Assembly (NCBI GenBank): GCA_934754775.1 | Contig: CAKVIM010000003.1 | Coordinates: 62,001-126,000 of the forward strand | DNA length: 64,000 nucleotides | DNA from: an uncultured Candidatus Melainabacteria bacterium | Lineage (GTDB): Bacteria; Cyanobacteriota; Vampirovibrionia; Gastranaerophilales; Gastranaerophilaceae | Direction of reading: 5' to 3' | In this document: positions 1-64,000 of the stretch, in pieces | How positions within the stretch are numbered: position 1 is the first letter of the stretch | How the letters are laid out: each line of letters opens with the position of its first letter | The notes under the pieces: generated by a model | Databases searched by the model: none | Told to the model about the DNA's origin: nothing | The model's input: the letters and a program-made list of their open reading frames with translations, nothing else | Translations under genes and position numbers: made by a program

Positions 1-83
1 AAATGTTTTATGCAAACTCTCTTGTTGTTTAATATACAGTTTGCGGATTTGTGGGGTGGTGGAGTTCGTCATAATAATTTATT

Positions 84-437
84 ATGGGAACTTTAAAAAT
101 TAAACGGGTTTATGACGAACCGCTTAAAAGTGATGGTATACGGATTTTGGTGGACAGGCTTTGGCCAAGAGGTGTTTCCAAAAGTCGTGCAAAAATCGAT
201 TATTGGCTTAAAGACATAGCTCCAACAAGTGAATTGAGAAAATGGTTTAATCACGAGCCGGAGAAGTTTGTTGAATTCTCGCAAAAATACCGAGAAGAAT
301 TGGATTACGCAAAAGACGAAGTTCAAAAAATAAAAACTCTATTGAAAACTCATAACGTGACTCTAATCTATGCCGCAAAATCGCCAACAATTAATCACGC
401 CATAGTTCTTAAAAATTATATTGAATCAAGAAATTAA
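84..437 (+). CDS. DUF488 family protein (YeaO-like)
   Basis: A 117-residue protein recognised by the DUF488 pattern: an N-terminal basic strand, then DRLWPRGVSKS at about residues 24-34, a W-L-K-D-I-A-P stretch at 42-48 and a C-terminal LIYAAKSPTINHAIVLK segment. The family is small, cytosolic and of unknown biochemical role; length is normal. There is no Shine-Dalgarno sequence. A TAATAA box lies six bases before the ATG with TTGTGG 17 bases further up, so it may be one of the leaderless genes of this window. It is the first gene, and no partner can be seen to its left. Family assignment is firm, function unknown. Confidence 0.8.
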   Translation: MGTLKIKRVYDEPLKSDGIRILVDRLWPRGVSKSRAKIDYWLKDIAPTSELRKWFNHEPEKFVEFSQKYREELDYAKDEVQKIKTLLKTHNVTLIYAAKSPTINHAIVLKNYIESRN

Positions 438-685
438 TCAAAACCCCTTGCTTGAGAGTTACTATCATCTGGTATAATTTTCTTGTGGAGAAAATTTATG
501 GATTCTATATGTAAGCACTGCAAAAATTTATACTTGATTTGTTTGGTGATTAATTCTGTACAGCATTCAATTGTACTAAGAGTTCTCTGGTTGATATCAA
601 GCATTTTAGCCAATTCTTGTCGCGTAATTGGCTGACGCCTCACGGGGCAACACCTCTCCCTAGCCCTCTGTCTTGACCAGCTCAC
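434..685 (-). pseudogene. remnant of a XRE-type helix-turn-helix gene
   Basis: The reverse frame contains a convincing XRE-like helix-turn-helix core (ITRQELAKMLDINQRTLSTIE, about residues 19-39), but what precedes it is an arginine/cysteine-rich stretch that does not resemble the usual first helix. The only start available is GTG without a ribosome site. The N-terminal part coincides with a GC-richer patch holding small hairpins (for example ATGAG-TTCG-CTCAT at 691-704). The simplest reading is a decayed regulator whose 5' end was replaced by intergenic sequence. It could instead be a short real regulator with an atypical N-terminus. Confidence 0.3.
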
Positions 686-837
686 ATTAAATGAGTTCGC
701 TCATGCTTCAGCTCTCTGTTTGCTCCTATAAGTAGAGGGAACGTGTTAAAGATATTAATCCTTTGGACTAAAATTTTAGACCTTATGGTCGTACTAATGC
801 TTAGCCTAATTGTGTAATATAAAATTGGGAGAGGTTT
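686..837. other. intergenic patch with small tetraloop hairpins
   Basis: This spacer holds short GC-rich hairpins, ATGAG-TTCG-CTCAT at 691-704 and GACC-TTAT-GGTC at about 780-791, and the ribosome site GGGAGAGG at 827-834 of the next gene. The hairpin style resembles that of the larger non-coding region at 28.4-28.8 kb. No reading frame in it looks coding. Confidence 0.4.
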
Positions 838-1611
838 ATGCAAATTGATGCAAGCATAGAAAAAAACTTAGCGAAGGTTAGCTCAAAAGTAACCGCACCA
901 AAGCGTTCACGCTCATACAATTTATGTGTGAAGGCGGATGCTCTTAGATTTGCTAAGATGTATAAAGAATCCGTGCAAACTTATCTTCAAGCCTTGATGA
1001 TGGATAGGTCTGAAGTTAAGGCATATTTCGGGCTTGCAATGTCATATAAATATTTGAAAGAATACAAAAAAGCAATCTCGACTCTGCTTAAACTAATTGA
1101 TATTGACGATTCGAATGACGAATACTTCTTTGAACTCGGCGTGTGCTATCTTTCAGACGGGGAGCCGGCAGAAGCTATCGGGCATTTGATTAAGGCGATT
1201 TTGATTAACAAAGAAAATTTGGAAGCACAAATTCAGCTTGCAATTGCACACGAACTTGTTGACGAAGCGGATTTGTCGCTAATGATTTATAATAAACTTA
1301 TTGAAACCAACCCTGAATTCTTGAAAGCTTATTATAACAAGGCTGCAATGCTTATGGGTATGGGTAATTTTATGGAAGCATCAAGAACTTTCTTCCAACT
1401 TATTAAGCGAAACCCTGATTATTATAAAGCATATCTTGGAATTGCAATGAGTTTCGATAAGATGGCGAAATATAAAGACGCAGTCAGATATTATAAGAAG
1501 TTTTTGGAACTCAAACAATTCTCTGAGGATGCGATTTTTGCTCGCAACAGAGTTGACGAATTAAGACGCAAATATTTTTCCAGAGAAAACAATTTTACTG
1601 TTGTTGAGTAA
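838..1611 (+). CDS. TPR-repeat protein, cytosolic
   Basis: A 257-residue protein made almost wholly of tetratricopeptide repeats (about residues 26-245) with the typical pattern of paired helices, such as AYFGLAMSYKYLKEYKKAISTLLKLI and KAYYNKAAMLMGMGNF. No signal peptide is visible. TPR solenoids mediate protein-protein contacts; the partner cannot be told from sequence. The start is supported by GGGAGAGG four bases upstream. Its 3' end overlaps by 17 bases the end of the convergent TPR gene at 1595-2161, so two unrelated-length TPR proteins sit tail to tail. Confidence 0.8.
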   Translation: MQIDASIEKNLAKVSSKVTAPKRSRSYNLCVKADALRFAKMYKESVQTYLQALMMDRSEVKAYFGLAMSYKYLKEYKKAISTLLKLIDIDDSNDEYFFELGVCYLSDGEPAEAIGHLIKAILINKENLEAQIQLAIAHELVDEADLSLMIYNKLIETNPEFLKAYYNKAAMLMGMGNFMEASRTFFQLIKRNPDYYKAYLGIAMSFDKMAKYKDAVRYYKKFLELKQFSEDAIFARNRVDELRRKYFSRENNFTVVE

Positions 1612-2161
1612 GCTTGTTGTAGTTGTCTAAGTATGTTTGAGCGAGTTTTGGCTTGTTAAGCTCTTTGTAGACGTATGCTAAATTATAGTGAAACTCCGGA
1701 ATATCGGATTTTAGCAAAATAGCTTTGTTGAGGTTTGTTTTAGCTTTGCCTAATTCGCCCATTTTAATATATGCACAAGCCATGTTGAAGAAAACATAAG
1801 GATTTTCTTTATTTAGAGAAGCAGCTTTTTTGTAATTTTCTATCGCCAAATTGAACTGCGAATTCTCTGCATAGTAGTTTGCGAGATTGTAGTACGCTTT
1901 ATAGTATTTAGGGTTCGTAACTTTTGCTTTCTGGTACATAAAAACAGCGTTTTCTTTTTCGCCCTTATCTTCCAGTACGTTACCCAAAAGCAGCCAATCT
2001 TGTGCAGTACGGTCAGATTCGTTAATCTGGAGAATTAAATCCATAGTTTTGTTAAAATTATTGTCGCTATAAAAAGCAGTTGCTTGCTTCGACAAGTCGT
2101 CTGACGCAAATACAGTCGTACAAGCGGCGAATAATAAAGCTGTAATTAAAAATCTTCTCAT
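1595..2161 (-). CDS. exported TPR-repeat protein
   Basis: A 188-residue protein with a clear signal peptide (MRRF then a hydrophobic core, predicted cleavage after VFA at residue 19) followed by four or so tetratricopeptide repeats (residues 24-180). It should sit in the periplasm or at the envelope and act as a scaffold; the partner is unknown. There is no Shine-Dalgarno sequence: TATAAT (2168-2173) ends exactly six bases before the ATG, and TTGATT (2191-2196) is placed 17 bases further upstream, so the mRNA probably begins at the start codon. Confidence 0.8.
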   Translation of the reverse strand: MRRFLITALLFAACTTVFASDDLSKQATAFYSDNNFNKTMDLILQINESDRTAQDWLLLGNVLEDKGEKENAVFMYQKAKVTNPKYYKAYYNLANYYAENSQFNLAIENYKKAASLNKENPYVFFNMACAYIKMGELGKAKTNLNKAILLKSDIPEFHYNLAYVYKELNKPKLAQTYLDNYNKLTQQQ

Positions 2162-2167
2162 ACCCAG

Positions 2168-2196
2168 ATTATACGAAAAAATTTTGGTTTAATCAA
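2168..2196 (-). promoter_or_regulatory. sigma-70 promoter giving a leaderless mRNA
   Basis: On the minus strand TTGATT (2191-2196), a 17-base spacer and TATAAT (2168-2173) precede the ATG at 2161 with six bases in between. Transcription would start at or next to the A of the ATG. Confidence 0.65.
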
Positions 2197-2232
2197 ATTG
2201 TAACTGCTTAATAAGTAAAAGAAGTTTTTTTA

Positions 2233-2261
2233 TTGAAATTAATTCATGTAAATGATACACT
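2233..2261 (+). promoter_or_regulatory. sigma-70 promoter of the GH77 gene
   Basis: TTGAAA (2233-2238), a 17-base spacer and TACACT (2256-2261) lie upstream of the gene starting at 2296. The mRNA would carry a leader of roughly 27 bases containing AAGGAG, in contrast to the divergent leaderless gene at 2161. Confidence 0.5.
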
Positions 2262-2295
2262 TAATTTTAGAAGAGAAGATAAGGAGTAAAAATTT

Positions 2296-4164
2296 ATGGT
2301 CTGTTTAACAACAAAAAAAGCTGACGCTAAACTCGTTTCTGAAGCTCTTAAAGCTTTAGGCAAAGATAATTTCGCATTAATTATTCACGGAAGCAGCTTC
2401 CCATCTAAAGACGGCGAAGACACAGGATTTGGAACATTCAATTCTGAATCAGGTCACGAATTAATTGATTATGCTCACGGTATTTTTAATGCACTTCAAC
2501 TTGGACCTGCCGGTAAAACTAAGAGCACAGATTCTTCACCATATACAGGTACAATTTTTTCAGGTAATCCATTGTTTATTGACCTGAAACAATTGACTGA
2601 AAAGAAGTGGGATAACATTCTTTCTCAAGAAACTTTTGAAAAAGTTGTTGCAGGAAATCCTAACCAAAATCAAGGAAGAACTGCTTATTCATACATAATG
2701 AAGGCTCAAAATGAGGCTCTTAAAGAAGCTTGGAAAAACTTTAAAGAAATCCACGGCGGACTTTTCGGTTCTCCATTGAAGAAAGATTTTGACAAATTTA
2801 AAAAAGAAAATGCTTTTTGGCTAGACAATGACTCATTATACGAAGCACTTTCTATCGAAAATGATAACGACTTCTGGTATACTTGGAAAACCGAATCAGA
2901 TAAAAACTTGATGAATCCTAAATCAGAAGAAGAAAAGAAAGCTGCAGAATCTAGAATTGCAGACATCAAAAACAGATATGAAGATGAAATCGAATTCTAC
3001 AAGTTCTGCCAATTTGTTTTAGAAATTCAAAACGAAGAAACTAAGAAATTTGCTTTATCAAAAGGCATCAAGATGATTGCTGACCGTCAAGTTGCGTTCT
3101 CTGACAGAGATGCTTGGGCTTATCAATCATTATTCTTGGAAGGTTGGTACTTAGGTTGTCCGCCGGATTATTTCTCAAAAGACGGGCAAGCTTGGGGTTT
3201 CCCTGTAATGGATCCGGACAAAATGTTCAACGCTGATGGTTCTTTGGGTGAAGGTGGTATCTTGATGAAAAACCTTTACAAAAAGATGTTTAAAGAAAAC
3301 CCTGGTGGCGTAAGAATTGACCACATCGTAGGTTTAATCGATCCATGGGTTTACAAAGTAGGCAAAAAACCAATGCCGGAACAAGGTGCAGGCAGACTAT
3401 ATTCATCTCCGGAACATCCTGAACTTAGCAGATATGCTATTGCCAGAAATGAAGATCTTGACTGGACTTTAGAAGCTGATAAAGAAAAAAGAGTTAAAAC
3501 TCTTTCTGAAGAACAAATCAAGCTTTATGGTAGATTGATTGAAAAAATCGTTATCGCTGCTGCTAAAGAATGTGGTCTGGATAAAAATGCAATCGTTTGC
3601 GAAGACTTGGGTACTTTAACAAATCCGGTTGACGCTGTAATGAAGAAATACGAATTGCAAGGTATGAGATTGACTCAGTTTGTAGTTCCTGAAAAACCCG
3701 AACACCCATACAGATGTAAAAATATTACCGAGCATGTTTGGAACATGGTTGGAACACACGACAACTTGCCGATTTCTATGTGGGCAGAAAGCATGATTAA
3801 TACTCACGAAGGCTATTTGCACGCTAAAAACCTTGTTGAAGATTTGTTCGCAGAAGCTGAAAACAAAGATGATATCATTGTTAGATTGACTCAAGATAAA
3901 GAATATTTGAGATTTGTTAAATTGACAGAAATCTTCGCTTCAAAAGCAAGAAATGTTCAAATGTTCTTCACTGATTTCTTCCAAATCAATGATGTATACA
4001 ATAGACCTGGAACATCAGGCGACCAAAACTGGTCACTTAGACTTCCTAACAATTATCAAGAACTTCAACCAATCGATTTGCAAGCACTATTGAAAGCTGC
4101 AATCATTGCAAGAGGTAAAGAATTTGCGTCTAAACACGCTAGCTTGATTGAAAAATTAGGTTAA
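2296..4164 (+). CDS. malQ: 4-alpha-glucanotransferase (GH77)
   Basis: Transfers alpha-1,4-glucan segments between maltodextrins (amylomaltase), a cytosolic step of glycogen and maltodextrin use. The GH77 landmarks are present: QLGPAGKT-SPY near residues 68-83, WGFPVMDPD near 300-308, the nucleophile Asp342 in RIDHIVGL, Glu436-Asp437 in CEDLG and THDN at 487-490. At 622 residues it is somewhat long, with a helical insert at about 140-250. The start follows AAGGAGTAAAAATTT. A strong terminator follows. A second, more divergent GH77-like gene lies at 36292-38010. Assignment to the family is firm; the acceptor preference is not knowable here. Confidence 0.88.
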   Translation: MVCLTTKKADAKLVSEALKALGKDNFALIIHGSSFPSKDGEDTGFGTFNSESGHELIDYAHGIFNALQLGPAGKTKSTDSSPYTGTIFSGNPLFIDLKQLTEKKWDNILSQETFEKVVAGNPNQNQGRTAYSYIMKAQNEALKEAWKNFKEIHGGLFGSPLKKDFDKFKKENAFWLDNDSLYEALSIENDNDFWYTWKTESDKNLMNPKSEEEKKAAESRIADIKNRYEDEIEFYKFCQFVLEIQNEETKKFALSKGIKMIADRQVAFSDRDAWAYQSLFLEGWYLGCPPDYFSKDGQAWGFPVMDPDKMFNADGSLGEGGILMKNLYKKMFKENPGGVRIDHIVGLIDPWVYKVGKKPMPEQGAGRLYSSPEHPELSRYAIARNEDLDWTLEADKEKRVKTLSEEQIKLYGRLIEKIVIAAAKECGLDKNAIVCEDLGTLTNPVDAVMKKYELQGMRLTQFVVPEKPEHPYRCKNITEHVWNMVGTHDNLPISMWAESMINTHEGYLHAKNLVEDLFAEAENKDDIIVRLTQDKEYLRFVKLTEIFASKARNVQMFFTDFFQINDVYNRPGTSGDQNWSLRLPNNYQELQPIDLQALLKAAIIARGKEFASKHASLIEKLG

Positions 4165-4170
4165 TGATTT

Positions 4171-4217
4171 AAAAAAGAGTGGCGGAAATGCTTTGCATTT
4201 CCGCCACTCTTTTTGTA
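4171..4217 (+). terminator. rho-independent terminator of the GH77 gene
   Basis: A 19-bp stem AAAAAGAGTGGCGGAAATG pairs with its complement across a short CTTTG loop and runs into a T tract. Confidence 0.9.
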
Positions 4218-4220
4218 TAG

Positions 4221-4256
4221 AAAAACGGCGAGGGCTTTAGCCCTCGCCGTTTTCGT
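4221..4256 (-). terminator. terminator of ileS
   Basis: The palindrome AAAACGGCGAGGGCT/AGCCCTCGCCGTTTT follows the ileS stop on the minus strand and ends in a T run. It sits directly beside the oppositely directed terminator of the previous gene. Confidence 0.85.
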
Positions 4257-4259
4257 TTC

Positions 4260-7064
4260 TTATTCTGTTACAGCTTCATAACAATCCGAGCAAATCGTTT
4301 CGTGACCTGCGTGTTCGCCAAGTTTTCTAAACTTCCAGCAACGTTCGCATTTTTCACCTTCTGCTTTTGTTACCCAAACTGTTATGCCACCTTCTGTGTA
4401 TTCATTCAAGACTTCAGCCGGAGCTTCGTCAGCCACATAAGCTTGAGAAGTAATGAAGATATCAGCTAAATCTGTAGCATTTGCTTTCAAGATTTCACTA
4501 TCATCAGATTTAACATAAACAGCAACTTCTAAAGAGCTTCCGACTTTCTTTTCTGCTCTTAGTGGCTCAATAGCACGAGTTACAACTTCTCTTGTCTTTA
4601 AGATTTTTGTAAAATCTTCTTCAAGCTGACTGTTGTTCCAAGTCTCATTTACCCCTACCCAATCAGCAAGCAAGATACTTTCTAATCCGCCTCGTTGCAT
4701 TTCCGGAGTGTTTTGCCAAATGTCTTCTGCTTGGTGAGGCATTACAGGAGTTAAAATTCTAACCAAAACTTGTAATGTTTCATAAAGAACAGTTTGACAA
4801 GCACGTCTTGAAACTGATTTTTTGCCCGCAGTATAAAGTCTGTCTTTTACGATATCAAGATAGAAAGAACTCAAATCTACCGCTGCAAAGTTTTGCAAGC
4901 ATTGGAAATACTTGTAGAATTCATAATTATCAAACGCTACTGTAACTTCTTCTACAACTTTGTTCAATTTGTGAAGCGCAAATTTATCAATTGGTTTCAA
5001 ATCTTCGTACTTCACATAATCCTTTGCAGGGTCGAAGTCGAAAATATTACCGAGCAAAAATCTTGCAGTGTTTCTTGTTTTCTTAAAAATTTCAGCAAGC
5101 TGTTTAATAATATTATCACCGATTTTTGTATCGTTTCTGTAATCGACTGACGCAGCCCAAAGTCTTAAAATATCTGCACCATAGTTTTTGATAATATCAT
5201 CAGGTCTGATGTAATTACCTAAAGACTTAGACATTTTTCTACCGTCTTCTCCGAAAACAAAACCGTGCGTAAGAACTGATTTGTAAGGTGCTTTACCTTG
5301 TACAGCCATTGATGTTAATAGAGAAGATTGGAACCAACCTCTGTGTTGGTCAGAACCTTCCAAATACATTTCAACAGGAGTGTGACCCAATTGTTCTGAA
5401 CGTTTTTCAACAACAGCTCTCCAAGTTACACCTGAATCGAACCAAACATCCATAATGTCTTTTTCTTTTCTAAAATGTTTTTTACCGCAATGAGGGCAAA
5501 CAAAATCTTTTGGCAATAATTCTTCTGCTGAATACTTAACCCAAGCATCAGAGCTTTCTTTTTCAAACATTTTTGCTACGTTTTCAATAGATTCATCAGT
5601 AACAATAGGTTCTCCGCATTCTTCACAGTAGAATACAGGAATTGGAACACCCCACGCTCTTTGACGTGAAATACACCAATCAGTACGACCTTGAACCATG
5701 TTAGAAATTCTTGCTTCACCGCTTGCAGGAATCCATTTAACCCCCTTAATTGCTTCCAATGTAGCATCACGGAATTTATCAACCTTAACAAACCATTGCG
5801 GAGTTGCTCTGTAGATTACAGGATTTTTACATCTCCAGCAGTGTGGATAAGAGTGGTTAATATCAGCTGCTGCAAGCAAAGCTCCGCAGTTTTGAAGTTT
5901 TTCGATAACGATTTTACCGCCTTTATAGTAAGGAATACCTTCCAAATCTTTGTCGCCAACGATTTCTGTCCAAACACCTTTACTGTCAAGCGGTGAAAAT
6001 ACTTCAATATTGTATCTGCAACCTACTTCGTAGTCTTCAAGACCGTGGCCAGGAGCTGTGTGAACCGCACCTGTACCGGCATCAAGCGTAACGTGTTCAC
6101 CTAAAATTATTGGTGATTTTCTGTTATAAAGCGGGTGATTTGTATTTAATAATTCTAAATCAGCACCCTTAACAGAGCCGATTACGTTAATATCTTTTTC
6201 TTCCCAATTTACGCCTTCAAGGAAGCTTGCTAACAAGCCTTGAGCGATTACATAAACATCATTATTGTAAGTGAAGAATGTATAATCAAATCTCGGGTGC
6301 ATACTGATTGCCATGTTTGACGGAATTGTCCAAGGAGTTGTTGTCCAAATTACCGTATAAACATTGTCATTTGGCAAATCAACTAATTGCTTAATTTTAT
6401 TTACCCCTTCTTCATCAAACTTAAATCTTACATAGATTGATGTTGAAGTATGGTCTGCGTATTCAACTTCTGCTTCAGCTAAAGCAGTTTCGCAAGAAGC
6501 ACACCAGTAAACAGGTTTCAAACCTTTTTCGATATAACCTTTTTTATACATATCGCCGAAAACTCTAACTTGTTCAGCTTCAAATTCTGGATTAATAGTT
6601 AAATAAGGATGTTCCCAATCACCCCAAACGCCAAGACGTTTGAATTCTGATTCTTGACCTTTCAAACTGTTCCAAGCAAATTCTCTGCATTTTGCTCTTA
6701 ATTCTGCAGGAGTAACAGCTTCACGTCCGCCTTTGATGTTTTTAACAACCTTGTTTTCAATTGGCAAACCGTGTCCGTCGTACCCCGGAACATAAGGTGC
6801 GTAGAAGCCGGACATAGATTTATACTTAATCAAAATATCTTTTAAAATTTTGTTTAAAGCTGTACCAACGTGAATCTTTTCGGAACTCAAATACGGAGGG
6901 CCGTCGTGCAAAATAAACTTGTTTGCCTTATCTCTTTGTGCAATGTTCTTTTCATAGATTTCATGTTCTTCCCAAAACTTTTGAGTTTCAGGTTCTTTCT
7001 TCGTAGCGTTTGCTCTCATTTCCAAAGTAGTCTTTGGCAAATTCAACGTTTCTTTGTATTCCAT
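4260..7064 (-). CDS. ileS: isoleucyl-tRNA synthetase, with a variant HIGH motif
   Basis: Charges tRNA-Ile with isoleucine and edits valine. At 934 residues the architecture is that of bacterial IleRS: catalytic core with HDGPPY at 53-58, editing domain with WTTTPWT near 240-246, DVWFDSGV near 539-546, KMSKS at 610-614 and a C-terminal zinc finger (CERCWKF and CSDC, near 909-928). The oddity is the first signature: residues 65-68 read HVGT instead of HxGH, and the segment before it is LSSEK instead of the usual ANG, one residue longer. All other signatures are intact. No T-box leader is visible in the 116-base spacer. The start follows a GAGG site. Confidence 0.95.
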   Translation of the reverse strand: MEYKETLNLPKTTLEMRANATKKEPETQKFWEEHEIYEKNIAQRDKANKFILHDGPPYLSSEKIHVGTALNKILKDILIKYKSMSGFYAPYVPGYDGHGLPIENKVVKNIKGGREAVTPAELRAKCREFAWNSLKGQESEFKRLGVWGDWEHPYLTINPEFEAEQVRVFGDMYKKGYIEKGLKPVYWCASCETALAEAEVEYADHTSTSIYVRFKFDEEGVNKIKQLVDLPNDNVYTVIWTTTPWTIPSNMAISMHPRFDYTFFTYNNDVYVIAQGLLASFLEGVNWEEKDINVIGSVKGADLELLNTNHPLYNRKSPIILGEHVTLDAGTGAVHTAPGHGLEDYEVGCRYNIEVFSPLDSKGVWTEIVGDKDLEGIPYYKGGKIVIEKLQNCGALLAAADINHSYPHCWRCKNPVIYRATPQWFVKVDKFRDATLEAIKGVKWIPASGEARISNMVQGRTDWCISRQRAWGVPIPVFYCEECGEPIVTDESIENVAKMFEKESSDAWVKYSAEELLPKDFVCPHCGKKHFRKEKDIMDVWFDSGVTWRAVVEKRSEQLGHTPVEMYLEGSDQHRGWFQSSLLTSMAVQGKAPYKSVLTHGFVFGEDGRKMSKSLGNYIRPDDIIKNYGADILRLWAASVDYRNDTKIGDNIIKQLAEIFKKTRNTARFLLGNIFDFDPAKDYVKYEDLKPIDKFALHKLNKVVEEVTVAFDNYEFYKYFQCLQNFAAVDLSSFYLDIVKDRLYTAGKKSVSRRACQTVLYETLQVLVRILTPVMPHQAEDIWQNTPEMQRGGLESILLADWVGVNETWNNSQLEEDFTKILKTREVVTRAIEPLRAEKKVGSSLEVAVYVKSDDSEILKANATDLADIFITSQAYVADEAPAEVLNEYTEGGITVWVTKAEGEKCERCWKFRKLGEHAGHETICSDCYEAVTE

Positions 7065-7180
7065 ATTCTATTCCTCATGCATTTCTCTTTTTGCTAGTTT
7101 ATAAAATAGCATAAACAAAGCGAGTTATAAAGAGTTTTAAATAAATTAGCAAAAATTTTTTTCACAGTTTTTTATTCAAT

Positions 7181-7804
7181 ATGCAAGTTAACAAGATTAA
7201 AACTCCGGAATTATTTTGCCAAAAGTATTGGAAGCGTATTCTTTCTCAAAATGCTACGCCTGTTGAGAGTTTGAGTGAAAGTTTTCATATAAATGATACC
7301 AATTTATACTTAATCGGCGGTTATAAACCTATAAGCGGCAAAAATCTTGCAAGCGTTATTGCGACGACGGACAAAGAATTTAAACTATATAAATCGACTG
7401 ATAAAAAACTTACCCTATGGCGTGGTATATGCGGGGTTGAGATGTACAAGCATCCATACATGAAATTATTGATGGCAAAGTGTAAAAAGCTTAAAAAAGG
7501 TGATATTTTATGTATGAGAGAGTATGCTTACGCAACCGATAAAAAAGAACAAGCACAAGGAATTTATACTCAAAACAACGGTATTTTATACGAAATTACG
7601 GTCCCTAAAGGCTCAAGAATAGCGGATGATTGGAACTACATTTTCCCAAGGTATTCAAAATTTCTTTGCACTGAAAATACTGCGGTAAAAGAAGAAGATG
7701 AAAATTACAGGCTAATAAAACTCACATACCTGCAACCGAATTCTCAACTGCCTCAAAAACCAAAACAAGAAACTTTCTGGCAAAAATTAAAATCTCTGTT
7801 CTAA
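7181..7804 (+). CDS. ADP-ribosyltransferase-like protein, degenerate active site
   Basis: A 207-residue protein resembling the mono-ADP-ribosyltransferase exoenzyme fold: LTLWRGI with the candidate NAD-binding Arg81, then KKGDILCMREYAYAT (104-119) at the place of the STS strand, then GILYEITVPKGSRI (134-147), a typical core strand, then FPRYSKFL (155-162) where active enzymes have ExE. The STS serine is replaced (YAT), and both glutamates are missing (Tyr158, Lys160). No signal peptide. It may be a non-catalytic relative or a differently built enzyme. No Shine-Dalgarno or clear promoter box is seen before the ATG. It overlaps the convergent symporter gene by 4 bases. Confidence 0.5.
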   Translation: MQVNKIKTPELFCQKYWKRILSQNATPVESLSESFHINDTNLYLIGGYKPISGKNLASVIATTDKEFKLYKSTDKKLTLWRGICGVEMYKHPYMKLLMAKCKKLKKGDILCMREYAYATDKKEQAQGIYTQNNGILYEITVPKGSRIADDWNYIFPRYSKFLCTENTAVKEEDENYRLIKLTYLQPNSQLPQKPKQETFWQKLKSLF

Positions 7805-9054
7805 GCTTCTTTGCTCGTCTCTATGAAATTATTCATCTTGTCGTAATCAAAAGCGTTTTCCCAACGAGCAATAACCACAGTCGCAACGCAGTTGCCAATA
7901 AGGTTTACAGCGGTTCTTCCCATGTCCAAAATCTGGTCAATGCCCAAAAGTACTGCAACACCCACAATCGGGATTCCAAAACTTGTCAACGTTCCTGCTA
8001 AAACAATAATTGCTGCTCTCGGAACTCCTGCAACACCTTTGCTGGTCAACATTAGAGCGAACATTACAACAAGTTGCTGTTCAATGCTCAAATTTATACC
8101 GACAAGTTGTGTTGAAAAGATTACAGCCATTGCTAAATACAAAGTTGAGCCGTCAAGATTAAAAGTATATCCCGTCGGCATTACAAAGCCAACAATTGAT
8201 TTCGGAACGCCGAAGTTTTCCATAATACTCATAGCTTTCGGTAAAGCTGCTTCTGAACTCGCGGTCGTAAATGTTAGCAAAGCCGGTTCCTGAATCGCTT
8301 TGACAAGTTCAATAACAGAAATCCCAACGATTCTGCAAGCTATAATGAGCACTAATGCTACAAAAACAGCCAACGCAACATACAAAGATAAGATTATTTT
8401 TCCGTAATTGAACAAAATCGCAATCCCGTTTGAGCCTACAGTATAAGCGATTGCACCAAATATCCCGACAGGAGCAAAAAACATTACGTACTCCGTGAAC
8501 TTGAACATTATTGAAGCAACCGAATTTAATATATCAACAACAGGCTGTGCCTTCTTACCCACAGCACATATAGCCAATGCGAAGAATATACAAAAAACTA
8601 CAATCTGCAATAGATTCCCGTCTGCCATTGCTTGAAAAATACTTGTAGGACAAAGCCCCAATAACAATTCTCCAAACGAATTGTGGTGCGTCGTAGAAGC
8701 CATCTCAACTATTCTTGTCAAACCTGTCTGTGACGTCGCAATATTGCCCATGCCGACTCCGGGTCTGAATAAATTTGCGAAGCTTAAGCCGATAAACAAC
8801 GCCAAAGTCGTTACAACTTCAAAATAAGCAAGTGTCTTAACACCCAATCTTCCAAGGCTTTTGACATCACCATGTCCCGCAATCCCCACAACCAACGTTG
8901 CAAACAACAAAGGTGCGATAATCATTTTTATCATACGCAGAAAAATCTCTGCCAACACGTGAAGTCTGACTGCGAAGTCTGGGAAAGCCCAGCCTACAAA
9001 AATACCTAAAAATAAAGCTATAAATATGGCTATTGTTAATTTCGACTGTTTCAA
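7801..9054 (-). CDS. dicarboxylate/amino acid:cation symporter (DAACS family)
   Basis: A 417-residue inner-membrane carrier of the SDF/GltP-DctA family that imports glutamate, aspartate or C4-dicarboxylates with protons or sodium. Signatures include the N-terminal MIKMIIAPLLFATLVVGI helix (42-59), the NLDGS motif in helix 7 (equivalent to NMDGT, near 297-301) and the second hairpin segment SKGVAGVPRAA (near 338-348). About eight transmembrane helices plus two re-entrant loops fit the known fold. Substrate cannot be fixed from sequence. The start has GGAAAAG upstream. The gene is divergent from rpsL across 297 bases. Confidence 0.88.
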   Translation of the reverse strand: MKQSKLTIAIFIALFLGIFVGWAFPDFAVRLHVLAEIFLRMIKMIIAPLLFATLVVGIAGHGDVKSLGRLGVKTLAYFEVVTTLALFIGLSFANLFRPGVGMGNIATSQTGLTRIVEMASTTHHNSFGELLLGLCPTSIFQAMADGNLLQIVVFCIFFALAICAVGKKAQPVVDILNSVASIMFKFTEYVMFFAPVGIFGAIAYTVGSNGIAILFNYGKIILSLYVALAVFVALVLIIACRIVGISVIELVKAIQEPALLTFTTASSEAALPKAMSIMENFGVPKSIVGFVMPTGYTFNLDGSTLYLAMAVIFSTQLVGINLSIEQQLVVMFALMLTSKGVAGVPRAAIIVLAGTLTSFGIPIVGVAVLLGIDQILDMGRTAVNLIGNCVATVVIARWENAFDYDKMNNFIETSKEA

Positions 9055-9182
9055 AATCTTTTCCTTTTAACTTTATGGGAAGAAAAATTCCATTAATTCC
9101 ACTCAATACTAAATTATACACAAAAAAAGATTTTTTTCATAAAATATAAGCTTTAGAAATATTTACAAAACATCTCTCATGA

Positions 9183-9211
9183 TTGACACCTATTCATGTT
9201 CGTCCTACTAT
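9183..9211 (+). promoter_or_regulatory. strong sigma-70 promoter for rpsL-rpsG
   Basis: TTGACA (9183-9188), exactly 17 bases, then TACTAT (9206-9211). This would start the rpsL mRNA near 9218, leaving a leader of about 130 bases. Confidence 0.7.
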
Positions 9212-9221
9212 TAAGGTACTC

Positions 9222-9280
9222 TAGTCGAAATTTCTGCCGGATTTGACGGCTCAGGGTGGGTGATGGAAATTACCGGTTGG
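9222..9280 (+). promoter_or_regulatory. structured leader of the rpsL-rpsG mRNA (candidate)
   Basis: Within the leader AATTTC (about 9227) can pair with GAAATT (about 9265), enclosing GCCG-GATTTGA-CGGC. Ribosomal protein operons are often controlled by a leader that mimics the rRNA target; this one is not a class I can name, so it is only a candidate. Confidence 0.3.
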
Positions 9281-9351
9281 GTTTAATTATATTGAATCTT
9301 TGCCTGTAAAACATTACCAAAAGATTACAAAAAGGTAAAAGGAGAAAAGTT

Positions 9352-9735
9352 ATGCCTACAATGAACCAGCTTGTACGTTCAGAACGTAAAAAGCTAAAAG
9401 ACAAAACCAAATCGCCGGCTCTTATGGATTGTCCACAAAGACGCGGCGTTTGTACTAGGGTTTACACTACAACCCCTAAAAAACCGAACTCTGCTTTGAG
9501 AAAGGTTGCCAGAGTCAGACTTACTAACGGATTTGAAGTAACTTCTTATATCCCAGGTATCGGACACAACCTTCAAGAACACAGTGTTGTTCTTATCAGA
9601 GGCGGAAGAGTTAAAGACCTTCCAGGTGTTAGATATCACATCGTACGTGGTACTTTAGATACAGCAGGTGTTGCTAACAGAACACAAAGCCGTTCTAAAT
9701 ATGGTGCTAAGAGAGCTAAAGGAGGTAAGAAATAA
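9352..9735 (+). CDS. rpsL: 30S ribosomal protein S12
   Basis: A 127-residue S12 of the decoding centre. The KPNSALRK loop and the [18 protein letters not shown] segment are intact, including the two lysines whose mutation gives streptomycin resistance elsewhere, so a sensitive type is expected. It ends with the usual basic tail. The start follows AAAGGAGAAAAG. The last base of its stop overlaps the ATG of rpsG, so the two are translationally coupled. Length is within the normal range. Confidence 0.98.
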
Positions 9736-10205
9736 TGTCTAGAAGATCTAAACCGGAAAGAAGAATTCCTTCAGCTGACCCTATTTATAACAGCGTAGAT
9801 GTTTCAAAATTCATCAACAGAGTTATGAGACGTGGTAAAAAATCACTTGCTGAAAAAATATTCTACTCTACAATCACTAAGATTGAAGAAAGAACAAATG
9901 AAAAAGGCTTGGAAATTTTCCAAAAAGCTCTTACAAATGCAACTCCATTGTTGGAAGTTAAAGCAAGACGTATCGGTGGTTCTACTTATCAAGTACCTAT
10001 CGATGTTAAACCTGACAGAGGTTTCGCTCTAGCATCTTCTTGGATTATTGCAGCAGCTAAAAACAGAAGCGGTAAATCATTCGTTGAAAAACTTACAAGC
10101 GAATTGGTTGATGCATCTAACGGTAACGGTGCAGCTTGCAAAAAACGTGAAGATACCCACAGAATGGCAGAAGCTAACAAAGCATTTGCTCACTACAGAT
10201 ATTAA
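9735..10205 (+). CDS. rpsG: 30S ribosomal protein S7
   Basis: A 156-residue S7, the primary assembly protein of the 30S head. The family core is clear: INRVMRRGKKSLAEKIFY (27-44), KARRIGGSTYQVPIDV (76-91) and the C-terminal RMAEANKAFAHYRY. Its ATG overlaps the rpsL stop by one base. A strong terminator follows directly, so fusA and tuf, which usually continue this operon, are not linked here. Confidence 0.98.
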   Translation: MSRRSKPERRIPSADPIYNSVDVSKFINRVMRRGKKSLAEKIFYSTITKIEERTNEKGLEIFQKALTNATPLLEVKARRIGGSTYQVPIDVKPDRGFALASSWIIAAAKNRSGKSFVEKLTSELVDASNGNGAACKKREDTHRMAEANKAFAHYRY

Positions 10206-10227
10206 TATTGATATTAATAATACATTA

Positions 10228-10262
10228 CAAAGGCAGGTCGCAAGACCTGCCTTTGTGTTTTG
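10228..10262 (+). terminator. terminator of rpsL-rpsG
   Basis: A 12-bp stem CAAAGGCAGGTC with a GCAA tetraloop, followed by TGTTTTGTT. Confidence 0.9.
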
Positions 10263-10422
10263 TTAAAAAGCCCTTCAAGTGCTTTTAAGAAAAGGTGTTT
10301 AACCTTATTTATCCCCTCGGTCAAATGGCTAGAATTTTTGATTTTCTATTTACAAATTTGCGGAAAAAATATATCATTGTTGTGTGTTTATTTATCAATT
10401 AGGTTAGATATGAGGAGTCTAT

Positions 10423-11301
10423 ATGTTTAAAGATTTTTTTAATGCGATGGAAAATCGTGAAATACAAAAGTTCAATGTTTCTTTGACTTTTAGTATTATG
10501 AAGAAAATTATCGCCCTTTTGGGTGTAATTGGTGTAATTCACGCTATTTCTTATTCTTATGTTTATGAAACCGGCGTTGAAAACTGTATTGCAATTGTAA
10601 TTGGAATTATTTTGCTTGTGCAATTGCTTTTGCTCCCCGGCTATATTGCACAATACAAGGCTAGCCCGAGAACTACAGCAATTTTTGTGTTAGGTATTAT
10701 TTTGTGGCTGTTGCCGATATCTTGGCCGGCAGCTTTGGTTTGGGCATGTGCTGAACCTAAATATGATATAGAAGTTAAAAGTATTGAAAAAGATAAATAT
10801 ATGATGTTTCAATATATTTCTTCTGTTCTAATCGTTCTTACTGCGTTTTTCTTTTACTTTGTTGTATGGCAAAAACAAGTGGTTGCTGTTGGTAAAATCA
10901 AAGCTCAAGAAGCAATTATAGAAAAAGCTGTTAATGTGTATCACAATGCGGCCGCAGAGGATTTAGGTAAAACAATGGGTATTTCTAAAAAATGTGCTTA
11001 CGCATATGATGAATCTATTCGAGAAGGTGAATATTCAGAAAATATAGCAGCTTGTACAAAAGATGAAATGAAGGCTATTAATAAATATGATGCAGAGCAT
11101 GAATACGATTATCAAGAACCATTGTTTACAAATAATTCAATGCCAAAATCACTAGTATTGGCTGGCGTTCCAATCCTGTGCTTTGAAAAAGCAAATTTGG
11201 GCGATAATACAAAATGTTCTAAAAGACAACTTGAGTCAATTAAAAGTTTCTTTAAAGACTCTGATAATATAGATTGGTCTGAAGAATATTTCAGTTACTA
11301 G
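10423..11301 (+). CDS. membrane protein with a superinfection-immunity-like segment
   Basis: A 292-residue inner-membrane protein with about four hydrophobic helices (residues near 27-46, 51-76, 84-110 and 128-150) and a soluble C-terminal half with four cysteines. The stretch LLPGYIAQYKASPRTTAI followed by a helix ending in SWPAALVWACAEPK has the spacing and end-residues of the small superinfection immunity family (YFLPxIIA then GWxxALVWA). That family name comes from phage T4 Imm-like proteins, but most members are chromosomal with unknown roles. The C-terminal domain is not recognised. Start supported by GAGGAG. The gene stands alone before a strong terminator. Confidence 0.5.
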   Translation: MFKDFFNAMENREIQKFNVSLTFSIMKKIIALLGVIGVIHAISYSYVYETGVENCIAIVIGIILLVQLLLLPGYIAQYKASPRTTAIFVLGIILWLLPISWPAALVWACAEPKYDIEVKSIEKDKYMMFQYISSVLIVLTAFFFYFVVWQKQVVAVGKIKAQEAIIEKAVNVYHNAAAEDLGKTMGISKKCAYAYDESIREGEYSENIAACTKDEMKAINKYDAEHEYDYQEPLFTNNSMPKSLVLAGVPILCFEKANLGDNTKCSKRQLESIKSFFKDSDNIDWSEEYFSY

Positions 11302-11322
11302 AATTTATTATTGATTCTATTT

Positions 11323-11370
11323 GCAAAGGCGGCTAGAATGTTCATTCTAGCCGCCTTTGCTTTGTTTTTG
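11323..11370 (+). terminator. strong terminator after the membrane protein gene
   Basis: An 18-bp perfect stem GCAAAGGCGGCTAGAATG closed by a two-base loop and followed by TTTGTTTTT. Confidence 0.9.
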
Positions 11371-11468
11371 TAATAAGTGTAACGATTTGTTAAATGTTTT
11401 GTATAAATTAGCAAAATTTTTTGTTACGATTTTTATTATCAGTGTGGGTATTAAAATAGGATTTTTTT

Positions 11469-12668
11469 ATGCAAGTTAGTAGTATTCAATTCAGTAGCAT
11501 GTCGCCGGTATTACACAAAAAGGTGAATTGTGGGGGAAAAACGGGGGCAATTTCATCTGCTCAAAACGCAACAATGCAATTAAATAATGTGCCAATAAGC
11601 TATTGGCAGGCAATTCCGATTTCTTTTAAGGCCAATGATTTGAAGTCCGGTAAAACGGTTCCTGACATTGAGCATAACAATTATATGGCAATGACAGAGA
11701 ATACTAAAAAGCGTATGAGAAAAAGATACGAAAACTTTTTTAGGAGTGAATGTATTGATAAGACAGGTTTGTTCGATCAAAAGAATTATCAATATATGCC
11801 ATTGAGAACAGAAGAAACAATGGATCAATTTTTAAAATTTTCAAAATTGTATAATAATTATAAAGATCAACCCATTGTGTGTGTAGGAAGAAGCCCGAAG
11901 TGGTTTTTGAATGCTTCTCTTTGGATGAAAGACGGTATAGAGGGTTATAAGTTTGCGGCATTTTCAGGTTATTGGTATAGAAAACATCCGGTAGAGGGAT
12001 TGAAACCAATAAATGGAGAACTTCCGACTCCGGAAGAAGAAGCTGCTTATAAAAAATATTTAAGAAGGATAAAAGTTGACCCTGTAACGATTGTTAATGA
12101 TATGAAAACAACGGGCAAAAAGACTGTGATAACGGATTTTATTCATACTGGGCGTGGACTTTCATCTTTTATTGGAATGCTGTCCAAAATTGCGGAAGAA
12201 AAAGGAATCTTGGAAGATTTTTCAAAATCGATAGAGTTGGTTTGTATCGGTTCTATGGAATACGAAGGTATGCTTGATCCATATGCGGATACTTTGGATA
12301 CTCCTAGGGTGCTTTATCCACCGAGATTAAGACCTTATAGCAAAAATATTAAACAACAATTTTTCTCAATGCCGGCAATTGTTTTAGAAGAGATGTTGAT
12401 TAATCAGAATACTAATGAATGTCGTTCAACATACTATCCTCATAATGCTTGGACTGTTTATAAACCGGATCAATTTAAGACGGGACGTATTTTTGATATG
12501 AAAAAAGTTGAACAAAAAATTAAAGAATTGAAAGAACACGGAAAACGGTGCATGACACAATTCTCATCCACAATGGCGGATTATAGAAATTTGTTGAACT
12601 TTAGAATTCTCGATGGCTTAAATGCCCGTGGTATCCTCAGAGAAACTCCAATTCGCAAGATAAGATAG
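11469..12668 (+). CDS. phosphoribosyltransferase-like protein with a long N-terminal extension
   Basis: A 399-residue protein. Residues 135-150 (PIVCVGRSPKWFLNAS) and 218-234 (KTVITDFIHTGRGLSSF) match in order and spacing the first strand-loop and the PRPP-binding loop of type I phosphoribosyltransferases, whose consensus is four hydrophobics, D-D/E and a T-G-x-T turn; here the second acidic residue is Phe, so PRPP binding is uncertain. The first 60 residues are low-complexity, including VPISYWQAIPISFKAND, a peptide of the kind shared by other proteins in this window. No signal peptide. A weak AGGA site lies before the ATG. Function is unknown. Confidence 0.5.
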   Translation: MQVSSIQFSSMSPVLHKKVNCGGKTGAISSAQNATMQLNNVPISYWQAIPISFKANDLKSGKTVPDIEHNNYMAMTENTKKRMRKRYENFFRSECIDKTGLFDQKNYQYMPLRTEETMDQFLKFSKLYNNYKDQPIVCVGRSPKWFLNASLWMKDGIEGYKFAAFSGYWYRKHPVEGLKPINGELPTPEEEAAYKKYLRRIKVDPVTIVNDMKTTGKKTVITDFIHTGRGLSSFIGMLSKIAEEKGILEDFSKSIELVCIGSMEYEGMLDPYADTLDTPRVLYPPRLRPYSKNIKQQFFSMPAIVLEEMLINQNTNECRSTYYPHNAWTVYKPDQFKTGRIFDMKKVEQKIKELKEHGKRCMTQFSSTMADYRNLLNFRILDGLNARGILRETPIRKIR

Positions 12669-12728
12669 CCTATGGGATTGTTAAACAATATTGTGTATTG
12701 AAGCTAAAAAATGAACAGCAAAGTAAAA

Positions 12729-12799
12729 CTCCCGGAGATGGATTCGAACCACCGTTAAAAGAGCCAGAATCTTTCGTCCTGCCACTAGACGATCCGGGA
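12729..12799 (-). tRNA. tRNA-Gln (CTG)
   Basis: Seven-pair acceptor stem TCCCGGA/TCCGGGA, D arm GTC-GAC, anticodon stem AAAGA/TCTTT around a loop with CTG at 34-36, T stem GGTGG/CCATC, discriminator G and a U1-A72 pair as usual for tRNA-Gln. CCA is not encoded. It lies ten bases beyond the stop of the minus-strand gene at 12810. Confidence 0.9.
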
Positions 12800-12809
12800 A
12801 CATACTCAA

Positions 12810-13256
12810 CTATTTATTCCAAAAATGTTTCTTTTTAGTTTCTGTTGTGGTTGTTTTTGTTTCGGTTGCGTTCTTGATGTTTGTTTCGCCATATGTATAA
12901 GGGTTAGAAGCGTCCATAGCACCTTTATTAAAAGTGAATGAGCCTGTAGCCTTGCTTTCCGGCTGAACGTTTGTAACTGTTTTATATCTTCTTTGAGGAT
13001 AGCAAGCATTTGGAGGTGTATTAATTACATCACTGCTTTGAGATAATCCTCTTGTAATTTCGCCATTGTTGATATTCATTTGATTAGGATTGTTATAATC
13101 AGGCATTTGTTGAAGTGTTTTGCCGCCCAAATCTTTACCTAAAAAGTGTATTCTTCCTAAATCATCGGTGTATATAGTAGAATCAGCCATTGCACAGGTT
13201 ACTGACGCTGCAATAGCCATTAACAAACCCAATGAAATTAAACTTTTTCTTACCAT
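12810..13256 (-). CDS. small exported protein of unknown function
   Basis: A 148-residue protein with a signal peptide (MVRKS, hydrophobic core, predicted cleavage after CAMA at about residue 24). The mature part is polar, rich in Asn and Thr, with one Cys and a lysine-rich C-terminus; no known domain is recognised, and no membrane helix follows. It is probably periplasmic or surface-exposed. The start follows AAAGGAGAACG. The next gene upstream on the same strand is the Skp-like protein at 13316, 59 bases away, but each has its own ribosome site and they need not be one operon. Confidence 0.65.
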   Translation of the reverse strand: MVRKSLISLGLLMAIAASVTCAMADSTIYTDDLGRIHFLGKDLGGKTLQQMPDYNNPNQMNINNGEITRGLSQSSDVINTPPNACYPQRRYKTVTNVQPESKATGSFTFNKGAMDASNPYTYGETNIKNATETKTTTTETKKKHFWNK

Positions 13257-13315
13257 ATCGTTCTCCTTTAGTATTCTGTAACTACATTATATTACAAAAT
13301 TACCAATTTCAACAA

Positions 13316-13741
13316 TTATTTAAGATTTATTTCATCTGTTATGTCTTTACCACCGTACAAAACGACACTTTTTGCAAACACATATTCGTAATTATCTTTT
13401 TGAGCTTTTTGTGCAATTTCGTTTTTGATACTTTTCTCTATCTCCCCAAGTCTGCGGTTGTAATCTTTATCCAACGCATCTTTTTTTTGATTAAATTCTT
13501 TTGCATATTTTTCTTCCAACGCCAAAACCTTTGCAGGGTCTGATTCATTAGCTATAGCACCTCTTGCATTTACTATAATTTTGTTTAACTCATCCATTTT
13601 TTTAGTATGTTCTTGCTTAAGTTGTTTAACTTGCGAAGAATTCCCGACAACTTTTTGCAAATCTACAACCGCAATAGAATCTGCTGCAAAAACACAATTC
13701 ATAGAAAATCCCAATAAAATCGCTAAAAAAATTTTATTCAT
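13316..13741 (-). CDS. Skp/OmpH-family periplasmic chaperone
   Basis: A 141-residue protein with a signal peptide cleaved after VFA (residue 19), the typical first strand SIAVVDLQKV of OmpH/Skp proteins, and a long charged coiled coil (about 36-115). Skp-type proteins hold unfolded outer-membrane proteins in the periplasm; their presence fits a two-membrane envelope. Slightly shorter than E. coli Skp. Start supported by AAAGGAG. The gene is divergent from the barrel-like protein at 13874, which may be a client. Confidence 0.8.
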   Translation of the reverse strand: MNKIFLAILLGFSMNCVFAADSIAVVDLQKVVGNSSQVKQLKQEHTKKMDELNKIIVNARGAIANESDPAKVLALEEKYAKEFNQKKDALDKDYNRRLGEIEKSIKNEIAQKAQKDNYEYVFAKSVVLYGGKDITDEINLK

Positions 13742-13838
13742 AACTTGATAACTCCTTTTCCTCAGTTATATTTTGCAATATGAGAAAATTATATTCTCTA
13801 GTTGGGCAAAAATTTTTGAAATTTTTTGCAAACTATAA

Positions 13839-13867
13839 TTGAAATCAATATTTATTTAAACTAAAAT
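13839..13867 (+). promoter_or_regulatory. sigma-70 promoter giving a leaderless mRNA
   Basis: TTGAAA (13839-13844), 17 bases, TAAAAT (13862-13867), then six bases to the ATG at 13874. No Shine-Dalgarno sequence is present. Confidence 0.65.
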
Positions 13868-13873
13868 GTTACT

Positions 13874-14587
13874 ATGTTCAGATTTTTAATAGTAACATCT
13901 CTAATAATATTCAATATGTTTTCATTTGCCTTTGCAGAAGAAGGGCAAATCAAGGAAACATACAAGCTGCAGGGGCAGGTCGAATATGACGACAATCCGG
14001 TAGAAACAATCTACCTTGACGAAAATATTGACAAGCCAAAGGTGAACATCCCCCAGCGTTCGTTGACTCTTCCAACAAGAGTCATAAACATAACGACAAA
14101 CAGTAACACGCCCAGGAGTGCCCTTGCAAGGGCGGCGGTAACTAGAAATACACTGAAGGATATTCTTCCTCTTAGCGGAACTTTGTCTGACCAGTTCCAT
14201 GGAATATCTTATGGAACTACTTGGGGCGAAGAAATTTCTTATTCGCAAATAGAATCCTCTACAGGTGTTTTCTTGAGATATGATTCTCCAAAATATTTTT
14301 CTTTAGACACAACTTTTAAACAAAATGCATCTCAAGATATCGGAAGCCAATACGGAACCGTGAAAGTTACGCCAGAATGGCATATTACGGATAAATTGAC
14401 ACTCAAAAATACTTTTACTAATTATGTCAATTTGCCAAAGAATAAAAATGAACTTACTATAGTTTATAGTCCGGCATTGAAAAAATACGCAGAATCGTTG
14501 AAGTTTGAACTCGGTGTAGCCCAATCATATTACACAAATGGCAAGCAAAGTTCTGCAGTAAGTTTTTCTACAGGTTTTAAGTTGTAA
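13874..14587 (+). CDS. exported protein, likely outer-membrane beta-barrel
   Basis: A 237-residue protein with a signal peptide (cleavage after AFA near residue 21). The first 90 mature residues are polar and probably unstructured; from about residue 110 the sequence alternates polar and hydrophobic residues in short strands (FLRYDSPKYFSLDTTF, GTVKVTPEWHI, TLKNTFTNYV, SLKFELGVAQSYY, SAVSFSTGFKL), as expected for a small beta-barrel or beta-sandwich of the outer membrane. The last strand ends in Leu rather than Phe. No family is recognised. It is followed after 29 bases by the DivIC-like gene, which has its own promoter. Confidence 0.6.
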   Translation: MFRFLIVTSLIIFNMFSFAFAEEGQIKETYKLQGQVEYDDNPVETIYLDENIDKPKVNIPQRSLTLPTRVINITTNSNTPRSALARAAVTRNTLKDILPLSGTLSDQFHGISYGTTWGEEISYSQIESSTGVFLRYDSPKYFSLDTTFKQNASQDIGSQYGTVKVTPEWHITDKLTLKNTFTNYVNLPKNKNELTIVYSPALKKYAESLKFELGVAQSYYTNGKQSSAVSFSTGFKL

Positions 14588-14610
14588 TTAATCGAGATAT
14601 TTTATATAAT
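14582..14610 (+). promoter_or_regulatory. sigma-70 promoter giving a leaderless mRNA
   Basis: TTGTAA (14582-14587), 17 bases, TATAAT (14605-14610), then six bases to the ATG at 14617. Confidence 0.65.
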
Positions 14611-14616
14611 TATTTT

Positions 14617-15039
14617 ATGATACGCCAAGAACAAAAAAGACAAAGAAGAGTCGTTAACAGAATTAACAAGCAAGAGGAGAAGAGAGTAAAATCATCGTCC
14701 TCATCAGCTTCTAGTGGAGTTTATTACTCTTTTCTTACTGTTGTTTTGCTTTTGTGTCTTGTACAAATCACTATCAGTGCAGTTTTAAATATTTCAAAAG
14801 TAATTTCTTATAAGGCAAAAATTATTCAGATTACAAAAACACGTGATTCTGCAAAAGCTCTGAACGAGCAGCTTAAGGATAATATCAAGAATTTTTCAAA
14901 TGTTTCCGGCCTAGAAGCGATTGCCAGAAATAACCTTAAGATGTCCGGTGAAGACGAAGTTTTGGTTATTATTAATACTCCAAAGGAAGAAGAGAAGGAA
15001 GAAAAGCCTAAACATATCGGGCTAAAGAAGCATGATTAA
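14617..15039 (+). CDS. septum formation initiator protein (FtsB/DivIC family)
   Basis: A 140-residue bitopic protein: a basic, serine-rich cytoplasmic tail (1-33), one membrane helix (about 35-56), a coiled coil (60-90) and the family's end motif LEAIARNNLKMSGEDEVLVII (99-119). FtsB/DivIC proteins couple FtsL and FtsQ at the division site and help activate septal peptidoglycan synthesis. The 33-residue N-terminal tail is longer than in FtsB and closer to DivIC. It overlaps the next TPR gene by eight bases, so they are co-translated. Confidence 0.75.
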   Translation: MIRQEQKRQRRVVNRINKQEEKRVKSSSSSASSGVYYSFLTVVLLLCLVQITISAVLNISKVISYKAKIIQITKTRDSAKALNEQLKDNIKNFSNVSGLEAIARNNLKMSGEDEVLVIINTPKEEEKEEKPKHIGLKKHD

Positions 15040-16069
15040 AGATTTGTTGCTTGAGGGCTTTGCCCTAAAAAGATGCGGACATTATAAACACGCTATAGAA
15101 ATTTTCTATAAGGCTCTTGAGTTGGACAATAAGAGCCCTGAACTTTTGCTTGAAATTGCTGAACTTTTTGATATTTTGGGGAATGAAGAAAAATCACTAA
15201 GCTATATTGAACAGGTGCTGAATGCAAATCCGACACATATTAGAGCTTTAAAATTGCTGAAAAAAATCTTTGTCGATAAGAAAGCTTATTTGGAAGCGGA
15301 GCAGACTGCAAAAAATATTTATTGCATTTCTAAAAAGGAAGAGGATTTGGCAGATGTTTTTCAATTGTTGAATAAACAACGCAAATACGATGAGATTTTT
15401 AGCTATAATGTCGATTGCGATACGCCTGCAATTCTTTTTGAAGAGGCTTATGCTTATTTTCATCAACAGAATTTTGAAGAAGCGGAAAAATTTTTACACA
15501 AAATCTTGATACAAGATGAAGATAATCAGCAAGCTTTGCTGCTTTTGGGTCAAACTTATTTTGCTCAAAACCGTGAAGAAGAGTGTTTTAAGGTTGTTGA
15601 TAAACTCAAGGTTGCAGAAAATAATATTGAATTGTTGGATTTTATTGCAAGAGTTGAAATGTGCCGCAAGAATTATGCAAAAGCTGTAAGGCTACTTAAA
15701 CAGGCGATTAGAGTGGAACACAAGAATGCTGCACTTTATTTCAATCTTGCGAATATTTATTGTAGTCAGGGCGATTTAGCGATGGCCAAGAAGAATTTCA
15801 GCACCGCAATTGCTTTGAAGCCTGATTGCGAAGAGTATCATCTTGCCGTTGCCAGGGTTTATTATTCGGAAGGGAATTATAAAAAGGCACTGGAAGAATT
15901 AGACGGGGTGTCTTTTGATACAAGGCTTTTGAGAGCAGTGATTTTGTATAATACAGGCTATGTCGCACTTGCAGCGAAAGAGTTAGAGCAATTAAAGGCT
16001 GAACAGCCCGAAAATGAGTCGGTGAAAGAATATTTGGAAAAAATTAGACAGGGATTGCTTGCTAATTAA
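15032..16069 (+). CDS. TPR-repeat protein
   Basis: A 345-residue protein of about nine tetratricopeptide repeats, starting at the first residues (KRCGHYKHAIEIFYKALELD, 11-30) and ending near 335. No signal peptide or membrane segment. It overlaps the DivIC-like gene by eight bases and is likely made from the same mRNA, which suggests, but does not show, a role linked to the division site or cell wall. It converges with and overlaps mrnC by eight bases. Confidence 0.8.
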   Translation: MIKDLLLEGFALKRCGHYKHAIEIFYKALELDNKSPELLLEIAELFDILGNEEKSLSYIEQVLNANPTHIRALKLLKKIFVDKKAYLEAEQTAKNIYCISKKEEDLADVFQLLNKQRKYDEIFSYNVDCDTPAILFEEAYAYFHQQNFEEAEKFLHKILIQDEDNQQALLLLGQTYFAQNREEECFKVVDKLKVAENNIELLDFIARVEMCRKNYAKAVRLLKQAIRVEHKNAALYFNLANIYCSQGDLAMAKKNFSTAIALKPDCEEYHLAVARVYYSEGNYKKALEELDGVSFDTRLLRAVILYNTGYVALAAKELEQLKAEQPENESVKEYLEKIRQGLLAN

Positions 16070-16433
16070 ACCATTCAGTCTGCTTGAAGATGTCAAATAT
16101 GGTGTTTAAGCGAGCTTTATCGTGAATGTACCAATAGCCGATAAGAACTTCAAATGCAGTAGCAGGGCGGTATTCGTGCTGAATAGAACGTCTTGCGACG
16201 GGGATTGGAAGATTTCTGCCACGCCTTGCAAGCTCTTGTTCTTCTTCGGTAAGAGTTGGAGCTAGATATTCTAACATTTCTTTTTGGAAAGAGGCTTTTA
16301 CCCTGTCAGTCGTGATTTTATGCAGGATTTTGGAGTTAGAAGTTTGTAAGATTGTGTAATCTCGGACAAAGACTTCCCAGATGGCGTCGCCGATGTGGGC
16401 GTAATTTCTAAGTGGCATTATTTCTTTTTCCAT
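16062..16433 (-). CDS. mrnC: Mini-ribonuclease III
   Basis: A 123-residue RNase III catalytic domain without the double-stranded RNA-binding domain, which in Bacillus matures 23S rRNA ends. Signature residues: AHIGDAIWEVFVRDY (12-26) with the catalytic Asp16, QKEMLEYLAPTLTEEEQELARRGRN (50-74) and the second acidic cluster ATAFEVLIGYWYI (91-103) with Glu94. Length is normal. There is no ribosome site: TAAAAT (16440-16445) ends six bases before the ATG, so a leaderless mRNA is likely. Confidence 0.88.
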   Translation of the reverse strand: MEKEIMPLRNYAHIGDAIWEVFVRDYTILQTSNSKILHKITTDRVKASFQKEMLEYLAPTLTEEEQELARRGRNLPIPVARRSIQHEYRPATAFEVLIGYWYIHDKARLNTIFDIFKQTEWFN

Positions 16434-16515
16434 AGTTATATTTTAACACAATATAAGAGAAATAGAGCTTTGAGGGGAATTTTTCAAAAGTTTTTAGAAA
16501 ATTGCAAAAAACCTC

Positions 16516-16543
16516 TTTACAAAAAAAATTTATTTGATACTAT
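16516..16543 (+). promoter_or_regulatory. promoter of tRNA-Asn
   Basis: TTTACA (16516-16521), 16 bases, TACTAT (16538-16543), 29 bases before the tRNA. Confidence 0.5.
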
Positions 16544-16572
16544 AGAGAGGTAAACTTAATACGAAGAGATAA

Positions 16573-16644
16573 TCCTCAGTAGCTCAATGGCGGAGCAACC
16601 GGCTGTTAACCGGTAGGTTGTTGGTTCGAGTCCAACCTGGGGAG
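16573..16644 (+). tRNA. tRNA-Asn (GTT)
   Basis: Acceptor stem TCCTCAG/CTGGGGA, D arm AGCTCAATGGCGGAGC, anticodon stem ACCGG/CCGGT with GTT, T arm GTTGGTTCGAGTCCAAC, discriminator G, no encoded CCA; a T run follows at once. Confidence 0.95.
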
Positions 16645-16697
16645 TTTTTTATTGCTTAGATTTTAAGATTGGGGCTTAACATGTACAAAATAAGACA

Positions 16698-16970
16698 TCA
16701 CTCCTCATAAAAATGGAAATCTTTTCCAAGTTTCTTTTCAACCAAATTTAACAATTGCGACGGAGACATTTTTAATGCTTCAGCGATTTTCCATAGAGTT
16801 ACCAATTTAACTTCAATAACACCATTTTCTATTCTACTGGTGTTACCGACGTCAAGACCATAGTCGTGTGCAAACTTATTAATAGAACAATCTTTTGCCA
16901 ATCTCAAATCTTTGACAACTTTTCCAACCGTTTTTGCGAATAATCTCGTTTTTTCGTCCCTACATCGCAT
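16698..16970 (-). CDS. XRE-family DNA-binding regulator
   Basis: A 90-residue protein with a single XRE helix-turn-helix domain (about residues 13-72; VVKDLRLAKDCSINKFAHDYGLDVGNTSRIENG, then LWKIAEALKMSPSQLL). No other domain is present, so it is a stand-alone regulator of unknown target. TATAAT (16977-16982) ends six bases before the ATG and no Shine-Dalgarno is visible, so the mRNA is probably leaderless and the promoter box adjoins the coding region. It lies between tRNA-Asn and the CxxCxxCC gene. Confidence 0.75.
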   Translation of the reverse strand: MRCRDEKTRLFAKTVGKVVKDLRLAKDCSINKFAHDYGLDVGNTSRIENGVIEVKLVTLWKIAEALKMSPSQLLNLVEKKLGKDFHFYEE

Positions 16971-17012
16971 GCATATATTATAGGGTTTATTTTGGAGATA
17001 AATGTTGGCTAA

Positions 17013-17411
17013 TTATTTTTCTCTGTGCAAATACTTTTCGAAGCTTTTGTCTTCGACTTTGTAGCCGCAACCTTCGTGAAGTTTGCCTGCATAAGAAATT
17101 TTTTTTGCAGGATAATTGCGGCACATCTTTAGGCGTTTATCATAAACTGAGCAAAGTCCCTCATCTGTCACATACTTGCAGGCAAAAATTAAGTTCCCCT
17201 CTTCGTCTTTCCCTCGAATATAAAATCTCTTATAAGCCGGAAACAAAAATTGCATGATTTTAAAATCAGTTGTAGTATATGTATCAAAGCTGTACATATA
17301 TCTGCAACATTTGCCGCATTTAAGGCATTCCCCCGTGATTTTGTATTCCATTTTCTCCGGAACAAAATATGATAAGAATTCATTTTTTAAAATCGTCAAA
17401 AAACTTAACAT
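17013..17411 (-). CDS. YkgJ-like CxxCxxCC cysteine-cluster protein
   Basis: A 132-residue cytosolic protein with the CLKCGKCC cluster (residues 29-36) and three further conserved cysteines (CKYVTDEGLCSVYDKRLKMCRNYPA, about 78-101), the arrangement of the YkgJ/Fe-S-or-zinc chelating family. These proteins are thought to bind a metal or iron-sulfur cluster; some relatives act with flagellar or methyltransferase proteins. Role here is not determined. It is divergent from the penicillin-binding protein gene across 76 bases. Confidence 0.75.
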   Translation of the reverse strand: MLSFLTILKNEFLSYFVPEKMEYKITGECLKCGKCCRYMYSFDTYTTTDFKIMQFLFPAYKRFYIRGKDEEGNLIFACKYVTDEGLCSVYDKRLKMCRNYPAKKISYAGKLHEGCGYKVEDKSFEKYLHREK

Positions 17412-17487
17412 TACGTTGCAAAAAACTCCGTACTTATTTTTATTTGGTAGAATATAAACATAGTACTAAGATTGAGAGAAAAAAACA

Positions 17488-19620
17488 ATGGGAAATTACA
17501 GTATTCCAAAAAATAGAAAAAGAGGTTACACCAAAAGAGTTTCAGTGGATAATCCGCTAATTCGTTTAATTTCAACGATTATCGTTTTCGCACTTGGTGT
17601 AATGTTAGCCGGCATGATTGCATTAAAGTTATATCTGATGTCTCTGCCGCCAATCAAGAATTTGAACACGCTTAAGCCAAATATTGTTACGACTTTTTGT
17701 GCGAGTGATGGCGAAGTTATCAAAACTTTTGCAGCTTACACCTACTCAAACGTTGATTTGAAAGAAGTTCCGGAACAATTAGTGAAAGCTCTTATTGCAA
17801 CTGAAGACAAAAACTTCTATTCTCACCCGGGTTACGATATGTTAGGCTTAGGACGTTCTATGGTCGCTAACGCACTTGCAGGACACGTTGTTCAAGGTGC
17901 AAGTACAATCACTCAGCAACTTTCAAGAATCTTATTCTTGTCTAACGAAAAAACTTTCACAAGAAAAATCAAGGAATTGCAAGTAGCGGCTCAAATCGAA
18001 AAAACAATTTCTAAAGATAAAATTTTGGAAATGTATTTGAACAATGTTTACTTGGGTTCAGGTGCCTACGGTGTTAAAGGTGCGGCCAGAATCTACTTTA
18101 ATAAAAACTTAAACCAATTGACGCTTGCTGAAATGGCTCTAATAGCAGGGCTTCCACAAGCACCGTCAGTTTATTCTCCATACAACAACATAAAATTGGC
18201 TGAAAAACGTAGAAATCAGGTTCTTTTGAGAATGTACAAAATGCGTTATATAGACAAAGAAACCTACGAAAATGCTAAAAAAGAGCCGATTAAACTTTCT
18301 ACAATGCCTGTAATGTATGCAACAAACAAGGCTCCTTATTTCTGTGATTATGTAATGAAAGATTTGCAGAAATTAGGGTTTACGGAAGATGAAATCGTAA
18401 ATGGCGGGTTCAGAGTAATTACAACATTGAATTACAAGGCTCAAGTAAAAGCAAACGAAGCAATCCTCAAAAACCTCAACGCTTGGGGCTTGAAGAGTGA
18501 TAAAAATCAAGCTGCAGTATTTTCTTTCAGTCCGATTGATGGACGTATCTTAGTATACGCAGGCGGTAAAGATTATACAAAGAGCCAATATGACAGAGTA
18601 ACTCAATCTGCAAGACCTTCAGGTTCTGCATTCAAACCGTTTATCTATACGGCTGCAATTGAAAAAGGTTACTCTCCAAATGATATGATTGATGATTTGC
18701 CATTTAAAGCCGGCGATTGGACTCCGAGAAACTACGGTAACAAATACAGAGGTCCAATTCCTCTATACACAGCATTAATGGTGTCATCTAACGTTTGTAC
18801 CGCTCGATTGATGGACGCAATAGGCGTTAGACCTGTAATCCAATTGGCAAGAGTTATGGGAATTACAACTCCAATTCCGTACGATTACACAATTTCACTA
18901 GGTTCTAACAGCGTAAAATTATTTGAAATGACAAGAGCTTATGGCGTATTTGCAAACGGCGGGTTTAAGGTTGAACCTTATGCAATAGAACGTGTTGAAT
19001 CTTCTCGTGGAACAGTTTTATACGAGGCTAAAAAAGCTCGCTCAAGTAAAGTTCTTAACATAAATACAGCTGCAACAATGACTGCGATTATGAAAACTGT
19101 TATTACAAACGGTACCGGTCGTGCTGCGAATATCGGAAAGCCCGCAGCTGGTAAAACAGGTACAACTGATGATAGCCGTGATGCATACTTTATCGGGTTT
19201 ACGCCTGATGTTGTAACCGGTGTTTGGGTCGGTAACGATGATAACTCTCAAATGGGTGGAATTACGGGTGGTACTGTTCCGGCTTTAATCTGGAAAGATG
19301 TTATGGCTGTTGCTACTGAACAGTACGGAAATGCTGATTTTGAGTATCCGGAAGTTATCTTGAATCCGTTCAAAGCTCCAGGGGTTTCAATTATACCGCA
19401 GAGTGAAGCTAAAAAAGCTATGGAAGAAAAGGAAAAGGATAAAGAAAAGGCCGAAGCTGCAGCACAATCAGCTCCGAAGCCGACTGATGCCGTTACCCTT
19501 CCGATGCCTGCAATTAAGAAAAAAGAAGTTCCGACCGTAGAAGTAAAATCAGAACGTACGGAAGTTCCGCAAGCTCAATTTGCTCCAATTCCGGTGACTT
19601 CAGCACCTGTAGGACAATAA
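17488..19620 (+). CDS. class A penicillin-binding protein (transglycosylase/transpeptidase)
   Basis: A 710-residue bifunctional peptidoglycan synthase anchored by one N-terminal helix (about 26-50). The GT51 domain has Glu106 in EDKNFYSHPG, the GASTITQQL motif (137-145) and Glu171 in IEKTISKDKILEMYLN. The transpeptidase has S380xxK383, SSN at 433-435 and KTG at 556-558. It ends in a proline/alanine/lysine-rich tail of about 75 residues. The start matches MGNYSIPKNRKRG, with a basic cytoplasmic tail. It is followed after 27 bases by the AICARFT-like gene, likely in the same transcript. Confidence 0.93.
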   Translation: MGNYSIPKNRKRGYTKRVSVDNPLIRLISTIIVFALGVMLAGMIALKLYLMSLPPIKNLNTLKPNIVTTFCASDGEVIKTFAAYTYSNVDLKEVPEQLVKALIATEDKNFYSHPGYDMLGLGRSMVANALAGHVVQGASTITQQLSRILFLSNEKTFTRKIKELQVAAQIEKTISKDKILEMYLNNVYLGSGAYGVKGAARIYFNKNLNQLTLAEMALIAGLPQAPSVYSPYNNIKLAEKRRNQVLLRMYKMRYIDKETYENAKKEPIKLSTMPVMYATNKAPYFCDYVMKDLQKLGFTEDEIVNGGFRVITTLNYKAQVKANEAILKNLNAWGLKSDKNQAAVFSFSPIDGRILVYAGGKDYTKSQYDRVTQSARPSGSAFKPFIYTAAIEKGYSPNDMIDDLPFKAGDWTPRNYGNKYRGPIPLYTALMVSSNVCTARLMDAIGVRPVIQLARVMGITTPIPYDYTISLGSNSVKLFEMTRAYGVFANGGFKVEPYAIERVESSRGTVLYEAKKARSSKVLNINTAATMTAIMKTVITNGTGRAANIGKPAAGKTGTTDDSRDAYFIGFTPDVVTGVWVGNDDNSQMGGITGGTVPALIWKDVMAVATEQYGNADFEYPEVILNPFKAPGVSIIPQSEAKKAMEEKEKDKEKAEAAAQSAPKPTDAVTLPMPAIKKKEVPTVEVKSERTEVPQAQFAPIPVTSAPVGQ

Positions 19621-19647
19621 GTTTAGAAATAGAAAGGTTTAAATAAC

Positions 19648-20535
19648 GTGAATTTAGAAGATTTTAATATAACAATTGGTGAGAATTCGTTTCAAGAAGC
19701 AAGTTTAGAGCGAAATGACAAGACTATTGATTACACTTCAAGCAAGGAACTTTCTTATACTGATATAATAAGTTTCTCTAAGGGGTTGGATGTCGTAAGT
19801 GAATTCTTTGACGTTAACGCTGTAGTAACAACTTCCGGTGCAGGAATTTGTGCAGTTGCTCTCGGAAAATCTTTAGAAGATGCTATGCTTAAAGTTATGG
19901 ACAGCAATCCGATTGATTTTATTAACTCTACAATAGTTGTTTCGACCGAAGTAGACAGTGATGTTGCAAAAATGTTGAAATCAACAAACAAGATTGCAGC
20001 TCCTAAGTTTACAAAAAATGCGATAGAGTTTCTTGAAGCACACGAAATTTGCTATGTAACAATAAATACGCCATTAAAAGATTATCGCAAGTATTTGGGT
20101 GAGGATGTAAAAGTTACTCCGCTTGGAACACTTAAGCAAGCTCCAAATTTGAGCGAATTAAACAAAGATTCTTTTAAGATTGTTTCTGCTGAAAAACCGA
20201 CGGTTGAGCAAATCGAGGATGCTGTTTTTGCGTGGAAAATTGCTAAGCACGCTAACTCTCAAGCAATTGTTATTGCAAAAGATTTGAAAACATCTGCAAT
20301 TTCTCAAGGTTTGCAATCTGCTATCGTTGAGTTTGCAATGAATTACTCTTGCGATATGTCAAAAGAGGCAATATTGGCGTCTGATATGCCGGTAACTGTT
20401 CACGATATCAATGCAGCTGCTCAAGGTAGAATCGGGTTAGTAATTCTTCCGAGTGCTTCAAAAGAAATTATTGATGCTGCGAACAAGTTCAAAATGGCAG
20501 TTATAACTACAGGCATGACGAATATTTTATATTAG
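19648..20535 (+). CDS. stand-alone AICAR transformylase-like protein, catalytic motif lost
   Basis: A 295-residue protein that aligns along its length with the AICAR formyltransferase domain of PurH: IGENSFQEASL (10-20), ELSYTDIISF (34-43), then IEDAVFAWKIAKHANSQAIVIAKD (near 190-213), ILASDMPVTVHDINAAAQGRIGLVILP and the ending MAVITTGMTNILY. The IMP cyclohydrolase domain is missing, and the catalytic KHxNPCG motif reads SGAGICA (63-69), so Lys and His are both gone; the Gly-Gln-Arg loop is also altered. It can hardly be a working transformylase. Its place behind a penicillin-binding protein suggests a recruited fold with a new role. A full purH would be expected elsewhere. Confidence 0.7.
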   Translation: MNLEDFNITIGENSFQEASLERNDKTIDYTSSKELSYTDIISFSKGLDVVSEFFDVNAVVTTSGAGICAVALGKSLEDAMLKVMDSNPIDFINSTIVVSTEVDSDVAKMLKSTNKIAAPKFTKNAIEFLEAHEICYVTINTPLKDYRKYLGEDVKVTPLGTLKQAPNLSELNKDSFKIVSAEKPTVEQIEDAVFAWKIAKHANSQAIVIAKDLKTSAISQGLQSAIVEFAMNYSCDMSKEAILASDMPVTVHDINAAAQGRIGLVILPSASKEIIDAANKFKMAVITTGMTNILY

Positions 20536-20569
20536 ATTGCAGGTTGGGCATACTTGCCCAACAATAATT

Positions 20570-21790
20570 TTAAACATCTTTTGGTGTCGTTAGAAATCCC
20601 TGCGAAAACGGTACGTCTTTGTTTACAAAGCCTGTGCGGACAATGTTGCGTCCAAATTTCTGTTCAAGTTTATCCAAACTTTTGCCTAGTTTTTCTTTTT
20701 GCTCACGTTTTTCGTCGGTATCAAACAGGATTAATTGCTCTTCAGAACACAAATTGAAGTCCTCAAGTACAATGCCAACACTGCGATAAAGCGTATCAGG
20801 ACGGTACATACTTTCTAAAATCGGGAACGCAGTTTTCGAAATTTCGAATTCAAAATCGAGCGGAACTCTTAGCTGCACTTTTGAATACAAAGTCCTAAAG
20901 TCCTTTGTTTTAAGTATCACTCCGACGCTCGAAGTTTTGCAGTTGATTTTACGGAGTCGGGTGCAAACGTCATGAATATGAATAGAAAGCTCGTTTTTCA
21001 AGAAGGTTAGATCCGAAGAAAATTCCAAGAATGATTTTGTATCGCTTATAGATTTTGGCAGTTCAACTTCGTTTGAGATAGGAGAAACCATTATCCCCAA
21101 AAGTTCCGCTTTGATAGTAAGTCCATTTTTGCCGAATCGGGTTTTTAACCAATTATCGTCTTTTTGAATATAATCAAATGCACTTCTTACGCCGAGTCCG
21201 TGAAGTTTGACACCAAGTTTTCGCCCAATTCCCCAAACCTCTTGTATATCGGTATGTTTCAAAAGCTCCGGCAGTTTAGCTTTCCCTGCCAAACAAATAT
21301 GTGAGCCTGTGTTTTTGGATTTATCAGATGCAAGTTTAGCAATTGTTTTCGTTCGCCCAATCCCGATAGAAACCGGAATGTCAACTTCTTGTCTAATTCT
21401 TTCTTGCAGTTCTTTTGCCAGTTTGTAATAATTCTTTTTGTATAATTTTGTAAGTCCCGTAAAATCGACAAATGCCTCATCAATCGAATACACCTGCACA
21501 TTTGGGCTGTAACTTTTCAAAATATCCATAACCATATGAGAAATTTTTGTGTAAGCATAGTGATTTGCGGTTATGTATATGCCTTTCGGATATTTTTCAA
21601 CCGCTTGAAATAGAGGAATGCCCATTGGGATGCCGAGCATTTTGGCTTCTTTGGAGCGTGCAATTACACATCCTCTCTCTCCTGATACGACAGAAACGGG
21701 CAGGCCTTTGAGTTCAGGGTTCAGTTTTCTTTCGCAAGATACGAAAAAACTGTCACAATCTATTAATGCTATGTATTTTTGATTTGCCAT
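20570..21790 (-). CDS. Y-family DNA polymerase (UmuC/Pol V type)
   Basis: A 406-residue error-prone translesion polymerase. Catalytic acids are Asp11 in ALIDCDSFF and Asp104-Glu105 in YSIDEAF; VSIGIGRTKTIAKLASD is the fingers/palm segment, and a helix-hairpin-helix follows (IQEVWGIGRKLGVKLHGLGV). A beta-clamp binding peptide QLILF lies at about 352-356, 50 residues before the end. The C-terminal part and length fit UmuC-like rather than DinB. No umuD is adjacent; instead a 74-residue gene starts the pair two bases upstream. Confidence 0.88.
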   Translation of the reverse strand: MANQKYIALIDCDSFFVSCERKLNPELKGLPVSVVSGERGCVIARSKEAKMLGIPMGIPLFQAVEKYPKGIYITANHYAYTKISHMVMDILKSYSPNVQVYSIDEAFVDFTGLTKLYKKNYYKLAKELQERIRQEVDIPVSIGIGRTKTIAKLASDKSKNTGSHICLAGKAKLPELLKHTDIQEVWGIGRKLGVKLHGLGVRSAFDYIQKDDNWLKTRFGKNGLTIKAELLGIMVSPISNEVELPKSISDTKSFLEFSSDLTFLKNELSIHIHDVCTRLRKINCKTSSVGVILKTKDFRTLYSKVQLRVPLDFEFEISKTAFPILESMYRPDTLYRSVGIVLEDFNLCSEEQLILFDTDEKREQKEKLGKSLDKLEQKFGRNIVRTGFVNKDVPFSQGFLTTPKDV

Positions 21791-21792
21791 AA

Positions 21793-22017
21793 TTACTCAA
21801 ACGTGTAGCTAACGCTTTTTTCTTTCCAGTTATAATGCTTCTTTTGCGGTAAAATTTCCATCAACAAACCTTCCCGATATCTCGCAACGTACCATTTATG
21901 GAACCTTAGAGCCCGTTTGATATCGGTTGTCTTAAACTTCTCTATTCGTTTTCCGCCCTTAATCTGAATCATTTTATAAAGGGCTTCAATTTCTTCTCCG
22001 GTTTTGATGTCTAGCAT
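21793..22017 (-). CDS. small basic protein coupled to the Y-family polymerase
   Basis: A 74-residue basic protein (KFKTTDIKRALRFHKWYVARYREG) with no recognised domain. Its stop lies two bases before the polymerase ATG, so the two are translated together. The ATG is preceded by a TAAACT box at six bases rather than a ribosome site. It occupies the place where umuD would stand in a umuDC operon, but it has no LexA/UmuD serine-lysine protease signature and is too short. It could be a DNA-binding accessory factor; that is only an inference from position and charge. Confidence 0.55.
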   Translation of the reverse strand: MLDIKTGEEIEALYKMIQIKGGKRIEKFKTTDIKRALRFHKWYVARYREGLLMEILPQKKHYNWKEKSVSYTFE

Positions 22018-22047
22018 AATAATAGTTTAGCATGTTTTGACAAAATA

Positions 22048-22078
22048 AAAACTCTTATCCTTGGTGGATAAGAGTCAG
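22048..22078 (-). terminator. terminator of the Pro/Gly-rich protein gene
   Basis: ACTCTTATCC/GGATAAGAGT hairpin; on the minus strand it ends in TTTTTATTTTG. Confidence 0.8.
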
Positions 22079-22094
22079 GATTAGAGAAAGTGTG

Positions 22095-22442
22095 TTAGAA
22101 CCTTATCGGTACGCCAAAATTGACGTAAACTCCGCTTCCGTAATATCTAGGTGGCGGTGGTGGTGCATAAAAATCATCATACCACCCTAGTCTGTAATCA
22201 TAGCAGTAAGGATAGCTCCAATAGCCACGCCTGGCTAACACCCCGCCGACTACGACGCTTCCCCTTTCATAACGTGGTGGTGGCGGAGCTCCCCAATCTC
22301 TACGTGGGGGTCTATGATTTCCGTGGTGTGGACCTGCTTGAACCATGTGCCCTCTGCCCATTGGTGGCGGTGGTGCTGCGTTAGCCGGAATAGCCAAGCC
22401 GAGTAACGCAACTAAACTTAATAAAGACAAGACTTTTTTCAT
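22095..22442 (-). CDS. exported proline/glycine/aromatic-rich small protein
   Basis: A 115-residue protein with a signal peptide cleaved after ANA (residue 22). The mature part is rich in Pro (several PPPP runs), Gly, Tyr and Arg and ends in a beta-like segment GSGVYVNFGVPIRF. Small proteins of this composition are common in bacterial envelopes; some relatives are stress- or surface-associated, but no function is assigned. The start has GGGGTGTAAGT upstream. Own terminator follows, so it is a single-gene unit. Confidence 0.65.
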   Translation of the reverse strand: MKKVLSLLSLVALLGLAIPANAAPPPPMGRGHMVQAGPHHGNHRPPRRDWGAPPPPRYERGSVVVGGVLARRGYWSYPYCYDYRLGWYDDFYAPPPPPRYYGSGVYVNFGVPIRF

Positions 22443-22510
22443 ACTTACACCCCTTTCTTGCGATGCTACGCAGAAATGTATTTTCCCGTTCTTGTTAGTA
22501 TAACGATTTG

Positions 22511-22546
22511 AAAAAAGTTTTGTTCAATATTAAACAAAACTTTTTT
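22511..22546. repeat. AT-rich 14-bp inverted repeat
   Basis: AAAAAAGTTTTGTT and its exact complement are separated by eight bases in the spacer between pepA and the Pro/Gly-rich gene. It could act as a weak terminator in either direction or as an operator for the gene at 22442. Confidence 0.5.
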
Positions 22547-22571
22547 TGATGTGTTTTGGGGGTTGCATGAA

Positions 22572-22607
22572 AAATGGGGCGGGAAGCTTTGCTTCCCGCC
22601 CCATTTA
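22572..22607 (-). terminator. terminator of pepA
   Basis: A stem AAATGGGGCGGGAAGC with loop, followed on the minus strand by TTTTTCATG, eleven bases after the pepA stop. Confidence 0.88.
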
Positions 22608-22617
22608 AACCTAGAAT

Positions 22618-24018
22618 TTATTGTTCTAAAATATAGTTCAATAGAGTTCTTACGCCGGCACCTGTAGCACCTTTGATGAATTCTTGTTGTGGTTTTTCAA
22701 GGTAAGCAACACCTGCGATATCGATGTGTGCCCATTTAACGTCCTTGACAAATTTTTGCAAGAATACACCTGCAGTTGAAGCACCACCCCAGCGTGAGCC
22801 GGTATTTTTCATATCGGCAATATCACTTTTTAAGCTGTCAAAGTATTCATCCCAAAGAGGAAGTTCCCAATATTTTTCACCACTTCTATCCGCTGTTGAG
22901 ATAAGGTTTTTGACCAATGTGTCATCGTTACCCATAATACCTGCTGCGTTTGTACCTAAAGCTACAACGCAAGCACCTGTTAGGGTCGCAAGGTCGATAA
23001 CTTCGTCAACGCCCAGTTCGCAAGCGTAGCAAAGTGCATCAGCTAGAGTTAATCTGCCTTCTGCGTCAGTATTATCAACTTCAATTGTTTTGCCGTTTTT
23101 AGCGGTTAAGATGTCCCCAGGCTTGTATGCACTGCATCCCGGCATGTTTTCACAAGCTGCGATAATTCCGTGGACTTCAACTTGCGGATGAAATTCTCTT
23201 ATAATACTCATTACACCTAAAACGCAAGCTGCTGCAGACATGTCGTCTTTCATTGTAAGCATAGATGAAGCCGGTTTGATGTCTAATCCGCCGCTATCGA
23301 AGGTTATGCCTTTACCAATGATTGCGATACGTTTTTTAGGGTTATCAACTTGGTATTTCATGTGAATGAATTTAGGCTCTTGTGCACTGCCTTTTGCGAC
23401 TGCTAAAAATGCACCCATACCCATTTTTTCACATTCTTCTTTGTTATAAATCTTAGTATCTAAGCCCAAATCGCAAGCAATGTTTGCAAGTTCAGTAGGT
23501 GTAGCAAGTTGTGCAGGCTCATTTGCAAGATTTCTGGTAAATGTCATCGCAGCCGCAATTTTTTCTGCTTTTCTTACAATACCTTCATTTGCTTGAACGT
23601 AAACTTCTTTAACTTTGTTATCTTTCTTTTCAGATTTGTATTTGTCAAACGCATAATCAGCGATTAATGCTCCCATTGTGAATTGTTCCGAATAATCGAA
23701 TTCAATTCCTTCTAGGGAGAATGCAACTTTCTTCGCTTCCATTTGCATGCACTTTTTGATTGCTTTATAGATTACTTCCCTCATTTTGTTTGGCGTGAAT
23801 TCAGATTTCTTGCCCAAACCAAGAACAAGTACTTTTTTGTAAACTTCTTGTCCATATGTCGGTAACAAGTAAGTTTCGCCCAATTTGCCTTTAAAATTAT
23901 CTTGTTCAATAGCGTATTTGTTAGCTAATTCGCTGATTGTTTTTTCGCCTTCGAACAAGTTGACTACAAGAATGTCGGCATCAATAGTCTTTACATCTTG
24001 AACAACTTTGATTTCCAT
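22618..24018 (-). CDS. pepA: leucyl aminopeptidase (M17)
   Basis: Cytosolic metallo-aminopeptidase that trims N-terminal residues from peptides. The M17 signature NTDAEGRL is at 316-323, the metal ligands lie in GKGITFDSGGLDIKP and MKDDMSAAACVLG, and the active-site Arg is in the signature. At 466 residues it is slightly shorter than average because the N-terminal domain is short. Start supported by AAAGGAG. A dedicated terminator follows. E. coli PepA also has a DNA-binding role; nothing here shows that for this protein. Confidence 0.93.
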   Translation of the reverse strand: MEIKVVQDVKTIDADILVVNLFEGEKTISELANKYAIEQDNFKGKLGETYLLPTYGQEVYKKVLVLGLGKKSEFTPNKMREVIYKAIKKCMQMEAKKVAFSLEGIEFDYSEQFTMGALIADYAFDKYKSEKKDNKVKEVYVQANEGIVRKAEKIAAAMTFTRNLANEPAQLATPTELANIACDLGLDTKIYNKEECEKMGMGAFLAVAKGSAQEPKFIHMKYQVDNPKKRIAIIGKGITFDSGGLDIKPASSMLTMKDDMSAAACVLGVMSIIREFHPQVEVHGIIAACENMPGCSAYKPGDILTAKNGKTIEVDNTDAEGRLTLADALCYACELGVDEVIDLATLTGACVVALGTNAAGIMGNDDTLVKNLISTADRSGEKYWELPLWDEYFDSLKSDIADMKNTGSRWGGASTAGVFLQKFVKDVKWAHIDIAGVAYLEKPQQEFIKGATGAGVRTLLNYILEQ

Positions 24019-24105
24019 AGTTCAAAACTCCTTTCTTATTTATCCCTATTTTAAGCAAGATTTAGAAAAAATTAAATACGTTAATCAGATTATAAAATAA
24101 AACAT

Positions 24106-24134
24106 TTGACATTAAAAAATGTTTGGTTTATGAT
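24106..24134 (+). promoter_or_regulatory. promoter of tRNA-Val
   Basis: TTGACA (24106-24111), 17 bases, TATGAT (24129-24134), 29 bases upstream of the tRNA. Confidence 0.7.
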
Positions 24135-24162
24135 AAATTCTGTTGACAGCCGGAATACATTC

Positions 24163-24238
24163 GGGCGTTTAGCTCAGTTGGTAGAGCGTCTCCCTTACAA
24201 GGAGAGGGTCAGAAGTTCGAGTCTTCTAACGCCCACCA
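24163..24238 (+). tRNA. tRNA-Val (TAC)
   Basis: Acceptor GGGCGTT/AACGCCC, anticodon stem TCTCC/GGAGA with TAC, T arm AGAAGTTCGAGTCTTCT, discriminator A and an encoded CCA. Confidence 0.95.
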
Positions 24239-24242
24239 TTTT

Positions 24243-24272
24243 AAAAAAAAGAGACCTTAGGGTCTCTTTTTT
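24243..24272 (+). terminator. terminator of tRNA-Val
   Basis: AAAAAGAGACC/GGTCTCTTTTTT hairpin with T tract between the tRNA and luxS. Confidence 0.88.
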
Positions 24273-24290
24273 AATATATTGGAGATTAGC

Positions 24291-24758
24291 ATGAAAAAAA
24301 TTGCAAGCTTTACAATTAACCACGATATTCTGCAAAAGGGAATGTATATTTCCAGAATTGACGGTGATGTTGTTACTTATGATATAAGAATGAAAAAACC
24401 GAATAATCCCGAAAATGATTATTTGCAAAATGCTGCAATGCACACGACAGAACATCTTTTTGCGACTTTTGCAAGAAATTCCGAATTCGCTGACAACATT
24501 GTTTATTTTGGGCCGATGGGCTGCAGAACAGGATTTTACTTCCTTGTAAGAGATAAAATTTCTCACGCTCAAGCATTAGAGTTAACCAAGCAAGCTTTCA
24601 AATTTATTGAAGAGTTCGAAGGTGAAATCCCTGGTGTTTCAAGAATAGAATGCGGAAATTACAAAGAACATGACCTAAATGGGGCAAAAGAAACTGCCAA
24701 AGATATGACAAAAGTTCTTAAAAACTGGACAGTGGAGAAAATGACATATGAGCAATAA
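24291..24758 (+). CDS. luxS: S-ribosylhomocysteine lyase (autoinducer-2 synthase)
   Basis: Splits S-ribosylhomocysteine into homocysteine and DPD, the precursor of autoinducer-2. Metal ligands are His51 and His55 in HTTEH and Cys121 in ECGNY; Cys78 in GPMGCRTGFY is the catalytic thiol. With the ATG at 24291 the protein has 155 residues, the usual size; this start is chosen over an upstream TTG because GGAG lies seven bases before it. It overlaps mtnN by 11 bases, so both steps of S-adenosylhomocysteine recycling are made together. Confidence 0.95.
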   Translation: MKKIASFTINHDILQKGMYISRIDGDVVTYDIRMKKPNNPENDYLQNAAMHTTEHLFATFARNSEFADNIVYFGPMGCRTGFYFLVRDKISHAQALELTKQAFKFIEEFEGEIPGVSRIECGNYKEHDLNGAKETAKDMTKVLKNWTVEKMTYEQ

Positions 24759-25464
24759 AACAATTGCAATCATAGGTGCAATGGAATGTGAAGTTGAACT
24801 TTTGCATGACCTGCTTAAGGATTCTCAAAAAATTGAAGAAAGCCGATTTGAAATCTATAAAGGAACAGTTGGCGAACATACTGTAATTATTGCAAAGAGC
24901 GGAGTCGGGAAGGTCGCTGCAGCTTGTTGTACGCAATTTATTGCAGACAAGTTTAAACCGGATTATATTATAAACACAGGTGTTGCCGGTGGAATTGGCG
25001 ACGGTTTATCCGTTGGTGACATAGTAATTGCAACAGAGCTTGTGCAGCATGATTTTGACGTAACGGTATTGGGTTATGCAAAAGGCTACATGTGTACAGG
25101 TCACGATTCTGATAAGCCGACAAGATTTTATTCCGACAAAAATTTGATTGATGAATTTGAATTAGTCGCAAAAGGTGTTATGTCTGAAGGCAAAGTTCAC
25201 AAAGGCATTGTCGCTTCCGGAGATATATTTATCGGAAGCTATGAAAAGAAAAAAGAGTTAAAAGAATTGTTTAACGCAACCGTTGCCGAAATGGAAGGTT
25301 GTGCAATCGCTCAAGCTTCGTATTTAAACGACATTCCTTGCGTAATAATTAGAGCGGTGTCTGATTTAGCAGACGGAACCGCTGCGGAGTCGCTTTCTGA
25401 ATTTGAGCAAAAATCTGCACATATTTCTGCCAGCATAATAAAAAGAATGCTTGAAGATTTATAG
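24748..25464 (+). CDS. mtnN: 5'-methylthioadenosine/S-adenosylhomocysteine nucleosidase
   Basis: Hydrolyses S-adenosylhomocysteine to adenine and S-ribosylhomocysteine, the substrate of LuxS next door. Landmarks: IIGAMECEVELL with Glu13, NTGVAGGIGDGLSVGDIVIA (75-94), VASGDIFIGS, EMEGCAIAQ with the substrate-binding Glu and RAVSDLADG with the general-acid Asp. 238 residues, normal length. The ATG is inside the end of luxS (11-base overlap), so the pair is a translationally coupled methyl-cycle and AI-2 operon. Confidence 0.95.
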   Translation: MSNKTIAIIGAMECEVELLHDLLKDSQKIEESRFEIYKGTVGEHTVIIAKSGVGKVAAACCTQFIADKFKPDYIINTGVAGGIGDGLSVGDIVIATELVQHDFDVTVLGYAKGYMCTGHDSDKPTRFYSDKNLIDEFELVAKGVMSEGKVHKGIVASGDIFIGSYEKKKELKELFNATVAEMEGCAIAQASYLNDIPCVIIRAVSDLADGTAAESLSEFEQKSAHISASIIKRMLEDL

Positions 25465-25468
25465 GGAG

Positions 25469-25559
25469 AGTACCCTTGCTGGATGAAATCTCACCCGCAG
25501 TCGTTCGTGAGCTTTGCGAACGTTACGAATGCGGATGAGGTTTCATCCTGTTAGGGTAT
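25469..25559. repeat. long imperfect hairpin element
   Basis: TACCCT (25471) pairs with AGGGTA (25553), GGATGAAA (25481) with TTTCATCC (25541), CTCACCCGCA with TGCGGATGAG, and CGTTCG with CGAACG at the tip, giving one extended hairpin of about 90 bases right after mtnN. No T tract follows, so it is not a normal terminator. Confidence 0.6.
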
Positions 25560-25607
25560 TAAAATATCCTTATTGATTTAGAGTCGATAGTTGTTATAAT
25601 GAATATT

Positions 25608-26717
25608 ATGGATGGCTTTAGTATTGGAAAAATTCTTGCGGGACTTAGAAACCCCGAATTATATCTAAAAAAATTGAAACAGGACGGAATTGAAGGTGGT
25701 GGCGGGTTTAATTCAAACCTCAACAAGCCGGCAATGCCTAATCCGTCGCTTGTTCAGCCACGCCCGATTATTATGCAGCCAATCCATATGAACCAAATTG
25801 CGAGTATGGATAGAGCTGTGTATGTCAGAAATCTGCTTGGTTTACCGCAAACGCTGGGTGAAATTTTGTTACAAGTGCAGGACAAAAACCAACCGATAAA
25901 CAATCTCAGTACAAACACGCTTATACTAAATGATCTAAATGAAGAGTTATTAAAAAACCAAAAAGTCATTGCACAAATTTTTGATGACACAAGCGAAATT
26001 CCGCTCAATGTGACTTCGCAAAATATTCAGGCTCAAGTTGCCGCTACTCAACAAAAAGATGCAGTAATGTTGTTTTTTAGCGGTATGATTCAGATGCCTG
26101 CAATATCAGAGCTTATTCTCAAAAACAGTAAGCAAGCGGTTGCAAATCTTATTATTGCAATGGCTTCTGCCTCAAAAAGCGGGATGACAAACGAGCAAAT
26201 TACTGAAACTTTAAGCATAATTAATTCTTGCGTTTCTATGGCAAGTTCCGATAACCCGACGCAAACATTGAAAAGTCTTATGCTTCTTTATCTGCCGTGG
26301 CTTCCGCTAAACGAAGGCGTCGGGTTCGATTTAGAAGTGACGCCGCCGGATGGCGAAAATGAGTCAAATGATTCTAAGCTTACCGTACTTATCCAGACGA
26401 AAAATTATGGAAACGTAAAAGGTGTATTTACGCTCACAACCTCTAATTCCGTTGATGTATACATTATATGTTCAGAAGATTTTCCAAAGAAAACTCTGCA
26501 AAAAAGCCTTATGGAAGAAAGTTCTTCGCACGCAATGAACATGACAATTGATGTCGAAGCAATTGAGCCGAAGAAAAAAGAAACACTCGAAAAACAGGAA
26601 GCAAAGGTTAATCTTTCTGCTACTAACGAAATGAACCCGTATCTGCTTCTAATGGCACACGCATTTATCAGGAATACAATCTTTATTGATTCGAATCAGG
26701 TGTCGGATGAGCCTTAA
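25608..26717 (+). CDS. unknown protein
   Basis: A protein of 369 residues if the second in-frame ATG is used. That start is preferred because TATAAT (25595-25600) ends seven bases before it, with TTGATT 16 bases further up, and no ribosome site is present; the ATG at 25599 lies within the -10 box. The N-terminal 70 residues are Pro/Gln/Met-rich; the middle is helical; the C-terminal part (about 250-330) is beta-rich, with LTVLIQTKNYGNVKGVFTL and VDVYIICSEDFP. This faintly recalls the C-terminal domain of flagellar hook-length proteins, but no flagellar gene is nearby. It overlaps the convergent gene by 35 bases. Confidence 0.6.
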   Translation: MDGFSIGKILAGLRNPELYLKKLKQDGIEGGGGFNSNLNKPAMPNPSLVQPRPIIMQPIHMNQIASMDRAVYVRNLLGLPQTLGEILLQVQDKNQPINNLSTNTLILNDLNEELLKNQKVIAQIFDDTSEIPLNVTSQNIQAQVAATQQKDAVMLFFSGMIQMPAISELILKNSKQAVANLIIAMASASKSGMTNEQITETLSIINSCVSMASSDNPTQTLKSLMLLYLPWLPLNEGVGFDLEVTPPDGENESNDSKLTVLIQTKNYGNVKGVFTLTTSNSVDVYIICSEDFPKKTLQKSLMEESSSHAMNMTIDVEAIEPKKKETLEKQEAKVNLSATNEMNPYLLLMAHAFIRNTIFIDSNQVSDEP

Positions 26718-27753
26718 TAGTAGGAATTTTCCTTGATAACTGTTTTGCAAGGATTATGGCTTTTTCTGCAAAAATCAATGGTAGCTTATCTGTATTGCCC
26801 TGAATAGAAACGGACGCTCTATTATAAGCATAGTATTCGCTAACACCTGCCAAAACTAAAGCTTCCACTGTCTTAATGAATCTATCATAAAGCTTATCAA
26901 TCGTCAGTTCCTTGACTCGAGCCTCTGTCATTACAGGCACAATCGCCCAATTTATTCTGCCACCGCCCATCAAGAAGTTATTAACGTGTTCTGCGATAAT
27001 ATTGATGTTGTTAGGGTTTGTATAAGCATCAAACGAAATTAAATCTACACCTGCGTCTATCGGAATCTTCCAGTCACATTTTTCAAAACATTGGATGCCG
27101 ACAGCACCATGGAACTCTTTAATCTTTTGGGTTATTTTTGCGTACATGTTGACAATGATATCACGTGTAAGCTCTTCGTTTTCACGCTTCAAGTCACCAA
27201 AACGACCAAGTAGTGGTTCTTCCAGTATAATTATCGGAAGGGTATCCGGCGAAACTTCTTTAATGCGATGAATTATCCAAAGTGCTCTAATTGTAACTGT
27301 TTGTATAAATAATTTTCTATAAAATTTGTCCGCAAGTATTTGTGAAGCTTCTTTGTTCTCTATAAGTTGGGCAATAGTTAGCGGCCCTAATAAGTTTACA
27401 ACTGTTTCACGGGGCTTAATTCGTTTAATAATTTGCAGGTATCTGTCCAAGAAAAAAGTATGGAACTTAAACTCTTCAAGTTTATCTATATCTGGGTTAT
27501 TGAATATTGCATCCATCTGGGTTAATTTCAGCTTGTGTCGGTTGCTATCCTCAACGATAACTCTTTTGTGTTTGAGTTTGAAGCCCGGAACACCTTCAAG
27601 TGTGCGGTTTAAAAGATTATCTTCATCGTCTGCGTTAGGAAGGTCTGCCAAAAATGGGATATTATCGAAAAGTTTAATTGTAAGCTTTGTTGCAAGCTCA
27701 TTGTTCTCATAAGGCAAATTTCCAACGGGTAGGCATTTAAAAGATAATTTCAT
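26683..27753 (-). CDS. MetE/UROD-like barrel protein
   Basis: A 356-residue protein of the cobalamin-independent methionine synthase C-terminal (or uroporphyrinogen decarboxylase-like) TIM-barrel superfamily: TVVNLLGPLTIAQLI (118-132), IIILEEPLLG (174-183), then VGIQCFEKCDWKIPIDAGVDLISFDAY. In MetE the corresponding site reads H-x-C; here the histidine position is Ile while the Cys remains, so zinc-dependent methyl transfer in the MetE way is doubtful. Relatives exist as short stand-alone proteins linked to methyl metabolism. Function not assignable. The stop region overlaps the gene at 25608. Confidence 0.6.
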   Translation of the reverse strand: MKLSFKCLPVGNLPYENNELATKLTIKLFDNIPFLADLPNADDEDNLLNRTLEGVPGFKLKHKRVIVEDSNRHKLKLTQMDAIFNNPDIDKLEEFKFHTFFLDRYLQIIKRIKPRETVVNLLGPLTIAQLIENKEASQILADKFYRKLFIQTVTIRALWIIHRIKEVSPDTLPIIILEEPLLGRFGDLKRENEELTRDIIVNMYAKITQKIKEFHGAVGIQCFEKCDWKIPIDAGVDLISFDAYTNPNNINIIAEHVNNFLMGGGRINWAIVPVMTEARVKELTIDKLYDRFIKTVEALVLAGVSEYYAYNRASVSIQGNTDKLPLIFAEKAIILAKQLSRKIPTIKAHPTPDSNQ

Positions 27754-27775
27754 AATTCGTGCTCTCTATAATAAA

Positions 27776-27811
27776 AACGTGCCGAGATTATACAATGCCG
27801 GCACGTTTTTT
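27776..27811 (-). terminator. terminator of rplI
   Basis: AAACGTGCCG / CGGCACGTTT stem with A and T runs at both ends, so it may work both ways; it directly follows rplI on the minus strand. Confidence 0.75.
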
Positions 27812-27825
27812 CATCTAATATAAAC

Positions 27826-28320
27826 TTACGCTTCAGCGTCTTCAGTTTCTTCAACTGATTCTTTAACAACTTCAGAAGCAGTAACAACAACTTTTAATTC
27901 AGATTTAACTTTAGAAGTTAATTTGATTAACATTGTGAATTCGCCTACTCTGTTGATTGGTGCGTTCAAAGAAACAGTTTTTCTGTCAACTTCGATGCCA
28001 GCTTTTTCTTTTAGTTCTTCGCACAATTTTTTAGTTGTAATTGTACCGAATAATTTTCCGCTTTCACCAGCTTTTGCTGATAATTCGATTGAACCAAGTT
28101 TTTCGATTTGTTCAGCCTTAGCCAAAGCTTCTTGGTGTAATTTTTCTTGTTTAGCTTGAAGTCTAGCAAGGTTTTGTTCTCTGTTTTTCAAAGCACCTTC
28201 TGTAGCAACTTCAGCATAGTTCTTAGGGATAAGGTAATTTCTTGCGTAACCGTCTTTAACGTTTACCAAATCACCTGCTTCGCCAATATTTTGAACTTCT
28301 TTTTTCAATATTACTTGCAT
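27826..28320 (-). CDS. rplI: 50S ribosomal protein L9
   Basis: A 164-residue L9 with the N-terminal domain MQVILKKEVQNIGEAGDLVNVKDGYARNYLIP signature region, the long connecting helix (about 45-78) and the C-terminal domain (80-150). The ATG at 28320 is taken as the start since GGAG lies eight bases before it; a TTG six bases further up would be too close to that site. An acidic tail of about 15 residues (SEVVKESVEETEDAEA) extends beyond the usual end. It is not next to rpsF or rpsR as often seen. Confidence 0.95.
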   Translation of the reverse strand: MQVILKKEVQNIGEAGDLVNVKDGYARNYLIPKNYAEVATEGALKNREQNLARLQAKQEKLHQEALAKAEQIEKLGSIELSAKAGESGKLFGTITTKKLCEELKEKAGIEVDRKTVSLNAPINRVGEFTMLIKLTSKVKSELKVVVTASEVVKESVEETEDAEA

Positions 28321-28436
28321 TTCCAATTCTCCTTTATCTATTATTGGGCTAGTATAGTTTTTATGTTAACTGAAAAATAATTAAATGTCGAGTACCATGA
28401 GCGTTTAACTTAAAATAAGTTCACAGATTACCTTCA

Positions 28437-28786
28437 TTTTCTTTTCTTTATTGCGAAAAAAGAAAAGAAAACGAAGCAAAAGAAAAGAAATGACGCACTG
28501 TTTCCTACAACCTTACGGTTGTGGATTGAATGGCTGTTGCAGGCAGAGCCTGCACTTTTGCACTCGCTAAAAACGCTCGTGGTGCTAAAGAAGTTCTAAA
28601 TATTAAACGCTATTTACGCCGTGAGCGTGTGGCGGTTAGCCACAATAGCGAACGTAAGAGTGCCGGTTCACCGGCTGCATCCATTCAGACTAACGCCCGA
28701 AGGGCGTAGAAACAATGGCGTGTTTTCTCTTTTTTTTGGTACTTTTCTTTCTCTTTTTATTCGCAACAAAAGAGAAAGAAAAGTAC
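28437..28786. repeat. array of seven hairpins in a non-coding region
   Basis: In the 570-base gap after rplI there are perfect or near-perfect hairpins at 28437-28471 (T/C-rich 13-bp arms), 28507-28522 (ACAACC-TTAC-GGTTGT), 28538-28554 (TGCAGGC-AGA-GCCTGCA), 28628-28644 (TGTGGC/GCCACA), 28662-28675 (GCCGGT-TC-ACCGGC), 28693-28707 (ACGCCC-GAA-GGGCGT) and 28739-28786 (19-bp arms GTACTTTTCTTTCTCTTTT). The outermost two share a pyrimidine-rich arm and an ATTGCG/ATTCGC centre. No frame looks coding. It could be a non-autonomous mobile element or a structured RNA. Confidence 0.6.
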
Positions 28787-28884
28787 ATAGTACTTTATTG
28801 CAACAAAAAGTGGCAATAAAAACCCTTCCTCTATATGTATGAGATTAATCCGAAAATCCTAAAGATTTTAAAAATTATGCCGAT

Positions 28885-28968
28885 ACAAATGGTATGGAAA
28901 ACCAAAAGGTTTTTCATACCTCCTCCCCAAGTCTGGTAGCCGTTCTCTTAAGAAACGGCTTTTTTTTA
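28885..28968 (+). ncRNA. candidate small RNA with C-rich anti-Shine-Dalgarno loop
   Basis: A 13-bp hairpin (28891-28920, arms GGTATGGAAAACC and GGTTTTTCATACC with one wobble) is followed by an unpaired CCTCCTCCCC (28919-28928) and then by a rho-independent terminator (AGCCGTT/AACGGCT, 28938-28960, T8 tail). This order, hairpin, CU-rich single strand, terminator, is that of cyanobacterial Yfr1 and of several CU-rich regulatory RNAs that pair with ribosome sites. No clear promoter was found, and the sequence is not identical to the Yfr1 core. Confidence 0.4.
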
Positions 28969-29790
28969 TGCCTTTTCATATTGGCTGTAATACTTCATTA
29001 CTCTGTTTACATATACAGAAGTTTCTCCGTTTTGAGGAATTTTGCCGTTTCTAACATTTCCGGGGCCTGCATTATAAGCCGCTAGAGCTAAACGTTTGTT
29101 GCCATTATATCTGTCAAGCATTTGACGCAAGTATTTCGTGCCGCCACGTATATTTTGCTCAGGGTCTAACGGATTGGTTACACCCAGCTCTTTTGCCGTG
29201 TCAGGCATTAACTGCATAAGTCCTTTTGCACCTGCTTTTGATTTGCAGTTCGGGTTAAAATCAGACTCTGTAGTAATAACCGCTTTTATTAAGTTCGGTT
29301 CAATATTGTATTGTTTTGCGTATTTATTGATTAAATCTGCGTACTTGCCCGTTGCTTGCGTTCCTGAGCCCTGTGTTCCGGAGCTATTTGTTATTGTCGA
29401 AGAGTCTGTGTTTAGACAAGGTAAATTTAGCGGTGGAAGATTGAAAGCAGTAGTGCTTGGCATACTTGAAGATTGAAGTTGGAATGTATCCATCCCGCTA
29501 AAAGTTGGCATACTAAAAGAACCGCTGTTGTTATTTAATTCAAAACTAGGCAAAGGCGGCATACTAAAATCTTGTGTGAGCGGAAGATAACTGTTTTGAG
29601 GAATAGTTGGTACCATAAACAAGCTTGCATCGTTATAGCAGGAGCCCATATTAAATCCGCCAAACGGACTGCCCCAAATGCTACACCCAAAATTATTGAA
29701 CCCGTTGAAACAGCCCAAAAACGGATTGTTGTTAAACATTCCGAGCAAAAATCCGTTTGTGAAGTTGTTCCAAAAATTAGTCGTGCTCAT
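28966..29790 (-). CDS. lytic transglycosylase (SLT domain) without signal peptide
   Basis: A 274-residue protein. The C-terminal half (about 148-272) is a soluble lytic transglycosylase/goose-lysozyme domain: [34 protein letters not shown] with the catalytic Glu, then [13 protein letters not shown] and [13 protein letters not shown]. The first 145 residues are Asn/Phe/Gly/Pro/Ser-rich and start [10 protein letters not shown] with no export signal. How it reaches peptidoglycan is unclear: cell lysis, a holin-like path or a special secretion system. It shares promoter architecture with the gene at 29899 and with the ribbon-helix-helix gene at 58831. Confidence 0.82.
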
Positions 29791-29804
29791 AGCAATCTCT
29801 TTAT

Positions 29805-29853
29805 ATATACTCTATATATATAAAGTCAAGCAAAGCAAAATAATTGCCTTTTT
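29805..29853 (-). promoter_or_regulatory. shared regulatory promoter, copy A
   Basis: On the + strand TATAAAGTCA (29819-29828), 13 bases, AATTGCCTTTTT (29842-29853). Read on the minus strand this is AAAAAGGCAATT, 13 bases, TTGACT-like -35 (TGACTTTATA) and a TATATA -10. The same layout occurs at 30770-30804 and 59065-59099. The distance from the box to the ATG is the same as in copy B (29 bases). Confidence 0.6.
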
Positions 29854-29898
29854 TGTAAATAAAAGTAACAAAATAGGGCAAAAATTTAAAAAATGATA

Positions 29899-30741
29899 TT
29901 AAGCGTAATAACTCTTCAAACGGTTTGCGAGCTCAGTTTTAGTGATTTTCCCATCCTTATTGGCGTCCAGACCTTTGTTTGCACTATAGTATTTGTCGTT
30001 TCGTGTTGATAAAACTTCTCTTTTTGCATAAGCAGGCAGGAAGTTTATTGAATACAATGTTCCGGTATCCAATACTTGATTTGCACTATATCCTGCATTT
30101 CTCTTGTTCATTAATATATATTTTTCTACGTATGTAAGTTGTTCTACTGCGGACATTCGCTTAAGTGCTGTGGTTGTAGTACCGATTTCTCTTGCTGTGT
30201 CCGGCATAAATTGGATTAATCCTGTGGCACCGCTACTTCTATTAACCGTTGTGGTCTTTAAACCGCTTTCTGAATACATCATAGCCATCAAGTCGTTAGC
30301 TGAACATTTGACTTTTTTAGCGATTTCTACAACCTTATTATAGAACTCGTTACTAAGGTTTTTATTTCTCTTAGACCAAGTTTTCTTAAGTTCAGCTGCA
30401 GTGCAGTTCAAATCTACCGGTTCAGAAGAACCCGATTCATTAGAACCGAATGTTCCTGAGAAAGAAGGTAGTGGTGGGAGTTGAAAATTGAATGCCGGTA
30501 ATTGTATGTTGAAACCAAGATTTGAACTGTTAAACGCCGGTAAAGACATGTTGAAATTTAAGTTTGAACTGTCAAATGCCGGCATTTTAATATTAAAATT
30601 TCCAATATTACTACCAAATATTGGCGGCATAATATTATTGCCGTATCTGCCATACTGAATGCATGGCGTTGGCATAAACACATTGTTTAGTGTTGATAAT
30701 AAATTATTCATATAATGATTGTAATAACATTCGAAGCTCAT
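29899..30741 (-). CDS. second lytic transglycosylase-like protein, signal-less, with EF-hand-like tail
   Basis: A 280-residue paralogue of the neighbouring protein. An N-terminal part without signal peptide holds three imperfect copies of a 15-residue unit (SSNLxFNxxLPAFN, about 47-95). A lysozyme/SLT domain follows (about 125-245) with Glu in MMYSESGLK and GATGLIQFMPDTAREIG. The C-terminus has a calcium-loop-like DANKDGKITKTEL (about 258-270), as in EF-hand or dockerin loops. The second conserved half of the SLT motif (AYNAGPGN) is replaced, so activity may differ. Start has GCAGGA upstream. Confidence 0.72.
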   Translation of the reverse strand: MSFECYYNHYMNNLLSTLNNVFMPTPCIQYGRYGNNIMPPIFGSNIGNFNIKMPAFDSSNLNFNMSLPAFNSSNLGFNIQLPAFNFQLPPLPSFSGTFGSNESGSSEPVDLNCTAAELKKTWSKRNKNLSNEFYNKVVEIAKKVKCSANDLMAMMYSESGLKTTTVNRSSGATGLIQFMPDTAREIGTTTTALKRMSAVEQLTYVEKYILMNKRNAGYSANQVLDTGTLYSINFLPAYAKREVLSTRNDKYYSANKGLDANKDGKITKTELANRLKSYYA

Positions 30742-30753
30742 AATATCCTGCGT

Positions 30754-30804
30754 ATATATTCTTTATATTTATAAAGTCATGTTTTGTTAAATAATTGTCT
30801 TTTT
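30754..30804 (-). promoter_or_regulatory. shared regulatory promoter, copy B
   Basis: TATAAAGTCA (30770-30779), 13 bases, AATTGTCTTTTT (30793-30804) on the + strand, upstream of the gene at 30741; the ftsH promoter region lies on the other side of the same 120-base spacer. Homology to copy A extends further into TGTAAATAAAA. Confidence 0.6.
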
Positions 30805-30861
30805 GTAAATAAAACGTTACATTTATGTTATAATTATATGGAACATTTATGAGGGAGAACT

Positions 30862-32730
30862 ATGAACAAAAATCAATCGGTAGGTATGTACGTAATTCTT
30901 GGAATTATGGTTTTAGCATTTGTTTCAATGCTCTTTAGCGGCCCGACTTCCAGCACAGAAGAATTGTCTTACACAAATTTTATACAGAAAGTAGAAAACA
31001 AAGAAATTAAGAGTGTTGATTTAGGTAAAGATGCTTTGGTTGCTCTTCCTGTAAAACAACCGGAAGCTAAAACAAGCACAAATCCTATATATGGCGAAGT
31101 TAAAGCTCCAAAACTCCAGTACAAAGTTGTACTTCCTGATAATTCAGATGTTTTGACAAAATTGGAAGAAAATAATGTTGAAATCAGTGCAAAGAAAGCT
31201 GATTCAGGCTCACCGTTCGGTTTAGGTTCATCATTAATAACAATTTTACTCGTTTTAGGGTTCATAATGCTTATCATTAAATCAATTCAGGCGGGTGGAG
31301 CTCAAGCTATGTCTTTTGGCAAAAGCAGAGCTAAAATGCTTATGGATAGCAAAGTTAAGACAACTTTTAACGATGTTGCAGGGATTGATGAAGAGAAAAA
31401 AGAACTCGAAGAAATCGTTGATTTTCTAAAACATTCAGACAAATATGTTAAACTGGGTGCGAAGATTCCGAAAGGTGTACTTTTAGTAGGTTCTCCGGGT
31501 ACAGGTAAAACTCTTATGGCAAAAGCTGTTGCCGGTGAAGCAGGTGTTCCATTCTTCTCAATTAGCGGTTCAGATTTCGTTGAAATGTTCGTAGGTGTTG
31601 GTGCATCCCGTGTTAGAGATTTGTTTGAACAAGCTAAAAAACATCAGCCTTGTATTGTATTTATTGATGAAATTGATGCGGTTGGTCGTCAAAGAGGTGC
31701 CGGTTTAGGCGGTGGTCACGACGAAAGAGAACAAACCCTTAACCAATTACTGGTTGAGATGGATGGTTTTGACGAAAACACTAATATTATAATTTTAGCT
31801 GCGACAAACAGACCGGACATTTTGGATAACGCACTCCTTAGACCCGGAAGATTTGACAGGCAAATCGTTATTAATAAGCCTGACGTTTTAGGTCGTGAGC
31901 AGATTTTGAACGTACACGCAAAAAACAAACCTTTAGCAAAAGAAGTTGATTTAAAGACTTTGGCAAAGCGTACTCCGGGATTTACCGGTGCAGACCTTTC
32001 AAATCTTTTGAATGAAGCAGCTCTTCTTGCTGCTCGTCACGACAAATCAGAAATTGAAATGCCGGATTTAGAGGAAGCTATTGATAAAGTTATGGCAGGG
32101 CCTGAAAAGAAAAGCAGAATTATTTCTGACGAAGAAAAAGAAAACACAGCTTATCACGAAGTTGGTCACGCACTTTTGGCAAAATTGCTTAAGGATTGTG
32201 ATCCATTGCACAAAGTTTCAATTATTCCACGTGGTATGGCTCTTGGTATAACACTTACATTGCCGGAAAAAGACCATTTGACAATGCGTAAAAATCAATT
32301 GCTTGATAGAATTGCAATGATTTTGGGCGGACGTGTCGCAGAAGAATTAATCTATGGCAAGGACAACGTTACAACAGGTGCTTCAAACGATTTAGAAAAA
32401 GTTTCAAACCTTGCACGCAGCATGGTTACAACGTATGGTATGAGTGACAAGATGGGAAATCTGGCTTACGGAAAAGACCAAGAACACGTGTTTATGGGAA
32501 GAAACTTCGGTAACACAAGAGATTTTTCAGAAGAAATCGCTGCTGATATAGACAAAGAAGTTAAGAAAATTGTTGACGCTCAATATGAACACGCTAAAAA
32601 TCTTTTGAGTGAAAACAGAGACATGTTGGAATATATTGCACATACTCTACTTGATAAAGAAACTCTTGACGAAAAAGAATTCGAAGATTTGATGAACGAG
32701 GTTAGAGAAAGAAGGGAAAACGAAAATTAA
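30862..32730 (+). CDS. ftsH: ATP-dependent zinc metalloprotease FtsH
   Basis: A 622-residue membrane-anchored AAA+ protease that degrades damaged membrane and regulatory proteins. Two helices (7-27 and 123-142) flank a periplasmic domain; then come Walker A GSPGTGKT (210-217), Walker B IVFIDEID (265-272), the second region of homology [18 protein letters not shown] and the zinc site HEVGH (432-436; Val instead of the common Ala). Start follows GAGGGAGAAC. It is divergent from the lytic transglycosylase gene. Length and order are normal. Confidence 0.96.
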
Positions 32731-32733
32731 ACA

Positions 32734-32810
32734 GTAAGGGAATAAAGTAATAGGGCAATAAGGGAATAAGAGGTTTAAAATTTCTTTTTGTATATTACGC
32801 TTTTTAAACG
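32734..32810 (+). repeat. AATAAGG-type dispersed repeat, single arm
   Basis: The spacer after ftsH has tandem units such as GGGCAATAAGGGAATAAG followed by AGGTTTAAAATT and TATATTACGC. The same order of units and flank occurs twice, as an inverted pair, at 46431-46568. Confidence 0.6.
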
Positions 32811-32860
32811 AATTATTAATTAAGAATTATCTTAAATCTAAACGAAAGGATAAATAATAA

Positions 32861-33346
32861 ATGGATAGAGAAGAGCTTATTTTTAGTGAATACAAAACAT
32901 ATTGTGAGCAGAAAGAAAAATTTATTGACAGAAACTTTAAAACAAATAAATTTTATATGATTGCTGCAGTTGTTTTGATTTTTGCAATGATATACACAGG
33001 TAATGTAGTTTTCCTGAACAAAATTTCTGCAACGCTTGTCTTTGCTCTGTTTGGGGTCTCTGTTTGTGCCTTGTGGTGGATGAACGTTGATTCTTATAAC
33101 ACCTTAATCAAAATAAAATACTCAACCGTTATCGAAAAATTGGAAGAAAAATTGCCGGTAAAACCTTTTACAGAGGAGTATAAAGGGATTGCGGACTTTA
33201 GAGAAAAAAGAGTGTTTATGTTCTCTGATATTCAAAAAATCTTTGCTTCAATTGTTGCACTTTTCTTCTTTGCGGTTTGTGTAAGCGAGCTTACGCCGAT
33301 TCTTGTAGTATTATTCAACAAACTTAATTGTTTAATAAGAGGTTAA
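32861..33346 (+). CDS. RipA-family membrane protein
   Basis: A 161-residue integral membrane protein with two N-terminal helices (about 29-70) and one C-terminal helix (about 128-155). Between them lies WWMNVDSYNTLIKIKYSTVIEKLEEKLPVKPF (75-106), the W-W-x-x-x-x-x-Y-x-x-L-x-x-x-K-Y-x-V-I-x-x-x-E-x-x-L-P pattern of the RipA family of octameric membrane proteins known from Francisella. The biochemical role is not established. Start has AAAGGATA upstream. It is followed at four bases by the PAP2 gene and then by a glycosyltransferase-like gene, one probable envelope operon. Confidence 0.6.
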   Translation: MDREELIFSEYKTYCEQKEKFIDRNFKTNKFYMIAAVVLIFAMIYTGNVVFLNKISATLVFALFGVSVCALWWMNVDSYNTLIKIKYSTVIEKLEEKLPVKPFTEEYKGIADFREKRVFMFSDIQKIFASIVALFFFAVCVSELTPILVVLFNKLNCLIRG

Positions 33347-33350
33347 TGGA

Positions 33351-33977
33351 ATGGCTAGACAAAAAGAATATGGAATGGCACTAAACTGGAATTATGTAAT
33401 CCTCTCTGTTGTTATGGTTGCAATATTTACGCTTGTTGTAATGTATGTCCCAAATATAAGAGAAATTGACGGAAATATACTTCATTCAATCAGATTGGCA
33501 CTTTCGCCGTATCCGATTTCTTATGCTCAATTTATTTCCGAATTCGGTCGTGCAAATCATATGCTATGGCCTCAAATTGCGGCAGGAAGCGTACTTATTT
33601 CGCATAGAAAATACACAAAGTGCTTTTTGTTGATATTTTTTACTCAAGCAACCTTCTTTGTAACTGATTTACTTAAGAATTTTGTTTGCAGAGAACGCCC
33701 AGGATATATGTGCTATCCGGGATTTAGTTTCCCATCAGGTCACTCATCAACGACAATGTGTTTTCTAGGAATTCTGATTTATCTTGTGCTACACTATTGC
33801 AAAACTGATTTTTGGAGATATTTCCTAACTGGTTTGTTTGGTTTATGGATAGTGTTGGTTGGTATTTCAAGAATGTGGTTGGGTGTGCATTTCCCAATAG
33901 ACGTGCTTTGCGGAATGTTCCTTGGTTTCTTGATGGTAAACTTGTTTATTATAGTTTCTAAAGCATTGAGCAAATAA
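33351..33977 (+). CDS. PAP2-family membrane phosphatase
   Basis: A 208-residue membrane enzyme of the type 2 phosphatidic-acid phosphatase family with all three motifs: KNFVCRERP (about 108-116), PSGHSST (126-132) and SRMWLGVHFPIDV (174-186). Six hydrophobic helices. Substrates in the family include undecaprenyl pyrophosphate, lipid A phosphates and phosphatidylglycerophosphate; the operon context with a RipA-like membrane protein and a sugar-transferase-like protein points to envelope lipid or carrier recycling. Start after GAGG, four bases from the previous stop. Confidence 0.85.
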   Translation: MARQKEYGMALNWNYVILSVVMVAIFTLVVMYVPNIREIDGNILHSIRLALSPYPISYAQFISEFGRANHMLWPQIAAGSVLISHRKYTKCFLLIFFTQATFFVTDLLKNFVCRERPGYMCYPGFSFPSGHSSTTMCFLGILIYLVLHYCKTDFWRYFLTGLFGLWIVLVGISRMWLGVHFPIDVLCGMFLGFLMVNLFIIVSKALSK

Positions 33978-33978
33978 T

Positions 33979-34962
33979 ATGAAAATACTTGTCACATATC
34001 CGAATAGTATCGCAGGAACGCTTATTCTGAAAGGATTTGCAGAAGGTTTTCGTCAAAATGGCTGCAGGGTTTTAGCAAAAGACTTGCGTGAGCTTAAACC
34101 CGAAGAAGTCAATGCGTTTGAACCTGATATGATTCTTGGGTATGACTATGGTTTTTTGTTCTATGATAATCCTGAATTAAATCAGGTTATTTTGAATTCG
34201 TCAGCAAAAATCGTCAGCTATTTTGCGGATGAGCCTTGCGGGAAATTTGCGGTAGTAGAGCAAAGTGAACTCTTTAATAAATTTTTATCAATTGCTAAAA
34301 CAGGAAGAATAGTTTCTTATATCTGGGATAAGGATTTTGTTTTAAATATTCCGAACACTAAGTATTTGCCGCTTGCAGCCGATATTGAGAAGTATTCAAA
34401 ATATCCGCAAGGGAATTATAAATATGAGATTTCGTTCGTCGGACGTCCTCTTACAGATGTAAGGCAGCGGAATTTGGCTCAAATTGTTAAACATTTTGGT
34501 GACAAGTTGAGTATTTTTTCTTACGAGAAACATTTTTTGCGAAGTATAGAAGAGATTAAACCTCTGCTTACTCCGGATGAACTTGAGTTATACAAAGCTG
34601 CTTACAAAGGGTTTTTGAAAACAGAAGAAGAACTTGCTCAAGTCTATTCAGAGTCCAAAATTAATCTCAATATAACGCTTCAAGGAAGCTCTAATCTCAA
34701 TTACCGTGTGTTTGAAGTGCTTGCCTCAAAAGCGTTTTTGATTACGGATTATATGCAAGATTTGGAAGAGCTTTTCAGGATTGGTACTGATTTGGTAACG
34801 TATAAAAACACAGACGAACTTATCAAGCAAGTTGAGCTATATATCGGCGATGCGAAACTTCGGGAACAAATTGCCAGAAATGGCTTTGAACGAGTAAAGG
34901 CTGAACACACCTACTGTGCAAGAGCGAAAACAATTCTTGATGATGTTTTTATGGTATACTGA
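33979..34962 (+). CDS. CgeB-like glycosyltransferase (GT-B fold)
   Basis: A 327-residue cytosolic protein. The N-terminal domain starts MKILVTYPNSIAGTLILKGF and resembles DUF3880-type domains; YEISFVGRPLTDVRQRNL (141-158) opens the second Rossmann-like domain, and KINLNITLQGSSNLNYRVFEVLASKAFLITDY (about 225-256) is the nucleotide-sugar-binding E-x7-E region of CgeB/Glyco_trans_1 proteins, followed by the C-terminal helix HTYCARAKTIL. It lies one base after the PAP2 gene. Donor and acceptor are unknown; envelope glycan is a reasonable guess from context. Confidence 0.75.
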   Translation: MKILVTYPNSIAGTLILKGFAEGFRQNGCRVLAKDLRELKPEEVNAFEPDMILGYDYGFLFYDNPELNQVILNSSAKIVSYFADEPCGKFAVVEQSELFNKFLSIAKTGRIVSYIWDKDFVLNIPNTKYLPLAADIEKYSKYPQGNYKYEISFVGRPLTDVRQRNLAQIVKHFGDKLSIFSYEKHFLRSIEEIKPLLTPDELELYKAAYKGFLKTEEELAQVYSESKINLNITLQGSSNLNYRVFEVLASKAFLITDYMQDLEELFRIGTDLVTYKNTDELIKQVELYIGDAKLREQIARNGFERVKAEHTYCARAKTILDDVFMVY

Positions 34963-34975
34963 AATTGAAATAAAT

Positions 34976-35051
34976 GCGGTTGTAGCTCAGTAGGATAGAG
35001 CGGAGGTTTCCTAAACCTTGTCTGCCGTGGGTTCGACTCCCTCCAGCCGCA
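34976..35051 (+). tRNA. tRNA-Arg (CCT)
   Basis: Acceptor GCGGTTG/CAGCCGC, anticodon stem GAGGT/ACCTT with CCT, T arm GTGGGTTCGACTCCCTC, discriminator A, no encoded CCA. Its last 11 bases plus 12 bases downstream are duplicated at 35268-35290. Confidence 0.92.
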
Positions 35052-35290
35052 TACTTTTTCTGTAGAAAAAGTATGCAAAAAGACTTTTTACATATTGTCG
35101 GGTGACAAATAAAAACGCCAACAATTATTTAAAAATTAAAGGTCACCCTCTTTTGTGCAATCCCAAGCCCTTTGGTTTTTGTCGTCCGTCTCACGCACCA
35201 AGCATAGCTTGGTGGGTTCTTACCTCTCGAAAAACGTGACATTGAGTCACCTTTTTCTCGGCAGAGTCTCCAGCCGCATACTTTTTCTGT
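35041..35290. repeat. direct repeat of the tRNA-Arg 3' end flanking 204 bp (attachment-site-like)
   Basis: A perfect 23-bp direct repeat at 35041-35063 and 35268-35290 starts inside the tRNA T-stem/acceptor (CTCCAGCCGCA) and ends in ACTTTTTCTGT. Between the copies lie an inverted repeat GGGTGAC (35100)/GTCACCC (35142), a hairpin CACCAAGC-ATA-GCTTGGTG (35196-35214) and no reading frame. tRNA-Arg(CCU) 3' ends are common integrase targets. This looks like attL and attR left around a shrunken element, or a scar. The remaining spacer up to 35386 holds only the promoter region of the sigma factor gene. Confidence 0.55.
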
Positions 35291-35386
35291 TAATTTTAAT
35301 CCCTTCTTAAAAAATCCTAACTATATGGAACTTTTTTCTTGACTCGTCGTCTTATTAATTAGAATAGCAAGAGGAGATTAGTTAAG

Positions 35387-36313
35387 ATGAGTAGAGCGTA
35401 TCGTATGGAATTTATTGATAATTCCGAAATGGAAGCAAGTTTCCCCAAAACTTTTAGTACAATTGTAAACAATGATGATATTTTACAAATGTATCTTAAA
35501 GAAATCGGGAAAAAGAAAATGCTTACAAAAGCTGAGGAAATTGAGTTAGGAAGAAGGATTCAAGAAGGTTGCCCAAAAGAGCGGGAAGATTCGAAAAAAG
35601 AACTTATTCAAGCGAACCTTAGGCTCGTTGTTAGTATCGCAAAAAAGTACATCGGACAAGACGTGTTATTTATGGATTTGGTGCAAGAAGGTTCATTAGG
35701 TCTAATTAAAGCTGCGGAAAAGTTTGATTACAAAAAGAACTTCAAGTTCTCAACCTATGCGACTTGGTGGATTAAGCAAACGATAATTCGAGCAATCTCA
35801 AACCATTCCAGAACTATAAGGATTCCTGTTCACATGCTTGAAAAAATCCGAAAATACAAGCGTGCTTGCTCGCTTGCAGCTTATGACGAAAACTTGGAAA
35901 TTGATGATGAAACTATTGCAAAAATCTCCGGACTCGATAACAAAAAAATAGACGAGATTAAAAGTGCAATAAAAAAAGAACCAATCAGCCTTGATACCTT
36001 TGTAACAGATGATTTGTGTATCCAAGATTATGTGGAAGATACTTCTTACTCTTCGCCTGAAAATAACGCACAGAAAAAGTTACAGGAAAAAGATGTTATC
36101 AAATTGCTTAAAACTCTGGATAAAAGAGAGCAAGAAATTTTAAAACGCCGCTTTGGCATAGATAACGAAGAGCCTAAAACCCTTGAGCAAATTGGTAATG
36201 ACCTCGGTTTTTCAAAAGAAAGAATTCGACAGCTGGAAAATATTGCAATCCAAAAGCTCAGACGGTTTAACAAAATTGAAAGGCTTAAAACTTATATAGA
36301 AGAAGTCGATTGA
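35387..36313 (+). CDS. RNA polymerase sigma-70 family factor (group 2)
   Basis: A 308-residue sigma factor with region 1.2 ([30 protein letters not shown]), region 2 ([39 protein letters not shown], which binds the -10 box), region 3 and the region 4 helix-turn-helix ([20 protein letters not shown]). It lacks the acidic region 1.1 and is shorter than a primary RpoD, so it is probably a non-essential group 2 factor, as cyanobacteria often have, although a primary factor of reduced size cannot be ruled out. Start after GAGGAGATTAG. It overlaps the convergent gene by 22 bases. Confidence 0.85.
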
Positions 36314-38010
36314 TGCTTTTCGAAAAGCTTATAAGCTCCACACAAGAGTAATACGGCACACACCACAACCGCAGTATACTTGAGTGCGGGGTTTCTTTTT
36401 TCTGACGACGTTAAAATCTTGTTATATTTCACAATTTTCTTATAAAGTTCCGGCTCGGTTTTATCCAATCCCTTTGCTCTAAAGCTTTTTTCTAAAGCGT
36501 CCATCGGGTTAAAGCCCTCGCCTCTTTTTAAGGAGTCGAAATACTTTTGTTCATAATCGTTAGAAATTTTAAGTGTCTGATATCCTTCCGAACTTCCGAG
36601 GACATCTCTAATGTAAATCATTGTATTATAAGCCGAAATAGGCTCTGCAAACTTAGCCTTGATGAATTCGTTTTTGTTTTTTAATTTCTCTTCCGGAATT
36701 TTTAAAATCTCACTTAAAACCTTTGCCTGACTTTCATTAAACTTCATTACTGATGAGTCGTGGTTTGTTGCTCCAATTATAAATTTTTCTTTCTCCCAAC
36801 CTCTTTGCAGGTAATTTTGATTGCTGCCCCAACTTGAAGATAAATGGTCAGAGGTATAAATCTTAATTCTGTCTTTAACGCTAGGTTTTAGTCTGTGCCC
36901 CTTGTATATCAAAAAATCATCGGCAGAAGCGGCAAACTCAAATGTTATATCGTTAAGATAATCTTTGCCCTTAACTTTTTTTGCTTCATCTTCGATTATA
37001 TTCAAAACTTCATCGCCAAAGTTTATATTCGTTATAGGTTGTTTAATATACGTCCAAGCGGCATCGACTCTAAAACCGTCAAAATGTTTGGCATAAAAAT
37101 TAGCTTTTTCTCTTAAAAGTGCCTTGCCTTCTTTTGAATTATAATTCGCAGCCGGTAAGCCGAATATCATTTTCTTTTCTCCGAAAAATGCTTTCGGATG
37201 TGACCAAACTTCATCGTAAGAATACCCGCAAATAAAATCAGCACTCAACTTAAGCCCGTTTGAGTTCAATTCGGCTTTAGCTTTTGCTAAGCTTTTTTCT
37301 GCCAAAAATTGTTTAAACTTGTAAAAATCAATTTCTTTTGGTTCAAGTTTATGAATCTCGGCAATTCTGGCATTTCTTTGCTCTAAAGAAACCAAATCTG
37401 TATTAAACAAATTTTTGTCTAAATCGCTCCAATGCTTATAATCGTGGTCTTTATAGATTTTAACCAGAGCTTTATAAAGCCCTTTTTGTTCTAAAATCTC
37501 TCCGCTTTCTTTTTTGAAAGCTTCGAATTCGGTTTTCATATCTGGTGTGATATTGTCATAAAGCTTTTTTAGGGCTTTTTCTTGCGGCGAATGGCGTTGA
37601 ATGATATTTTCTAAATTAGTTCTATTTATTTCTTTATTGGCATCGACAATGCTTTTGTAATCCTCTTCCGGTACAAAATCTTTGATATTAATCATATGGC
37701 TACCCAAATCCATTGATGAGCCTGAATAGAAAGGGAAATGGTCTTTGTGTTTATGGTATTGTCCGACAGGAAGTAGTTGAACTTCGTTTATTCCCCACAT
37801 TTGTTTCGCAAAATCGAGAAATCCCCGTCCCTCTGCAGTTGCAAGATTGCCCGAACCTGTTTCGTTCGGAAGAGCAGTCACAGGAAGTATCAACATATTT
37901 TTGCCTTGATTGCCGGCTTTTTGTTGGGCGGATTTGAGCGTAGAGTAATAGTCCGCCATATCAGACGGTTTTCTACCAAAATTTATTGAATTATTAGAAA
38001 TTATATGCAT
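36292..38010 (-). CDS. divergent GH77-like protein with C-terminal membrane anchor
   Basis: A 572-residue protein. [16 protein letters not shown] (41-56) and [28 protein letters not shown] (72-99) match the N-terminal GH77 landmarks; DGFRVDAAW (311-319) keeps the nucleophile Asp316; NHDSSV (416-421) is in place of THDN. The usual acid/base segment CEDLG is not recognisable, so activity is doubtful. The N-terminus reads [14 protein letters not shown], a peptide shared with the protein at 47502. The C-terminus has one hydrophobic helix (about 543-563) and a short polar tail, a tail-anchor layout. There is no signal peptide. Confidence 0.6.
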
Positions 38011-38086
38011 ATCACACCCACACCTATATATAATAAAACAAAATCGGTACTAATTTTGATAATTTATGTAGAATTGTTAAAAAAAA

Positions 38087-38115
38087 TTGCACAAACTCTT
38101 TATTTAGGATACGAT
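38087..38115 (+). promoter_or_regulatory. sigma-70 promoter of the SLH protein gene
   Basis: TTGCAC (38087-38092), 17 bases, TACGAT (38110-38115), giving a leader of about 30 bases with AAAGGAGGA. Confidence 0.6.
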
Positions 38116-38151
38116 AAGGGAAAATCATGTTATGTAAAAGGAGGACAATTG

Positions 38152-39288
38152 ATGTTCAAAAAACTAATAAAAGGGTTATTCGTTCTGGCAACAGTGTTTA
38201 TGTTAAACAACCCTGCTCAAGCGTTTTATACGGACATGAACGAAAGCCACTGGGCTTATCAATCAATCAAATTTTTAACAGAAGTTGGTGTTGTTGTTGG
38301 TTATCCTGACGGGACTTACAAGCCGGACATCCCTGTAACTCGTGCAGAATTTGCGTCTATGGCAATCAAAGCGTTGGGACAAGAAGATGCTAATGTAGCA
38401 CAAGATATCCACTTCTCAGATATAAGCAAAGATTTTTGGGCATACAATATTATACAAAAAGCCGTTTACTTTGATTTGATTCCGGATGCTAAGGGACAAG
38501 ATTTCAGACCTTATGATTCTGTAACAAGAGCAGAGGCAATTACAATTGCAGTAAACGCACTTACTACTCAACAAATAAGTGAACAAAAAGCACAAGATAT
38601 AATCGCAAAAAGTTACGAAGATTATACTCAAATGCCGGCATGGTTCTTGATTGCAGCAGGTAAAGCACAGCTTTTAGATTTGATTATCGTAATGCCAGGT
38701 AACGAAGGTAAATTGGAATCTGACAGACCTGCTAACAGAGCTGAAGTTGCAGCAATCCTTTACAAGATGATGCAAGAAGCTAAACTTAATCCGAACGCTA
38801 AGCTTGCTGAATGCATGCAAAAAAGAACTGCAGACGGTTTCATCGTTGACAACGTAAGAGTTCAAGGTTCTATCGGTATTATTCCTGCAGGTGCAATCTT
38901 CCCAATCCAAATGGAAACAGTTGTTGGTTCACAAATTTCAAATGTAGCTGATATTTATACAGCTAAAGTTCCGAAGAACATTGTAACAAAAGACAAATAT
39001 CTTTTGATTGAACAAGGCAGTGATTTGAAAGGTCAAGTAAAATACGTTCAAAGAGCAAAATTGTTCAAGCAACACGGTGAAGTAATCGTTAAAAATGAAG
39101 TTCTTGTAACTCCAAACGATCAAGCTGTAATGTTATATGGTGTAGCAACTCTAGACCCTGCAAAAATCGGTTTCTGGAGAAAGATATTCAAGGGTGCTAA
39201 AGTTTTAACAATGCCAAACCAAATTGTTAATATTAGACTTCTCGGACCATTGAAGATTGACCTTACAAACGGTTACATCTACGAATAA
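38152..39288 (+). CDS. SLH-domain exported protein
   Basis: A 378-residue protein beginning at the ATG at 38152, which follows the strong site AAAGGAGGACA; longer in-frame starts upstream lack one. It has a signal peptide cleaved after AQA (residue 24). Three SLH domains follow: DMNESHWAYQSIKFLTEVGVV..YKPDIPVTRAEFA, DISKDFWAYNIIQKAVYFDLI and a weaker third (about 165-215). SLH domains bind cell-wall-linked polymers and hold outer-membrane proteins of cyanobacteria to peptidoglycan. The C-terminal 150 residues are beta-rich and not recognised. Related in layout to the protein at 59207. Confidence 0.85.
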   Translation: MFKKLIKGLFVLATVFMLNNPAQAFYTDMNESHWAYQSIKFLTEVGVVVGYPDGTYKPDIPVTRAEFASMAIKALGQEDANVAQDIHFSDISKDFWAYNIIQKAVYFDLIPDAKGQDFRPYDSVTRAEAITIAVNALTTQQISEQKAQDIIAKSYEDYTQMPAWFLIAAGKAQLLDLIIVMPGNEGKLESDRPANRAEVAAILYKMMQEAKLNPNAKLAECMQKRTADGFIVDNVRVQGSIGIIPAGAIFPIQMETVVGSQISNVADIYTAKVPKNIVTKDKYLLIEQGSDLKGQVKYVQRAKLFKQHGEVIVKNEVLVTPNDQAVMLYGVATLDPAKIGFWRKIFKGAKVLTMPNQIVNIRLLGPLKIDLTNGYIYE

Positions 39289-39310
39289 TTTCGAAATAAA
39301 TTTAACTAAT

Positions 39311-39345
39311 AAAAAACTCGCTTTTATTAAAAGCGAGTTTTTTAT
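39311..39345. terminator. bidirectional terminator
   Basis: AAAAAACTCGCTTTT/AAAAGCGAGTTTTTT hairpin between the converging SLH and FkbH-like genes. Confidence 0.85.
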
Positions 39346-39355
39346 TTCTTCCAAA

Positions 39356-41092
39356 TTACTTCACTGTCAGTACATTTTGTCCGAGTTCGTGATTAGCAGC
39401 TTCCGCAATCTTTTTGGCTAAATCGGCATAAACTCTTCTTGAAAAATGGTTTATGCAAGTCGTGTAATCGTCATCATTTTGGATAAATTCAGTAAGCTCG
39501 ATAAATCCAACTCGTCCGGCAAACGTCTTTCGAACGGCTTCGTTTAAAATCTTATGACGCTCTGCCATATTTTCATATCCGGCTTGAACCTTATCTGTCG
39601 GAATTTCGCTCCCCAAAATCAAGAACAGCTTAGCCTTTAGGTGTTCTAATATGTATTCAATATTCTTAAGAACAAGCTCTACCGGCGGATTTCCGCCAAA
39701 TGTATAGTTCTTTTTGAACTCTTGCAGCATCATGAGATTTGCGGCTCTTGCTTCAGCAGGAATTGGTGCAAGGATTTTCTCCCAATTATTTTCATCCGTA
39801 ATGTCACAATCTGCAAAGCCAAAGAACGCATAAGTTCCGTCGGTTTTGTTTATATAAATACCGCTATGAGTGACTGTTAGTAAACTCAAAAAGATAATAT
39901 TATACTTTTCGTCAAAAAAATTGGTTTTAAATTCGTCCGCATTTGGAAACGGAAAACGTTTTGTGAGTCCATCCCGTTCAGCCTTTGAAAGCCTATGAGT
40001 TTGCTCAATAAAAGCTGTATGAGTATGAGCCAAAATATACACAAGTTGTTTATTCCAATAAGGGAATTCTGTATCAATATTACACTCGCCATCAAGATAA
40101 TTCAGTGTGGAATACAAGTCGCATGGACCTTTGAACAAAATATTGATGGTATTCTGTTTAACCTTAGGCTTTGCTTTTAACTCGAGATTGTCGACTAATG
40201 TTATCCAATTCACTTCGCCTTCAAGCTTTGAGGCAACTTCGCCTTCGATTTCAATTTCAGGTTTCCCAAGATAAGAATAGACAAATTGTTCAATTCCCAT
40301 ATTCATAATTCGGCAAGAAAATAGGAAGTGGACAAGTTTATTTTTCGTTCTATCCAATGAATAGAATCCGCAAATCCCGTAATTGCCGTATTTATCTTCA
40401 GCTATAATATAAGCAGAGTCTGTGTTTTGGATTGTCGTTTCAAGGTTTTCATCTCGAAGCTTTGTAAAATTGAGCTGATTTGTTCGGCTTATTAATTTTT
40501 TTAGCCTATCAATATTTTTAAGACAATCTTTTTTTATGCAGATTTTTATATCGCTTGATACCAAAAACTCTTTATTTGAGTTGGCATTGAGTTTCTGTAT
40601 AGACTTTTCTTCCAATATTTTGTACTGTTTAAGCCTTGTATGCTCAAAATCGTAGTCATTTACCAGATACAACTCTTCTGCAATTTTATGGAGATTTTCA
40701 GGAGTTGCTGTCATAATTTCGGGTATATAAAACTTAACTTCATTGATATTGATTTCATTATCGTCAATAAAAATTACATTTTCCGCCCTTAAATTCATTG
40801 ATTTTATGATATTATTTACTCGTCCGGCTTTTGCAGACCAATCAATAGACGGGAATACAAACATGTCCCAAACATCTTTCAAGCCTGATTCAATAAACTT
40901 CGACTTAGCAAGCTCGAAATCATTCTTAGAGCAGATAGAATTCATTATACCTTTGGTCGTAAGTTCTCGGACAAGCTCTACATTCTCAAACCGAAATTGA
41001 ACATTGCCTTCGCTTAATGTGCCGTCCCAGAAGGTTTCGTCCAAATCCCAAATTATTAGTTTTGTTTTAGTTATATCGTAATCTTTTTTCAC
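39356..41092 (-). CDS. FkbH-like HAD protein with C-terminal SGNH-like domain
   Basis: A 578-residue protein. Residues 11-150 are an HAD-type domain with DLDETFWDG (Asp16, Asp18) and the late motif FIDDNEININE, typical of FkbH enzymes that load phosphoglycerate-derived units onto carrier proteins; residues 165-300 form the linked acyltransferase-like part with NQLNFT, a usual FkbH element. The last 260 residues look like an SGNH-hydrolase-type domain (for example LFLILGSEIPTDK..GYENMAERHKILNEAVR). No polyketide synthase or acyl-carrier gene is near. The start is GTG. It is 81 bases downstream of atpC. Confidence 0.7.
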   Translation of the reverse strand: MKKDYDITKTKLIIWDLDETFWDGTLSEGNVQFRFENVELVRELTTKGIMNSICSKNDFELAKSKFIESGLKDVWDMFVFPSIDWSAKAGRVNNIIKSMNLRAENVIFIDDNEININEVKFYIPEIMTATPENLHKIAEELYLVNDYDFEHTRLKQYKILEEKSIQKLNANSNKEFLVSSDIKICIKKDCLKNIDRLKKLISRTNQLNFTKLRDENLETTIQNTDSAYIIAEDKYGNYGICGFYSLDRTKNKLVHFLFSCRIMNMGIEQFVYSYLGKPEIEIEGEVASKLEGEVNWITLVDNLELKAKPKVKQNTINILFKGPCDLYSTLNYLDGECNIDTEFPYWNKQLVYILAHTHTAFIEQTHRLSKAERDGLTKRFPFPNADEFKTNFFDEKYNIIFLSLLTVTHSGIYINKTDGTYAFFGFADCDITDENNWEKILAPIPAEARAANLMMLQEFKKNYTFGGNPPVELVLKNIEYILEHLKAKLFLILGSEIPTDKVQAGYENMAERHKILNEAVRKTFAGRVGFIELTEFIQNDDDYTTCINHFSRRVYADLAKKIAEAANHELGQNVLTVK

Positions 41093-41173
41093 GGTTTTTC
41101 TCTAAAAAATTAGGTCGGCAAAACTATCTAAAACCAGATAAAGTTATACCAACCTAAAATTATTATTCAAAAT

Positions 41174-41566
41174 CTACTTGTTCAAAGCAGCTTTTAACCT
41201 TGCAAGTGAACGGGCAAGAGCCGCTTGAGCTCTATCAGCATCAATCTTAGCGTCATTATCCGCCAAACGAGCTTCTGCTCTTTGTTTTGCGTTATTGGCA
41301 CGAGTTACGTCAATGTCGCAACCATCTTCGCAAACATCTGTAAGAATTGTTGCAAGATTATCTTTGAACTGAAAAATCCCGCCCATTGTCGCAAAGTATT
41401 TGAACTTGTCGCCGATTTTAGCTTTTGTAACGCCGATATCAAGAGCCGTAGTAAGCGGAATGTGGTCTTTCAAAATACCAACTTGTCCGCCTTTTGTCTG
41501 GATAACGAGTTCATCAACTTCGCCTTCAAAAACTATTCGTTCGTGAGTAATTATTTTTAGTTGCAT
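41174..41566 (-). CDS. atpC: ATP synthase F1 subunit epsilon
   Basis: A 130-residue epsilon subunit: N-terminal beta-sandwich (MQLKIITHERIVFEGEVDELVIQ, GQVGILKDHIPLTTALDIG) and a C-terminal helical hairpin rich in Ala/Arg (about 88-130). It links the rotor to the catalytic head and can inhibit hydrolysis. It follows atpD after 111 bases that contain an inverted repeat. Only beta and epsilon are here; the other F1Fo genes must be elsewhere, as in cyanobacteria. Confidence 0.95.
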   Translation of the reverse strand: MQLKIITHERIVFEGEVDELVIQTKGGQVGILKDHIPLTTALDIGVTKAKIGDKFKYFATMGGIFQFKDNLATILTDVCEDGCDIDVTRANNAKQRAEARLADNDAKIDADRAQAALARSLARLKAALNK

Positions 41567-41586
41567 TGTAAAAATCCTTCTCTGAA

Positions 41587-41677
41587 AAGGCGTTAGGTCG
41601 CTAAGTCCTTAAGGCATTAAGTTTATTATAAAATTTATACGAACTTAATGTCTTTACGGCTTAATGCCTTAACGTCT

Positions 41678-41679
<2 letters not shown>
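41587..41679. repeat. imperfect inverted repeat with TTAAGGCATTAAG units between atpD and atpC
   Basis: Two 37-base arms (41587-41623 and 41643-41679) are imperfect complements and each is built of direct units of the form TTAAGGCATTAAG. The right arm reaches the atpD stop codon. The style, tandem purine-rich units arranged as an inverted pair, is that of the repeats at 32.7 and 46.4 kb, though the unit differs. In the mRNA it would form a long stem between the two cistrons. Confidence 0.55.
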
Positions 41680-43111
<1,432 letters not shown>

Positions 43112-43113
43112 TT

Positions 43114-43142
43114 ATTATATACTACAAATGCGACATTGACAA
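43114..43142 (-). promoter_or_regulatory. sigma-70 promoter of atpD-atpC
   Basis: On the minus strand TTGTCA (43137-43142), 17 bases, TATAAT (43114-43119), followed by a leader of about 22 bases with the GAGGAG ribosome site. Confidence 0.8.
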
Positions 43143-43173
43143 TGAGTAATTTATGGAAAATTTTAAATTTAAG

Positions 43174-43246
43174 TTTTTTACCGAACGGTAAAAAATAGTA
43201 AAAATATCACGTATTTTATGCAAATTTTACCGAACGGTAAAATTTA
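43174..43246. promoter_or_regulatory. two copies of a palindrome TTTTACCGAACGGTAAAA
   Basis: Copy 1 spans 43174-43195 and copy 2 spans 43222-43246, with centres about 49 bases apart; each has ACCG and CGGT half-sites around AA with A/T flanks. They lie 32 and about 80 bases upstream of the atpD -35 box and downstream of the stop of the small membrane protein gene. The form suits a dimeric regulator of the TetR type. The two-base centre makes an RNA hairpin terminator unlikely. Confidence 0.6.
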
Positions 43247-43324
43247 TCGGTATTGGCTTGCAAGTGTGTCTTTTTTGCGTTCTGGTTATTAAATATTTAC
43301 AAAGACTTGTCTCTTTTATGAATC

Positions 43325-43723
43325 CTATTTAATTTTTACAGCAGGCACCGTTTTGTATATGTCTTGTTTTGTATGATATTGATAAGTTCCGATTTGTTTT
43401 GTACATTTTCCTGTTGGTATATTAATTTTTTGATCATCGTAATAGTGTATATTATCGTCGCCTATAATTAATATCAATGTTTCATTTTCATCAAATATTG
43501 CGTTTGGTTTTGTTAAAGCATGAGCCAATGCAATATTAGGTTCTAATGTTTGGAATATTTTTATTTGCTTAGCATTTATACACGCACCATCTTGTTCAAA
43601 TACAGTAAGCCCCGGAATCTCATCATCTGATTGGTTAATGACACCAATAATAAACCCAATAATAAATTCAAGCAGTAAAGTTGTAATCATACCTGCAATG
43701 AAAATAAAAATATTTTTTTTCAT
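43325..43723 (-). CDS. small membrane-anchored protein next to an HNH endonuclease
   Basis: A 132-residue protein with one N-terminal hydrophobic helix (about 5-28) and a soluble part of about 100 residues that should face the periplasm. It has two cysteines (about 48 and 107) that could form a disulfide. No family is recognised. Its start, after AGGAGAAATG, is 15 bases behind the HNH gene, so the two form one unit. Whether it is an immunity or accessory factor for the endonuclease is a guess from position. Confidence 0.55.
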   Translation of the reverse strand: MKKNIFIFIAGMITTLLLEFIIGFIIGVINQSDDEIPGLTVFEQDGACINAKQIKIFQTLEPNIALAHALTKPNAIFDENETLILIIGDDNIHYYDDQKINIPTGKCTKQIGTYQYHTKQDIYKTVPAVKIK

Positions 43724-43738
43724 AATACATTTCTCCTT

Positions 43739-44812
43739 TTAGCAAAAATCATCAAAGACCTCGCCACCAGTCCATTTTCTGCCACAAGCGATTGTATAAT
43801 ATTTATCTGCACCGTCTTTACCAAAGCATCCAGTGACTAAAGAGTGGTAATAAATGCCGTCATTAGCACTTATTTCTGTTATATGCCAAGGTTTAATATT
43901 GTTGTCACCAGTTTGTACCGTTTGCATTATTATTTTTTGTTTTTCATTGTTATATTCAAACTTTGTAATTTTAGATATAAATAATTTACTTTCGCATAAT
44001 ATTTTCCCAACTTCAAGATTTGATAGATATTTTTTAAGTGTATTTGTTTTTGTTTCAGATGGACAACAAGGAAACTTTGTAGGAATTTCCCAATTTTGAT
44101 ACGCATTTGCGGTTAAGGATTCTTTAAACGGTTTTTCACTAGAATTATTTATTAGGTCAAAATAATTTTGTTCTATTCTTGGTGATTTAAAAGCCCACTC
44201 GCCTAAACCAGCTGTCATTTTTTGACTTCCATTATGCATATTAGATATTTTCATTAATTGTTCATGCAGTTTTTGATTTTCTTCATTTCTCTGCGATTTC
44301 TTATTTAGCCACTGCTCTTGTCTTTTATGAAAATTATCCGCTTCTTCTTTTGTTGTTGGTCTCATCCACGTTGTATCTTGTTTTTCACTGGTATATTTAT
44401 GTAATTCTTTCCAATTATTTTCTTTTAATTCTTCTATTGAATATCCAGTTATGTATTGTATTTTGTTTCTTGTGTTTGGATTGTTCAAGATGTTTTCTTC
44501 TTTTGTAATCCAGCGCAAGTTTTCGGGTCTATTGTTTTGTTTATTTGTATCAATATGGTCAACAATATATTCTTTTGATAAATTTTCACCATGAAAAGCT
44601 GTCGCAACAATTCTGTGTACACCTTTATTTGCGATATATAGATATCCATGGCTACCAACTTTTCCAAATGTCCATTTGTTATCTAATAATCTAGGTTTTG
44701 CATTGTTTTTGGGATATCTTAATACTGCACCATTATCCCTAACACAATATTTTTCTCCTCGATATAAACATTCTTTTTCTTGCTCAAAATCATTTATGTC
44801 AATTTTGACCAC
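43739..44812 (-). CDS. HNH endonuclease-like protein with unknown C-terminal domain
   Basis: A 357-residue protein with a GTG start eight bases after AGGAG. Residues about 64-110 form an HNH_3-type nuclease motif: GVHRIVATAFHG, DHIDTNKQNNRPENLRWIT, as in phage and homing endonucleases. Before it is a strand-rich segment that in such proteins reads the substrate. The region 120-190 is charged and helical; 190-357 is a Cys/Trp-containing domain that is not recognised (ending TIACGRKWTGGEVFDDFC). Its codon and base use is more AT-rich than its neighbours, in keeping with recent arrival. Free-standing, not inside an intron that can be seen. Confidence 0.7.
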   Translation of the reverse strand: MVKIDINDFEQEKECLYRGEKYCVRDNGAVLRYPKNNAKPRLLDNKWTFGKVGSHGYLYIANKGVHRIVATAFHGENLSKEYIVDHIDTNKQNNRPENLRWITKEENILNNPNTRNKIQYITGYSIEELKENNWKELHKYTSEKQDTTWMRPTTKEEADNFHKRQEQWLNKKSQRNEENQKLHEQLMKISNMHNGSQKMTAGLGEWAFKSPRIEQNYFDLINNSSEKPFKESLTANAYQNWEIPTKFPCCPSETKTNTLKKYLSNLEVGKILCESKLFISKITKFEYNNEKQKIIMQTVQTGDNNIKPWHITEISANDGIYYHSLVTGCFGKDGADKYYTIACGRKWTGGEVFDDFC

Positions 44813-45130
44813 GTATCTAACTCCTTTATTCCATGATTATATCTTAAATAAGATAATCATGGTAAATATAATAGATTTTTTACATTGATTTTGAAAAACT
44901 ACACCCCAAGTAGCGGTAGGTCGTGTTCAACATTTGTAATAGAATACGACAATAAAATTTTTGCATTTGTCGTGTTGAAGGATAATTGTCCAACACGATC
45001 TATAAGTTTTTATTAAGAAACAATATAATTGCAAGCGAAAGCAAATAAACTTTTTAACTAGTAATATCAATACAATCTAAGATACACTTGCTCTTAAAGT
45101 AATTTACAATGGAATCCAGGTTTGGTAGTT
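44813..45130. other. AT-rich spacer with inverted repeats beside the HNH gene
   Basis: This 318-base gap has no plausible gene. It holds an inverted repeat CCATGATTAT/ATAATCATGG (44834-44865) directly before the HNH ribosome site and a hairpin TCGTGTTG/CAACACGA (about 44973-45000), whose left half recurs as TCGTGTTCAAC near 44930. Such repeats may be ends or regulatory sites of the HNH module. Confidence 0.45.
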
Positions 45131-46390
45131 TTACATATCACAAGGAGTTTTACCTTTCTTCAACAACTCCATAATCGGTTCCAAGTATTTTTCTTCATCT
45201 TCAAACTGATTTTTCAACGAATAATAAGCGATTTCTACCAATTCTTTGCAGATAAAATTAATCGGAGTTTTATGGATTTTTGCTCCAGTAGCAAGGCGTG
45301 CAACATTGTAACGAAGCTCGTTTATCTCATTATAAGAATATTTACACAAAAGTGTTTCAACTTCGCTCAAAGCGGACTTGTTGTACATTATACCTTTATA
45401 CAAAGCGGGAATTGAATACTCAAGCCCCCCGCCAACGCAGTCGTGATTTCTGATTTCGATAAAGTTTCTTAGGCGGACTTCCGGAAAATATAGATTAGAA
45501 TGAAGCTGCCAATCTTCGATTTTAGCTTCAAATCCCTCAAATCCCTTTTCCATAAATTGTTTGAAAGTCAATCTGCCGTTTAAATTAAGCGTTTTTCCTT
45601 CTCGCATAATAAAAATCATCGGAGTCGCAAGCAATTGGTTTACGTAATCTTTAAAGCACATTCCGTCATGAAAGCGTGTCGCAAAGCCGCAACGCTCGTT
45701 ATCGGTATTTAGCCAAGCAAGTGCTCTAAACGATTTGTAACCCGTATTAACTCCGCCCCTAATTTTTGAATTAGCGTACATCGCAGTTGCAAACGGCATC
45801 ATAAGATTCGCAACTCTGAATTTTCGCATTGCATCTTCTTCAGAAGCGTAATCCACCCCAATCTGAATTCCTGCAGTTTCTCTCATCATAACATCAGAAA
45901 GTATCCCCCAGAGATAATTTGCCATTATTGCATATCTTCTTTTAGGTAAAAGCTTAATATTCTTATATGTAGTAGTCGGGGAAACGCCTTTATTAACGAG
46001 CGTAACGCCAAATTTATCTAACACAGGTTTCAAAGAAGAGTCGATAGTATCAATCTTTTTTTTCAAATCTCTTATGAATTCTTGCGGTTCAACGCTTAAT
46101 TCTACCTGACATCCGGGTTCAAGCGTAATCGTATCGTGTGATTTTTTTAGTCCGATAATATTTGTTTCATCAAGGATATAATCCCAATTATCTACTTTTG
46201 CAAACTCTCTTAAGATTTCGCAAACCCCGAATTCTCCGGCATAAGGAGCAACTTCTCCACTGGAATTCATAAGAGGAATTCTCTCGTACTCCATACCAAT
46301 TTTTTGAGTGTTTTTGCATCCAAGAATGAATTCGTCTAATAATTGGTTGTATTCCAAATGTTCAGAAGTTTTTGTTTTACATTGATTCAC
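45131..46390 (-). CDS. gshA: glutamate-cysteine ligase (plant/alphaproteobacterial type)
   Basis: A 419-residue GCS2-type enzyme that joins glutamate to cysteine, the first step to glutathione. Landmarks: GMEYERIPL (32-40), TITLEPGCQVELS (91-103), RETAGIQIGVDY (170-181), and FPEVRLRNFIEIRNHDCVGGG (about 304-324) of the ATP/metal site. No glutathione synthetase gene is adjacent, so the product may be gamma-glutamylcysteine alone or gshB may lie elsewhere. Start has GGAGAGTATCG upstream. Confidence 0.85.
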   Translation of the reverse strand: MNQCKTKTSEHLEYNQLLDEFILGCKNTQKIGMEYERIPLMNSSGEVAPYAGEFGVCEILREFAKVDNWDYILDETNIIGLKKSHDTITLEPGCQVELSVEPQEFIRDLKKKIDTIDSSLKPVLDKFGVTLVNKGVSPTTTYKNIKLLPKRRYAIMANYLWGILSDVMMRETAGIQIGVDYASEEDAMRKFRVANLMMPFATAMYANSKIRGGVNTGYKSFRALAWLNTDNERCGFATRFHDGMCFKDYVNQLLATPMIFIMREGKTLNLNGRLTFKQFMEKGFEGFEAKIEDWQLHSNLYFPEVRLRNFIEIRNHDCVGGGLEYSIPALYKGIMYNKSALSEVETLLCKYSYNEINELRYNVARLATGAKIHKTPINFICKELVEIAYYSLKNQFEDEEKYLEPIMELLKKGKTPCDM

Positions 46391-46430
46391 GATACTCTCC
46401 TTTTTTTATTATATATGAAAGAATTTTTGA

Positions 46431-46568
46431 GGGGAATAAGGGATTAAGGTAATAGGGGAATAAGTGATTTAAAATTTACCATTTATATATTGCGTAAAAT
46501 TATCGCATTTTTATTAAAAAGATTTTTAAACCTCTTATTCCCCTATTACCTTATTGCCTTATTACCTT
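46431..46568. repeat. AATAAGG-type repeat in inverted pair
   Basis: Left arm 46431-46474 and right arm 46523-46568 are near complements, each made of units like GGTAATAGGGGAATAAG then GATTTAAAA or GGTTTAAAA, around an AT-rich core with TATATTGCG. The same motif order appears once at 32734-32780. It lies between the divergent gshA and rsmA genes. Confidence 0.65.
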
Positions 46569-46667
46569 TAAACATATTGATTTGTGATAGTTGAATTTCT
46601 TCAACAATTCTATTCTAAATTAAGATTGATATTTTAACATTTCCCTGTTTGTACTATTATAAATACC

Positions 46668-47501
46668 ATGATGGATTATTTACAAAGAGCAAAGTTCTTT
46701 AGAACAAAAAAAAGATTAGGTCAAAATTTTTTGATTAACCCTGATGTAATTGCCGACATCATTGACTTTGCACAGATTACAAAAGAAGATACTGTGTTAG
46801 AAATCGGACCTGGAGTCGGATTTGTTACAGAGCAATTGGTTAAGCATGCCAAAAAAGTTATTGCAGTAGAATTGGACGAAGAAGCAATTAAGGAACTTGA
46901 AAAATTGGAATGTGATAATTTGGAAATCATTCATAATGATATTCTAAAGACTGATATTTCTGAGCTTACGGACTCTAACGTTAAAGTTGTTGCAAATATT
47001 CCATACTATATAACTTCGCCAATTATTGCACACCTCTTGGGCGAGATTGATGATTTAGCAAATAAAAACAGAAATAAAATCACTGATATAATCTTAATGG
47101 TGCAAGAAGAAGTCGCAAGAAGAATTGTGGCGACAGAAAAAAGTCCGTCTAAGCAGTACGGGCTTCTGACAATCTTATCTCAATTCTGGGCTGATTGTGA
47201 AATAATAAGGCTTGTCGGTCGCAAATCCTTTTATCCTGCACCAAAAGTTAATTCTGCTTTAGTATCCTTAAAAGTCAGAAAAGAGCCTTTGCTTAATTTG
47301 AGCGATTATGCGTTTTTCCGCAGAGTGATAAAAGCTGCATTTTCTCAAAGAAGAAAAACGCTTAAAAATTGTCTTGTAGGTTCAGGTTTTGACAAAGTTA
47401 AAGTTAGCGAAGCAATTGTAAAAATGGGCTTAGACGAAAATATTCGTGGCGAAAAGCTCTCGATAGAAGATTTTGGCAAATTGAGCGAATTTTTAAAATA
47501 G
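46668..47501 (+). CDS. rsmA: 16S rRNA (adenine1518/1519-N6)-dimethyltransferase
   Basis: The 277-residue KsgA/RsmA methyltransferase that dimethylates two adjacent adenines at the end of 16S rRNA. Motifs: KKRLGQNFLIN (14-24), LEIGPGVGFVTEQL (about 44-57, SAM loop), ELDEEAIKEL and VVANIPYYITSPI (catalytic NIPY). C-terminal helical domain intact. There is no ribosome site; TATAAA/TATTAT boxes stand 4-7 bases before a double ATG, so a leaderless start at 46668 or 46671 is likely. Confidence 0.94.
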   Translation: MMDYLQRAKFFRTKKRLGQNFLINPDVIADIIDFAQITKEDTVLEIGPGVGFVTEQLVKHAKKVIAVELDEEAIKELEKLECDNLEIIHNDILKTDISELTDSNVKVVANIPYYITSPIIAHLLGEIDDLANKNRNKITDIILMVQEEVARRIVATEKSPSKQYGLLTILSQFWADCEIIRLVGRKSFYPAPKVNSALVSLKVRKEPLLNLSDYAFFRRVIKAAFSQRRKTLKNCLVGSGFDKVKVSEAIVKMGLDENIRGEKLSIEDFGKLSEFLK

Positions 47502-48293
47502 TTATTCTATAATAATCGGCGGTTTTTCAAAATAATACGGAAATCTGTTTTTGTAATCCTTTAGCTCTGTACAATAAGCTTCTAAATCTAAAGATATGTC
47601 TTTCTTGAGTGGGTATGTTTTTATCCCGACAGCTTTATACATTGCACGCATAAATACATTAGAAATAGCGTCACTGCCTCTTTGCCAAGGTGTTGCGTGA
47701 GCTAAAATCCATCTTATTTCTGCGATTTTAGAATTGAATTCCGGCAAACTCTCTTTCGTGATATCCTTTTTTACAAATCGTGGGAAAAGTTCGCCGCAAA
47801 GTTTAAAAACTTGGTTAAGAGAGCTATTTATTAATCGATAATCTCCATGCAAAATATCTTGATACATAGTTGGGCGTGACATCGCAATCTCTTTATTTGG
47901 AGCTTGTAGCGGCTTTTCGTAGATTTCATCAAATCTATCAGCATAGCATTTATACCTTCCGCTTTCATAGGCGGTTAAAATTTGTGACCCGTCATCACAT
48001 TTCCAGCCGTCACGTTGTGTTCTCAAAATCCCTGTTTTTGCTCGTTTTTCTAGTCCGAGTTCGTTCTGGTTTGCTTGAAAAACTCCTTTAGTAATCAGCT
48101 TAAGCACATTTTCTGCAGAAGTTTCATGTCTAATGAGGTTTGTGGCTAAATCCGCAGTCTTAACAACCTCATCTGCCCAGTTTTCGTTCTTGCCGTATCC
48201 ACGGATTCTGATAAAGAAATCTTTGCGGCTAAAGTTTAACTTTGGGGAATTGAGGTTTGCACAAAATGTCGGACTATTATTTGAAATATACAT
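47502..48293 (-). CDS. unknown protein with shared N-terminal peptide
   Basis: A 263-residue protein beginning MYISNNSPTFCANLNSPK, which matches ISNNS-x-[NT]-F of the GH77-like protein at 36292. The body is mixed alpha/beta with no recognised family; the segment RWILAHATPWQRGSDAISNVFMRAMYKAVG (about 203-232) has the form of an H-x-x-P-x-x-R-G-S motif known from some effector and toxin-like proteins, but this is a loose resemblance. No signal peptide or membrane helix. It abuts the rsmA stop with no gap and lies downstream of hisS at 42 bases. Confidence 0.55.
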   Translation of the reverse strand: MYISNNSPTFCANLNSPKLNFSRKDFFIRIRGYGKNENWADEVVKTADLATNLIRHETSAENVLKLITKGVFQANQNELGLEKRAKTGILRTQRDGWKCDDGSQILTAYESGRYKCYADRFDEIYEKPLQAPNKEIAMSRPTMYQDILHGDYRLINSSLNQVFKLCGELFPRFVKKDITKESLPEFNSKIAEIRWILAHATPWQRGSDAISNVFMRAMYKAVGIKTYPLKKDISLDLEAYCTELKDYKNRFPYYFEKPPIIIE

Positions 48294-48335
48294 ACTGTAA
48301 TAAGTTCCGAAAAAATATTTTTTGCTAGCTTAGTT

Positions 48336-49568
48336 CTAGAATTCACTTAATAAGGATTCTCTTGCAACAGTTTTTTGTTCTGATGTATCAAGATTTTTTA
48401 TGGTAACTTTGTCTGCTGCAATTTCGTCTTCGCCCAAAATTAATGCATATTTTGCAACCTTAGAAGCTTTTTCTAATTGTTTAACAAACTTTTTGTTAGT
48501 CAAATCAAATTCAGCCGTAATGCCGTTTTGGCGTAACTCTTCTGTCAATTTAACTGCTTCAAGAGTGTTGTTTGAAACTACAAAAGCGGTTGTCCTTTCG
48601 GCTTCTTTTTGTCCGATTAGGGAAGCTAACCGTTCCATCCCCATTGCAAATCCGATAGCCGGAGTGTCTTCGCCGCCGAGGTTGCGAACTAAGCTATCGT
48701 ATCTTCCGCCGCCGCAAACTGCGTTTTGAGAACCCAAATTGTTTGATTTAATCTCAAAAACTGTTCTGTTGTAGTAATCCAAACCTCTTACAAGAAGCTT
48801 ATTGATTGAATAGTTGATGTTTAATGCATCTAAATAGCCCTTTAATTCGTTGAAGTGGTTTGCACAATCATCACAAATAAAATCAGATTGTATAACTTCT
48901 TGGATTTCAGGTTTTGCGTAAATCTCTTTGCATTCTTCAACTTTGCAATCCAAAAGTCTTAGCGGATTTTTCTCGTATCTTGCTTGGCAATCAGGACAAA
49001 GTTCGCTTAAATAAGGCTTGATTACGGCTTTTAATTTTGTTTTGAAAGTTTCACGACATTCAGGGCAGCCCAGAGAGTTTAATTCAACGCTCAAATCGTT
49101 CAAACCGAGAGCTTTCAAGTAATTAACCGCCATTAAGATAACTTCTGCGTCTGCTGTTGCTTGTTTAATACCGAAAACTTCAACGCCAACTTGGTGGAAT
49201 TGTCTTTGGCGACCTGCTTGCGGACGTTCATATCTGAACATTGGGCCTTTGTACCAAAGTTTAACAGGAGCGGAAAGTCTATGCATACCGTTTTCGATAA
49301 AGGCTCTAACTACGCCTGCTGTGTTTTCCGGACGAAGCGTCAAAGAACGTTCGCTTTTTTCAAATGTGTACATTTCTTTATTAACAATATCGGTTGTATC
49401 ACCAACGCCACGTGCGAAAAGCTCTGTAGCTTCAAAGATTGGTGTTCTGATTTCTTTTGCACCGTATTCAGTAAAAATCTTTCTTGCTTCATCTTCCATG
49501 AAGTGCCAAATCGGCATTTCAGCAGGTAAAATATCTTTAGTTCCTTTTTGTACTTTTATTATTGCCAT
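48336..49568 (-). CDS. hisS: histidyl-tRNA synthetase
   Basis: A 410-residue class II synthetase. Motif 2 region MFRYERPQAGRQRQFHQVGVEVFG (about 109-132), the histidine-specific LVRGLDYYNRTVFEI (260-274), motif 3 AIGFAMGMERL and the C-terminal anticodon domain are present. Residues 164-245 hold an insertion with several CxxC-type cysteines (CPECRE, CPDCQ, CDDC), likely a zinc-binding element. Start supported by AAGGAATTTG. It runs divergent from dapF. Confidence 0.95.
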   Translation of the reverse strand: MAIIKVQKGTKDILPAEMPIWHFMEDEARKIFTEYGAKEIRTPIFEATELFARGVGDTTDIVNKEMYTFEKSERSLTLRPENTAGVVRAFIENGMHRLSAPVKLWYKGPMFRYERPQAGRQRQFHQVGVEVFGIKQATADAEVILMAVNYLKALGLNDLSVELNSLGCPECRETFKTKLKAVIKPYLSELCPDCQARYEKNPLRLLDCKVEECKEIYAKPEIQEVIQSDFICDDCANHFNELKGYLDALNINYSINKLLVRGLDYYNRTVFEIKSNNLGSQNAVCGGGRYDSLVRNLGGEDTPAIGFAMGMERLASLIGQKEAERTTAFVVSNNTLEAVKLTEELRQNGITAEFDLTNKKFVKQLEKASKVAKYALILGEDEIAADKVTIKNLDTSEQKTVARESLLSEF

Positions 49569-49638
49569 AATTCAAATTCCTTTATATAATTTAATTGTAC
49601 TATATGAAGGTATTAAGTAAATATCGATTGGAGAAAAG

Positions 49639-50484
49639 ATGGGAATTAAAGTTACAAAGATGCAAGGATGCGGAAATGATTTTGTCATAGTGGATTATGA
49701 TGAGTTCATTAAACTCAATATGAAAATTACTGACGCTGCAAAAATGCTTTGTGACAGACATTTCGGAATCGGTGCAGACGGACTTATTATACCAAATACA
49801 AGCACTGAAGATGCTGATATTGGTTGGTTTTTTTACAATTCAGACGGTTCAACCGCTCAAATGTGTGGAAATGGCATGCGGTGCTTTGCAAAATATGTTT
49901 ATGATAACAAATTGGTTGATAAAAAAATGTTTTCAGTAAAGACTTTAGCGGGAATTATTAAGCCCGAAATCCTTGATGACGGCTTCGTTAGAGTAAATAT
50001 GGCTCAACCGATTTTAGAACCTGAAAAAATACCATTTATTCCAAGCCATAATCTTAATTATAAAATTTCTGTTAAAAATATGATTTTTGAAGGCAACGCT
50101 GTTTCAATGGGAAATCCGCATTTTGTAATTTTTGTCGCCCCGGAAGATGATGTTATGGAGTTTGCAAAAGAATATGGCCCGATAATTGAAACCAGTGCAG
50201 AATTCCCAGAAAAAACAAATGTAGAGTTTGTTAAAATTAAATCATACAAGAAAATTGAACTTGCGGTCTGGGAAAGAGGCTGCGGAATTACTTTGGCATG
50301 CGGAACGGGTGCTTGTGCAAGCGTAGTTGCAGGTATCTTGAACGGATATATTGAAAACTCTGTTGAAGTTCAGCTTCCTGGGGGTGTTGTCAATGTTATT
50401 TGGAACGGTGCTCCAAATAAACCTCAAGGAGATGTTTTCTTATCCGGCCCTGCGGAATATGTTTATACAGCTGAACTTGCATAA
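49639..50484 (+). CDS. dapF: diaminopimelate epimerase
   Basis: Converts LL- to meso-diaminopimelate for lysine and peptidoglycan. The 281-residue protein has the two-thiol active site: Cys76 in MCGNGMRC and Cys221 in ACGTGAC, plus GCGNDF at the start and the conserved GNPHFV and NVEFV segments. Start after GGAGAAAAG. meso-DAP indicates a Gram-negative-type or cyanobacterial peptidoglycan stem. The following 169 bases hold no gene. Confidence 0.95.
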   Translation: MGIKVTKMQGCGNDFVIVDYDEFIKLNMKITDAAKMLCDRHFGIGADGLIIPNTSTEDADIGWFFYNSDGSTAQMCGNGMRCFAKYVYDNKLVDKKMFSVKTLAGIIKPEILDDGFVRVNMAQPILEPEKIPFIPSHNLNYKISVKNMIFEGNAVSMGNPHFVIFVAPEDDVMEFAKEYGPIIETSAEFPEKTNVEFVKIKSYKKIELAVWERGCGITLACGTGACASVVAGILNGYIENSVEVQLPGGVVNVIWNGAPNKPQGDVFLSGPAEYVYTAELA

Positions 50485-50653
50485 TAGCGAATCCGCAAAA
50501 TTGCAGGGATATAAGTTTTAATACAACGACACATAATTTAGCGATATACGCATTTATATAATCATTGTACTCAATCAAGATATACATGCAAGTGTTGGAT
50601 GTTATTTTGAAAAGTGATAATATTACGCTGTGTTTTTATGCTATGATTAGTTT

Positions 50654-51718
50654 ATGGAAATAAGAAGAAAATCAAAACAAATTGCGATAGGCAATGTTAA
50701 AATAGGTGGCGATGCCCCAATTAGTGTGCAATCAATGTGCAACACGGATACAAGAGATGTTGCAAAAACTCTCGATCAGATTAGTGAACTGGCTTCTGCC
50801 GGTTGCGAAATTGTGCGTCTTGCAGTTTTGAATAAAGATGCAGCTGCTGCAATTAAAGATATAGTCAAAAAATCACCTGTGCCATTGGTTGCAGACATTC
50901 ATTTTGACTACAGACTAGCTTTAACTTGTATCGAAAACGGAATCCACGCTCTAAGAATTAATCCGGGAAATATCGGGAAAAAAGAGCATACAATCAAGGT
51001 TGTAGAAGCTGCAAAGAGCCACGATGTGCCAATCAGAATTGGTATTAATGCCGGTTCTTTAGAAAAAGAATTTGCAGAAATGGACATTCCGCTTCACGAA
51101 AAAATGGTGAAAAGTGCTCTAAGACACATTGAAATTTTAGAAGATTTGAACTTCTACAACACAAAAGTTTCGCTAAAATCATCTGATGTTCCGACGACAA
51201 TTGAAGCTTACAGACTTATGGCAAAAAAAGTTGATTATCCGCTCCATTTGGGTGTAACAGAAGCAGGTACTTTAAAATCAGGGCTAATCAAATCTTCAAT
51301 TGGACTAGGTACACTTTTAAGCGAGGGTATTGGTGACACAATAAGAGTTTCGCTTACTGAACAGCCTGTAGAAGAAGTGCACGCAGGATTTGGTATTCTA
51401 AAAGCCCTAAATCTAAGACAAAAAGGTGTGAACTTCATTTCTTGCCCGACTTGCGGCAGAACTCAAATTGATTTAATTGGTTTAGCTAAAAAAGTTGAAG
51501 AAAAATTCAAAAATCTTGATTTGCCGATTACAATTGCAGTCATGGGCTGTCCTGTGAATGGCCCAGGTGAAGCTCGTCACGCAGATTTTGGGATTGCAGG
51601 TGCAATAAAAGAAGGATATATTTTTAAAAAAGGTGAAATTATTGCAAGGGTTCCTGAAGCCGACTTGATTAATTCATTAGAAAAGATTATAATGGAATCA
51701 TATAGTTCAGTTAAATAA
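50654..51718 (+). CDS. ispG: 4-hydroxy-3-methylbut-2-enyl-diphosphate synthase (IspG/GcpE)
   Basis: Penultimate enzyme of the MEP isoprenoid pathway. The 354-residue protein has the TIM barrel and the C-terminal [4Fe-4S] domain with Cys264, Cys267 (SCPTCGRTQ) and Cys299 plus Glu306 (GCPVNGPGE). No Shine-Dalgarno; TATGAT (50642-50647) ends six bases before the ATG, so a leaderless mRNA is likely. It is followed two bases later by a small exported protein. Confidence 0.96.
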   Translation: MEIRRKSKQIAIGNVKIGGDAPISVQSMCNTDTRDVAKTLDQISELASAGCEIVRLAVLNKDAAAAIKDIVKKSPVPLVADIHFDYRLALTCIENGIHALRINPGNIGKKEHTIKVVEAAKSHDVPIRIGINAGSLEKEFAEMDIPLHEKMVKSALRHIEILEDLNFYNTKVSLKSSDVPTTIEAYRLMAKKVDYPLHLGVTEAGTLKSGLIKSSIGLGTLLSEGIGDTIRVSLTEQPVEEVHAGFGILKALNLRQKGVNFISCPTCGRTQIDLIGLAKKVEEKFKNLDLPITIAVMGCPVNGPGEARHADFGIAGAIKEGYIFKKGEIIARVPEADLINSLEKIIMESYSSVK

Positions 51719-51720
51719 GA

Positions 51721-52044
51721 ATGGGTGTTATGAAGAGAAATTTATTATTAGTATCAGCTTTATTCGCAGTATTATGTATCAGCGTGAATGCAGAAGTCAC
51801 TCCACAACAGCTCACTGATCCTGAATACATGATTAACGGCGGTTATTCTGAAGCTGTCGCAGAGGAAGTTTTAATATCAAAAAATCGTCAAGCGGGTAAA
51901 GCTTGCGAGCCGTTGTATGAAAAAAATCAAAACAAAGCTGTAAGACTTTGGAAAACTTTCTATTCATACCTTGATCCGGCACAAGATAGCGAAGAAAGAT
52001 ATCACCACGATATTCAACAATCTCCAAGCTATCATGACCTATAA
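51721..52044 (+). CDS. small exported protein downstream of ispG
   Basis: A 107-residue protein with a signal peptide (cleavage after VNA near residue 24; a start three codons later at MKRN is equally possible and gives a more usual signal). The mature part of about 80 residues is charged, has one Cys and ends in a His-rich, acidic tail. No family is recognised. It sits two bases after the ispG stop and before a terminator, so it is co-transcribed with ispG, but a functional link is not evident. Confidence 0.6.
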   Translation: MGVMKRNLLLVSALFAVLCISVNAEVTPQQLTDPEYMINGGYSEAVAEEVLISKNRQAGKACEPLYEKNQNKAVRLWKTFYSYLDPAQDSEERYHHDIQQSPSYHDL

Positions 52045-52049
52045 TTTTT

Positions 52050-52076
52050 GAAAAGCACCTTATCGGTGCTTTTTTG
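52050..52076 (+). terminator. terminator of ispG and the small exported protein
   Basis: AAAAGCACC-TTATC-GGTGCTTTTTT hairpin. Confidence 0.88.
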
Positions 52077-52091
52077 TTATATAATAACGTT

Positions 52092-53255
52092 ATGGAAAAG
52101 TTTAGATTCTTAACATCAGGAGAAAGTCACGGTAAATGCCTAAATGCTATTATTGAAGGCGTTCCGGCAGGCTTTAGGATAAAAGCTTCTGTAATCAATG
52201 AAGATTTAGCAAGACGCCAAGTCGGTTATGGACGTGGCGGGCGTATGAAAATTGAAAATGACACCGTAGAAATTAAATCAGGCGTGCGTTTCGGAAAATC
52301 TACAGGAGCTCCGATTTGTCTTGAGATAAAAAATAAAGATTTTGAAAATTGGCAAGACGTCATGAATACAGAACATCAGGATTATCCGGCTCAAGAAACT
52401 CTGAAAAAGATTGAAGAAAAAACATTTACTACAATCCGTCCGGGGCATGCTGATTATGCAGGGTCAGTCAAATATAATTTTACGGATTTGAGAAATGTAC
52501 TTGAACGCTCAAGTGCGAGAAAGACTGCAATCGAAGTCGCAGTCGGTTCTGTTGCAAAACAAATTTTGAAAGAATTTGGAATCATGGGATTTTCGCACGT
52601 AGTGCAAATTGGGCAAGTGAAATTGGATTTTTATCCGAAAACTTACACGTTAATTAAAGAAAAAGCCGAAAAATCAGATGTAAGATGTGCAGATGATTTA
52701 ACGGCGGATAGGATGCGTAACGCTATTGATGAAGCGGCTCAAGCGGGTGATACTTTGGGCGGAAAATTTGAAGTAATTTTCGGTAACCTGCCTGTTGGGC
52801 TGGGCTCTTATGTACATTGGGACAGAGCGTTAGATGGGCGTTTAGCTCAAGCTGTAATGAGCATTCCGGCAGTCAAAGCTGTAGAAATTGGTGCAGGCGT
52901 TGATGCTGCGTCATTAAAAGGCTCGCAAATGCATGATGAGATTTTTGTGAAGAATAAAACCATATATCGTCAAACAAACAACGCCGGCGGGCTTGAAGGC
53001 GGAATGACAAATGGCGAACCGTTAGTTGTAAAAGCGACAATGAAAGCAATTCCGACTATGAGAAAAGCTTTGGCGACTGTTGACATAAAAGAAATGCAGC
53101 CTGCAACGGCTCATTTTGAGCGTTCAGATACCTGTGCAGTTCCTGCTTGTGCGGTTGTTGCGGAAGCTCGAGTGGCGATAATTCTTGTAGACGAATTGTT
53201 ATCAAAAATCGGTGGAGATAATTTTGTAGAAATGAAGGCACATTATGGGGAATAA
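52092..53255 (+). CDS. aroC: chorismate synthase
   Basis: Makes chorismate from EPSP with reduced flavin. Taking the ATG at 52092 (MEKFRFLTSGESHG) gives 387 residues, the normal size, with the family start signature; an upstream TTG in frame would precede it by six codons but lies inside the -10 box. TATAAT (52080-52085) ends six bases before this ATG and no ribosome site exists, so the mRNA should be leaderless. Active-site His residues and the RSSARKTA segment are present. It overlaps aroK by 11 bases. Confidence 0.95.
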   Translation: MEKFRFLTSGESHGKCLNAIIEGVPAGFRIKASVINEDLARRQVGYGRGGRMKIENDTVEIKSGVRFGKSTGAPICLEIKNKDFENWQDVMNTEHQDYPAQETLKKIEEKTFTTIRPGHADYAGSVKYNFTDLRNVLERSSARKTAIEVAVGSVAKQILKEFGIMGFSHVVQIGQVKLDFYPKTYTLIKEKAEKSDVRCADDLTADRMRNAIDEAAQAGDTLGGKFEVIFGNLPVGLGSYVHWDRALDGRLAQAVMSIPAVKAVEIGAGVDAASLKGSQMHDEIFVKNKTIYRQTNNAGGLEGGMTNGEPLVVKATMKAIPTMRKALATVDIKEMQPATAHFERSDTCAVPACAVVAEARVAIILVDELLSKIGGDNFVEMKAHYGE

Positions 53256-53766
53256 TATTATTCTCGTTGGAATGCCGGCAAGTGGAAAATCTACAATTGG
53301 TGAACTTCTTAGCGAAGCCCTTCCGAATTATCTGCATATTGATATCGATAGCGTTATTGAAAGAACCAACGGGATGAAAATAAGCGAAATTTTCTCAAAA
53401 TTTTCTGAGGATTATTTTCGCAAGCTTGAGTATGATACGATAAAAATGGTTTGCACAGGAAATAACAAAATTATCTCCACAGGCGGCGGTTCATTCGAAA
53501 ATCCTGATAATCGTGCAACATTGCTTCGGTTTGGAAAAGTATTTTATTTGAAATCTGACCTTGATGTACTATATTATAGAATATCAAAGGATTCTACAAG
53601 ACCACTTTTACAGAATGAAAATCCACGTCAGGTCTTGGAAGATTTGATAAGAAAACGAGAAGAAAATTACGAAAAGGCTCACTATACAGTAGATACAAGC
53701 GAGCTGAGCGAAGATGAAATTATAAGGTTTATATTAAATGAGACAAACTCTCAAGGTTCAAATTAG
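53245..53766 (+). CDS. aroK: shikimate kinase
   Basis: Phosphorylates shikimate. 173 residues with the P-loop GMPASGKS (9-16), the shikimate-binding DIDS (32-35), FRKLE (about 53-57) and STGGGSF (72-78). It starts inside aroC (11-base overlap) and ends inside aroB (29-base overlap), so the three are co-translated. Confidence 0.94.
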   Translation: MGNNIILVGMPASGKSTIGELLSEALPNYLHIDIDSVIERTNGMKISEIFSKFSEDYFRKLEYDTIKMVCTGNNKIISTGGGSFENPDNRATLLRFGKVFYLKSDLDVLYYRISKDSTRPLLQNENPRQVLEDLIRKREENYEKAHYTVDTSELSEDEIIRFILNETNSQGSN

Positions 53767-54826
53767 CGAAAATAAAGAATACAATATTTATATTTCAGAC
53801 GATAGTTTTTCAAAGTTAAGCCGTGAGTTGGAAGAATATACTCACAACAAAAAGCGGCTAATCGTTATTTCGAAAAAGGTACATAAGCTTTATGGCGAAC
53901 AATTCAAGTTTAATGAAGACGAATTGTTTGTGTTTCCGGATGGTGAAAAAGAAAAAAATATAAATAACTATCTTAAGATTGTTCAAAAAGCTATTGCAAT
54001 AGGTTTAACAAGAGATGATGTAATTGTTGCAATCGGTGGCGGCGTTGTAGGCGATATCGCAGGGTTTGTCGCTTCTACATATATGCGTGGAATTGATTTT
54101 ATTCAAGTTCCAACAACCCTTCTGGCTGCGGTGGACTCTTCTGTGGGCGGGAAAACGGCAATTGACTTAAAAGAAGCAAAAAATATTATTGGCTCATTCT
54201 ATCAGCCGAAAGTCGTTCTTATCAATATTAATTTTCTTGATACATTGGATGAAAGGCAGTATTTGTCAGGTATGGGCGAGGTTTTGAAGTATGCATTTAT
54301 TGAGGATAATTGCAACTACAAAATGTCGCTTTATCTCTTTGAGTTTCTGACTTTAGGCTGCGAAAAGATTTTGCAAAGGGAGCCGCTTACTGTCATCAGG
54401 ATGATTGAATATTGCTTGAATTTGAAAATTGCAGTGGTTAATCAGGACGAAAAAGAAAGCGGTTTGAGAAAAATCTTGAACTTTGGGCATACATTTGCTC
54501 ACGCATTGGAAACCATTACCAAGTATAAAAAATACACCCACGGTGAAGCTGTCGTATATGGCATGTTTTTTATAATCAATTGGGCGTATAAAAAGCAGTA
54601 CATAACATATTCTTATTACAGATTATCTCTGGAACTATTGGAAAAATATGGGTTTAAGCCTTATCCGATTTCAACATTACCGGTTGAGAAGTTTGTTGAA
54701 ATTATGCAAAAAGATAAGAAGGCTAGTTCAGAAAAAATCACTTTCATAATACCATGTGACAAAAAGAAGGTTAAAGAAATTAAACTTTCTCCTCTTGAAG
54801 TCGAATTTATGTTTAAGGAGCTATAA
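53738..54826 (+). CDS. aroB: 3-dehydroquinate synthase
   Basis: Second step of the shikimate pathway, NAD and metal dependent. 362 residues with GGGVVGDIAGFVAST (about 101-115), PTTLLAAVDSSVGGKTAID, the Lys/Glu segment GMGEVLKYAFI and the metal ligands in NFGHTFAHALE and HGEAV. Overlaps aroK by 29 bases; the next gene starts on the base after its stop. Confidence 0.95.
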   Translation: MRQTLKVQISENKEYNIYISDDSFSKLSRELEEYTHNKKRLIVISKKVHKLYGEQFKFNEDELFVFPDGEKEKNINNYLKIVQKAIAIGLTRDDVIVAIGGGVVGDIAGFVASTYMRGIDFIQVPTTLLAAVDSSVGGKTAIDLKEAKNIIGSFYQPKVVLININFLDTLDERQYLSGMGEVLKYAFIEDNCNYKMSLYLFEFLTLGCEKILQREPLTVIRMIEYCLNLKIAVVNQDEKESGLRKILNFGHTFAHALETITKYKKYTHGEAVVYGMFFIINWAYKKQYITYSYYRLSLELLEKYGFKPYPISTLPVEKFVEIMQKDKKASSEKITFIIPCDKKKVKEIKLSPLEVEFMFKEL

Positions 54827-55501
54827 ATGCGTACGGTAGAAGTTTTTGCGGGAGCTTATGCAAGCGGGAAGTCCGAAACTTCAATAAATCGGGCTCGTCA
54901 ATTTGCAGAAGCGGGAAAATCAGTTACACTCGTGGATTTGGATACGGTTGAGCCTGCTTATACGTTGCGTCCGATTGCAGGTGATTTGGAAAAAATGGGA
55001 ATCAGAGTCATAACTCAGCCCGATAATTTTGGCTTGGGAGAAGCTGCAAGTTATGTTACGGCTGCTCAGACAAACTGTTTGGCTCAAGAAGGCGATATGA
55101 TTATTGATGTTGGCTACGGTGCAGGCGGGTTGGACATTTTAGATATTTTGAATAATATTGACAAAGAAACAAATCTGAAAATTTATTTGGTTGTGAATAC
55201 TTCCAAATTTGAAACTTCAACCGTTGAAAATATTATTGAGTATGTGACTTTTGCAGAAGGACTTGAAAAACGAGAGTGGAAGAAGTTTTCCGGCATGATA
55301 TCTAATACGCACTTTGGCGATGAAACTACCTCAGAAGATATCATAAGAGGGTATAAAAAACTAAAAGAAGCGTCTCACAAGCTAAATATTCCGATTCGAG
55401 CAATCGGGGTCGACGAAAAATTGGCAAAAGATTTTAGCGAAACCTATGACGGAGTCGATGTTTGGGTTTACAAACGTATGATGCCAAAAGCGTTTTGGTA
55501 G
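54827..55501 (+). CDS. P-loop ATPase-like protein (MinD/CobB-like), aro operon
   Basis: A 224-residue protein with a Walker A-like GAYASGKSETS (9-19), then VTLVDLDTVEPAYTLRPIA (33-51), as in MinD/ParA/CobQ-type ATPases where the second Asp binds the metal, and MIIDVGYGAGGLDIL (91-105). It lacks the signature deviant-Walker lysine at the start of the loop, so it is not a typical MinD. It follows aroB without a spacer. Role unknown; the operon link may be only transcriptional. Confidence 0.6.
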   Translation: MRTVEVFAGAYASGKSETSINRARQFAEAGKSVTLVDLDTVEPAYTLRPIAGDLEKMGIRVITQPDNFGLGEAASYVTAAQTNCLAQEGDMIIDVGYGAGGLDILDILNNIDKETNLKIYLVVNTSKFETSTVENIIEYVTFAEGLEKREWKKFSGMISNTHFGDETTSEDIIRGYKKLKEASHKLNIPIRAIGVDEKLAKDFSETYDGVDVWVYKRMMPKAFW

Positions 55502-55502
55502 G

Positions 55503-56039
55503 TTATCCTATCAAATAATTAGAATGTGGCACTGATTTAAACCCATTTTTTTTGTAAAATGGAATCAGCTCTTTTGTTGCAGGAAATAGAATTGTTTTTT
55601 TATCTGGGAATAATTCTCTAACTCTTTGTAATATTGAACTTCCGACGTGTTTAAATAAGTCCTCACCACCATGGTTTACTTGAACAAAGTCAATAATATT
55701 ACATTTGTCGGAATGTTTACTTAATTGTAGTAATCCCAATATGTTTGCAGGTTTGATTTTGTCAAATCCGTCCTTTTGCTTTGTAATTGCAAAAAATCGT
55801 CTTTTTAAATCCGGAAACTCGTCTTGCATGCGAAAAACTAATTCAGCACTTTCGGCTATGCATTCTGCGAAATTTGGTTGGCTATTCCAGTCGGATACAG
55901 CATCGATTATGGATGTAACATCATTAAGCTCTTTGGGGTTAAATTCTATAAATGCAGTTTTACAAGGATTGTAGCAATTTCTTGTATCTTTTTTCAGTAT
56001 TTCGGCTGTGTTTATATATCGTGCTTGGAATGTTATCAT
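55503..56039 (-). CDS. GNAT-like acetyltransferase
   Basis: A protein of 178 residues from the ATG at 56039, chosen because GAGG lies seven bases upstream. The C-terminal part VGSSILQRVRELFPDKKTILFPATKELIPFYKKNGFK (about 135-171) is a GNAT acetyl-CoA fold ending. The N-terminal half is less clear. It begins MITFQARYINTAEI; the TFQAR peptide belongs to the short N-terminal motif seen in three other proteins here. It is downstream of the ABC permease gene by 42 bases and may be co-transcribed. Confidence 0.6.
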   Translation of the reverse strand: MITFQARYINTAEILKKDTRNCYNPCKTAFIEFNPKELNDVTSIIDAVSDWNSQPNFAECIAESAELVFRMQDEFPDLKRRFFAITKQKDGFDKIKPANILGLLQLSKHSDKCNIIDFVQVNHGGEDLFKHVGSSILQRVRELFPDKKTILFPATKELIPFYKKNGFKSVPHSNYLIG

Positions 56040-56081
56040 TTTTTTCCTCAATTATTTAAAAGTACGTAAAAATATTTTTTG

Positions 56082-56888
56082 CTACTCTTTTATCGCACCT
56101 TCCATTGGATTGTTGATGAGGTAGTTTTTGCCCAGAATAAAAATTATGATAACAGGAATAGAGCAAATGCAAGCACAAGCCATTAATTCGCCCCACATTG
56201 TAATTTCTCTAAATGAACTTTTGAAAATGGTTAATCCTACCGCTAAAGTTCGCATGCTTTCGGTATTCGTTACAATTAAAGGCCACATAAAACTGTTCCA
56301 AGTGGTAACAAAAGTAAATATGCTTAGAGTCGCAATTGCAGGTATAGCACAAGGTAGAGCAATCTTGAAGAAGGTTTGGACTGAATTACATCCATCAAGT
56401 CGTGAAGCTTCTTCCAATTCTTTTGAAAAATTTAAGAAATATTGACGCATCATAAACACACCAAATCCGCCAAATATTCCAGGTACGATTAACGCTTGGT
56501 AACTGTTTATCCAGCCGAGCTTACTCATAAGATAGAAAAGCGGAACAATGTTGACTTGCGGCGGAACCATCATTGTAAGGATTATGATAAAGAATAAAAT
56601 ATCGCATCCTTTGAACTTGAATCTTGCAAAGCCATAACCTGCAAGAGCGGAAATTATGACCTGTCCGACGGTTGTTGTCAGAGCGACAATCAAGCTGTTT
56701 AAGAAATATTTTATAACGGGTATTGATTCAAAAACATTATGGTACGCCTCAAATGAAAGATTTATGCCGGATGCGGAGTTCAAGATATTGTCTTCGCCTG
56801 TTAATGATATCAAAAACATTATTGCAAACGGAAATATCATTGAAACTGCCAATAATATAAGAACTGCATACATAAAAAATCTTTTCAT
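56082..56888 (-). CDS. carbohydrate ABC transporter permease (MalG/UgpE type), orphan
   Basis: A 268-residue inner-membrane permease with six helices and the EAA loop EEASRLDGCNSVQTFFKIALPCAIPAIAT (about 170-198), which docks onto the ATPase. This subfamily imports sugars or glycerol phosphates with a MalF-type partner, a binding protein and an ATPase; none of these is in the neighbourhood. TACAAT (56895-56900) ends six bases before the ATG, so it should have its own leaderless mRNA. It may pair with subunits encoded elsewhere. Confidence 0.85.
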   Translation of the reverse strand: MKRFFMYAVLILLAVSMIFPFAIMFLISLTGEDNILNSASGINLSFEAYHNVFESIPVIKYFLNSLIVALTTTVGQVIISALAGYGFARFKFKGCDILFFIIILTMMVPPQVNIVPLFYLMSKLGWINSYQALIVPGIFGGFGVFMMRQYFLNFSKELEEASRLDGCNSVQTFFKIALPCAIPAIATLSIFTFVTTWNSFMWPLIVTNTESMRTLAVGLTIFKSSFREITMWGELMACACICSIPVIIIFILGKNYLINNPMEGAIKE

Positions 56889-56906
56889 AAGACTATTGTA
56901 GTATAA

Positions 56907-56938
56907 AAAAAGACTTCCGAATATTCGGAAGTCTTTTT
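56907..56938 (-). terminator. terminator of tRNA-Pro
   Basis: AAAAAGACTTCCGAA/TTCGGAAGTCTTTTT hairpin with T run on the minus strand, immediately after the tRNA. Confidence 0.85.
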
Positions 56939-56941
56939 AAA

Positions 56942-57018
56942 TGGTCGGGATGACACGATTTGAACGTGCGACCCCCTCGTCCCAAGCGAGGTGCGCTACC
57001 AAACTGCGCTACATCCCG
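56942..57018 (-). tRNA. tRNA-Pro (TGG)
   Basis: Acceptor CGGGATG/CATCCCG, anticodon stem CCTCG/CGAGG with TGG, T arm GCACGTTCAAATCGTGT, discriminator A and encoded CCA. Confidence 0.94.
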
Positions 57019-57148
57019 ATGAGGTCAGTTGTGCTTAATTTATCTAAATTTCGGCACAAAAATATATTACAGTAAACAAACTTTAAAATCAAGCGTTAAT
57101 TTTTCTATAGTTTGCTCTTAAGGTTATTTGGTGTATAATTACCATGCT

Positions 57149-58768
57149 ATGGCGAATTTGGTTAGTGTTAATAAAAAGTTTACGGGTGCATCTTTATTAG
57201 TAGATACTCTTGTAAAGCTCGGTGTAGACAGTGTTTTTGGCTACCCTGGAGCTGCTGTGTTGAGCATTTATAACGAGCTAGCCAAAACACAATCAATTAA
57301 ACATTACCTCGTAAGACACGAACAAGCTGCTGTTCACGCAGCAGAAGGATACTCTCGTGTGAGCGGAAAAGTTGGTGTTGTTCTTGTGACTTCAGGCCCG
57401 GGGTTCACGAACACAATAACAGGGATTGCGAATGCAAATGCTGATTCTACGCCTCTTGTTGTATTAGCGGGAGATGTTTCTACTGTGAACAGGCAAGGCA
57501 AAGTTTTTCAGAACGTTGACATACTTTCGCTAACTAAATCGTGTGCTAAAAAATGTTTTATGCTCTCAAAAAACGATGAGATTGAAAACGTTATTGAAGA
57601 AGCGTTTCAGGTTGCGAATTCCGGCATAAAAGGCCCTGTAGTGGTTGCACTGCCTCGTAATTTATTAGAAGCGGAGTATTCCAAAATTGAAAAATCTAAA
57701 CCGGCTCAAACTCATCAAGTACCGAATTTGCGTCACGAAGTTTTAAAAATAGCCGAAATGATTAGAGAAGCTCAAAATCCTTTGGTACTAATTGGCGGTG
57801 GTTGTGTAAACGTAGCAAAAGAAATAGAGCAATTTATCTCACAGATTCAATGTCCGGTGGTTTCAACACTTATGGGTATTGGGGGTTATCCGTCAGAAAA
57901 TAATCTTTATCTTGGTATGATTGGGCTTAATGGAACATTACCTGCGAATTCTGCGATAAATCAGTGCGACTTGTTAATTACAATGGGTGTAGGTTTCTCA
58001 AACCGTTCTACCTGTTGTAAAAATAGTGAATTCGCACCAAATGCAAAAATAGTTAATATCAATATTGATAAAAACACTCAGTGCGGAGAATACAGCGTTT
58101 GTGCCGATGTTCGAGATTTCTTAGAAGAATTTCAAAAGCTTGCATGTGGTTTTGAACCAAAAGAACGTTGGTTGGTTCAAGTGGACGCACTCAAAGATGA
58201 ACTTGTTGTTCCGGAAGATTTTTCAGAATACCTGCACTCTTCATACGTATTAGAAACGGTTTCTGAATACACAAAATACTATGAACCGGTAGTTGTAACC
58301 GATGTCGGGCAGCACCAAATGTTAACCGCACAGTTTTTTAATTTCAACAAGCCGAGAAAATTTATAACCTCTGGCGGACTCGGTACGATGGGGTTTGGGC
58401 TTCCTGCCGCAATCGGGGCACACATCGCTAATCCTAAAAATCTTGTGCTAAATATTACGGGTGACGGCTCTTTTCAGATGAATCTTCAAGAACTTGCAAC
58501 CTGCAGAGAGCATAACATTCCGGTAAAAGTTATTATTATGAATAACAGTTATCTTGGGATGGTGCGTCAAATGCAGGAAAAAATTTATCACAAAATGTAT
58601 CAAGTCGAGATGATTAATCCTGATTTTACAAAAATTGCCGAAGCATACGATTTGTTCGCAATAAGAGTTCGCAAGAAAGAAGAACTTATTCCTGCCCTCG
58701 AAAAAGCAATTAACCATAATGGCACTGCAATTATCGATGTTGTGATAGATTCATTTGAAAATATTTAA
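57149..58768 (+). CDS. ilvB: acetolactate synthase-type ThDP enzyme (large subunit)
   Basis: A ThDP-dependent enzyme of 539 residues from the ATG at 57149; TATAAT (57134-57139) with TTGCTC upstream leaves a leader of only a few bases. The N-terminal FGYPGAAVLSIYNEL, the catalytic Glu in VRHEQAAVHAAEGYSR and the ThDP motif GDGSFQMNLQEL..NNSYLGMVRQMQ fit acetohydroxyacid synthase. It is a little shorter than IlvB of E. coli and no ilvN regulatory subunit is adjacent, so branched-chain synthesis or catabolic acetolactate formation are both possible. Confidence 0.85.
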   Translation: MANLVSVNKKFTGASLLVDTLVKLGVDSVFGYPGAAVLSIYNELAKTQSIKHYLVRHEQAAVHAAEGYSRVSGKVGVVLVTSGPGFTNTITGIANANADSTPLVVLAGDVSTVNRQGKVFQNVDILSLTKSCAKKCFMLSKNDEIENVIEEAFQVANSGIKGPVVVALPRNLLEAEYSKIEKSKPAQTHQVPNLRHEVLKIAEMIREAQNPLVLIGGGCVNVAKEIEQFISQIQCPVVSTLMGIGGYPSENNLYLGMIGLNGTLPANSAINQCDLLITMGVGFSNRSTCCKNSEFAPNAKIVNINIDKNTQCGEYSVCADVRDFLEEFQKLACGFEPKERWLVQVDALKDELVVPEDFSEYLHSSYVLETVSEYTKYYEPVVVTDVGQHQMLTAQFFNFNKPRKFITSGGLGTMGFGLPAAIGAHIANPKNLVLNITGDGSFQMNLQELATCREHNIPVKVIIMNNSYLGMVRQMQEKIYHKMYQVEMINPDFTKIAEAYDLFAIRVRKKEELIPALEKAINHNGTAIIDVVIDSFENI

Positions 58769-58770
58769 TA

Positions 58771-58802
58771 AAAATAACCCGTCTAAAAGAACGGGTTATT
58801 TA
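58771..58802. terminator. bidirectional terminator between ilvB and the ribbon-helix-helix gene
   Basis: AAATAACCCGT/ACGGGTTATTT hairpin with flanking A and T runs. Confidence 0.8.
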
Positions 58803-58830
58803 AAATCCTTTATCTCCGCTTTACAAAACG

Positions 58831-59019
58831 CTAATCGAGCAAAGCTTCCAAAATAGCAGCGTTTTTGCCTGCGATTGTGTTTGATTTAATTCTGCTTTTA
58901 TACATATAGCTTCTCAAAGCTTCTCTAATCAATTCAGAACGGGTTCTGTTTTCACCCTCTGCAACTTGGTCGATTCTGTCTAAAAATTCTTCGGGCATTG
59001 AAATAAGTACTCTTGCCAT
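58831..59019 (-). CDS. ribbon-helix-helix (CopG-type) regulator
   Basis: A 62-residue protein: MARVLISMPEEFLDRIDQVAEGENRTRSELIREALRSYM is a complete ribbon-helix-helix fold, with the DNA-contacting strand at residues 2-8 and the RTRSELIREAL helix. Such dimers or tetramers bind short repeated operators and usually control their own gene. No toxin gene is adjacent, so it does not look like an antitoxin pair. Its promoter shares the architecture TATAAAGTCA-N13-AATTGCCTTTTT with the two lytic transglycosylase genes at 29-30.7 kb. Start after AAGGAGAAATAT. Confidence 0.85.
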   Translation of the reverse strand: MARVLISMPEEFLDRIDQVAEGENRTRSELIREALRSYMYKSRIKSNTIAGKNAAILEALLD

Positions 59020-59049
59020 ATATTTCTCCTTTACTATGTAATAACTTTT

Positions 59050-59099
59050 GATATCCTGTATATATATAAAGTCATGAAGAAATAAAAAATTGCCTTTTT
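59050..59099 (-). promoter_or_regulatory. shared regulatory promoter, copy C
   Basis: TATAAAGTCA (59065-59074), 13 bases, AATTGCCTTTTT (59088-59099) on the + strand, ahead of the ribbon-helix-helix gene; box-to-ATG distance is 46 bases, longer than in copies A and B. Confidence 0.6.
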
Positions 59100-59157
59100 A
59101 AAATGCTATTGTGAAGTTTTGTTACAAAATTTAGTGCGAAAAATTGGCGAATTAAAA

Positions 59158-59190
59158 ACAGGGTGGCGGATTTTATCCGCCACCCTGTTC
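59158..59190 (-). terminator. terminator of the SLH protein gene
   Basis: ACAGGGTGGCGGAT/ATCCGCCACCCTGT hairpin followed by T5 on the minus strand. Confidence 0.9.
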
Positions 59191-59206
59191 AAATTCTAAC
59201 ACATTC

Positions 59207-60625
59207 TTAGTAAAGAATAGTTAATACTTCATCCGGATTCAAGCTAGAATCGTTAGTTGTGTTAGGAACGAAGATGTATTTTGCTTCGTCAACGAATTCA
59301 TAGCAAATACCGAATACACCTGAAGCAGCAAGCTTAGTGATATTGTAAACACCTTTACCAACTGTGATAAAGCTGCTACCAACACTCTTAAGGCCTTTTA
59401 CTGGGTGAAGTGAAGCTGTATCAGAGAATGCATCTGACCAGTTGTCACCGTATTCTTCAACGCCGTTAGCAACAACTTCTGCAGCTGAAGAAGCAGTTCT
59501 ACCAGCAACACCTGCAACTCTGCCTACCATTGAGAATGGAGCACCTAGAACTCTTGAAACTACGTTAGGGTTCTTAGATACGTTAACTTCTGCACTAGAA
59601 AGTTGTTTAGGGAATTCTACGCAGTTGTCACCATTCTTAAGACTCTTAAATTGTACTTCTACATAACCAGGGTTCTTAACGCCAGGTCTTGCAACACCAG
59701 CTACAACACCTTTAACGGTTGAACCTGCCGGATAGCATACGCCACCGATTGTAACGTCTTCAACAGTCTTAGCGGTGAATGTGTCGCCAACGTTGGAAGT
59801 TCTAGCACTAATTCTTTCGCTTAATTTAATCTTGATATTCATCGGTTCGTATCTCTTAGCACAATTTACAACACCGTTTGAAGTATCAATAGTAAATCCT
59901 GATTTCATAGCACCTAGCATATAAGCAACTTGTTCTTTTGATAAGTATTCGTCGTTTACAACTTTGTCTTTGTCAGGCATTTTGTTTAAAATGTTTGATG
60001 CGATTACTTCATTAGCTGCACCAACTGCCCATTTAGGAATATATTTAACTGTTTGACCTTCAAAAGTTGGAGCTGCTGTTCTATCAACATCAAGATCCAT
60101 CATCTTAGCAAATGTTGCAAAAACTTCTGCTTTAGTGATTGGTTGATCCGGTTTAAATGTTGCATCAGGGTAACCAATCATAACATCAGCTGTTAAAGCT
60201 CTGTCGATTTGGTCTTTTGCCCAATAATCAGCAGTTACGTCTGAGTATTTGTTTGGAGTTGTAGCCTTTAAATCAAGACCATCAGCAATAATGTATGCTA
60301 ATTCTGAACGCAATACCGGCATTTTAGGGTTGAATAAACCTGCACGTCTAGCATCCATTTGACCCTTCATGTTGTTTAACATTTGTTTTGCATAACGAGA
60401 TACAACAACGTTTTCTTTACCTTCGATTGTCTTAACATCGCAAGGTTTGTAAACTTTGCCGCCAACGATAACGTCGTTTTCAGCAGCCACTAGAGAGTGA
60501 CCTTGAGAACCGAACATTGTAGGGTGTGCATAAGCTTGAATATCTGCAGCTTCGCCAGCCATTGCAATACAAGATGTAAAGCATGCTACGCTCAATGCTG
60601 CTAAAATTTTACCAGATAGTTTCAT
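59207..60625 (-). CDS. SLH-domain exported protein, probable envelope anchor
   Basis: A 472-residue protein with a signal peptide (cleavage near IAMA, residue 23). SLH domains lie at about 92-185 (RSELAYIIADGL; YSDVTADYWAKDQIDRALTADVMIGYPDATFKPDQPITKAEVFATFAKMM) with a third, weaker copy (190-245). The rest (about 265-440) is beta-rich with a glycine-containing helix region and ends in a short hydrophobic stretch. In layout it parallels the protein at 38152: signal, SLH repeats, beta domain. It is likely an abundant outer-membrane or surface protein. Start after AAAGGAGAAG. Confidence 0.82.
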   Translation of the reverse strand: MKLSGKILAALSVACFTSCIAMAGEAADIQAYAHPTMFGSQGHSLVAAENDVIVGGKVYKPCDVKTIEGKENVVVSRYAKQMLNNMKGQMDARRAGLFNPKMPVLRSELAYIIADGLDLKATTPNKYSDVTADYWAKDQIDRALTADVMIGYPDATFKPDQPITKAEVFATFAKMMDLDVDRTAAPTFEGQTVKYIPKWAVGAANEVIASNILNKMPDKDKVVNDEYLSKEQVAYMLGAMKSGFTIDTSNGVVNCAKRYEPMNIKIKLSERISARTSNVGDTFTAKTVEDVTIGGVCYPAGSTVKGVVAGVARPGVKNPGYVEVQFKSLKNGDNCVEFPKQLSSAEVNVSKNPNVVSRVLGAPFSMVGRVAGVAGRTASSAAEVVANGVEEYGDNWSDAFSDTASLHPVKGLKSVGSSFITVGKGVYNITKLAASGVFGICYEFVDEAKYIFVPNTTNDSSLNPDEVLTILY

Positions 60626-60661
60626 ACTTCTCCTTTCTTTTTTACCAACTCTTCTCTCGTC

Positions 60662-61657
60662 TTACTTTTTCTTGTTCTGTAATAAATACGCTTGTGGATA
60701 ACAGTAATCTTCTCTAAAGCCGATTTTTCTGTACATCTTCAAAGCTTTGTAATTATTTGTTTCAGTGGTAACGTTGACTTCGCTGAATATTCTTCTACCA
60801 AGCTTTGTCCAATCAACGATGGTTTTTATAGTACGATTAAGCATGTGTTCGGAGAAACCATGCCCTCTGTGTTCTTTTTCGATAGCGACAAGCGGAACGT
60901 TAGCTATTTTCCCGCCGGTAACGTTAGCGAATGCAAATCCGACCGGAGCATCATTATAAAGCAATACAGAAGTTGCTTCCGGCAAGAATTCGCCATAAAT
61001 ATTTTCTACAACCTTATTTATAATATCGGTTGTGCCTTCCATAGATTTGTAACGAGTATCATAAACTGCATCTTGAGTGTCTCGGAATGCTTCGTGGATA
61101 ATTCTAATTGCGTCATCCTTATACTGTTCAGAATATCCTACAATCTTGTATTCATTAGGCTTTTCAGATAATTTCATGTTTTCAAGAATTCTTTCTGAAG
61201 AAGCATTACCCATCATAAATCTCAAAACCGCAAGTCCGATATATTTGAAGCCAAATTTTGTTAAATCAGCCGTAAACACTGATTGATGCCCTAACATCGG
61301 ATATGAAACAACTTTTGTTTGTCGTTCTTCTGCAGTAAGTTCTAAGAATTTTTCGATAAGAAGCTTAATTTTTGCAATTTCATCTTCTGTTCCTAAGCAG
61401 TGAATCATATTGAGTTCAATAGCTTCGGAAATAGATGTTGTATAAACCAAAAATGCTGTAGGAATTTCGTTTTCCTTAAGTACAATACACGACATGTATT
61501 GTTTTTCAACAGCACTCAAGAATTCTTCATAATTAAGCGGTTCAAGTTCAAACTTATATTCGCTGATAGCTTTTGCCTTGAAGTCGTTGTAAACTCCTGC
61601 AAAAATCTTGTACAAGTTGCTGTTTAATAATTCTACTTCGTATACTGCTTCTGTCAT
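60662..61657 (-). CDS. tandem GNAT acetyltransferase
   Basis: A 331-residue protein with two GNAT-like halves. The C-terminal one (about 165-325) is complete: GFAFANVTGGKIANVPLVAIEKEHRGHGFSEHMLNRTI holds the acetyl-CoA loop RGHGFS and NNYKALKMYRKIGF the final helix. The N-terminal half (about 1-155) keeps the fold pattern but not the loop. The substrate is unknown. It follows ribBA by 10 bases on the same strand, so it may be part of the riboflavin transcript. Confidence 0.72.
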   Translation of the reverse strand: MTEAVYEVELLNSNLYKIFAGVYNDFKAKAISEYKFELEPLNYEEFLSAVEKQYMSCIVLKENEIPTAFLVYTTSISEAIELNMIHCLGTEDEIAKIKLLIEKFLELTAEERQTKVVSYPMLGHQSVFTADLTKFGFKYIGLAVLRFMMGNASSERILENMKLSEKPNEYKIVGYSEQYKDDAIRIIHEAFRDTQDAVYDTRYKSMEGTTDIINKVVENIYGEFLPEATSVLLYNDAPVGFAFANVTGGKIANVPLVAIEKEHRGHGFSEHMLNRTIKTIVDWTKLGRRIFSEVNVTTETNNYKALKMYRKIGFREDYCYPQAYLLQNKKK

Positions 61658-61667
61658 AAAACTTCCT

Positions 61668-62888
61668 TTACATCAGGTGATGCATTTTTTCACGTTTAGT
61701 GTTAATGTATCGCTCATTATATGGAGTGACTTCTGACTTTATATTTATATTATCATGAACAGTCAAACCGTAACCCTTCAAGCCGATGATTTTTTTCGGG
61801 TTATTTGTTATCAGATTGAAATTATTGAAGCCCAAATCAAGAATAATCTGTGCTCCAACGCCGTAATTTCTTAAATCAGGGGCAAAACCCAGAGAAACAT
61901 TCGCTTCTACCGTATCTTGTCCTTGTTCTTGCAATTTATAAGTCTTAAGCTTGTTGATAAGCCCAATCCCTCTGCCTTCGTGGTCACGAAGATAAATCAA
62001 TGCTCCTTTGCCATAATTATTAATCATATGCAATGCATTATGAAGCTGCCAATTGCAGTCGCATTTAAGGCTTTCAAAAATGTCGCCGGTCAAACATTCG
62101 CTATGTACACGAATCAAGGGAACTTTATCAGAACCATCGTCTTTTACCAGTGCAACATGTTCGCAACCGGTGATTGTATCTGTGTAACCGACAATGTTGA
62201 AGTCGCCAAACTTTGTCGGTAGAAAGACTTCAACTTCTCTTTTTACAAATCTTTCTTGTTTAAGTCGATATGCAATTAAATCAGCAACAGTAATAAATTT
62301 GATGTTATGTTCTTCTGCGAATTTGTGCAAATCATCCCTGCGAGCCATTTCACCATTTTCTTTCATGATTTCGCACATAACGCCGGCTTCTCTATGACCG
62401 CAAATATGGGCTAAATCAACAACGGCTTCTGTGTGTCCGCATCTTTTCAGAACCCCGCCTTTTTTGGCAACGCAAGGGAACAAATGTCCCGGACGACGTA
62501 AATCTGAAGGTTGGGCATCCAGTGCTGTCGCAACTTCTATAGTTTTTGCTCTATCAAAAGCTGAAACTCCGGTTGTAACGCCATACTTTGGATGAGCGTC
62601 GATGCTTAAAGAAAATGCTGTTTGCATACTTTCAGTATTTTTAGCTACCATTTGTGGTAATTCAAGTTGGTCTGCTATATCTTGAGAAATTGCAAGGCAG
62701 ACAATTCCACGGCATTCTTTTGTAATAAAATTGATTAATTCGGGAGTCACAAATTGGGCAGAACAAATCAAGTCACCTTCGTTTTCTCTGTCCTCGTCAT
62801 CTGCGACAATCAAAGGTTTTCCTGCTTTGAAATCCTCAATAGCTTCTTCAATTGTATTAAATTGATTTGTCATATTAGCAAAAACCAT
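61668..62888 (-). CDS. ribBA: bifunctional 3,4-dihydroxy-2-butanone-4-phosphate synthase / GTP cyclohydrolase II
   Basis: Supplies both precursors of riboflavin. Residues 1-205 are the RibB domain (DDEDRENEGDLI, then GHTEAVVDLAHICG); residues 206-406 are RibA, with the zinc cysteines in HSECLTGDIFESLKCDC and HEGRGIGL. The ATG at 62888 gives a 14-base overlap with ribE; a start at MTNQFN, five codons on, would remove it. No FMN riboswitch is seen upstream of the pair. Confidence 0.94.
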   Translation of the reverse strand: MVFANMTNQFNTIEEAIEDFKAGKPLIVADDEDRENEGDLICSAQFVTPELINFITKECRGIVCLAISQDIADQLELPQMVAKNTESMQTAFSLSIDAHPKYGVTTGVSAFDRAKTIEVATALDAQPSDLRRPGHLFPCVAKKGGVLKRCGHTEAVVDLAHICGHREAGVMCEIMKENGEMARRDDLHKFAEEHNIKFITVADLIAYRLKQERFVKREVEVFLPTKFGDFNIVGYTDTITGCEHVALVKDDGSDKVPLIRVHSECLTGDIFESLKCDCNWQLHNALHMINNYGKGALIYLRDHEGRGIGLINKLKTYKLQEQGQDTVEANVSLGFAPDLRNYGVGAQIILDLGFNNFNLITNNPKKIIGLKGYGLTVHDNINIKSEVTPYNERYINTKREKMHHLM

Positions 62889-63504
62889 TCTTATGTAGAA
62901 AATCCGTGTTTATTCTTGACCTATTATCACTCGTTGATAAAAATTTTTCAATATATCGTGCGAATATATCCGTTTCAATGTTTACATAATCGCCTGCTTT
63001 TAAGCTTTTTAAGTTTGTGTTTTCGTACGTATGCGGGATTACAGCGACTTTTAAAATACGTCCGCTTATTTCTGCAATTGTTAAGCTTATTCCGTTTATA
63101 GCAATTGAACCCTTTTTGACTGCGTATCTTGATTCGTTACCGTCAAGTTCAATTGTCAATTCGTAGAACCCGTTTGCTTGTGTTATTGAAATAACTTTTG
63201 CAACTCCATCGACATGTCCTGTAACTACGTGTCCGCCGAAACGTCCATCTGCAGGTAATGCTCTTTCAAGATTAACTTCCGAACCCGCTTTCAATCGGCT
63301 AAGAGCTGTGACCCGAAAAGTTTCAGGAGAAACATCCGCTGAAAAACTCTTGTCATCAATCTTTGTAACGGTTAAGCAAGCACCATTCACTGCAATACTA
63401 TCGCCAATTTTAGAACCCTCTAAAACTAACTGACACCTGACAACCGTTTCTCTTTCTGTGATAGTGATGATTTTTCCGGTTTCTTCTACGATTCCTGTAA
63501 ACAT
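62875..63504 (-). CDS. ribE: riboflavin synthase (alpha subunit)
   Basis: Dismutates two lumazines to riboflavin. 209 residues with two related beta-barrels: MFTGIVEETGKI, SIAVNGACLTVT (48-59), SPETFRVTALS, then GHVVTGHVDGVAKV and SIAINGISLTIAEI. No Shine-Dalgarno; TAGAAT (63511-63516) ends six bases before the ATG, with TGTACA 17 bases further up, so it heads the unit on a leaderless mRNA. ribH and ribD are not here. Confidence 0.94.
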   Translation of the reverse strand: MFTGIVEETGKIITITERETVVRCQLVLEGSKIGDSIAVNGACLTVTKIDDKSFSADVSPETFRVTALSRLKAGSEVNLERALPADGRFGGHVVTGHVDGVAKVISITQANGFYELTIELDGNESRYAVKKGSIAINGISLTIAEISGRILKVAVIPHTYENTNLKSLKAGDYVNIETDIFARYIEKFLSTSDNRSRINTDFLHKNGFC

Positions 63505-63545
63505 AGATTTATTCTAGCATAATTTTGAAAGATTGTACAGAGTGA

Positions 63546-63577
63546 AAAGACGCCATCCTTTCAGGATGGCGTCTTTG
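63546..63577 (-). terminator. terminator of rpsA
   Basis: AAAGACGCCATCC/GGATGGCGTCTTT hairpin followed by T-rich sequence on the minus strand. Confidence 0.88.
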
Positions 63578-63595
63578 ATTTGTTTACTAATCAAA

Positions 63596-64000
63596 TTACT
63601 TGATGTCTTTAACTGACAACGCAATTCTATGTTCTTTTGGAGTGAATTTCTTAATAAGAACATCAACTTCAGAACCAACTTTGAACATGTTGAACGGATT
63701 AACGTTTTCGTCAGACATTTCAGAAACCGGTAACAATGCTTCAACACCAGGGAAGATGTTAATGAAAGCACCGAATGTAGTTACTTTGTTAACAGTACCC
63801 TTAACGATTTGACCTTCTTCGAATTGTCCTTCGATTTGTTGCCAAGGGTTTTCGCCCATTCTCTTAAGAGAAAGTGAAATTCTCTTCAATTCGTGGTCAA
63901 TCTTGATGATTTTAACTTCGATTGTATCACCCAATGTTAAAACATCTGAAGGGTGTTTGATTCTTTGCCAAGAAATTTCAGAGATTGGTAGCAAACCATC
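63596..64000 (-). CDS. rpsA: ribosomal protein S1, C-terminal part (cut by window edge)
   Basis: The frame stays open to the window end, so the gene starts outside. The visible 135 residues are one S1 domain ending (DGLLPISEISW..ISLSLKRMGENPWQ) and one full S1 domain (GQIVKGTVNKVTTFGAFINIFPGVEALLPVSEM..HRIALSVKDIK). The linker LSLKxxxxNPW between S1 repeats is typical of ribosomal S1, which holds mRNA on the 30S subunit. A smaller S1-domain protein cannot be fully ruled out. Confidence 0.8.
   Translation of the reverse strand, partial: DGLLPISEISWQRIKHPSDVLTLGDTIEVKIIKIDHELKRISLSLKRMGENPWQQIEGQFEEGQIVKGTVNKVTTFGAFINIFPGVEALLPVSEMSDENVNPFNMFKVGSEVDVLIKKFTPKEHRIALSVKDIK

What the first reader, a model, noticed from the sequence alone, without database searches (positions are those of the whole stretch)
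28966..59099. One promoter architecture shared by a ribbon-helix-helix gene and two signal-less lytic transglycosylases
TATAAAGTCA, exactly 13 bases, AATTGYCTTTTT occurs at 29819-29853, 30770-30804 and 59065-59099, each time just upstream of a minus-strand gene, while the intervening 13 bases differ. Read in the gene direction it gives AAAAAGRCAATT followed by a -35 (TGACTT) and a -10 (TATATA or TATCAA). A self-regulating RHH protein that also controls wall-lytic enzymes 28 kb away is the simplest explanation.
Basis: partly seen in the sequence, partly recalled or inferred. Interest (0 to 1): 0.8.

Follow-up and report, generated by a model that had tools for sequence, protein, structure and literature searches.

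The report
New promoter class in gut Melainabacteria
The three matching stretches are copies of an on-switch that recurs about ten to sixty times per genome in a group of uncultured gut bacteria related to cyanobacteria, mostly in front of unknown proteins without a normal export tag, and it is more likely read by a specialised sigma factor than by the small DNA-binding protein first proposed.

Summary
The three 35-base boxes are exact, with no matches in shuffles. The window's RHH protein is identical to one in a Gastranaerophilales (Melainabacteria) genome, G002.

The box is a widespread promoter element. Its general form WRGCAMTTT-N15-YTTTAT occurs 802 times in 37 of 37 order genomes, against 14 for the reversed pattern. 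Of 22 strict G002 sites, 21 precede a same-strand ORF by 16-51 nt. So TGACTT is no -35: the right half holds the -10, AAAGGCAATT the -35.

Best candidate reader: a divergent group-2 sigma factor ('sigma-D', [KR]EC[IV]RQxE). Outside the order sample its signature was found in 9 of 12 box-rich and 0 of 18 box-poor genomes. Against: five box-rich genomes without detected sigma-D (G009, G022, G071, G076, G081), and no biochemistry. The RHH gene is the most recurrent regulon member; as master regulator it is unsupported but not excluded.

Box-driven proteins (119 in 59 families) are mostly unknown, rarely show a Sec signal and have Ser/Thr/Asn/Gln/Pro-rich N-termini. I infer, without direct evidence, substrates of a flagellum-like type III exporter.

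The parts
29818..29851 (-). Box 1: AAAGGCAATT (29851-29842, -35 position) N15 ACTTTATAT (29826-29818, -10 region), 27 nt before the ATG of the SLT gene
30769..30802 (-). Box 2: AAAGACAATT (30802-30793) N15 ACTTTATAA (30777-30769), 27 nt before the ATG of the second SLT-like gene; divergent from ftsH
59064..59097 (-). Box 3: AAAGGCAATT (59097-59088) N15 ACTTTATAT (59072-59064), 44 nt before the ATG of the RHH gene
28966..29790 (-). 274-aa protein P0001: Asn/Phe/Gly-rich N-terminus and C-terminal lytic transglycosylase SLT domain (residues 153-249)
   Evidence: PF01464 118 bits; no Sec signal seen by eye
29611..29790 (-). N-terminal module (about residues 1-60, MSxxNFWxNFTxGFxxGMFNxNPFxGC) shared with other wall hydrolases carrying different catalytic domains
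29899..30741 (-). 280-aa protein P0002: low-complexity N-terminus, partial SLT domain (141-191), C-terminal EF-hand-like loop (below Pfam cut-off)
   Evidence: 67% identical over 166 residues to a G002 protein with the P0001-type N-terminus
58831..59019 (-). 62-aa CopG-type ribbon-helix-helix protein P0003; the most recurrent product among the box-driven ORFs held
   Evidence: PF01402 38 bits; homologues in 31 of 32 order genomes searched; 24 of 119 box-driven proteins
30862..32730 (+). ftsH, divergent neighbour of box 2; in G004 (L422) an ftsH start is likewise divergent from a hydrolase with the P0001-type N-terminus and a box-like site

Best explanation
The box is the core promoter (-35 block AAAAAGGCAATTTT, nearly rigid 15-base spacer, -10 block ACTTTATATATA; general form RGCAMTTT-N15-YTTTAT) of a regulon of roughly 10-60 sites per genome, found in every Gastranaerophilales genome tested with the general form and in part of the other Vampirovibrionia. 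Shown by computation: the element, its position, spacing, conservation and gene set. Inferred: it is read by a dedicated, divergent group-2 sigma factor (sigma-D, G002:C9:46423 and orthologues) whose -35-contacting helix (TKECIRQTE instead of TRERIRQIE) and -10-contacting helix differ from RpoD. Also inferred: the regulon switches on proteins (wall hydrolases, many unknown small and low-complexity proteins) that leave the cell by a flagellum-like type III export apparatus, and the RHH protein is a co-expressed feedback regulator rather than the master.
For: Promoter: 802 sites against 14 reversed-control sites in 37 of 37 genomes; 21 of 22 strict G002 sites precede a same-strand ORF by 16-51 nt, and 20 of 22 overlap no called ORF of 60 aa or more; two further A's and ATA are conserved outside the search pattern. 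Spacing: in 290 loci not fetched by a box search plus the window, 33 general sites at the box spacing against 3 at +1 and 0-1 at each other gap tried. Footprint: in front of 30 RHH orthologues the core GCAMTTT-N15-YTTTAT is within 300 nt with at most 1 mismatch in 26, against 16 of 300 random windows of the same loci. Sigma-D: detected in 21 of 23 order genomes examined (G001-G005 and 16 of 18 more); RpoD, which must be there, is also undetected in 2 of these 23 (G020, G037), so that miss rate fits incomplete MAGs. G025 shows only RpoD, B, C and D, yet has 24 boxes. C was not detected in G003 and G004, which have boxes. B and RpoD keep canonical contact residues. Wider class: signature in 9 of 12 box-rich and 0 of 18 box-poor genomes, Fisher p 1.5e-5 uncorrected for kinship. 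Covariation: the 8 genomes whose sigma-D has MF at sigma70 439-440 (numbering recalled) have the ACTTTAT form in 50-96% of boxes; the 13 others read have at most 41%. Cargo.
Against: Sigma-D was not detected in two order genomes with 16 and 18 boxes (G009: eight sigma hits, seven classified, the eighth a 203-aa frame that matched no seed; G022: five hits, all classified). Box-rich G071, G076 and G081 outside the order sample gave no signature either (G076 has a diverged sigma, L413; not every match of G071 and G081 was listed). By the strict logic that I use against FliA and the ECFs in G025, these five would speak against sigma-D. The near-fixed spacing is stricter than for most sigma factors (recalled). 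Co-occurrence and covariation follow phylogeny and are not independent events. In the 15 sigma-D neighbourhoods printed no box lies directly in front of it. Not all sigma genes of the box-poor genomes were retrieved. The secretion route is inference: only FHIPEP was sought, all 20 genomes tested have it and no box-poor genome was tested, so it does not discriminate.
Confidence: 0.5

Rival explanations
1. The RHH protein binds the box (as a NikR-like tetramer on AAAGNCA-N16-TGACTTT half-sites), regulates its own gene and is the master regulator of the regulon.
For: The box core is in front of most RHH orthologues (26 of 30 with at most 1 mismatch within 300 nt), and the RHH gene is the most frequent box-driven product held (24 of 119). 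Some boxes are near-perfect inverted repeats, e.g. L027, L053, L001. NCBIfam scores it weakly to a nickel responsive regulator, 27 bits against a cut-off of 111. Near-fixed spacing fits one rigid protein.
Against: Most strict boxes in G002 lack the TGAC half (T 13, G 5 of 22 at that column), and other lineages use TAGCAC...TGTTTTTAT without a dyad. MARVLIS is invariant while the box letters change. G025 has 24 boxes and no RHH hit. It would still need a sigma factor for a promoter without TTGACA.
Confidence: 0.16
2. A class-II activator binds AAAAAGGCAATTTT over the -35 and recruits RpoD (or group-2 sigma B) polymerase, which reads only the TATATA -10.
For: The -10 block TATATA resembles a sigma70 -10, while the -35 block is unlike TTGACA; the left block extends to about -43. 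Sigma-D was undetected in five box-rich genomes.
Against: The letters just upstream of TATATA (TGACTT, TGTTTT, TACTTT) are also conserved and change by lineage together with sigma-D residues. No activator candidate was identified or searched for systematically.
Confidence: 0.22
3. Another alternative sigma (FliA, the SigB/F-type E, or an ECF) reads the box.
For: FliA, E and ECF-G are in all five first genomes; in G003 fliA lies next to the box-driven RHH gene.
Against: None of these was detected in G025, which has 24 boxes; FliA was not detected in G022 either. These are MAGs, so the absences are weak. The box does not resemble sigma28, ECF or sigma54 consensus promoters (recalled).
Confidence: 0.1

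Closest known systems
HrpL / hrp-box regulon (ECF sigma controlling type III secretion; papers seen only as search listing with abstract starts)
   Same: A dedicated sigma factor, two short blocks about 15 bases apart, promoters of many proteins without Sec signals
   Different: Sigma-D is a group-2-type protein, not ECF; the letters differ from GGAACC-N15/16-CCACNNA (recalled); type III export of the products is not shown
Group 2 sigma factors and RpoS-like sigma factors
   Same: The best NCBIfam models for two sigma-D proteins are of the RpoD/SigA/RpoS kind, and MzaA, all below their curated cut-offs
   Different: Region 4.2 [KR]EC[IV]RQxE and altered region 2.4; a non-TTGACA -35
NikR and other RHH operators
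   Same: Half-sites about two helical turns apart in some boxes; RHH gene in the regulon
   Different: The dyad is not conserved; NikR has a C-terminal metal domain (recalled) absent from the 62-aa protein
Flagellum of Melainabacteria (PMC3787301, passages read)
   Same: Flagellar export genes present; [quoted passage not shown]
   Different: The terms sigma and type III do not occur in its main text; here the export apparatus is proposed to serve a box-driven cargo set

Membership tests
Promoter class of an alternative sigma factor | Two conserved blocks at fixed spacing, oriented, just upstream of genes | tested here: met
   21 of 22 strict G002 sites; spacing 33 vs 3 at +1 and 0-1 at other gaps
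Promoter class of an alternative sigma factor | A sigma factor that co-occurs with the promoter | tested here: inconclusive
   9 of 12 box-rich vs 0 of 18 box-poor and 21 of 23 order genomes, but five box-rich genomes without detected signature
Promoter class of an alternative sigma factor | Sigma DNA-contact residues differ from RpoD | tested here: met
   which residues touch DNA is recalled
Promoter class of an alternative sigma factor | Holoenzyme initiates at the box | not testable with these tools
   needs in vitro transcription or a reporter
RHH (CopG/NikR-like) operator | Symmetric or repeated half-sites in all targets | tested here: not met
RHH (CopG/NikR-like) operator | RHH gene present wherever the operator is | tested here: inconclusive
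   31 of 32 order genomes have a homologue; G025 has boxes but no hit; not tested in the wider class
RHH (CopG/NikR-like) operator | Protein binds the site | not testable with these tools
   EMSA needed
Sigma28 (FliA) promoter | TAAA-N15-GCCGATAA (recalled) | tested here: not met
   Box letters differ; of two flagellin upstream regions read, neither matched my sigma28 pattern nor, by eye, an exact box
Type III secretion substrates | No Sec signal, Ser/Thr/Asn/Pro-rich N-terminus | tested here: met
   S,T,N,Q,P 0.366 vs 0.258 in residues 2-30, p 5e-9; crude Sec signal 1 of 59 vs 228 of 1553, p 0.002 (home-made gene calls and rule; suggestive only)
Type III secretion substrates | Secretion dependent on the export gate | not testable with these tools
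   no experiment

The most novel reading that the evidence does not exclude
A previously undescribed sigma factor and promoter class, old enough to span much of Vampirovibrionia, commands the cargo of a stripped-down flagellar type III export apparatus, so that gut Melainabacteria which have lost their filaments keep a secretion machine and a dedicated transcriptional programme for it, including wall hydrolases exported through an Asn/Phe/Gly-rich N-terminal module.
Probability: 0.22. Interest if true: 0.85.

Novelty: new variant of a known kind. Interest (0 to 1): 0.65.

Why it matters
The non-photosynthetic sisters of cyanobacteria are common in animal guts, mostly uncultured, and little is known of how they deal with host or neighbours. 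A promoter class that can be found by a simple pattern gives a ready list of some 60 protein families, most of unknown function, that are probably expressed together and perhaps exported, plus one testable sigma factor. It would also suggest why filament-less genomes keep a flagellar export apparatus.

Tried and rejected
Rejected: TGACTT as -35 (start codon too close). Box as a dyad operator in general. Chance. Judged unlikely, on weak grounds because the genomes are MAGs: FliA, SigF-type and ECF sigma factors (not detected in G025) and sigma C (not detected in G003 and G004). Sigma-D itself fails the same kind of test in G009 and G022.

Led nowhere: whole genome of the window is not held. Pfam for box-driven proteins: of 15 scanned from G002 loci one passes a curated cut-off (HEAT repeats, L122); with the three window proteins and two hydrolases it is 6 of 20. 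The protein search with P0001 over 14 genomes returned mostly other transglycosylases whose fetched loci had no box in front; relatives with the same N-terminus came from G001, G002 and G004, with box-like sites 2-3 mismatches away from the strict form. A database search with P0001 residues 1-70 gave 6 proteins, the query's own cluster among them. Flagellin promoters did not show a canonical sigma28 site, so FliA specificity in this clade stays unknown. Literature: Gastranaerophilales with type III secretion (2 papers, off topic by listing), Gastranaerophilales with sigma factor (0), Melainabacteria with sigma factor and promoter (1, off topic by listing), Vampirovibrionia with type III secretion (2, off topic by listing), Melainabacteria with flagella and secretion system (10; passages of two read). 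These cover only the open library.

Changed on re-checking: sigma-D odds from 0.55 to 0.50 and the novel case from 0.25 to 0.22, because one search showed that G009 and G022 have no detectable sigma-D among their hits.
Full report
1. The observation. The pattern is exact at the three stated places and nowhere else in the window, even with 3 mismatches; 100 dinucleotide shuffles gave none. A 44-column weight matrix from 80 sites of other loci scores the three at 49, 44 and 34 bits. The best other place in the window is the reverse strand of site 2 (1.2 bits), then -12.7. The genes are an SLT transglycosylase (P0001), a second protein with half an SLT domain and an EF-hand-like loop below cut-off (P0002) and a 62-aa RHH protein (P0003).

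2. Where it comes from. No whole genome is held for the window. An exact scan of GTDB-species contigs with AAAAGNCAATT-N13-TGACTTTAT found 55 stretches. Of the 55 titles, 24 say Gastranaerophilales, 3 say cyanobacterium, Cyanobacteria or Melainabacteria, 14 are unnamed bacteria (many with the same genes downstream) and 14 bear other names. Of these 14 one (L019, titled Acinetobacter) has the RHH gene; in the other 13 I saw no recognisable regulon gene and take them as chance hits. The window's RHH protein is letter for letter that of G002, a Gastranaerophilales MAG.

3. A promoter class, not a local repeat. In five genomes the box with up to 2 mismatches occurs 19-37 times, against 0-3 for the reversed pattern. 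The strict form AAARNCAATT-N15-ACTTTATAT is in 46 of 60 genomes drawn from the order, with no reversed-pattern hit in any of the 60. RHH orthologues from 30 genomes showed that the letters drift: window lineage AAAGGCAATT...TGACTTTAT, others TAGCACTTTT...TGTTTTTAT or TAGCAATTTT...TGTTTTTAT. The core GCAMTTT-N15-YTTTAT lies within 300 nt before the RHH start exactly in 22, with 1 mismatch in 4 and with 2 in 4 of 30; random 300-base windows of the same loci gave 13, 3 and 15 of 300. In L178, L179 and L197 the exact match is far, 217-236 nt upstream. The general form WRGCAMTTT-N15-YTTTAT gave 802 sites in 37 of 37 genomes (10-62 each) against 14 reversed (0-2 each).

4. Geometry. All 22 strict sites of G002 were looked at in context: 21 are followed, 16-51 nt downstream, by the start of a same-strand ORF, and one (L073) is not. 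Twenty overlap no called ORF of 60 aa or more; L119 overlaps a 65-aa and L073 a 76-aa ORF. Columns not fixed by the pattern are conserved too: A at -2 (22 of 22) and -1 (19), then A 22, T 18, A 19 after the pattern. Because the start codon can be 16-19 nt away, the -10 must be TATATA within the right block, which puts AAAAAGGCAATTTT at about -43 to -31 (positions inferred, no start site is mapped). In 290 loci not fetched by a box search (1.08 Mb) plus the window, the general form occurs 33 times at the box spacing, 3 times at +1, and 0-1 times at each other gap tried, -5 to -1 and +2 to +6.

5. Which protein reads it. Five genomes hold 6-8 sigma-70 region-2 matches each, which I sorted by BLAST into RpoD, B, C, D, E (SigB/F-type), F and G (ECF) and FliA. 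C was not detected in G003 or G004 and F not in G004 or G005, although these genomes have boxes. G025 has 24 boxes (2 in the control), yet only RpoD, B, C and D were detected in it. B and RpoD keep the canonical -35 helix; D has T, K, E, C, R, Q, T, E of TKECIRQTE invariant in the 19 order sequences of alignment A1, and its region 2.4 is changed (alignment to solved SigA chains). Residue numbers and DNA contacts of E. coli sigma70 are recalled. D was detected in G001-G005 (cut off before region 4 in G004) and in 16 of 18 further genomes, 21 of 23 in all. It was not detected in G009 (16 boxes; of eight hits seven are RpoD, B, C, E, F, G, FliA and the eighth, a 203-aa frame, matched no seed) or G022 (18 boxes; five hits: RpoD, B, C, E, G). 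As a yardstick, RpoD itself was not among the hits of G020 and G037, so two misses in 23 are what incomplete MAGs give; but it also means that single absences, such as FliA in G025, carry little weight.

6. Test outside the order sample. A class-wide draw of 107 genomes looks bimodal by eye: many with 0-4 sites, many with 8 or more, a few between. From its 74 new genomes I picked 12 box-rich (8-18 sites) and 18 box-poor (0-4 sites) and searched them with the D profile. Most of the best hits whose region 4 was read were RpoD- or B-like, so I fetched other sigma hits. The signature [KR]EC[IV]R[QK]xE was found in 9 of 12 box-rich genomes and 0 of 18 box-poor ones (Fisher p 1.5e-5, not corrected for kinship). 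Dropped or missing rows: the list was capped, and some listed hits in box-poor genomes were not fetched (for example one in G070 and two in G092). Against the model: G071, G076 and G081 have convincing boxes and no signature; G076 and box-poor G066 have a diverged sigma (L413, L416), and not every match of G071 and G081 was seen.

7. Covariation. The ACTTTAT form makes up 50-96% of boxes in the eight genomes whose D has Met-Phe at the two positions aligned with sigma70 439-440 (G001-G006, G019, G030), and 0-41% in the 13 others whose D I read (counts, residues). This is probably one clade against the rest, so it is consistent, not proof.

8. The RHH protein. It is the commonest box-driven product held (24 of 119) and has homologues in 31 of 32 order genomes, often several. 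It may well bind its own promoter: several boxes are inverted repeats (L027, L053, L001). But the dyad is not conserved, MARVLIS is constant in the 30 orthologues read while the box changes, and G025 gave no hit. I treat it as a regulon member and possible feedback regulator.

9. The cargo. Across all loci held, 119 distinct ORFs start 8-75 nt after a box (median 36), in 59 BLAST families, 39 of them singletons. Of 15 box-driven proteins scanned one passes a Pfam cut-off; with the three window proteins and two hydrolases it is 6 of 20. Residues 2-30 are richer in S, T, N, Q, P (0.366 in 46 family representatives of at least 100 aa, against 0.258 in 1553 other ORFs, p 5e-9), and a crude Sec-signal rule fires in 1 of 59 against 228 of 1553 (p 0.002). 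Gene calls are home-made and some background ORFs will be spurious. The window's P0001 shares its N-terminus with proteins of G001, G002 and G004 (39% over 90 residues to G002's; G004; G001 by the hit and by eye). These carry a glucosaminidase domain (G001, G004; PF01832) or a P0002-type end (G002; 67% over 166 residues), each behind a box-like site with 2-3 mismatches to the strict form. So one N-terminal module with its promoter is fused to different wall hydrolases, in G004 again beside ftsH (L422).

10. A possible exporter. FHIPEP export-gate genes are in 20 of 20 genomes tested, 2-5 matches each; all 20 have boxes, so no box-poor genome was tested. One copy lies in what I read by eye as fliP-Q-R-flhB-flhA order (L152). 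A second lies with FliE-, FliF- and FliH-type genes (L159); its G002 orthologue scores below the curated cut-offs of both FlhA (698 of 772) and SctV (587 of 692). G019, G030, G036 and G052 show the second but not the first. In G003 a box follows the second gate gene and drives an 81-aa protein; paralogues, also behind a box, lie near the flagellar export genes of G003 and G002. [quoted passage not shown] I infer, without direct evidence, that the box cargo uses such an apparatus.

11. Verdict. Promoter class of an order-wide, partly class-wide regulon: about 0.9. Read by sigma-D: about 0.5. RHH as master: about 0.16. Exported cargo by type III: a working hypothesis.

Noticed in passing
L150:2175-3638 (G002) and the weaker full-frame matches: A third FHIPEP-like gene encodes about 490 aa with only the C-terminal part of FlhA/SctV (profile 321-655) behind an unrelated N-terminus: perhaps a free-standing export-gate ring domain.
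   Followed up: partly
L159 (G003:C53) 6103-12540: FliE-FliF-unknown-FliH-FlhA2 cluster separate from the fliPQR-flhBA cluster, followed by a box-driven 81-aa protein; several MAGs show only this second gate gene.
   Followed up: partly
window 29611-29790; L421, L422, L423: N-terminal module MSxxNFWxNFTxGFxxGMFNxNPFxGC shuffled onto SLT, partial SLT plus EF-hand-like, and glucosaminidase domains, each behind a box or box-like site.
   Followed up: yes
L382-L411 (G066, G071, G076, G081, G121): Box variant AGGCAATTT-N-TTGTTTTTATTA in class members outside the order sample, often in front of Ser/Thr/Asn-rich unknown proteins; in G071, G076 and G081 no sigma-D signature was found.
   Followed up: partly
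L001, L027, L041, L053: Some boxes are near-perfect inverted repeats (AAAGTCAATT...AATTGACTTT), unlike most boxes; possibly an extra regulator's operator.
   Followed up: no
L013:2130 and L154:8465 upstream regions: Flagellin genes lack a canonical sigma28 promoter by my pattern; L154 has an AAAGCA...TGCTTTATATA dyad resembling the box with a longer gap.
   Followed up: no
L019 (contig titled Acinetobacter): Contig from a MAG named Acinetobacter carries the Gastranaerophilales-type RHH gene and box, so the binning or the name is probably wrong.
   Followed up: no
L148:1445-1648 and L150:8314-8514 (G002): Short ORFs sharing the string TGKPVLFRSLSMLTHHVRG in two places of one contig, probably part of a dispersed repeat.
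   Followed up: no
window 39356-41092 and 11469-12668: Large ORFs (578 and 399 aa) with no Pfam match at E 0.001; no box in front.
   Followed up: no
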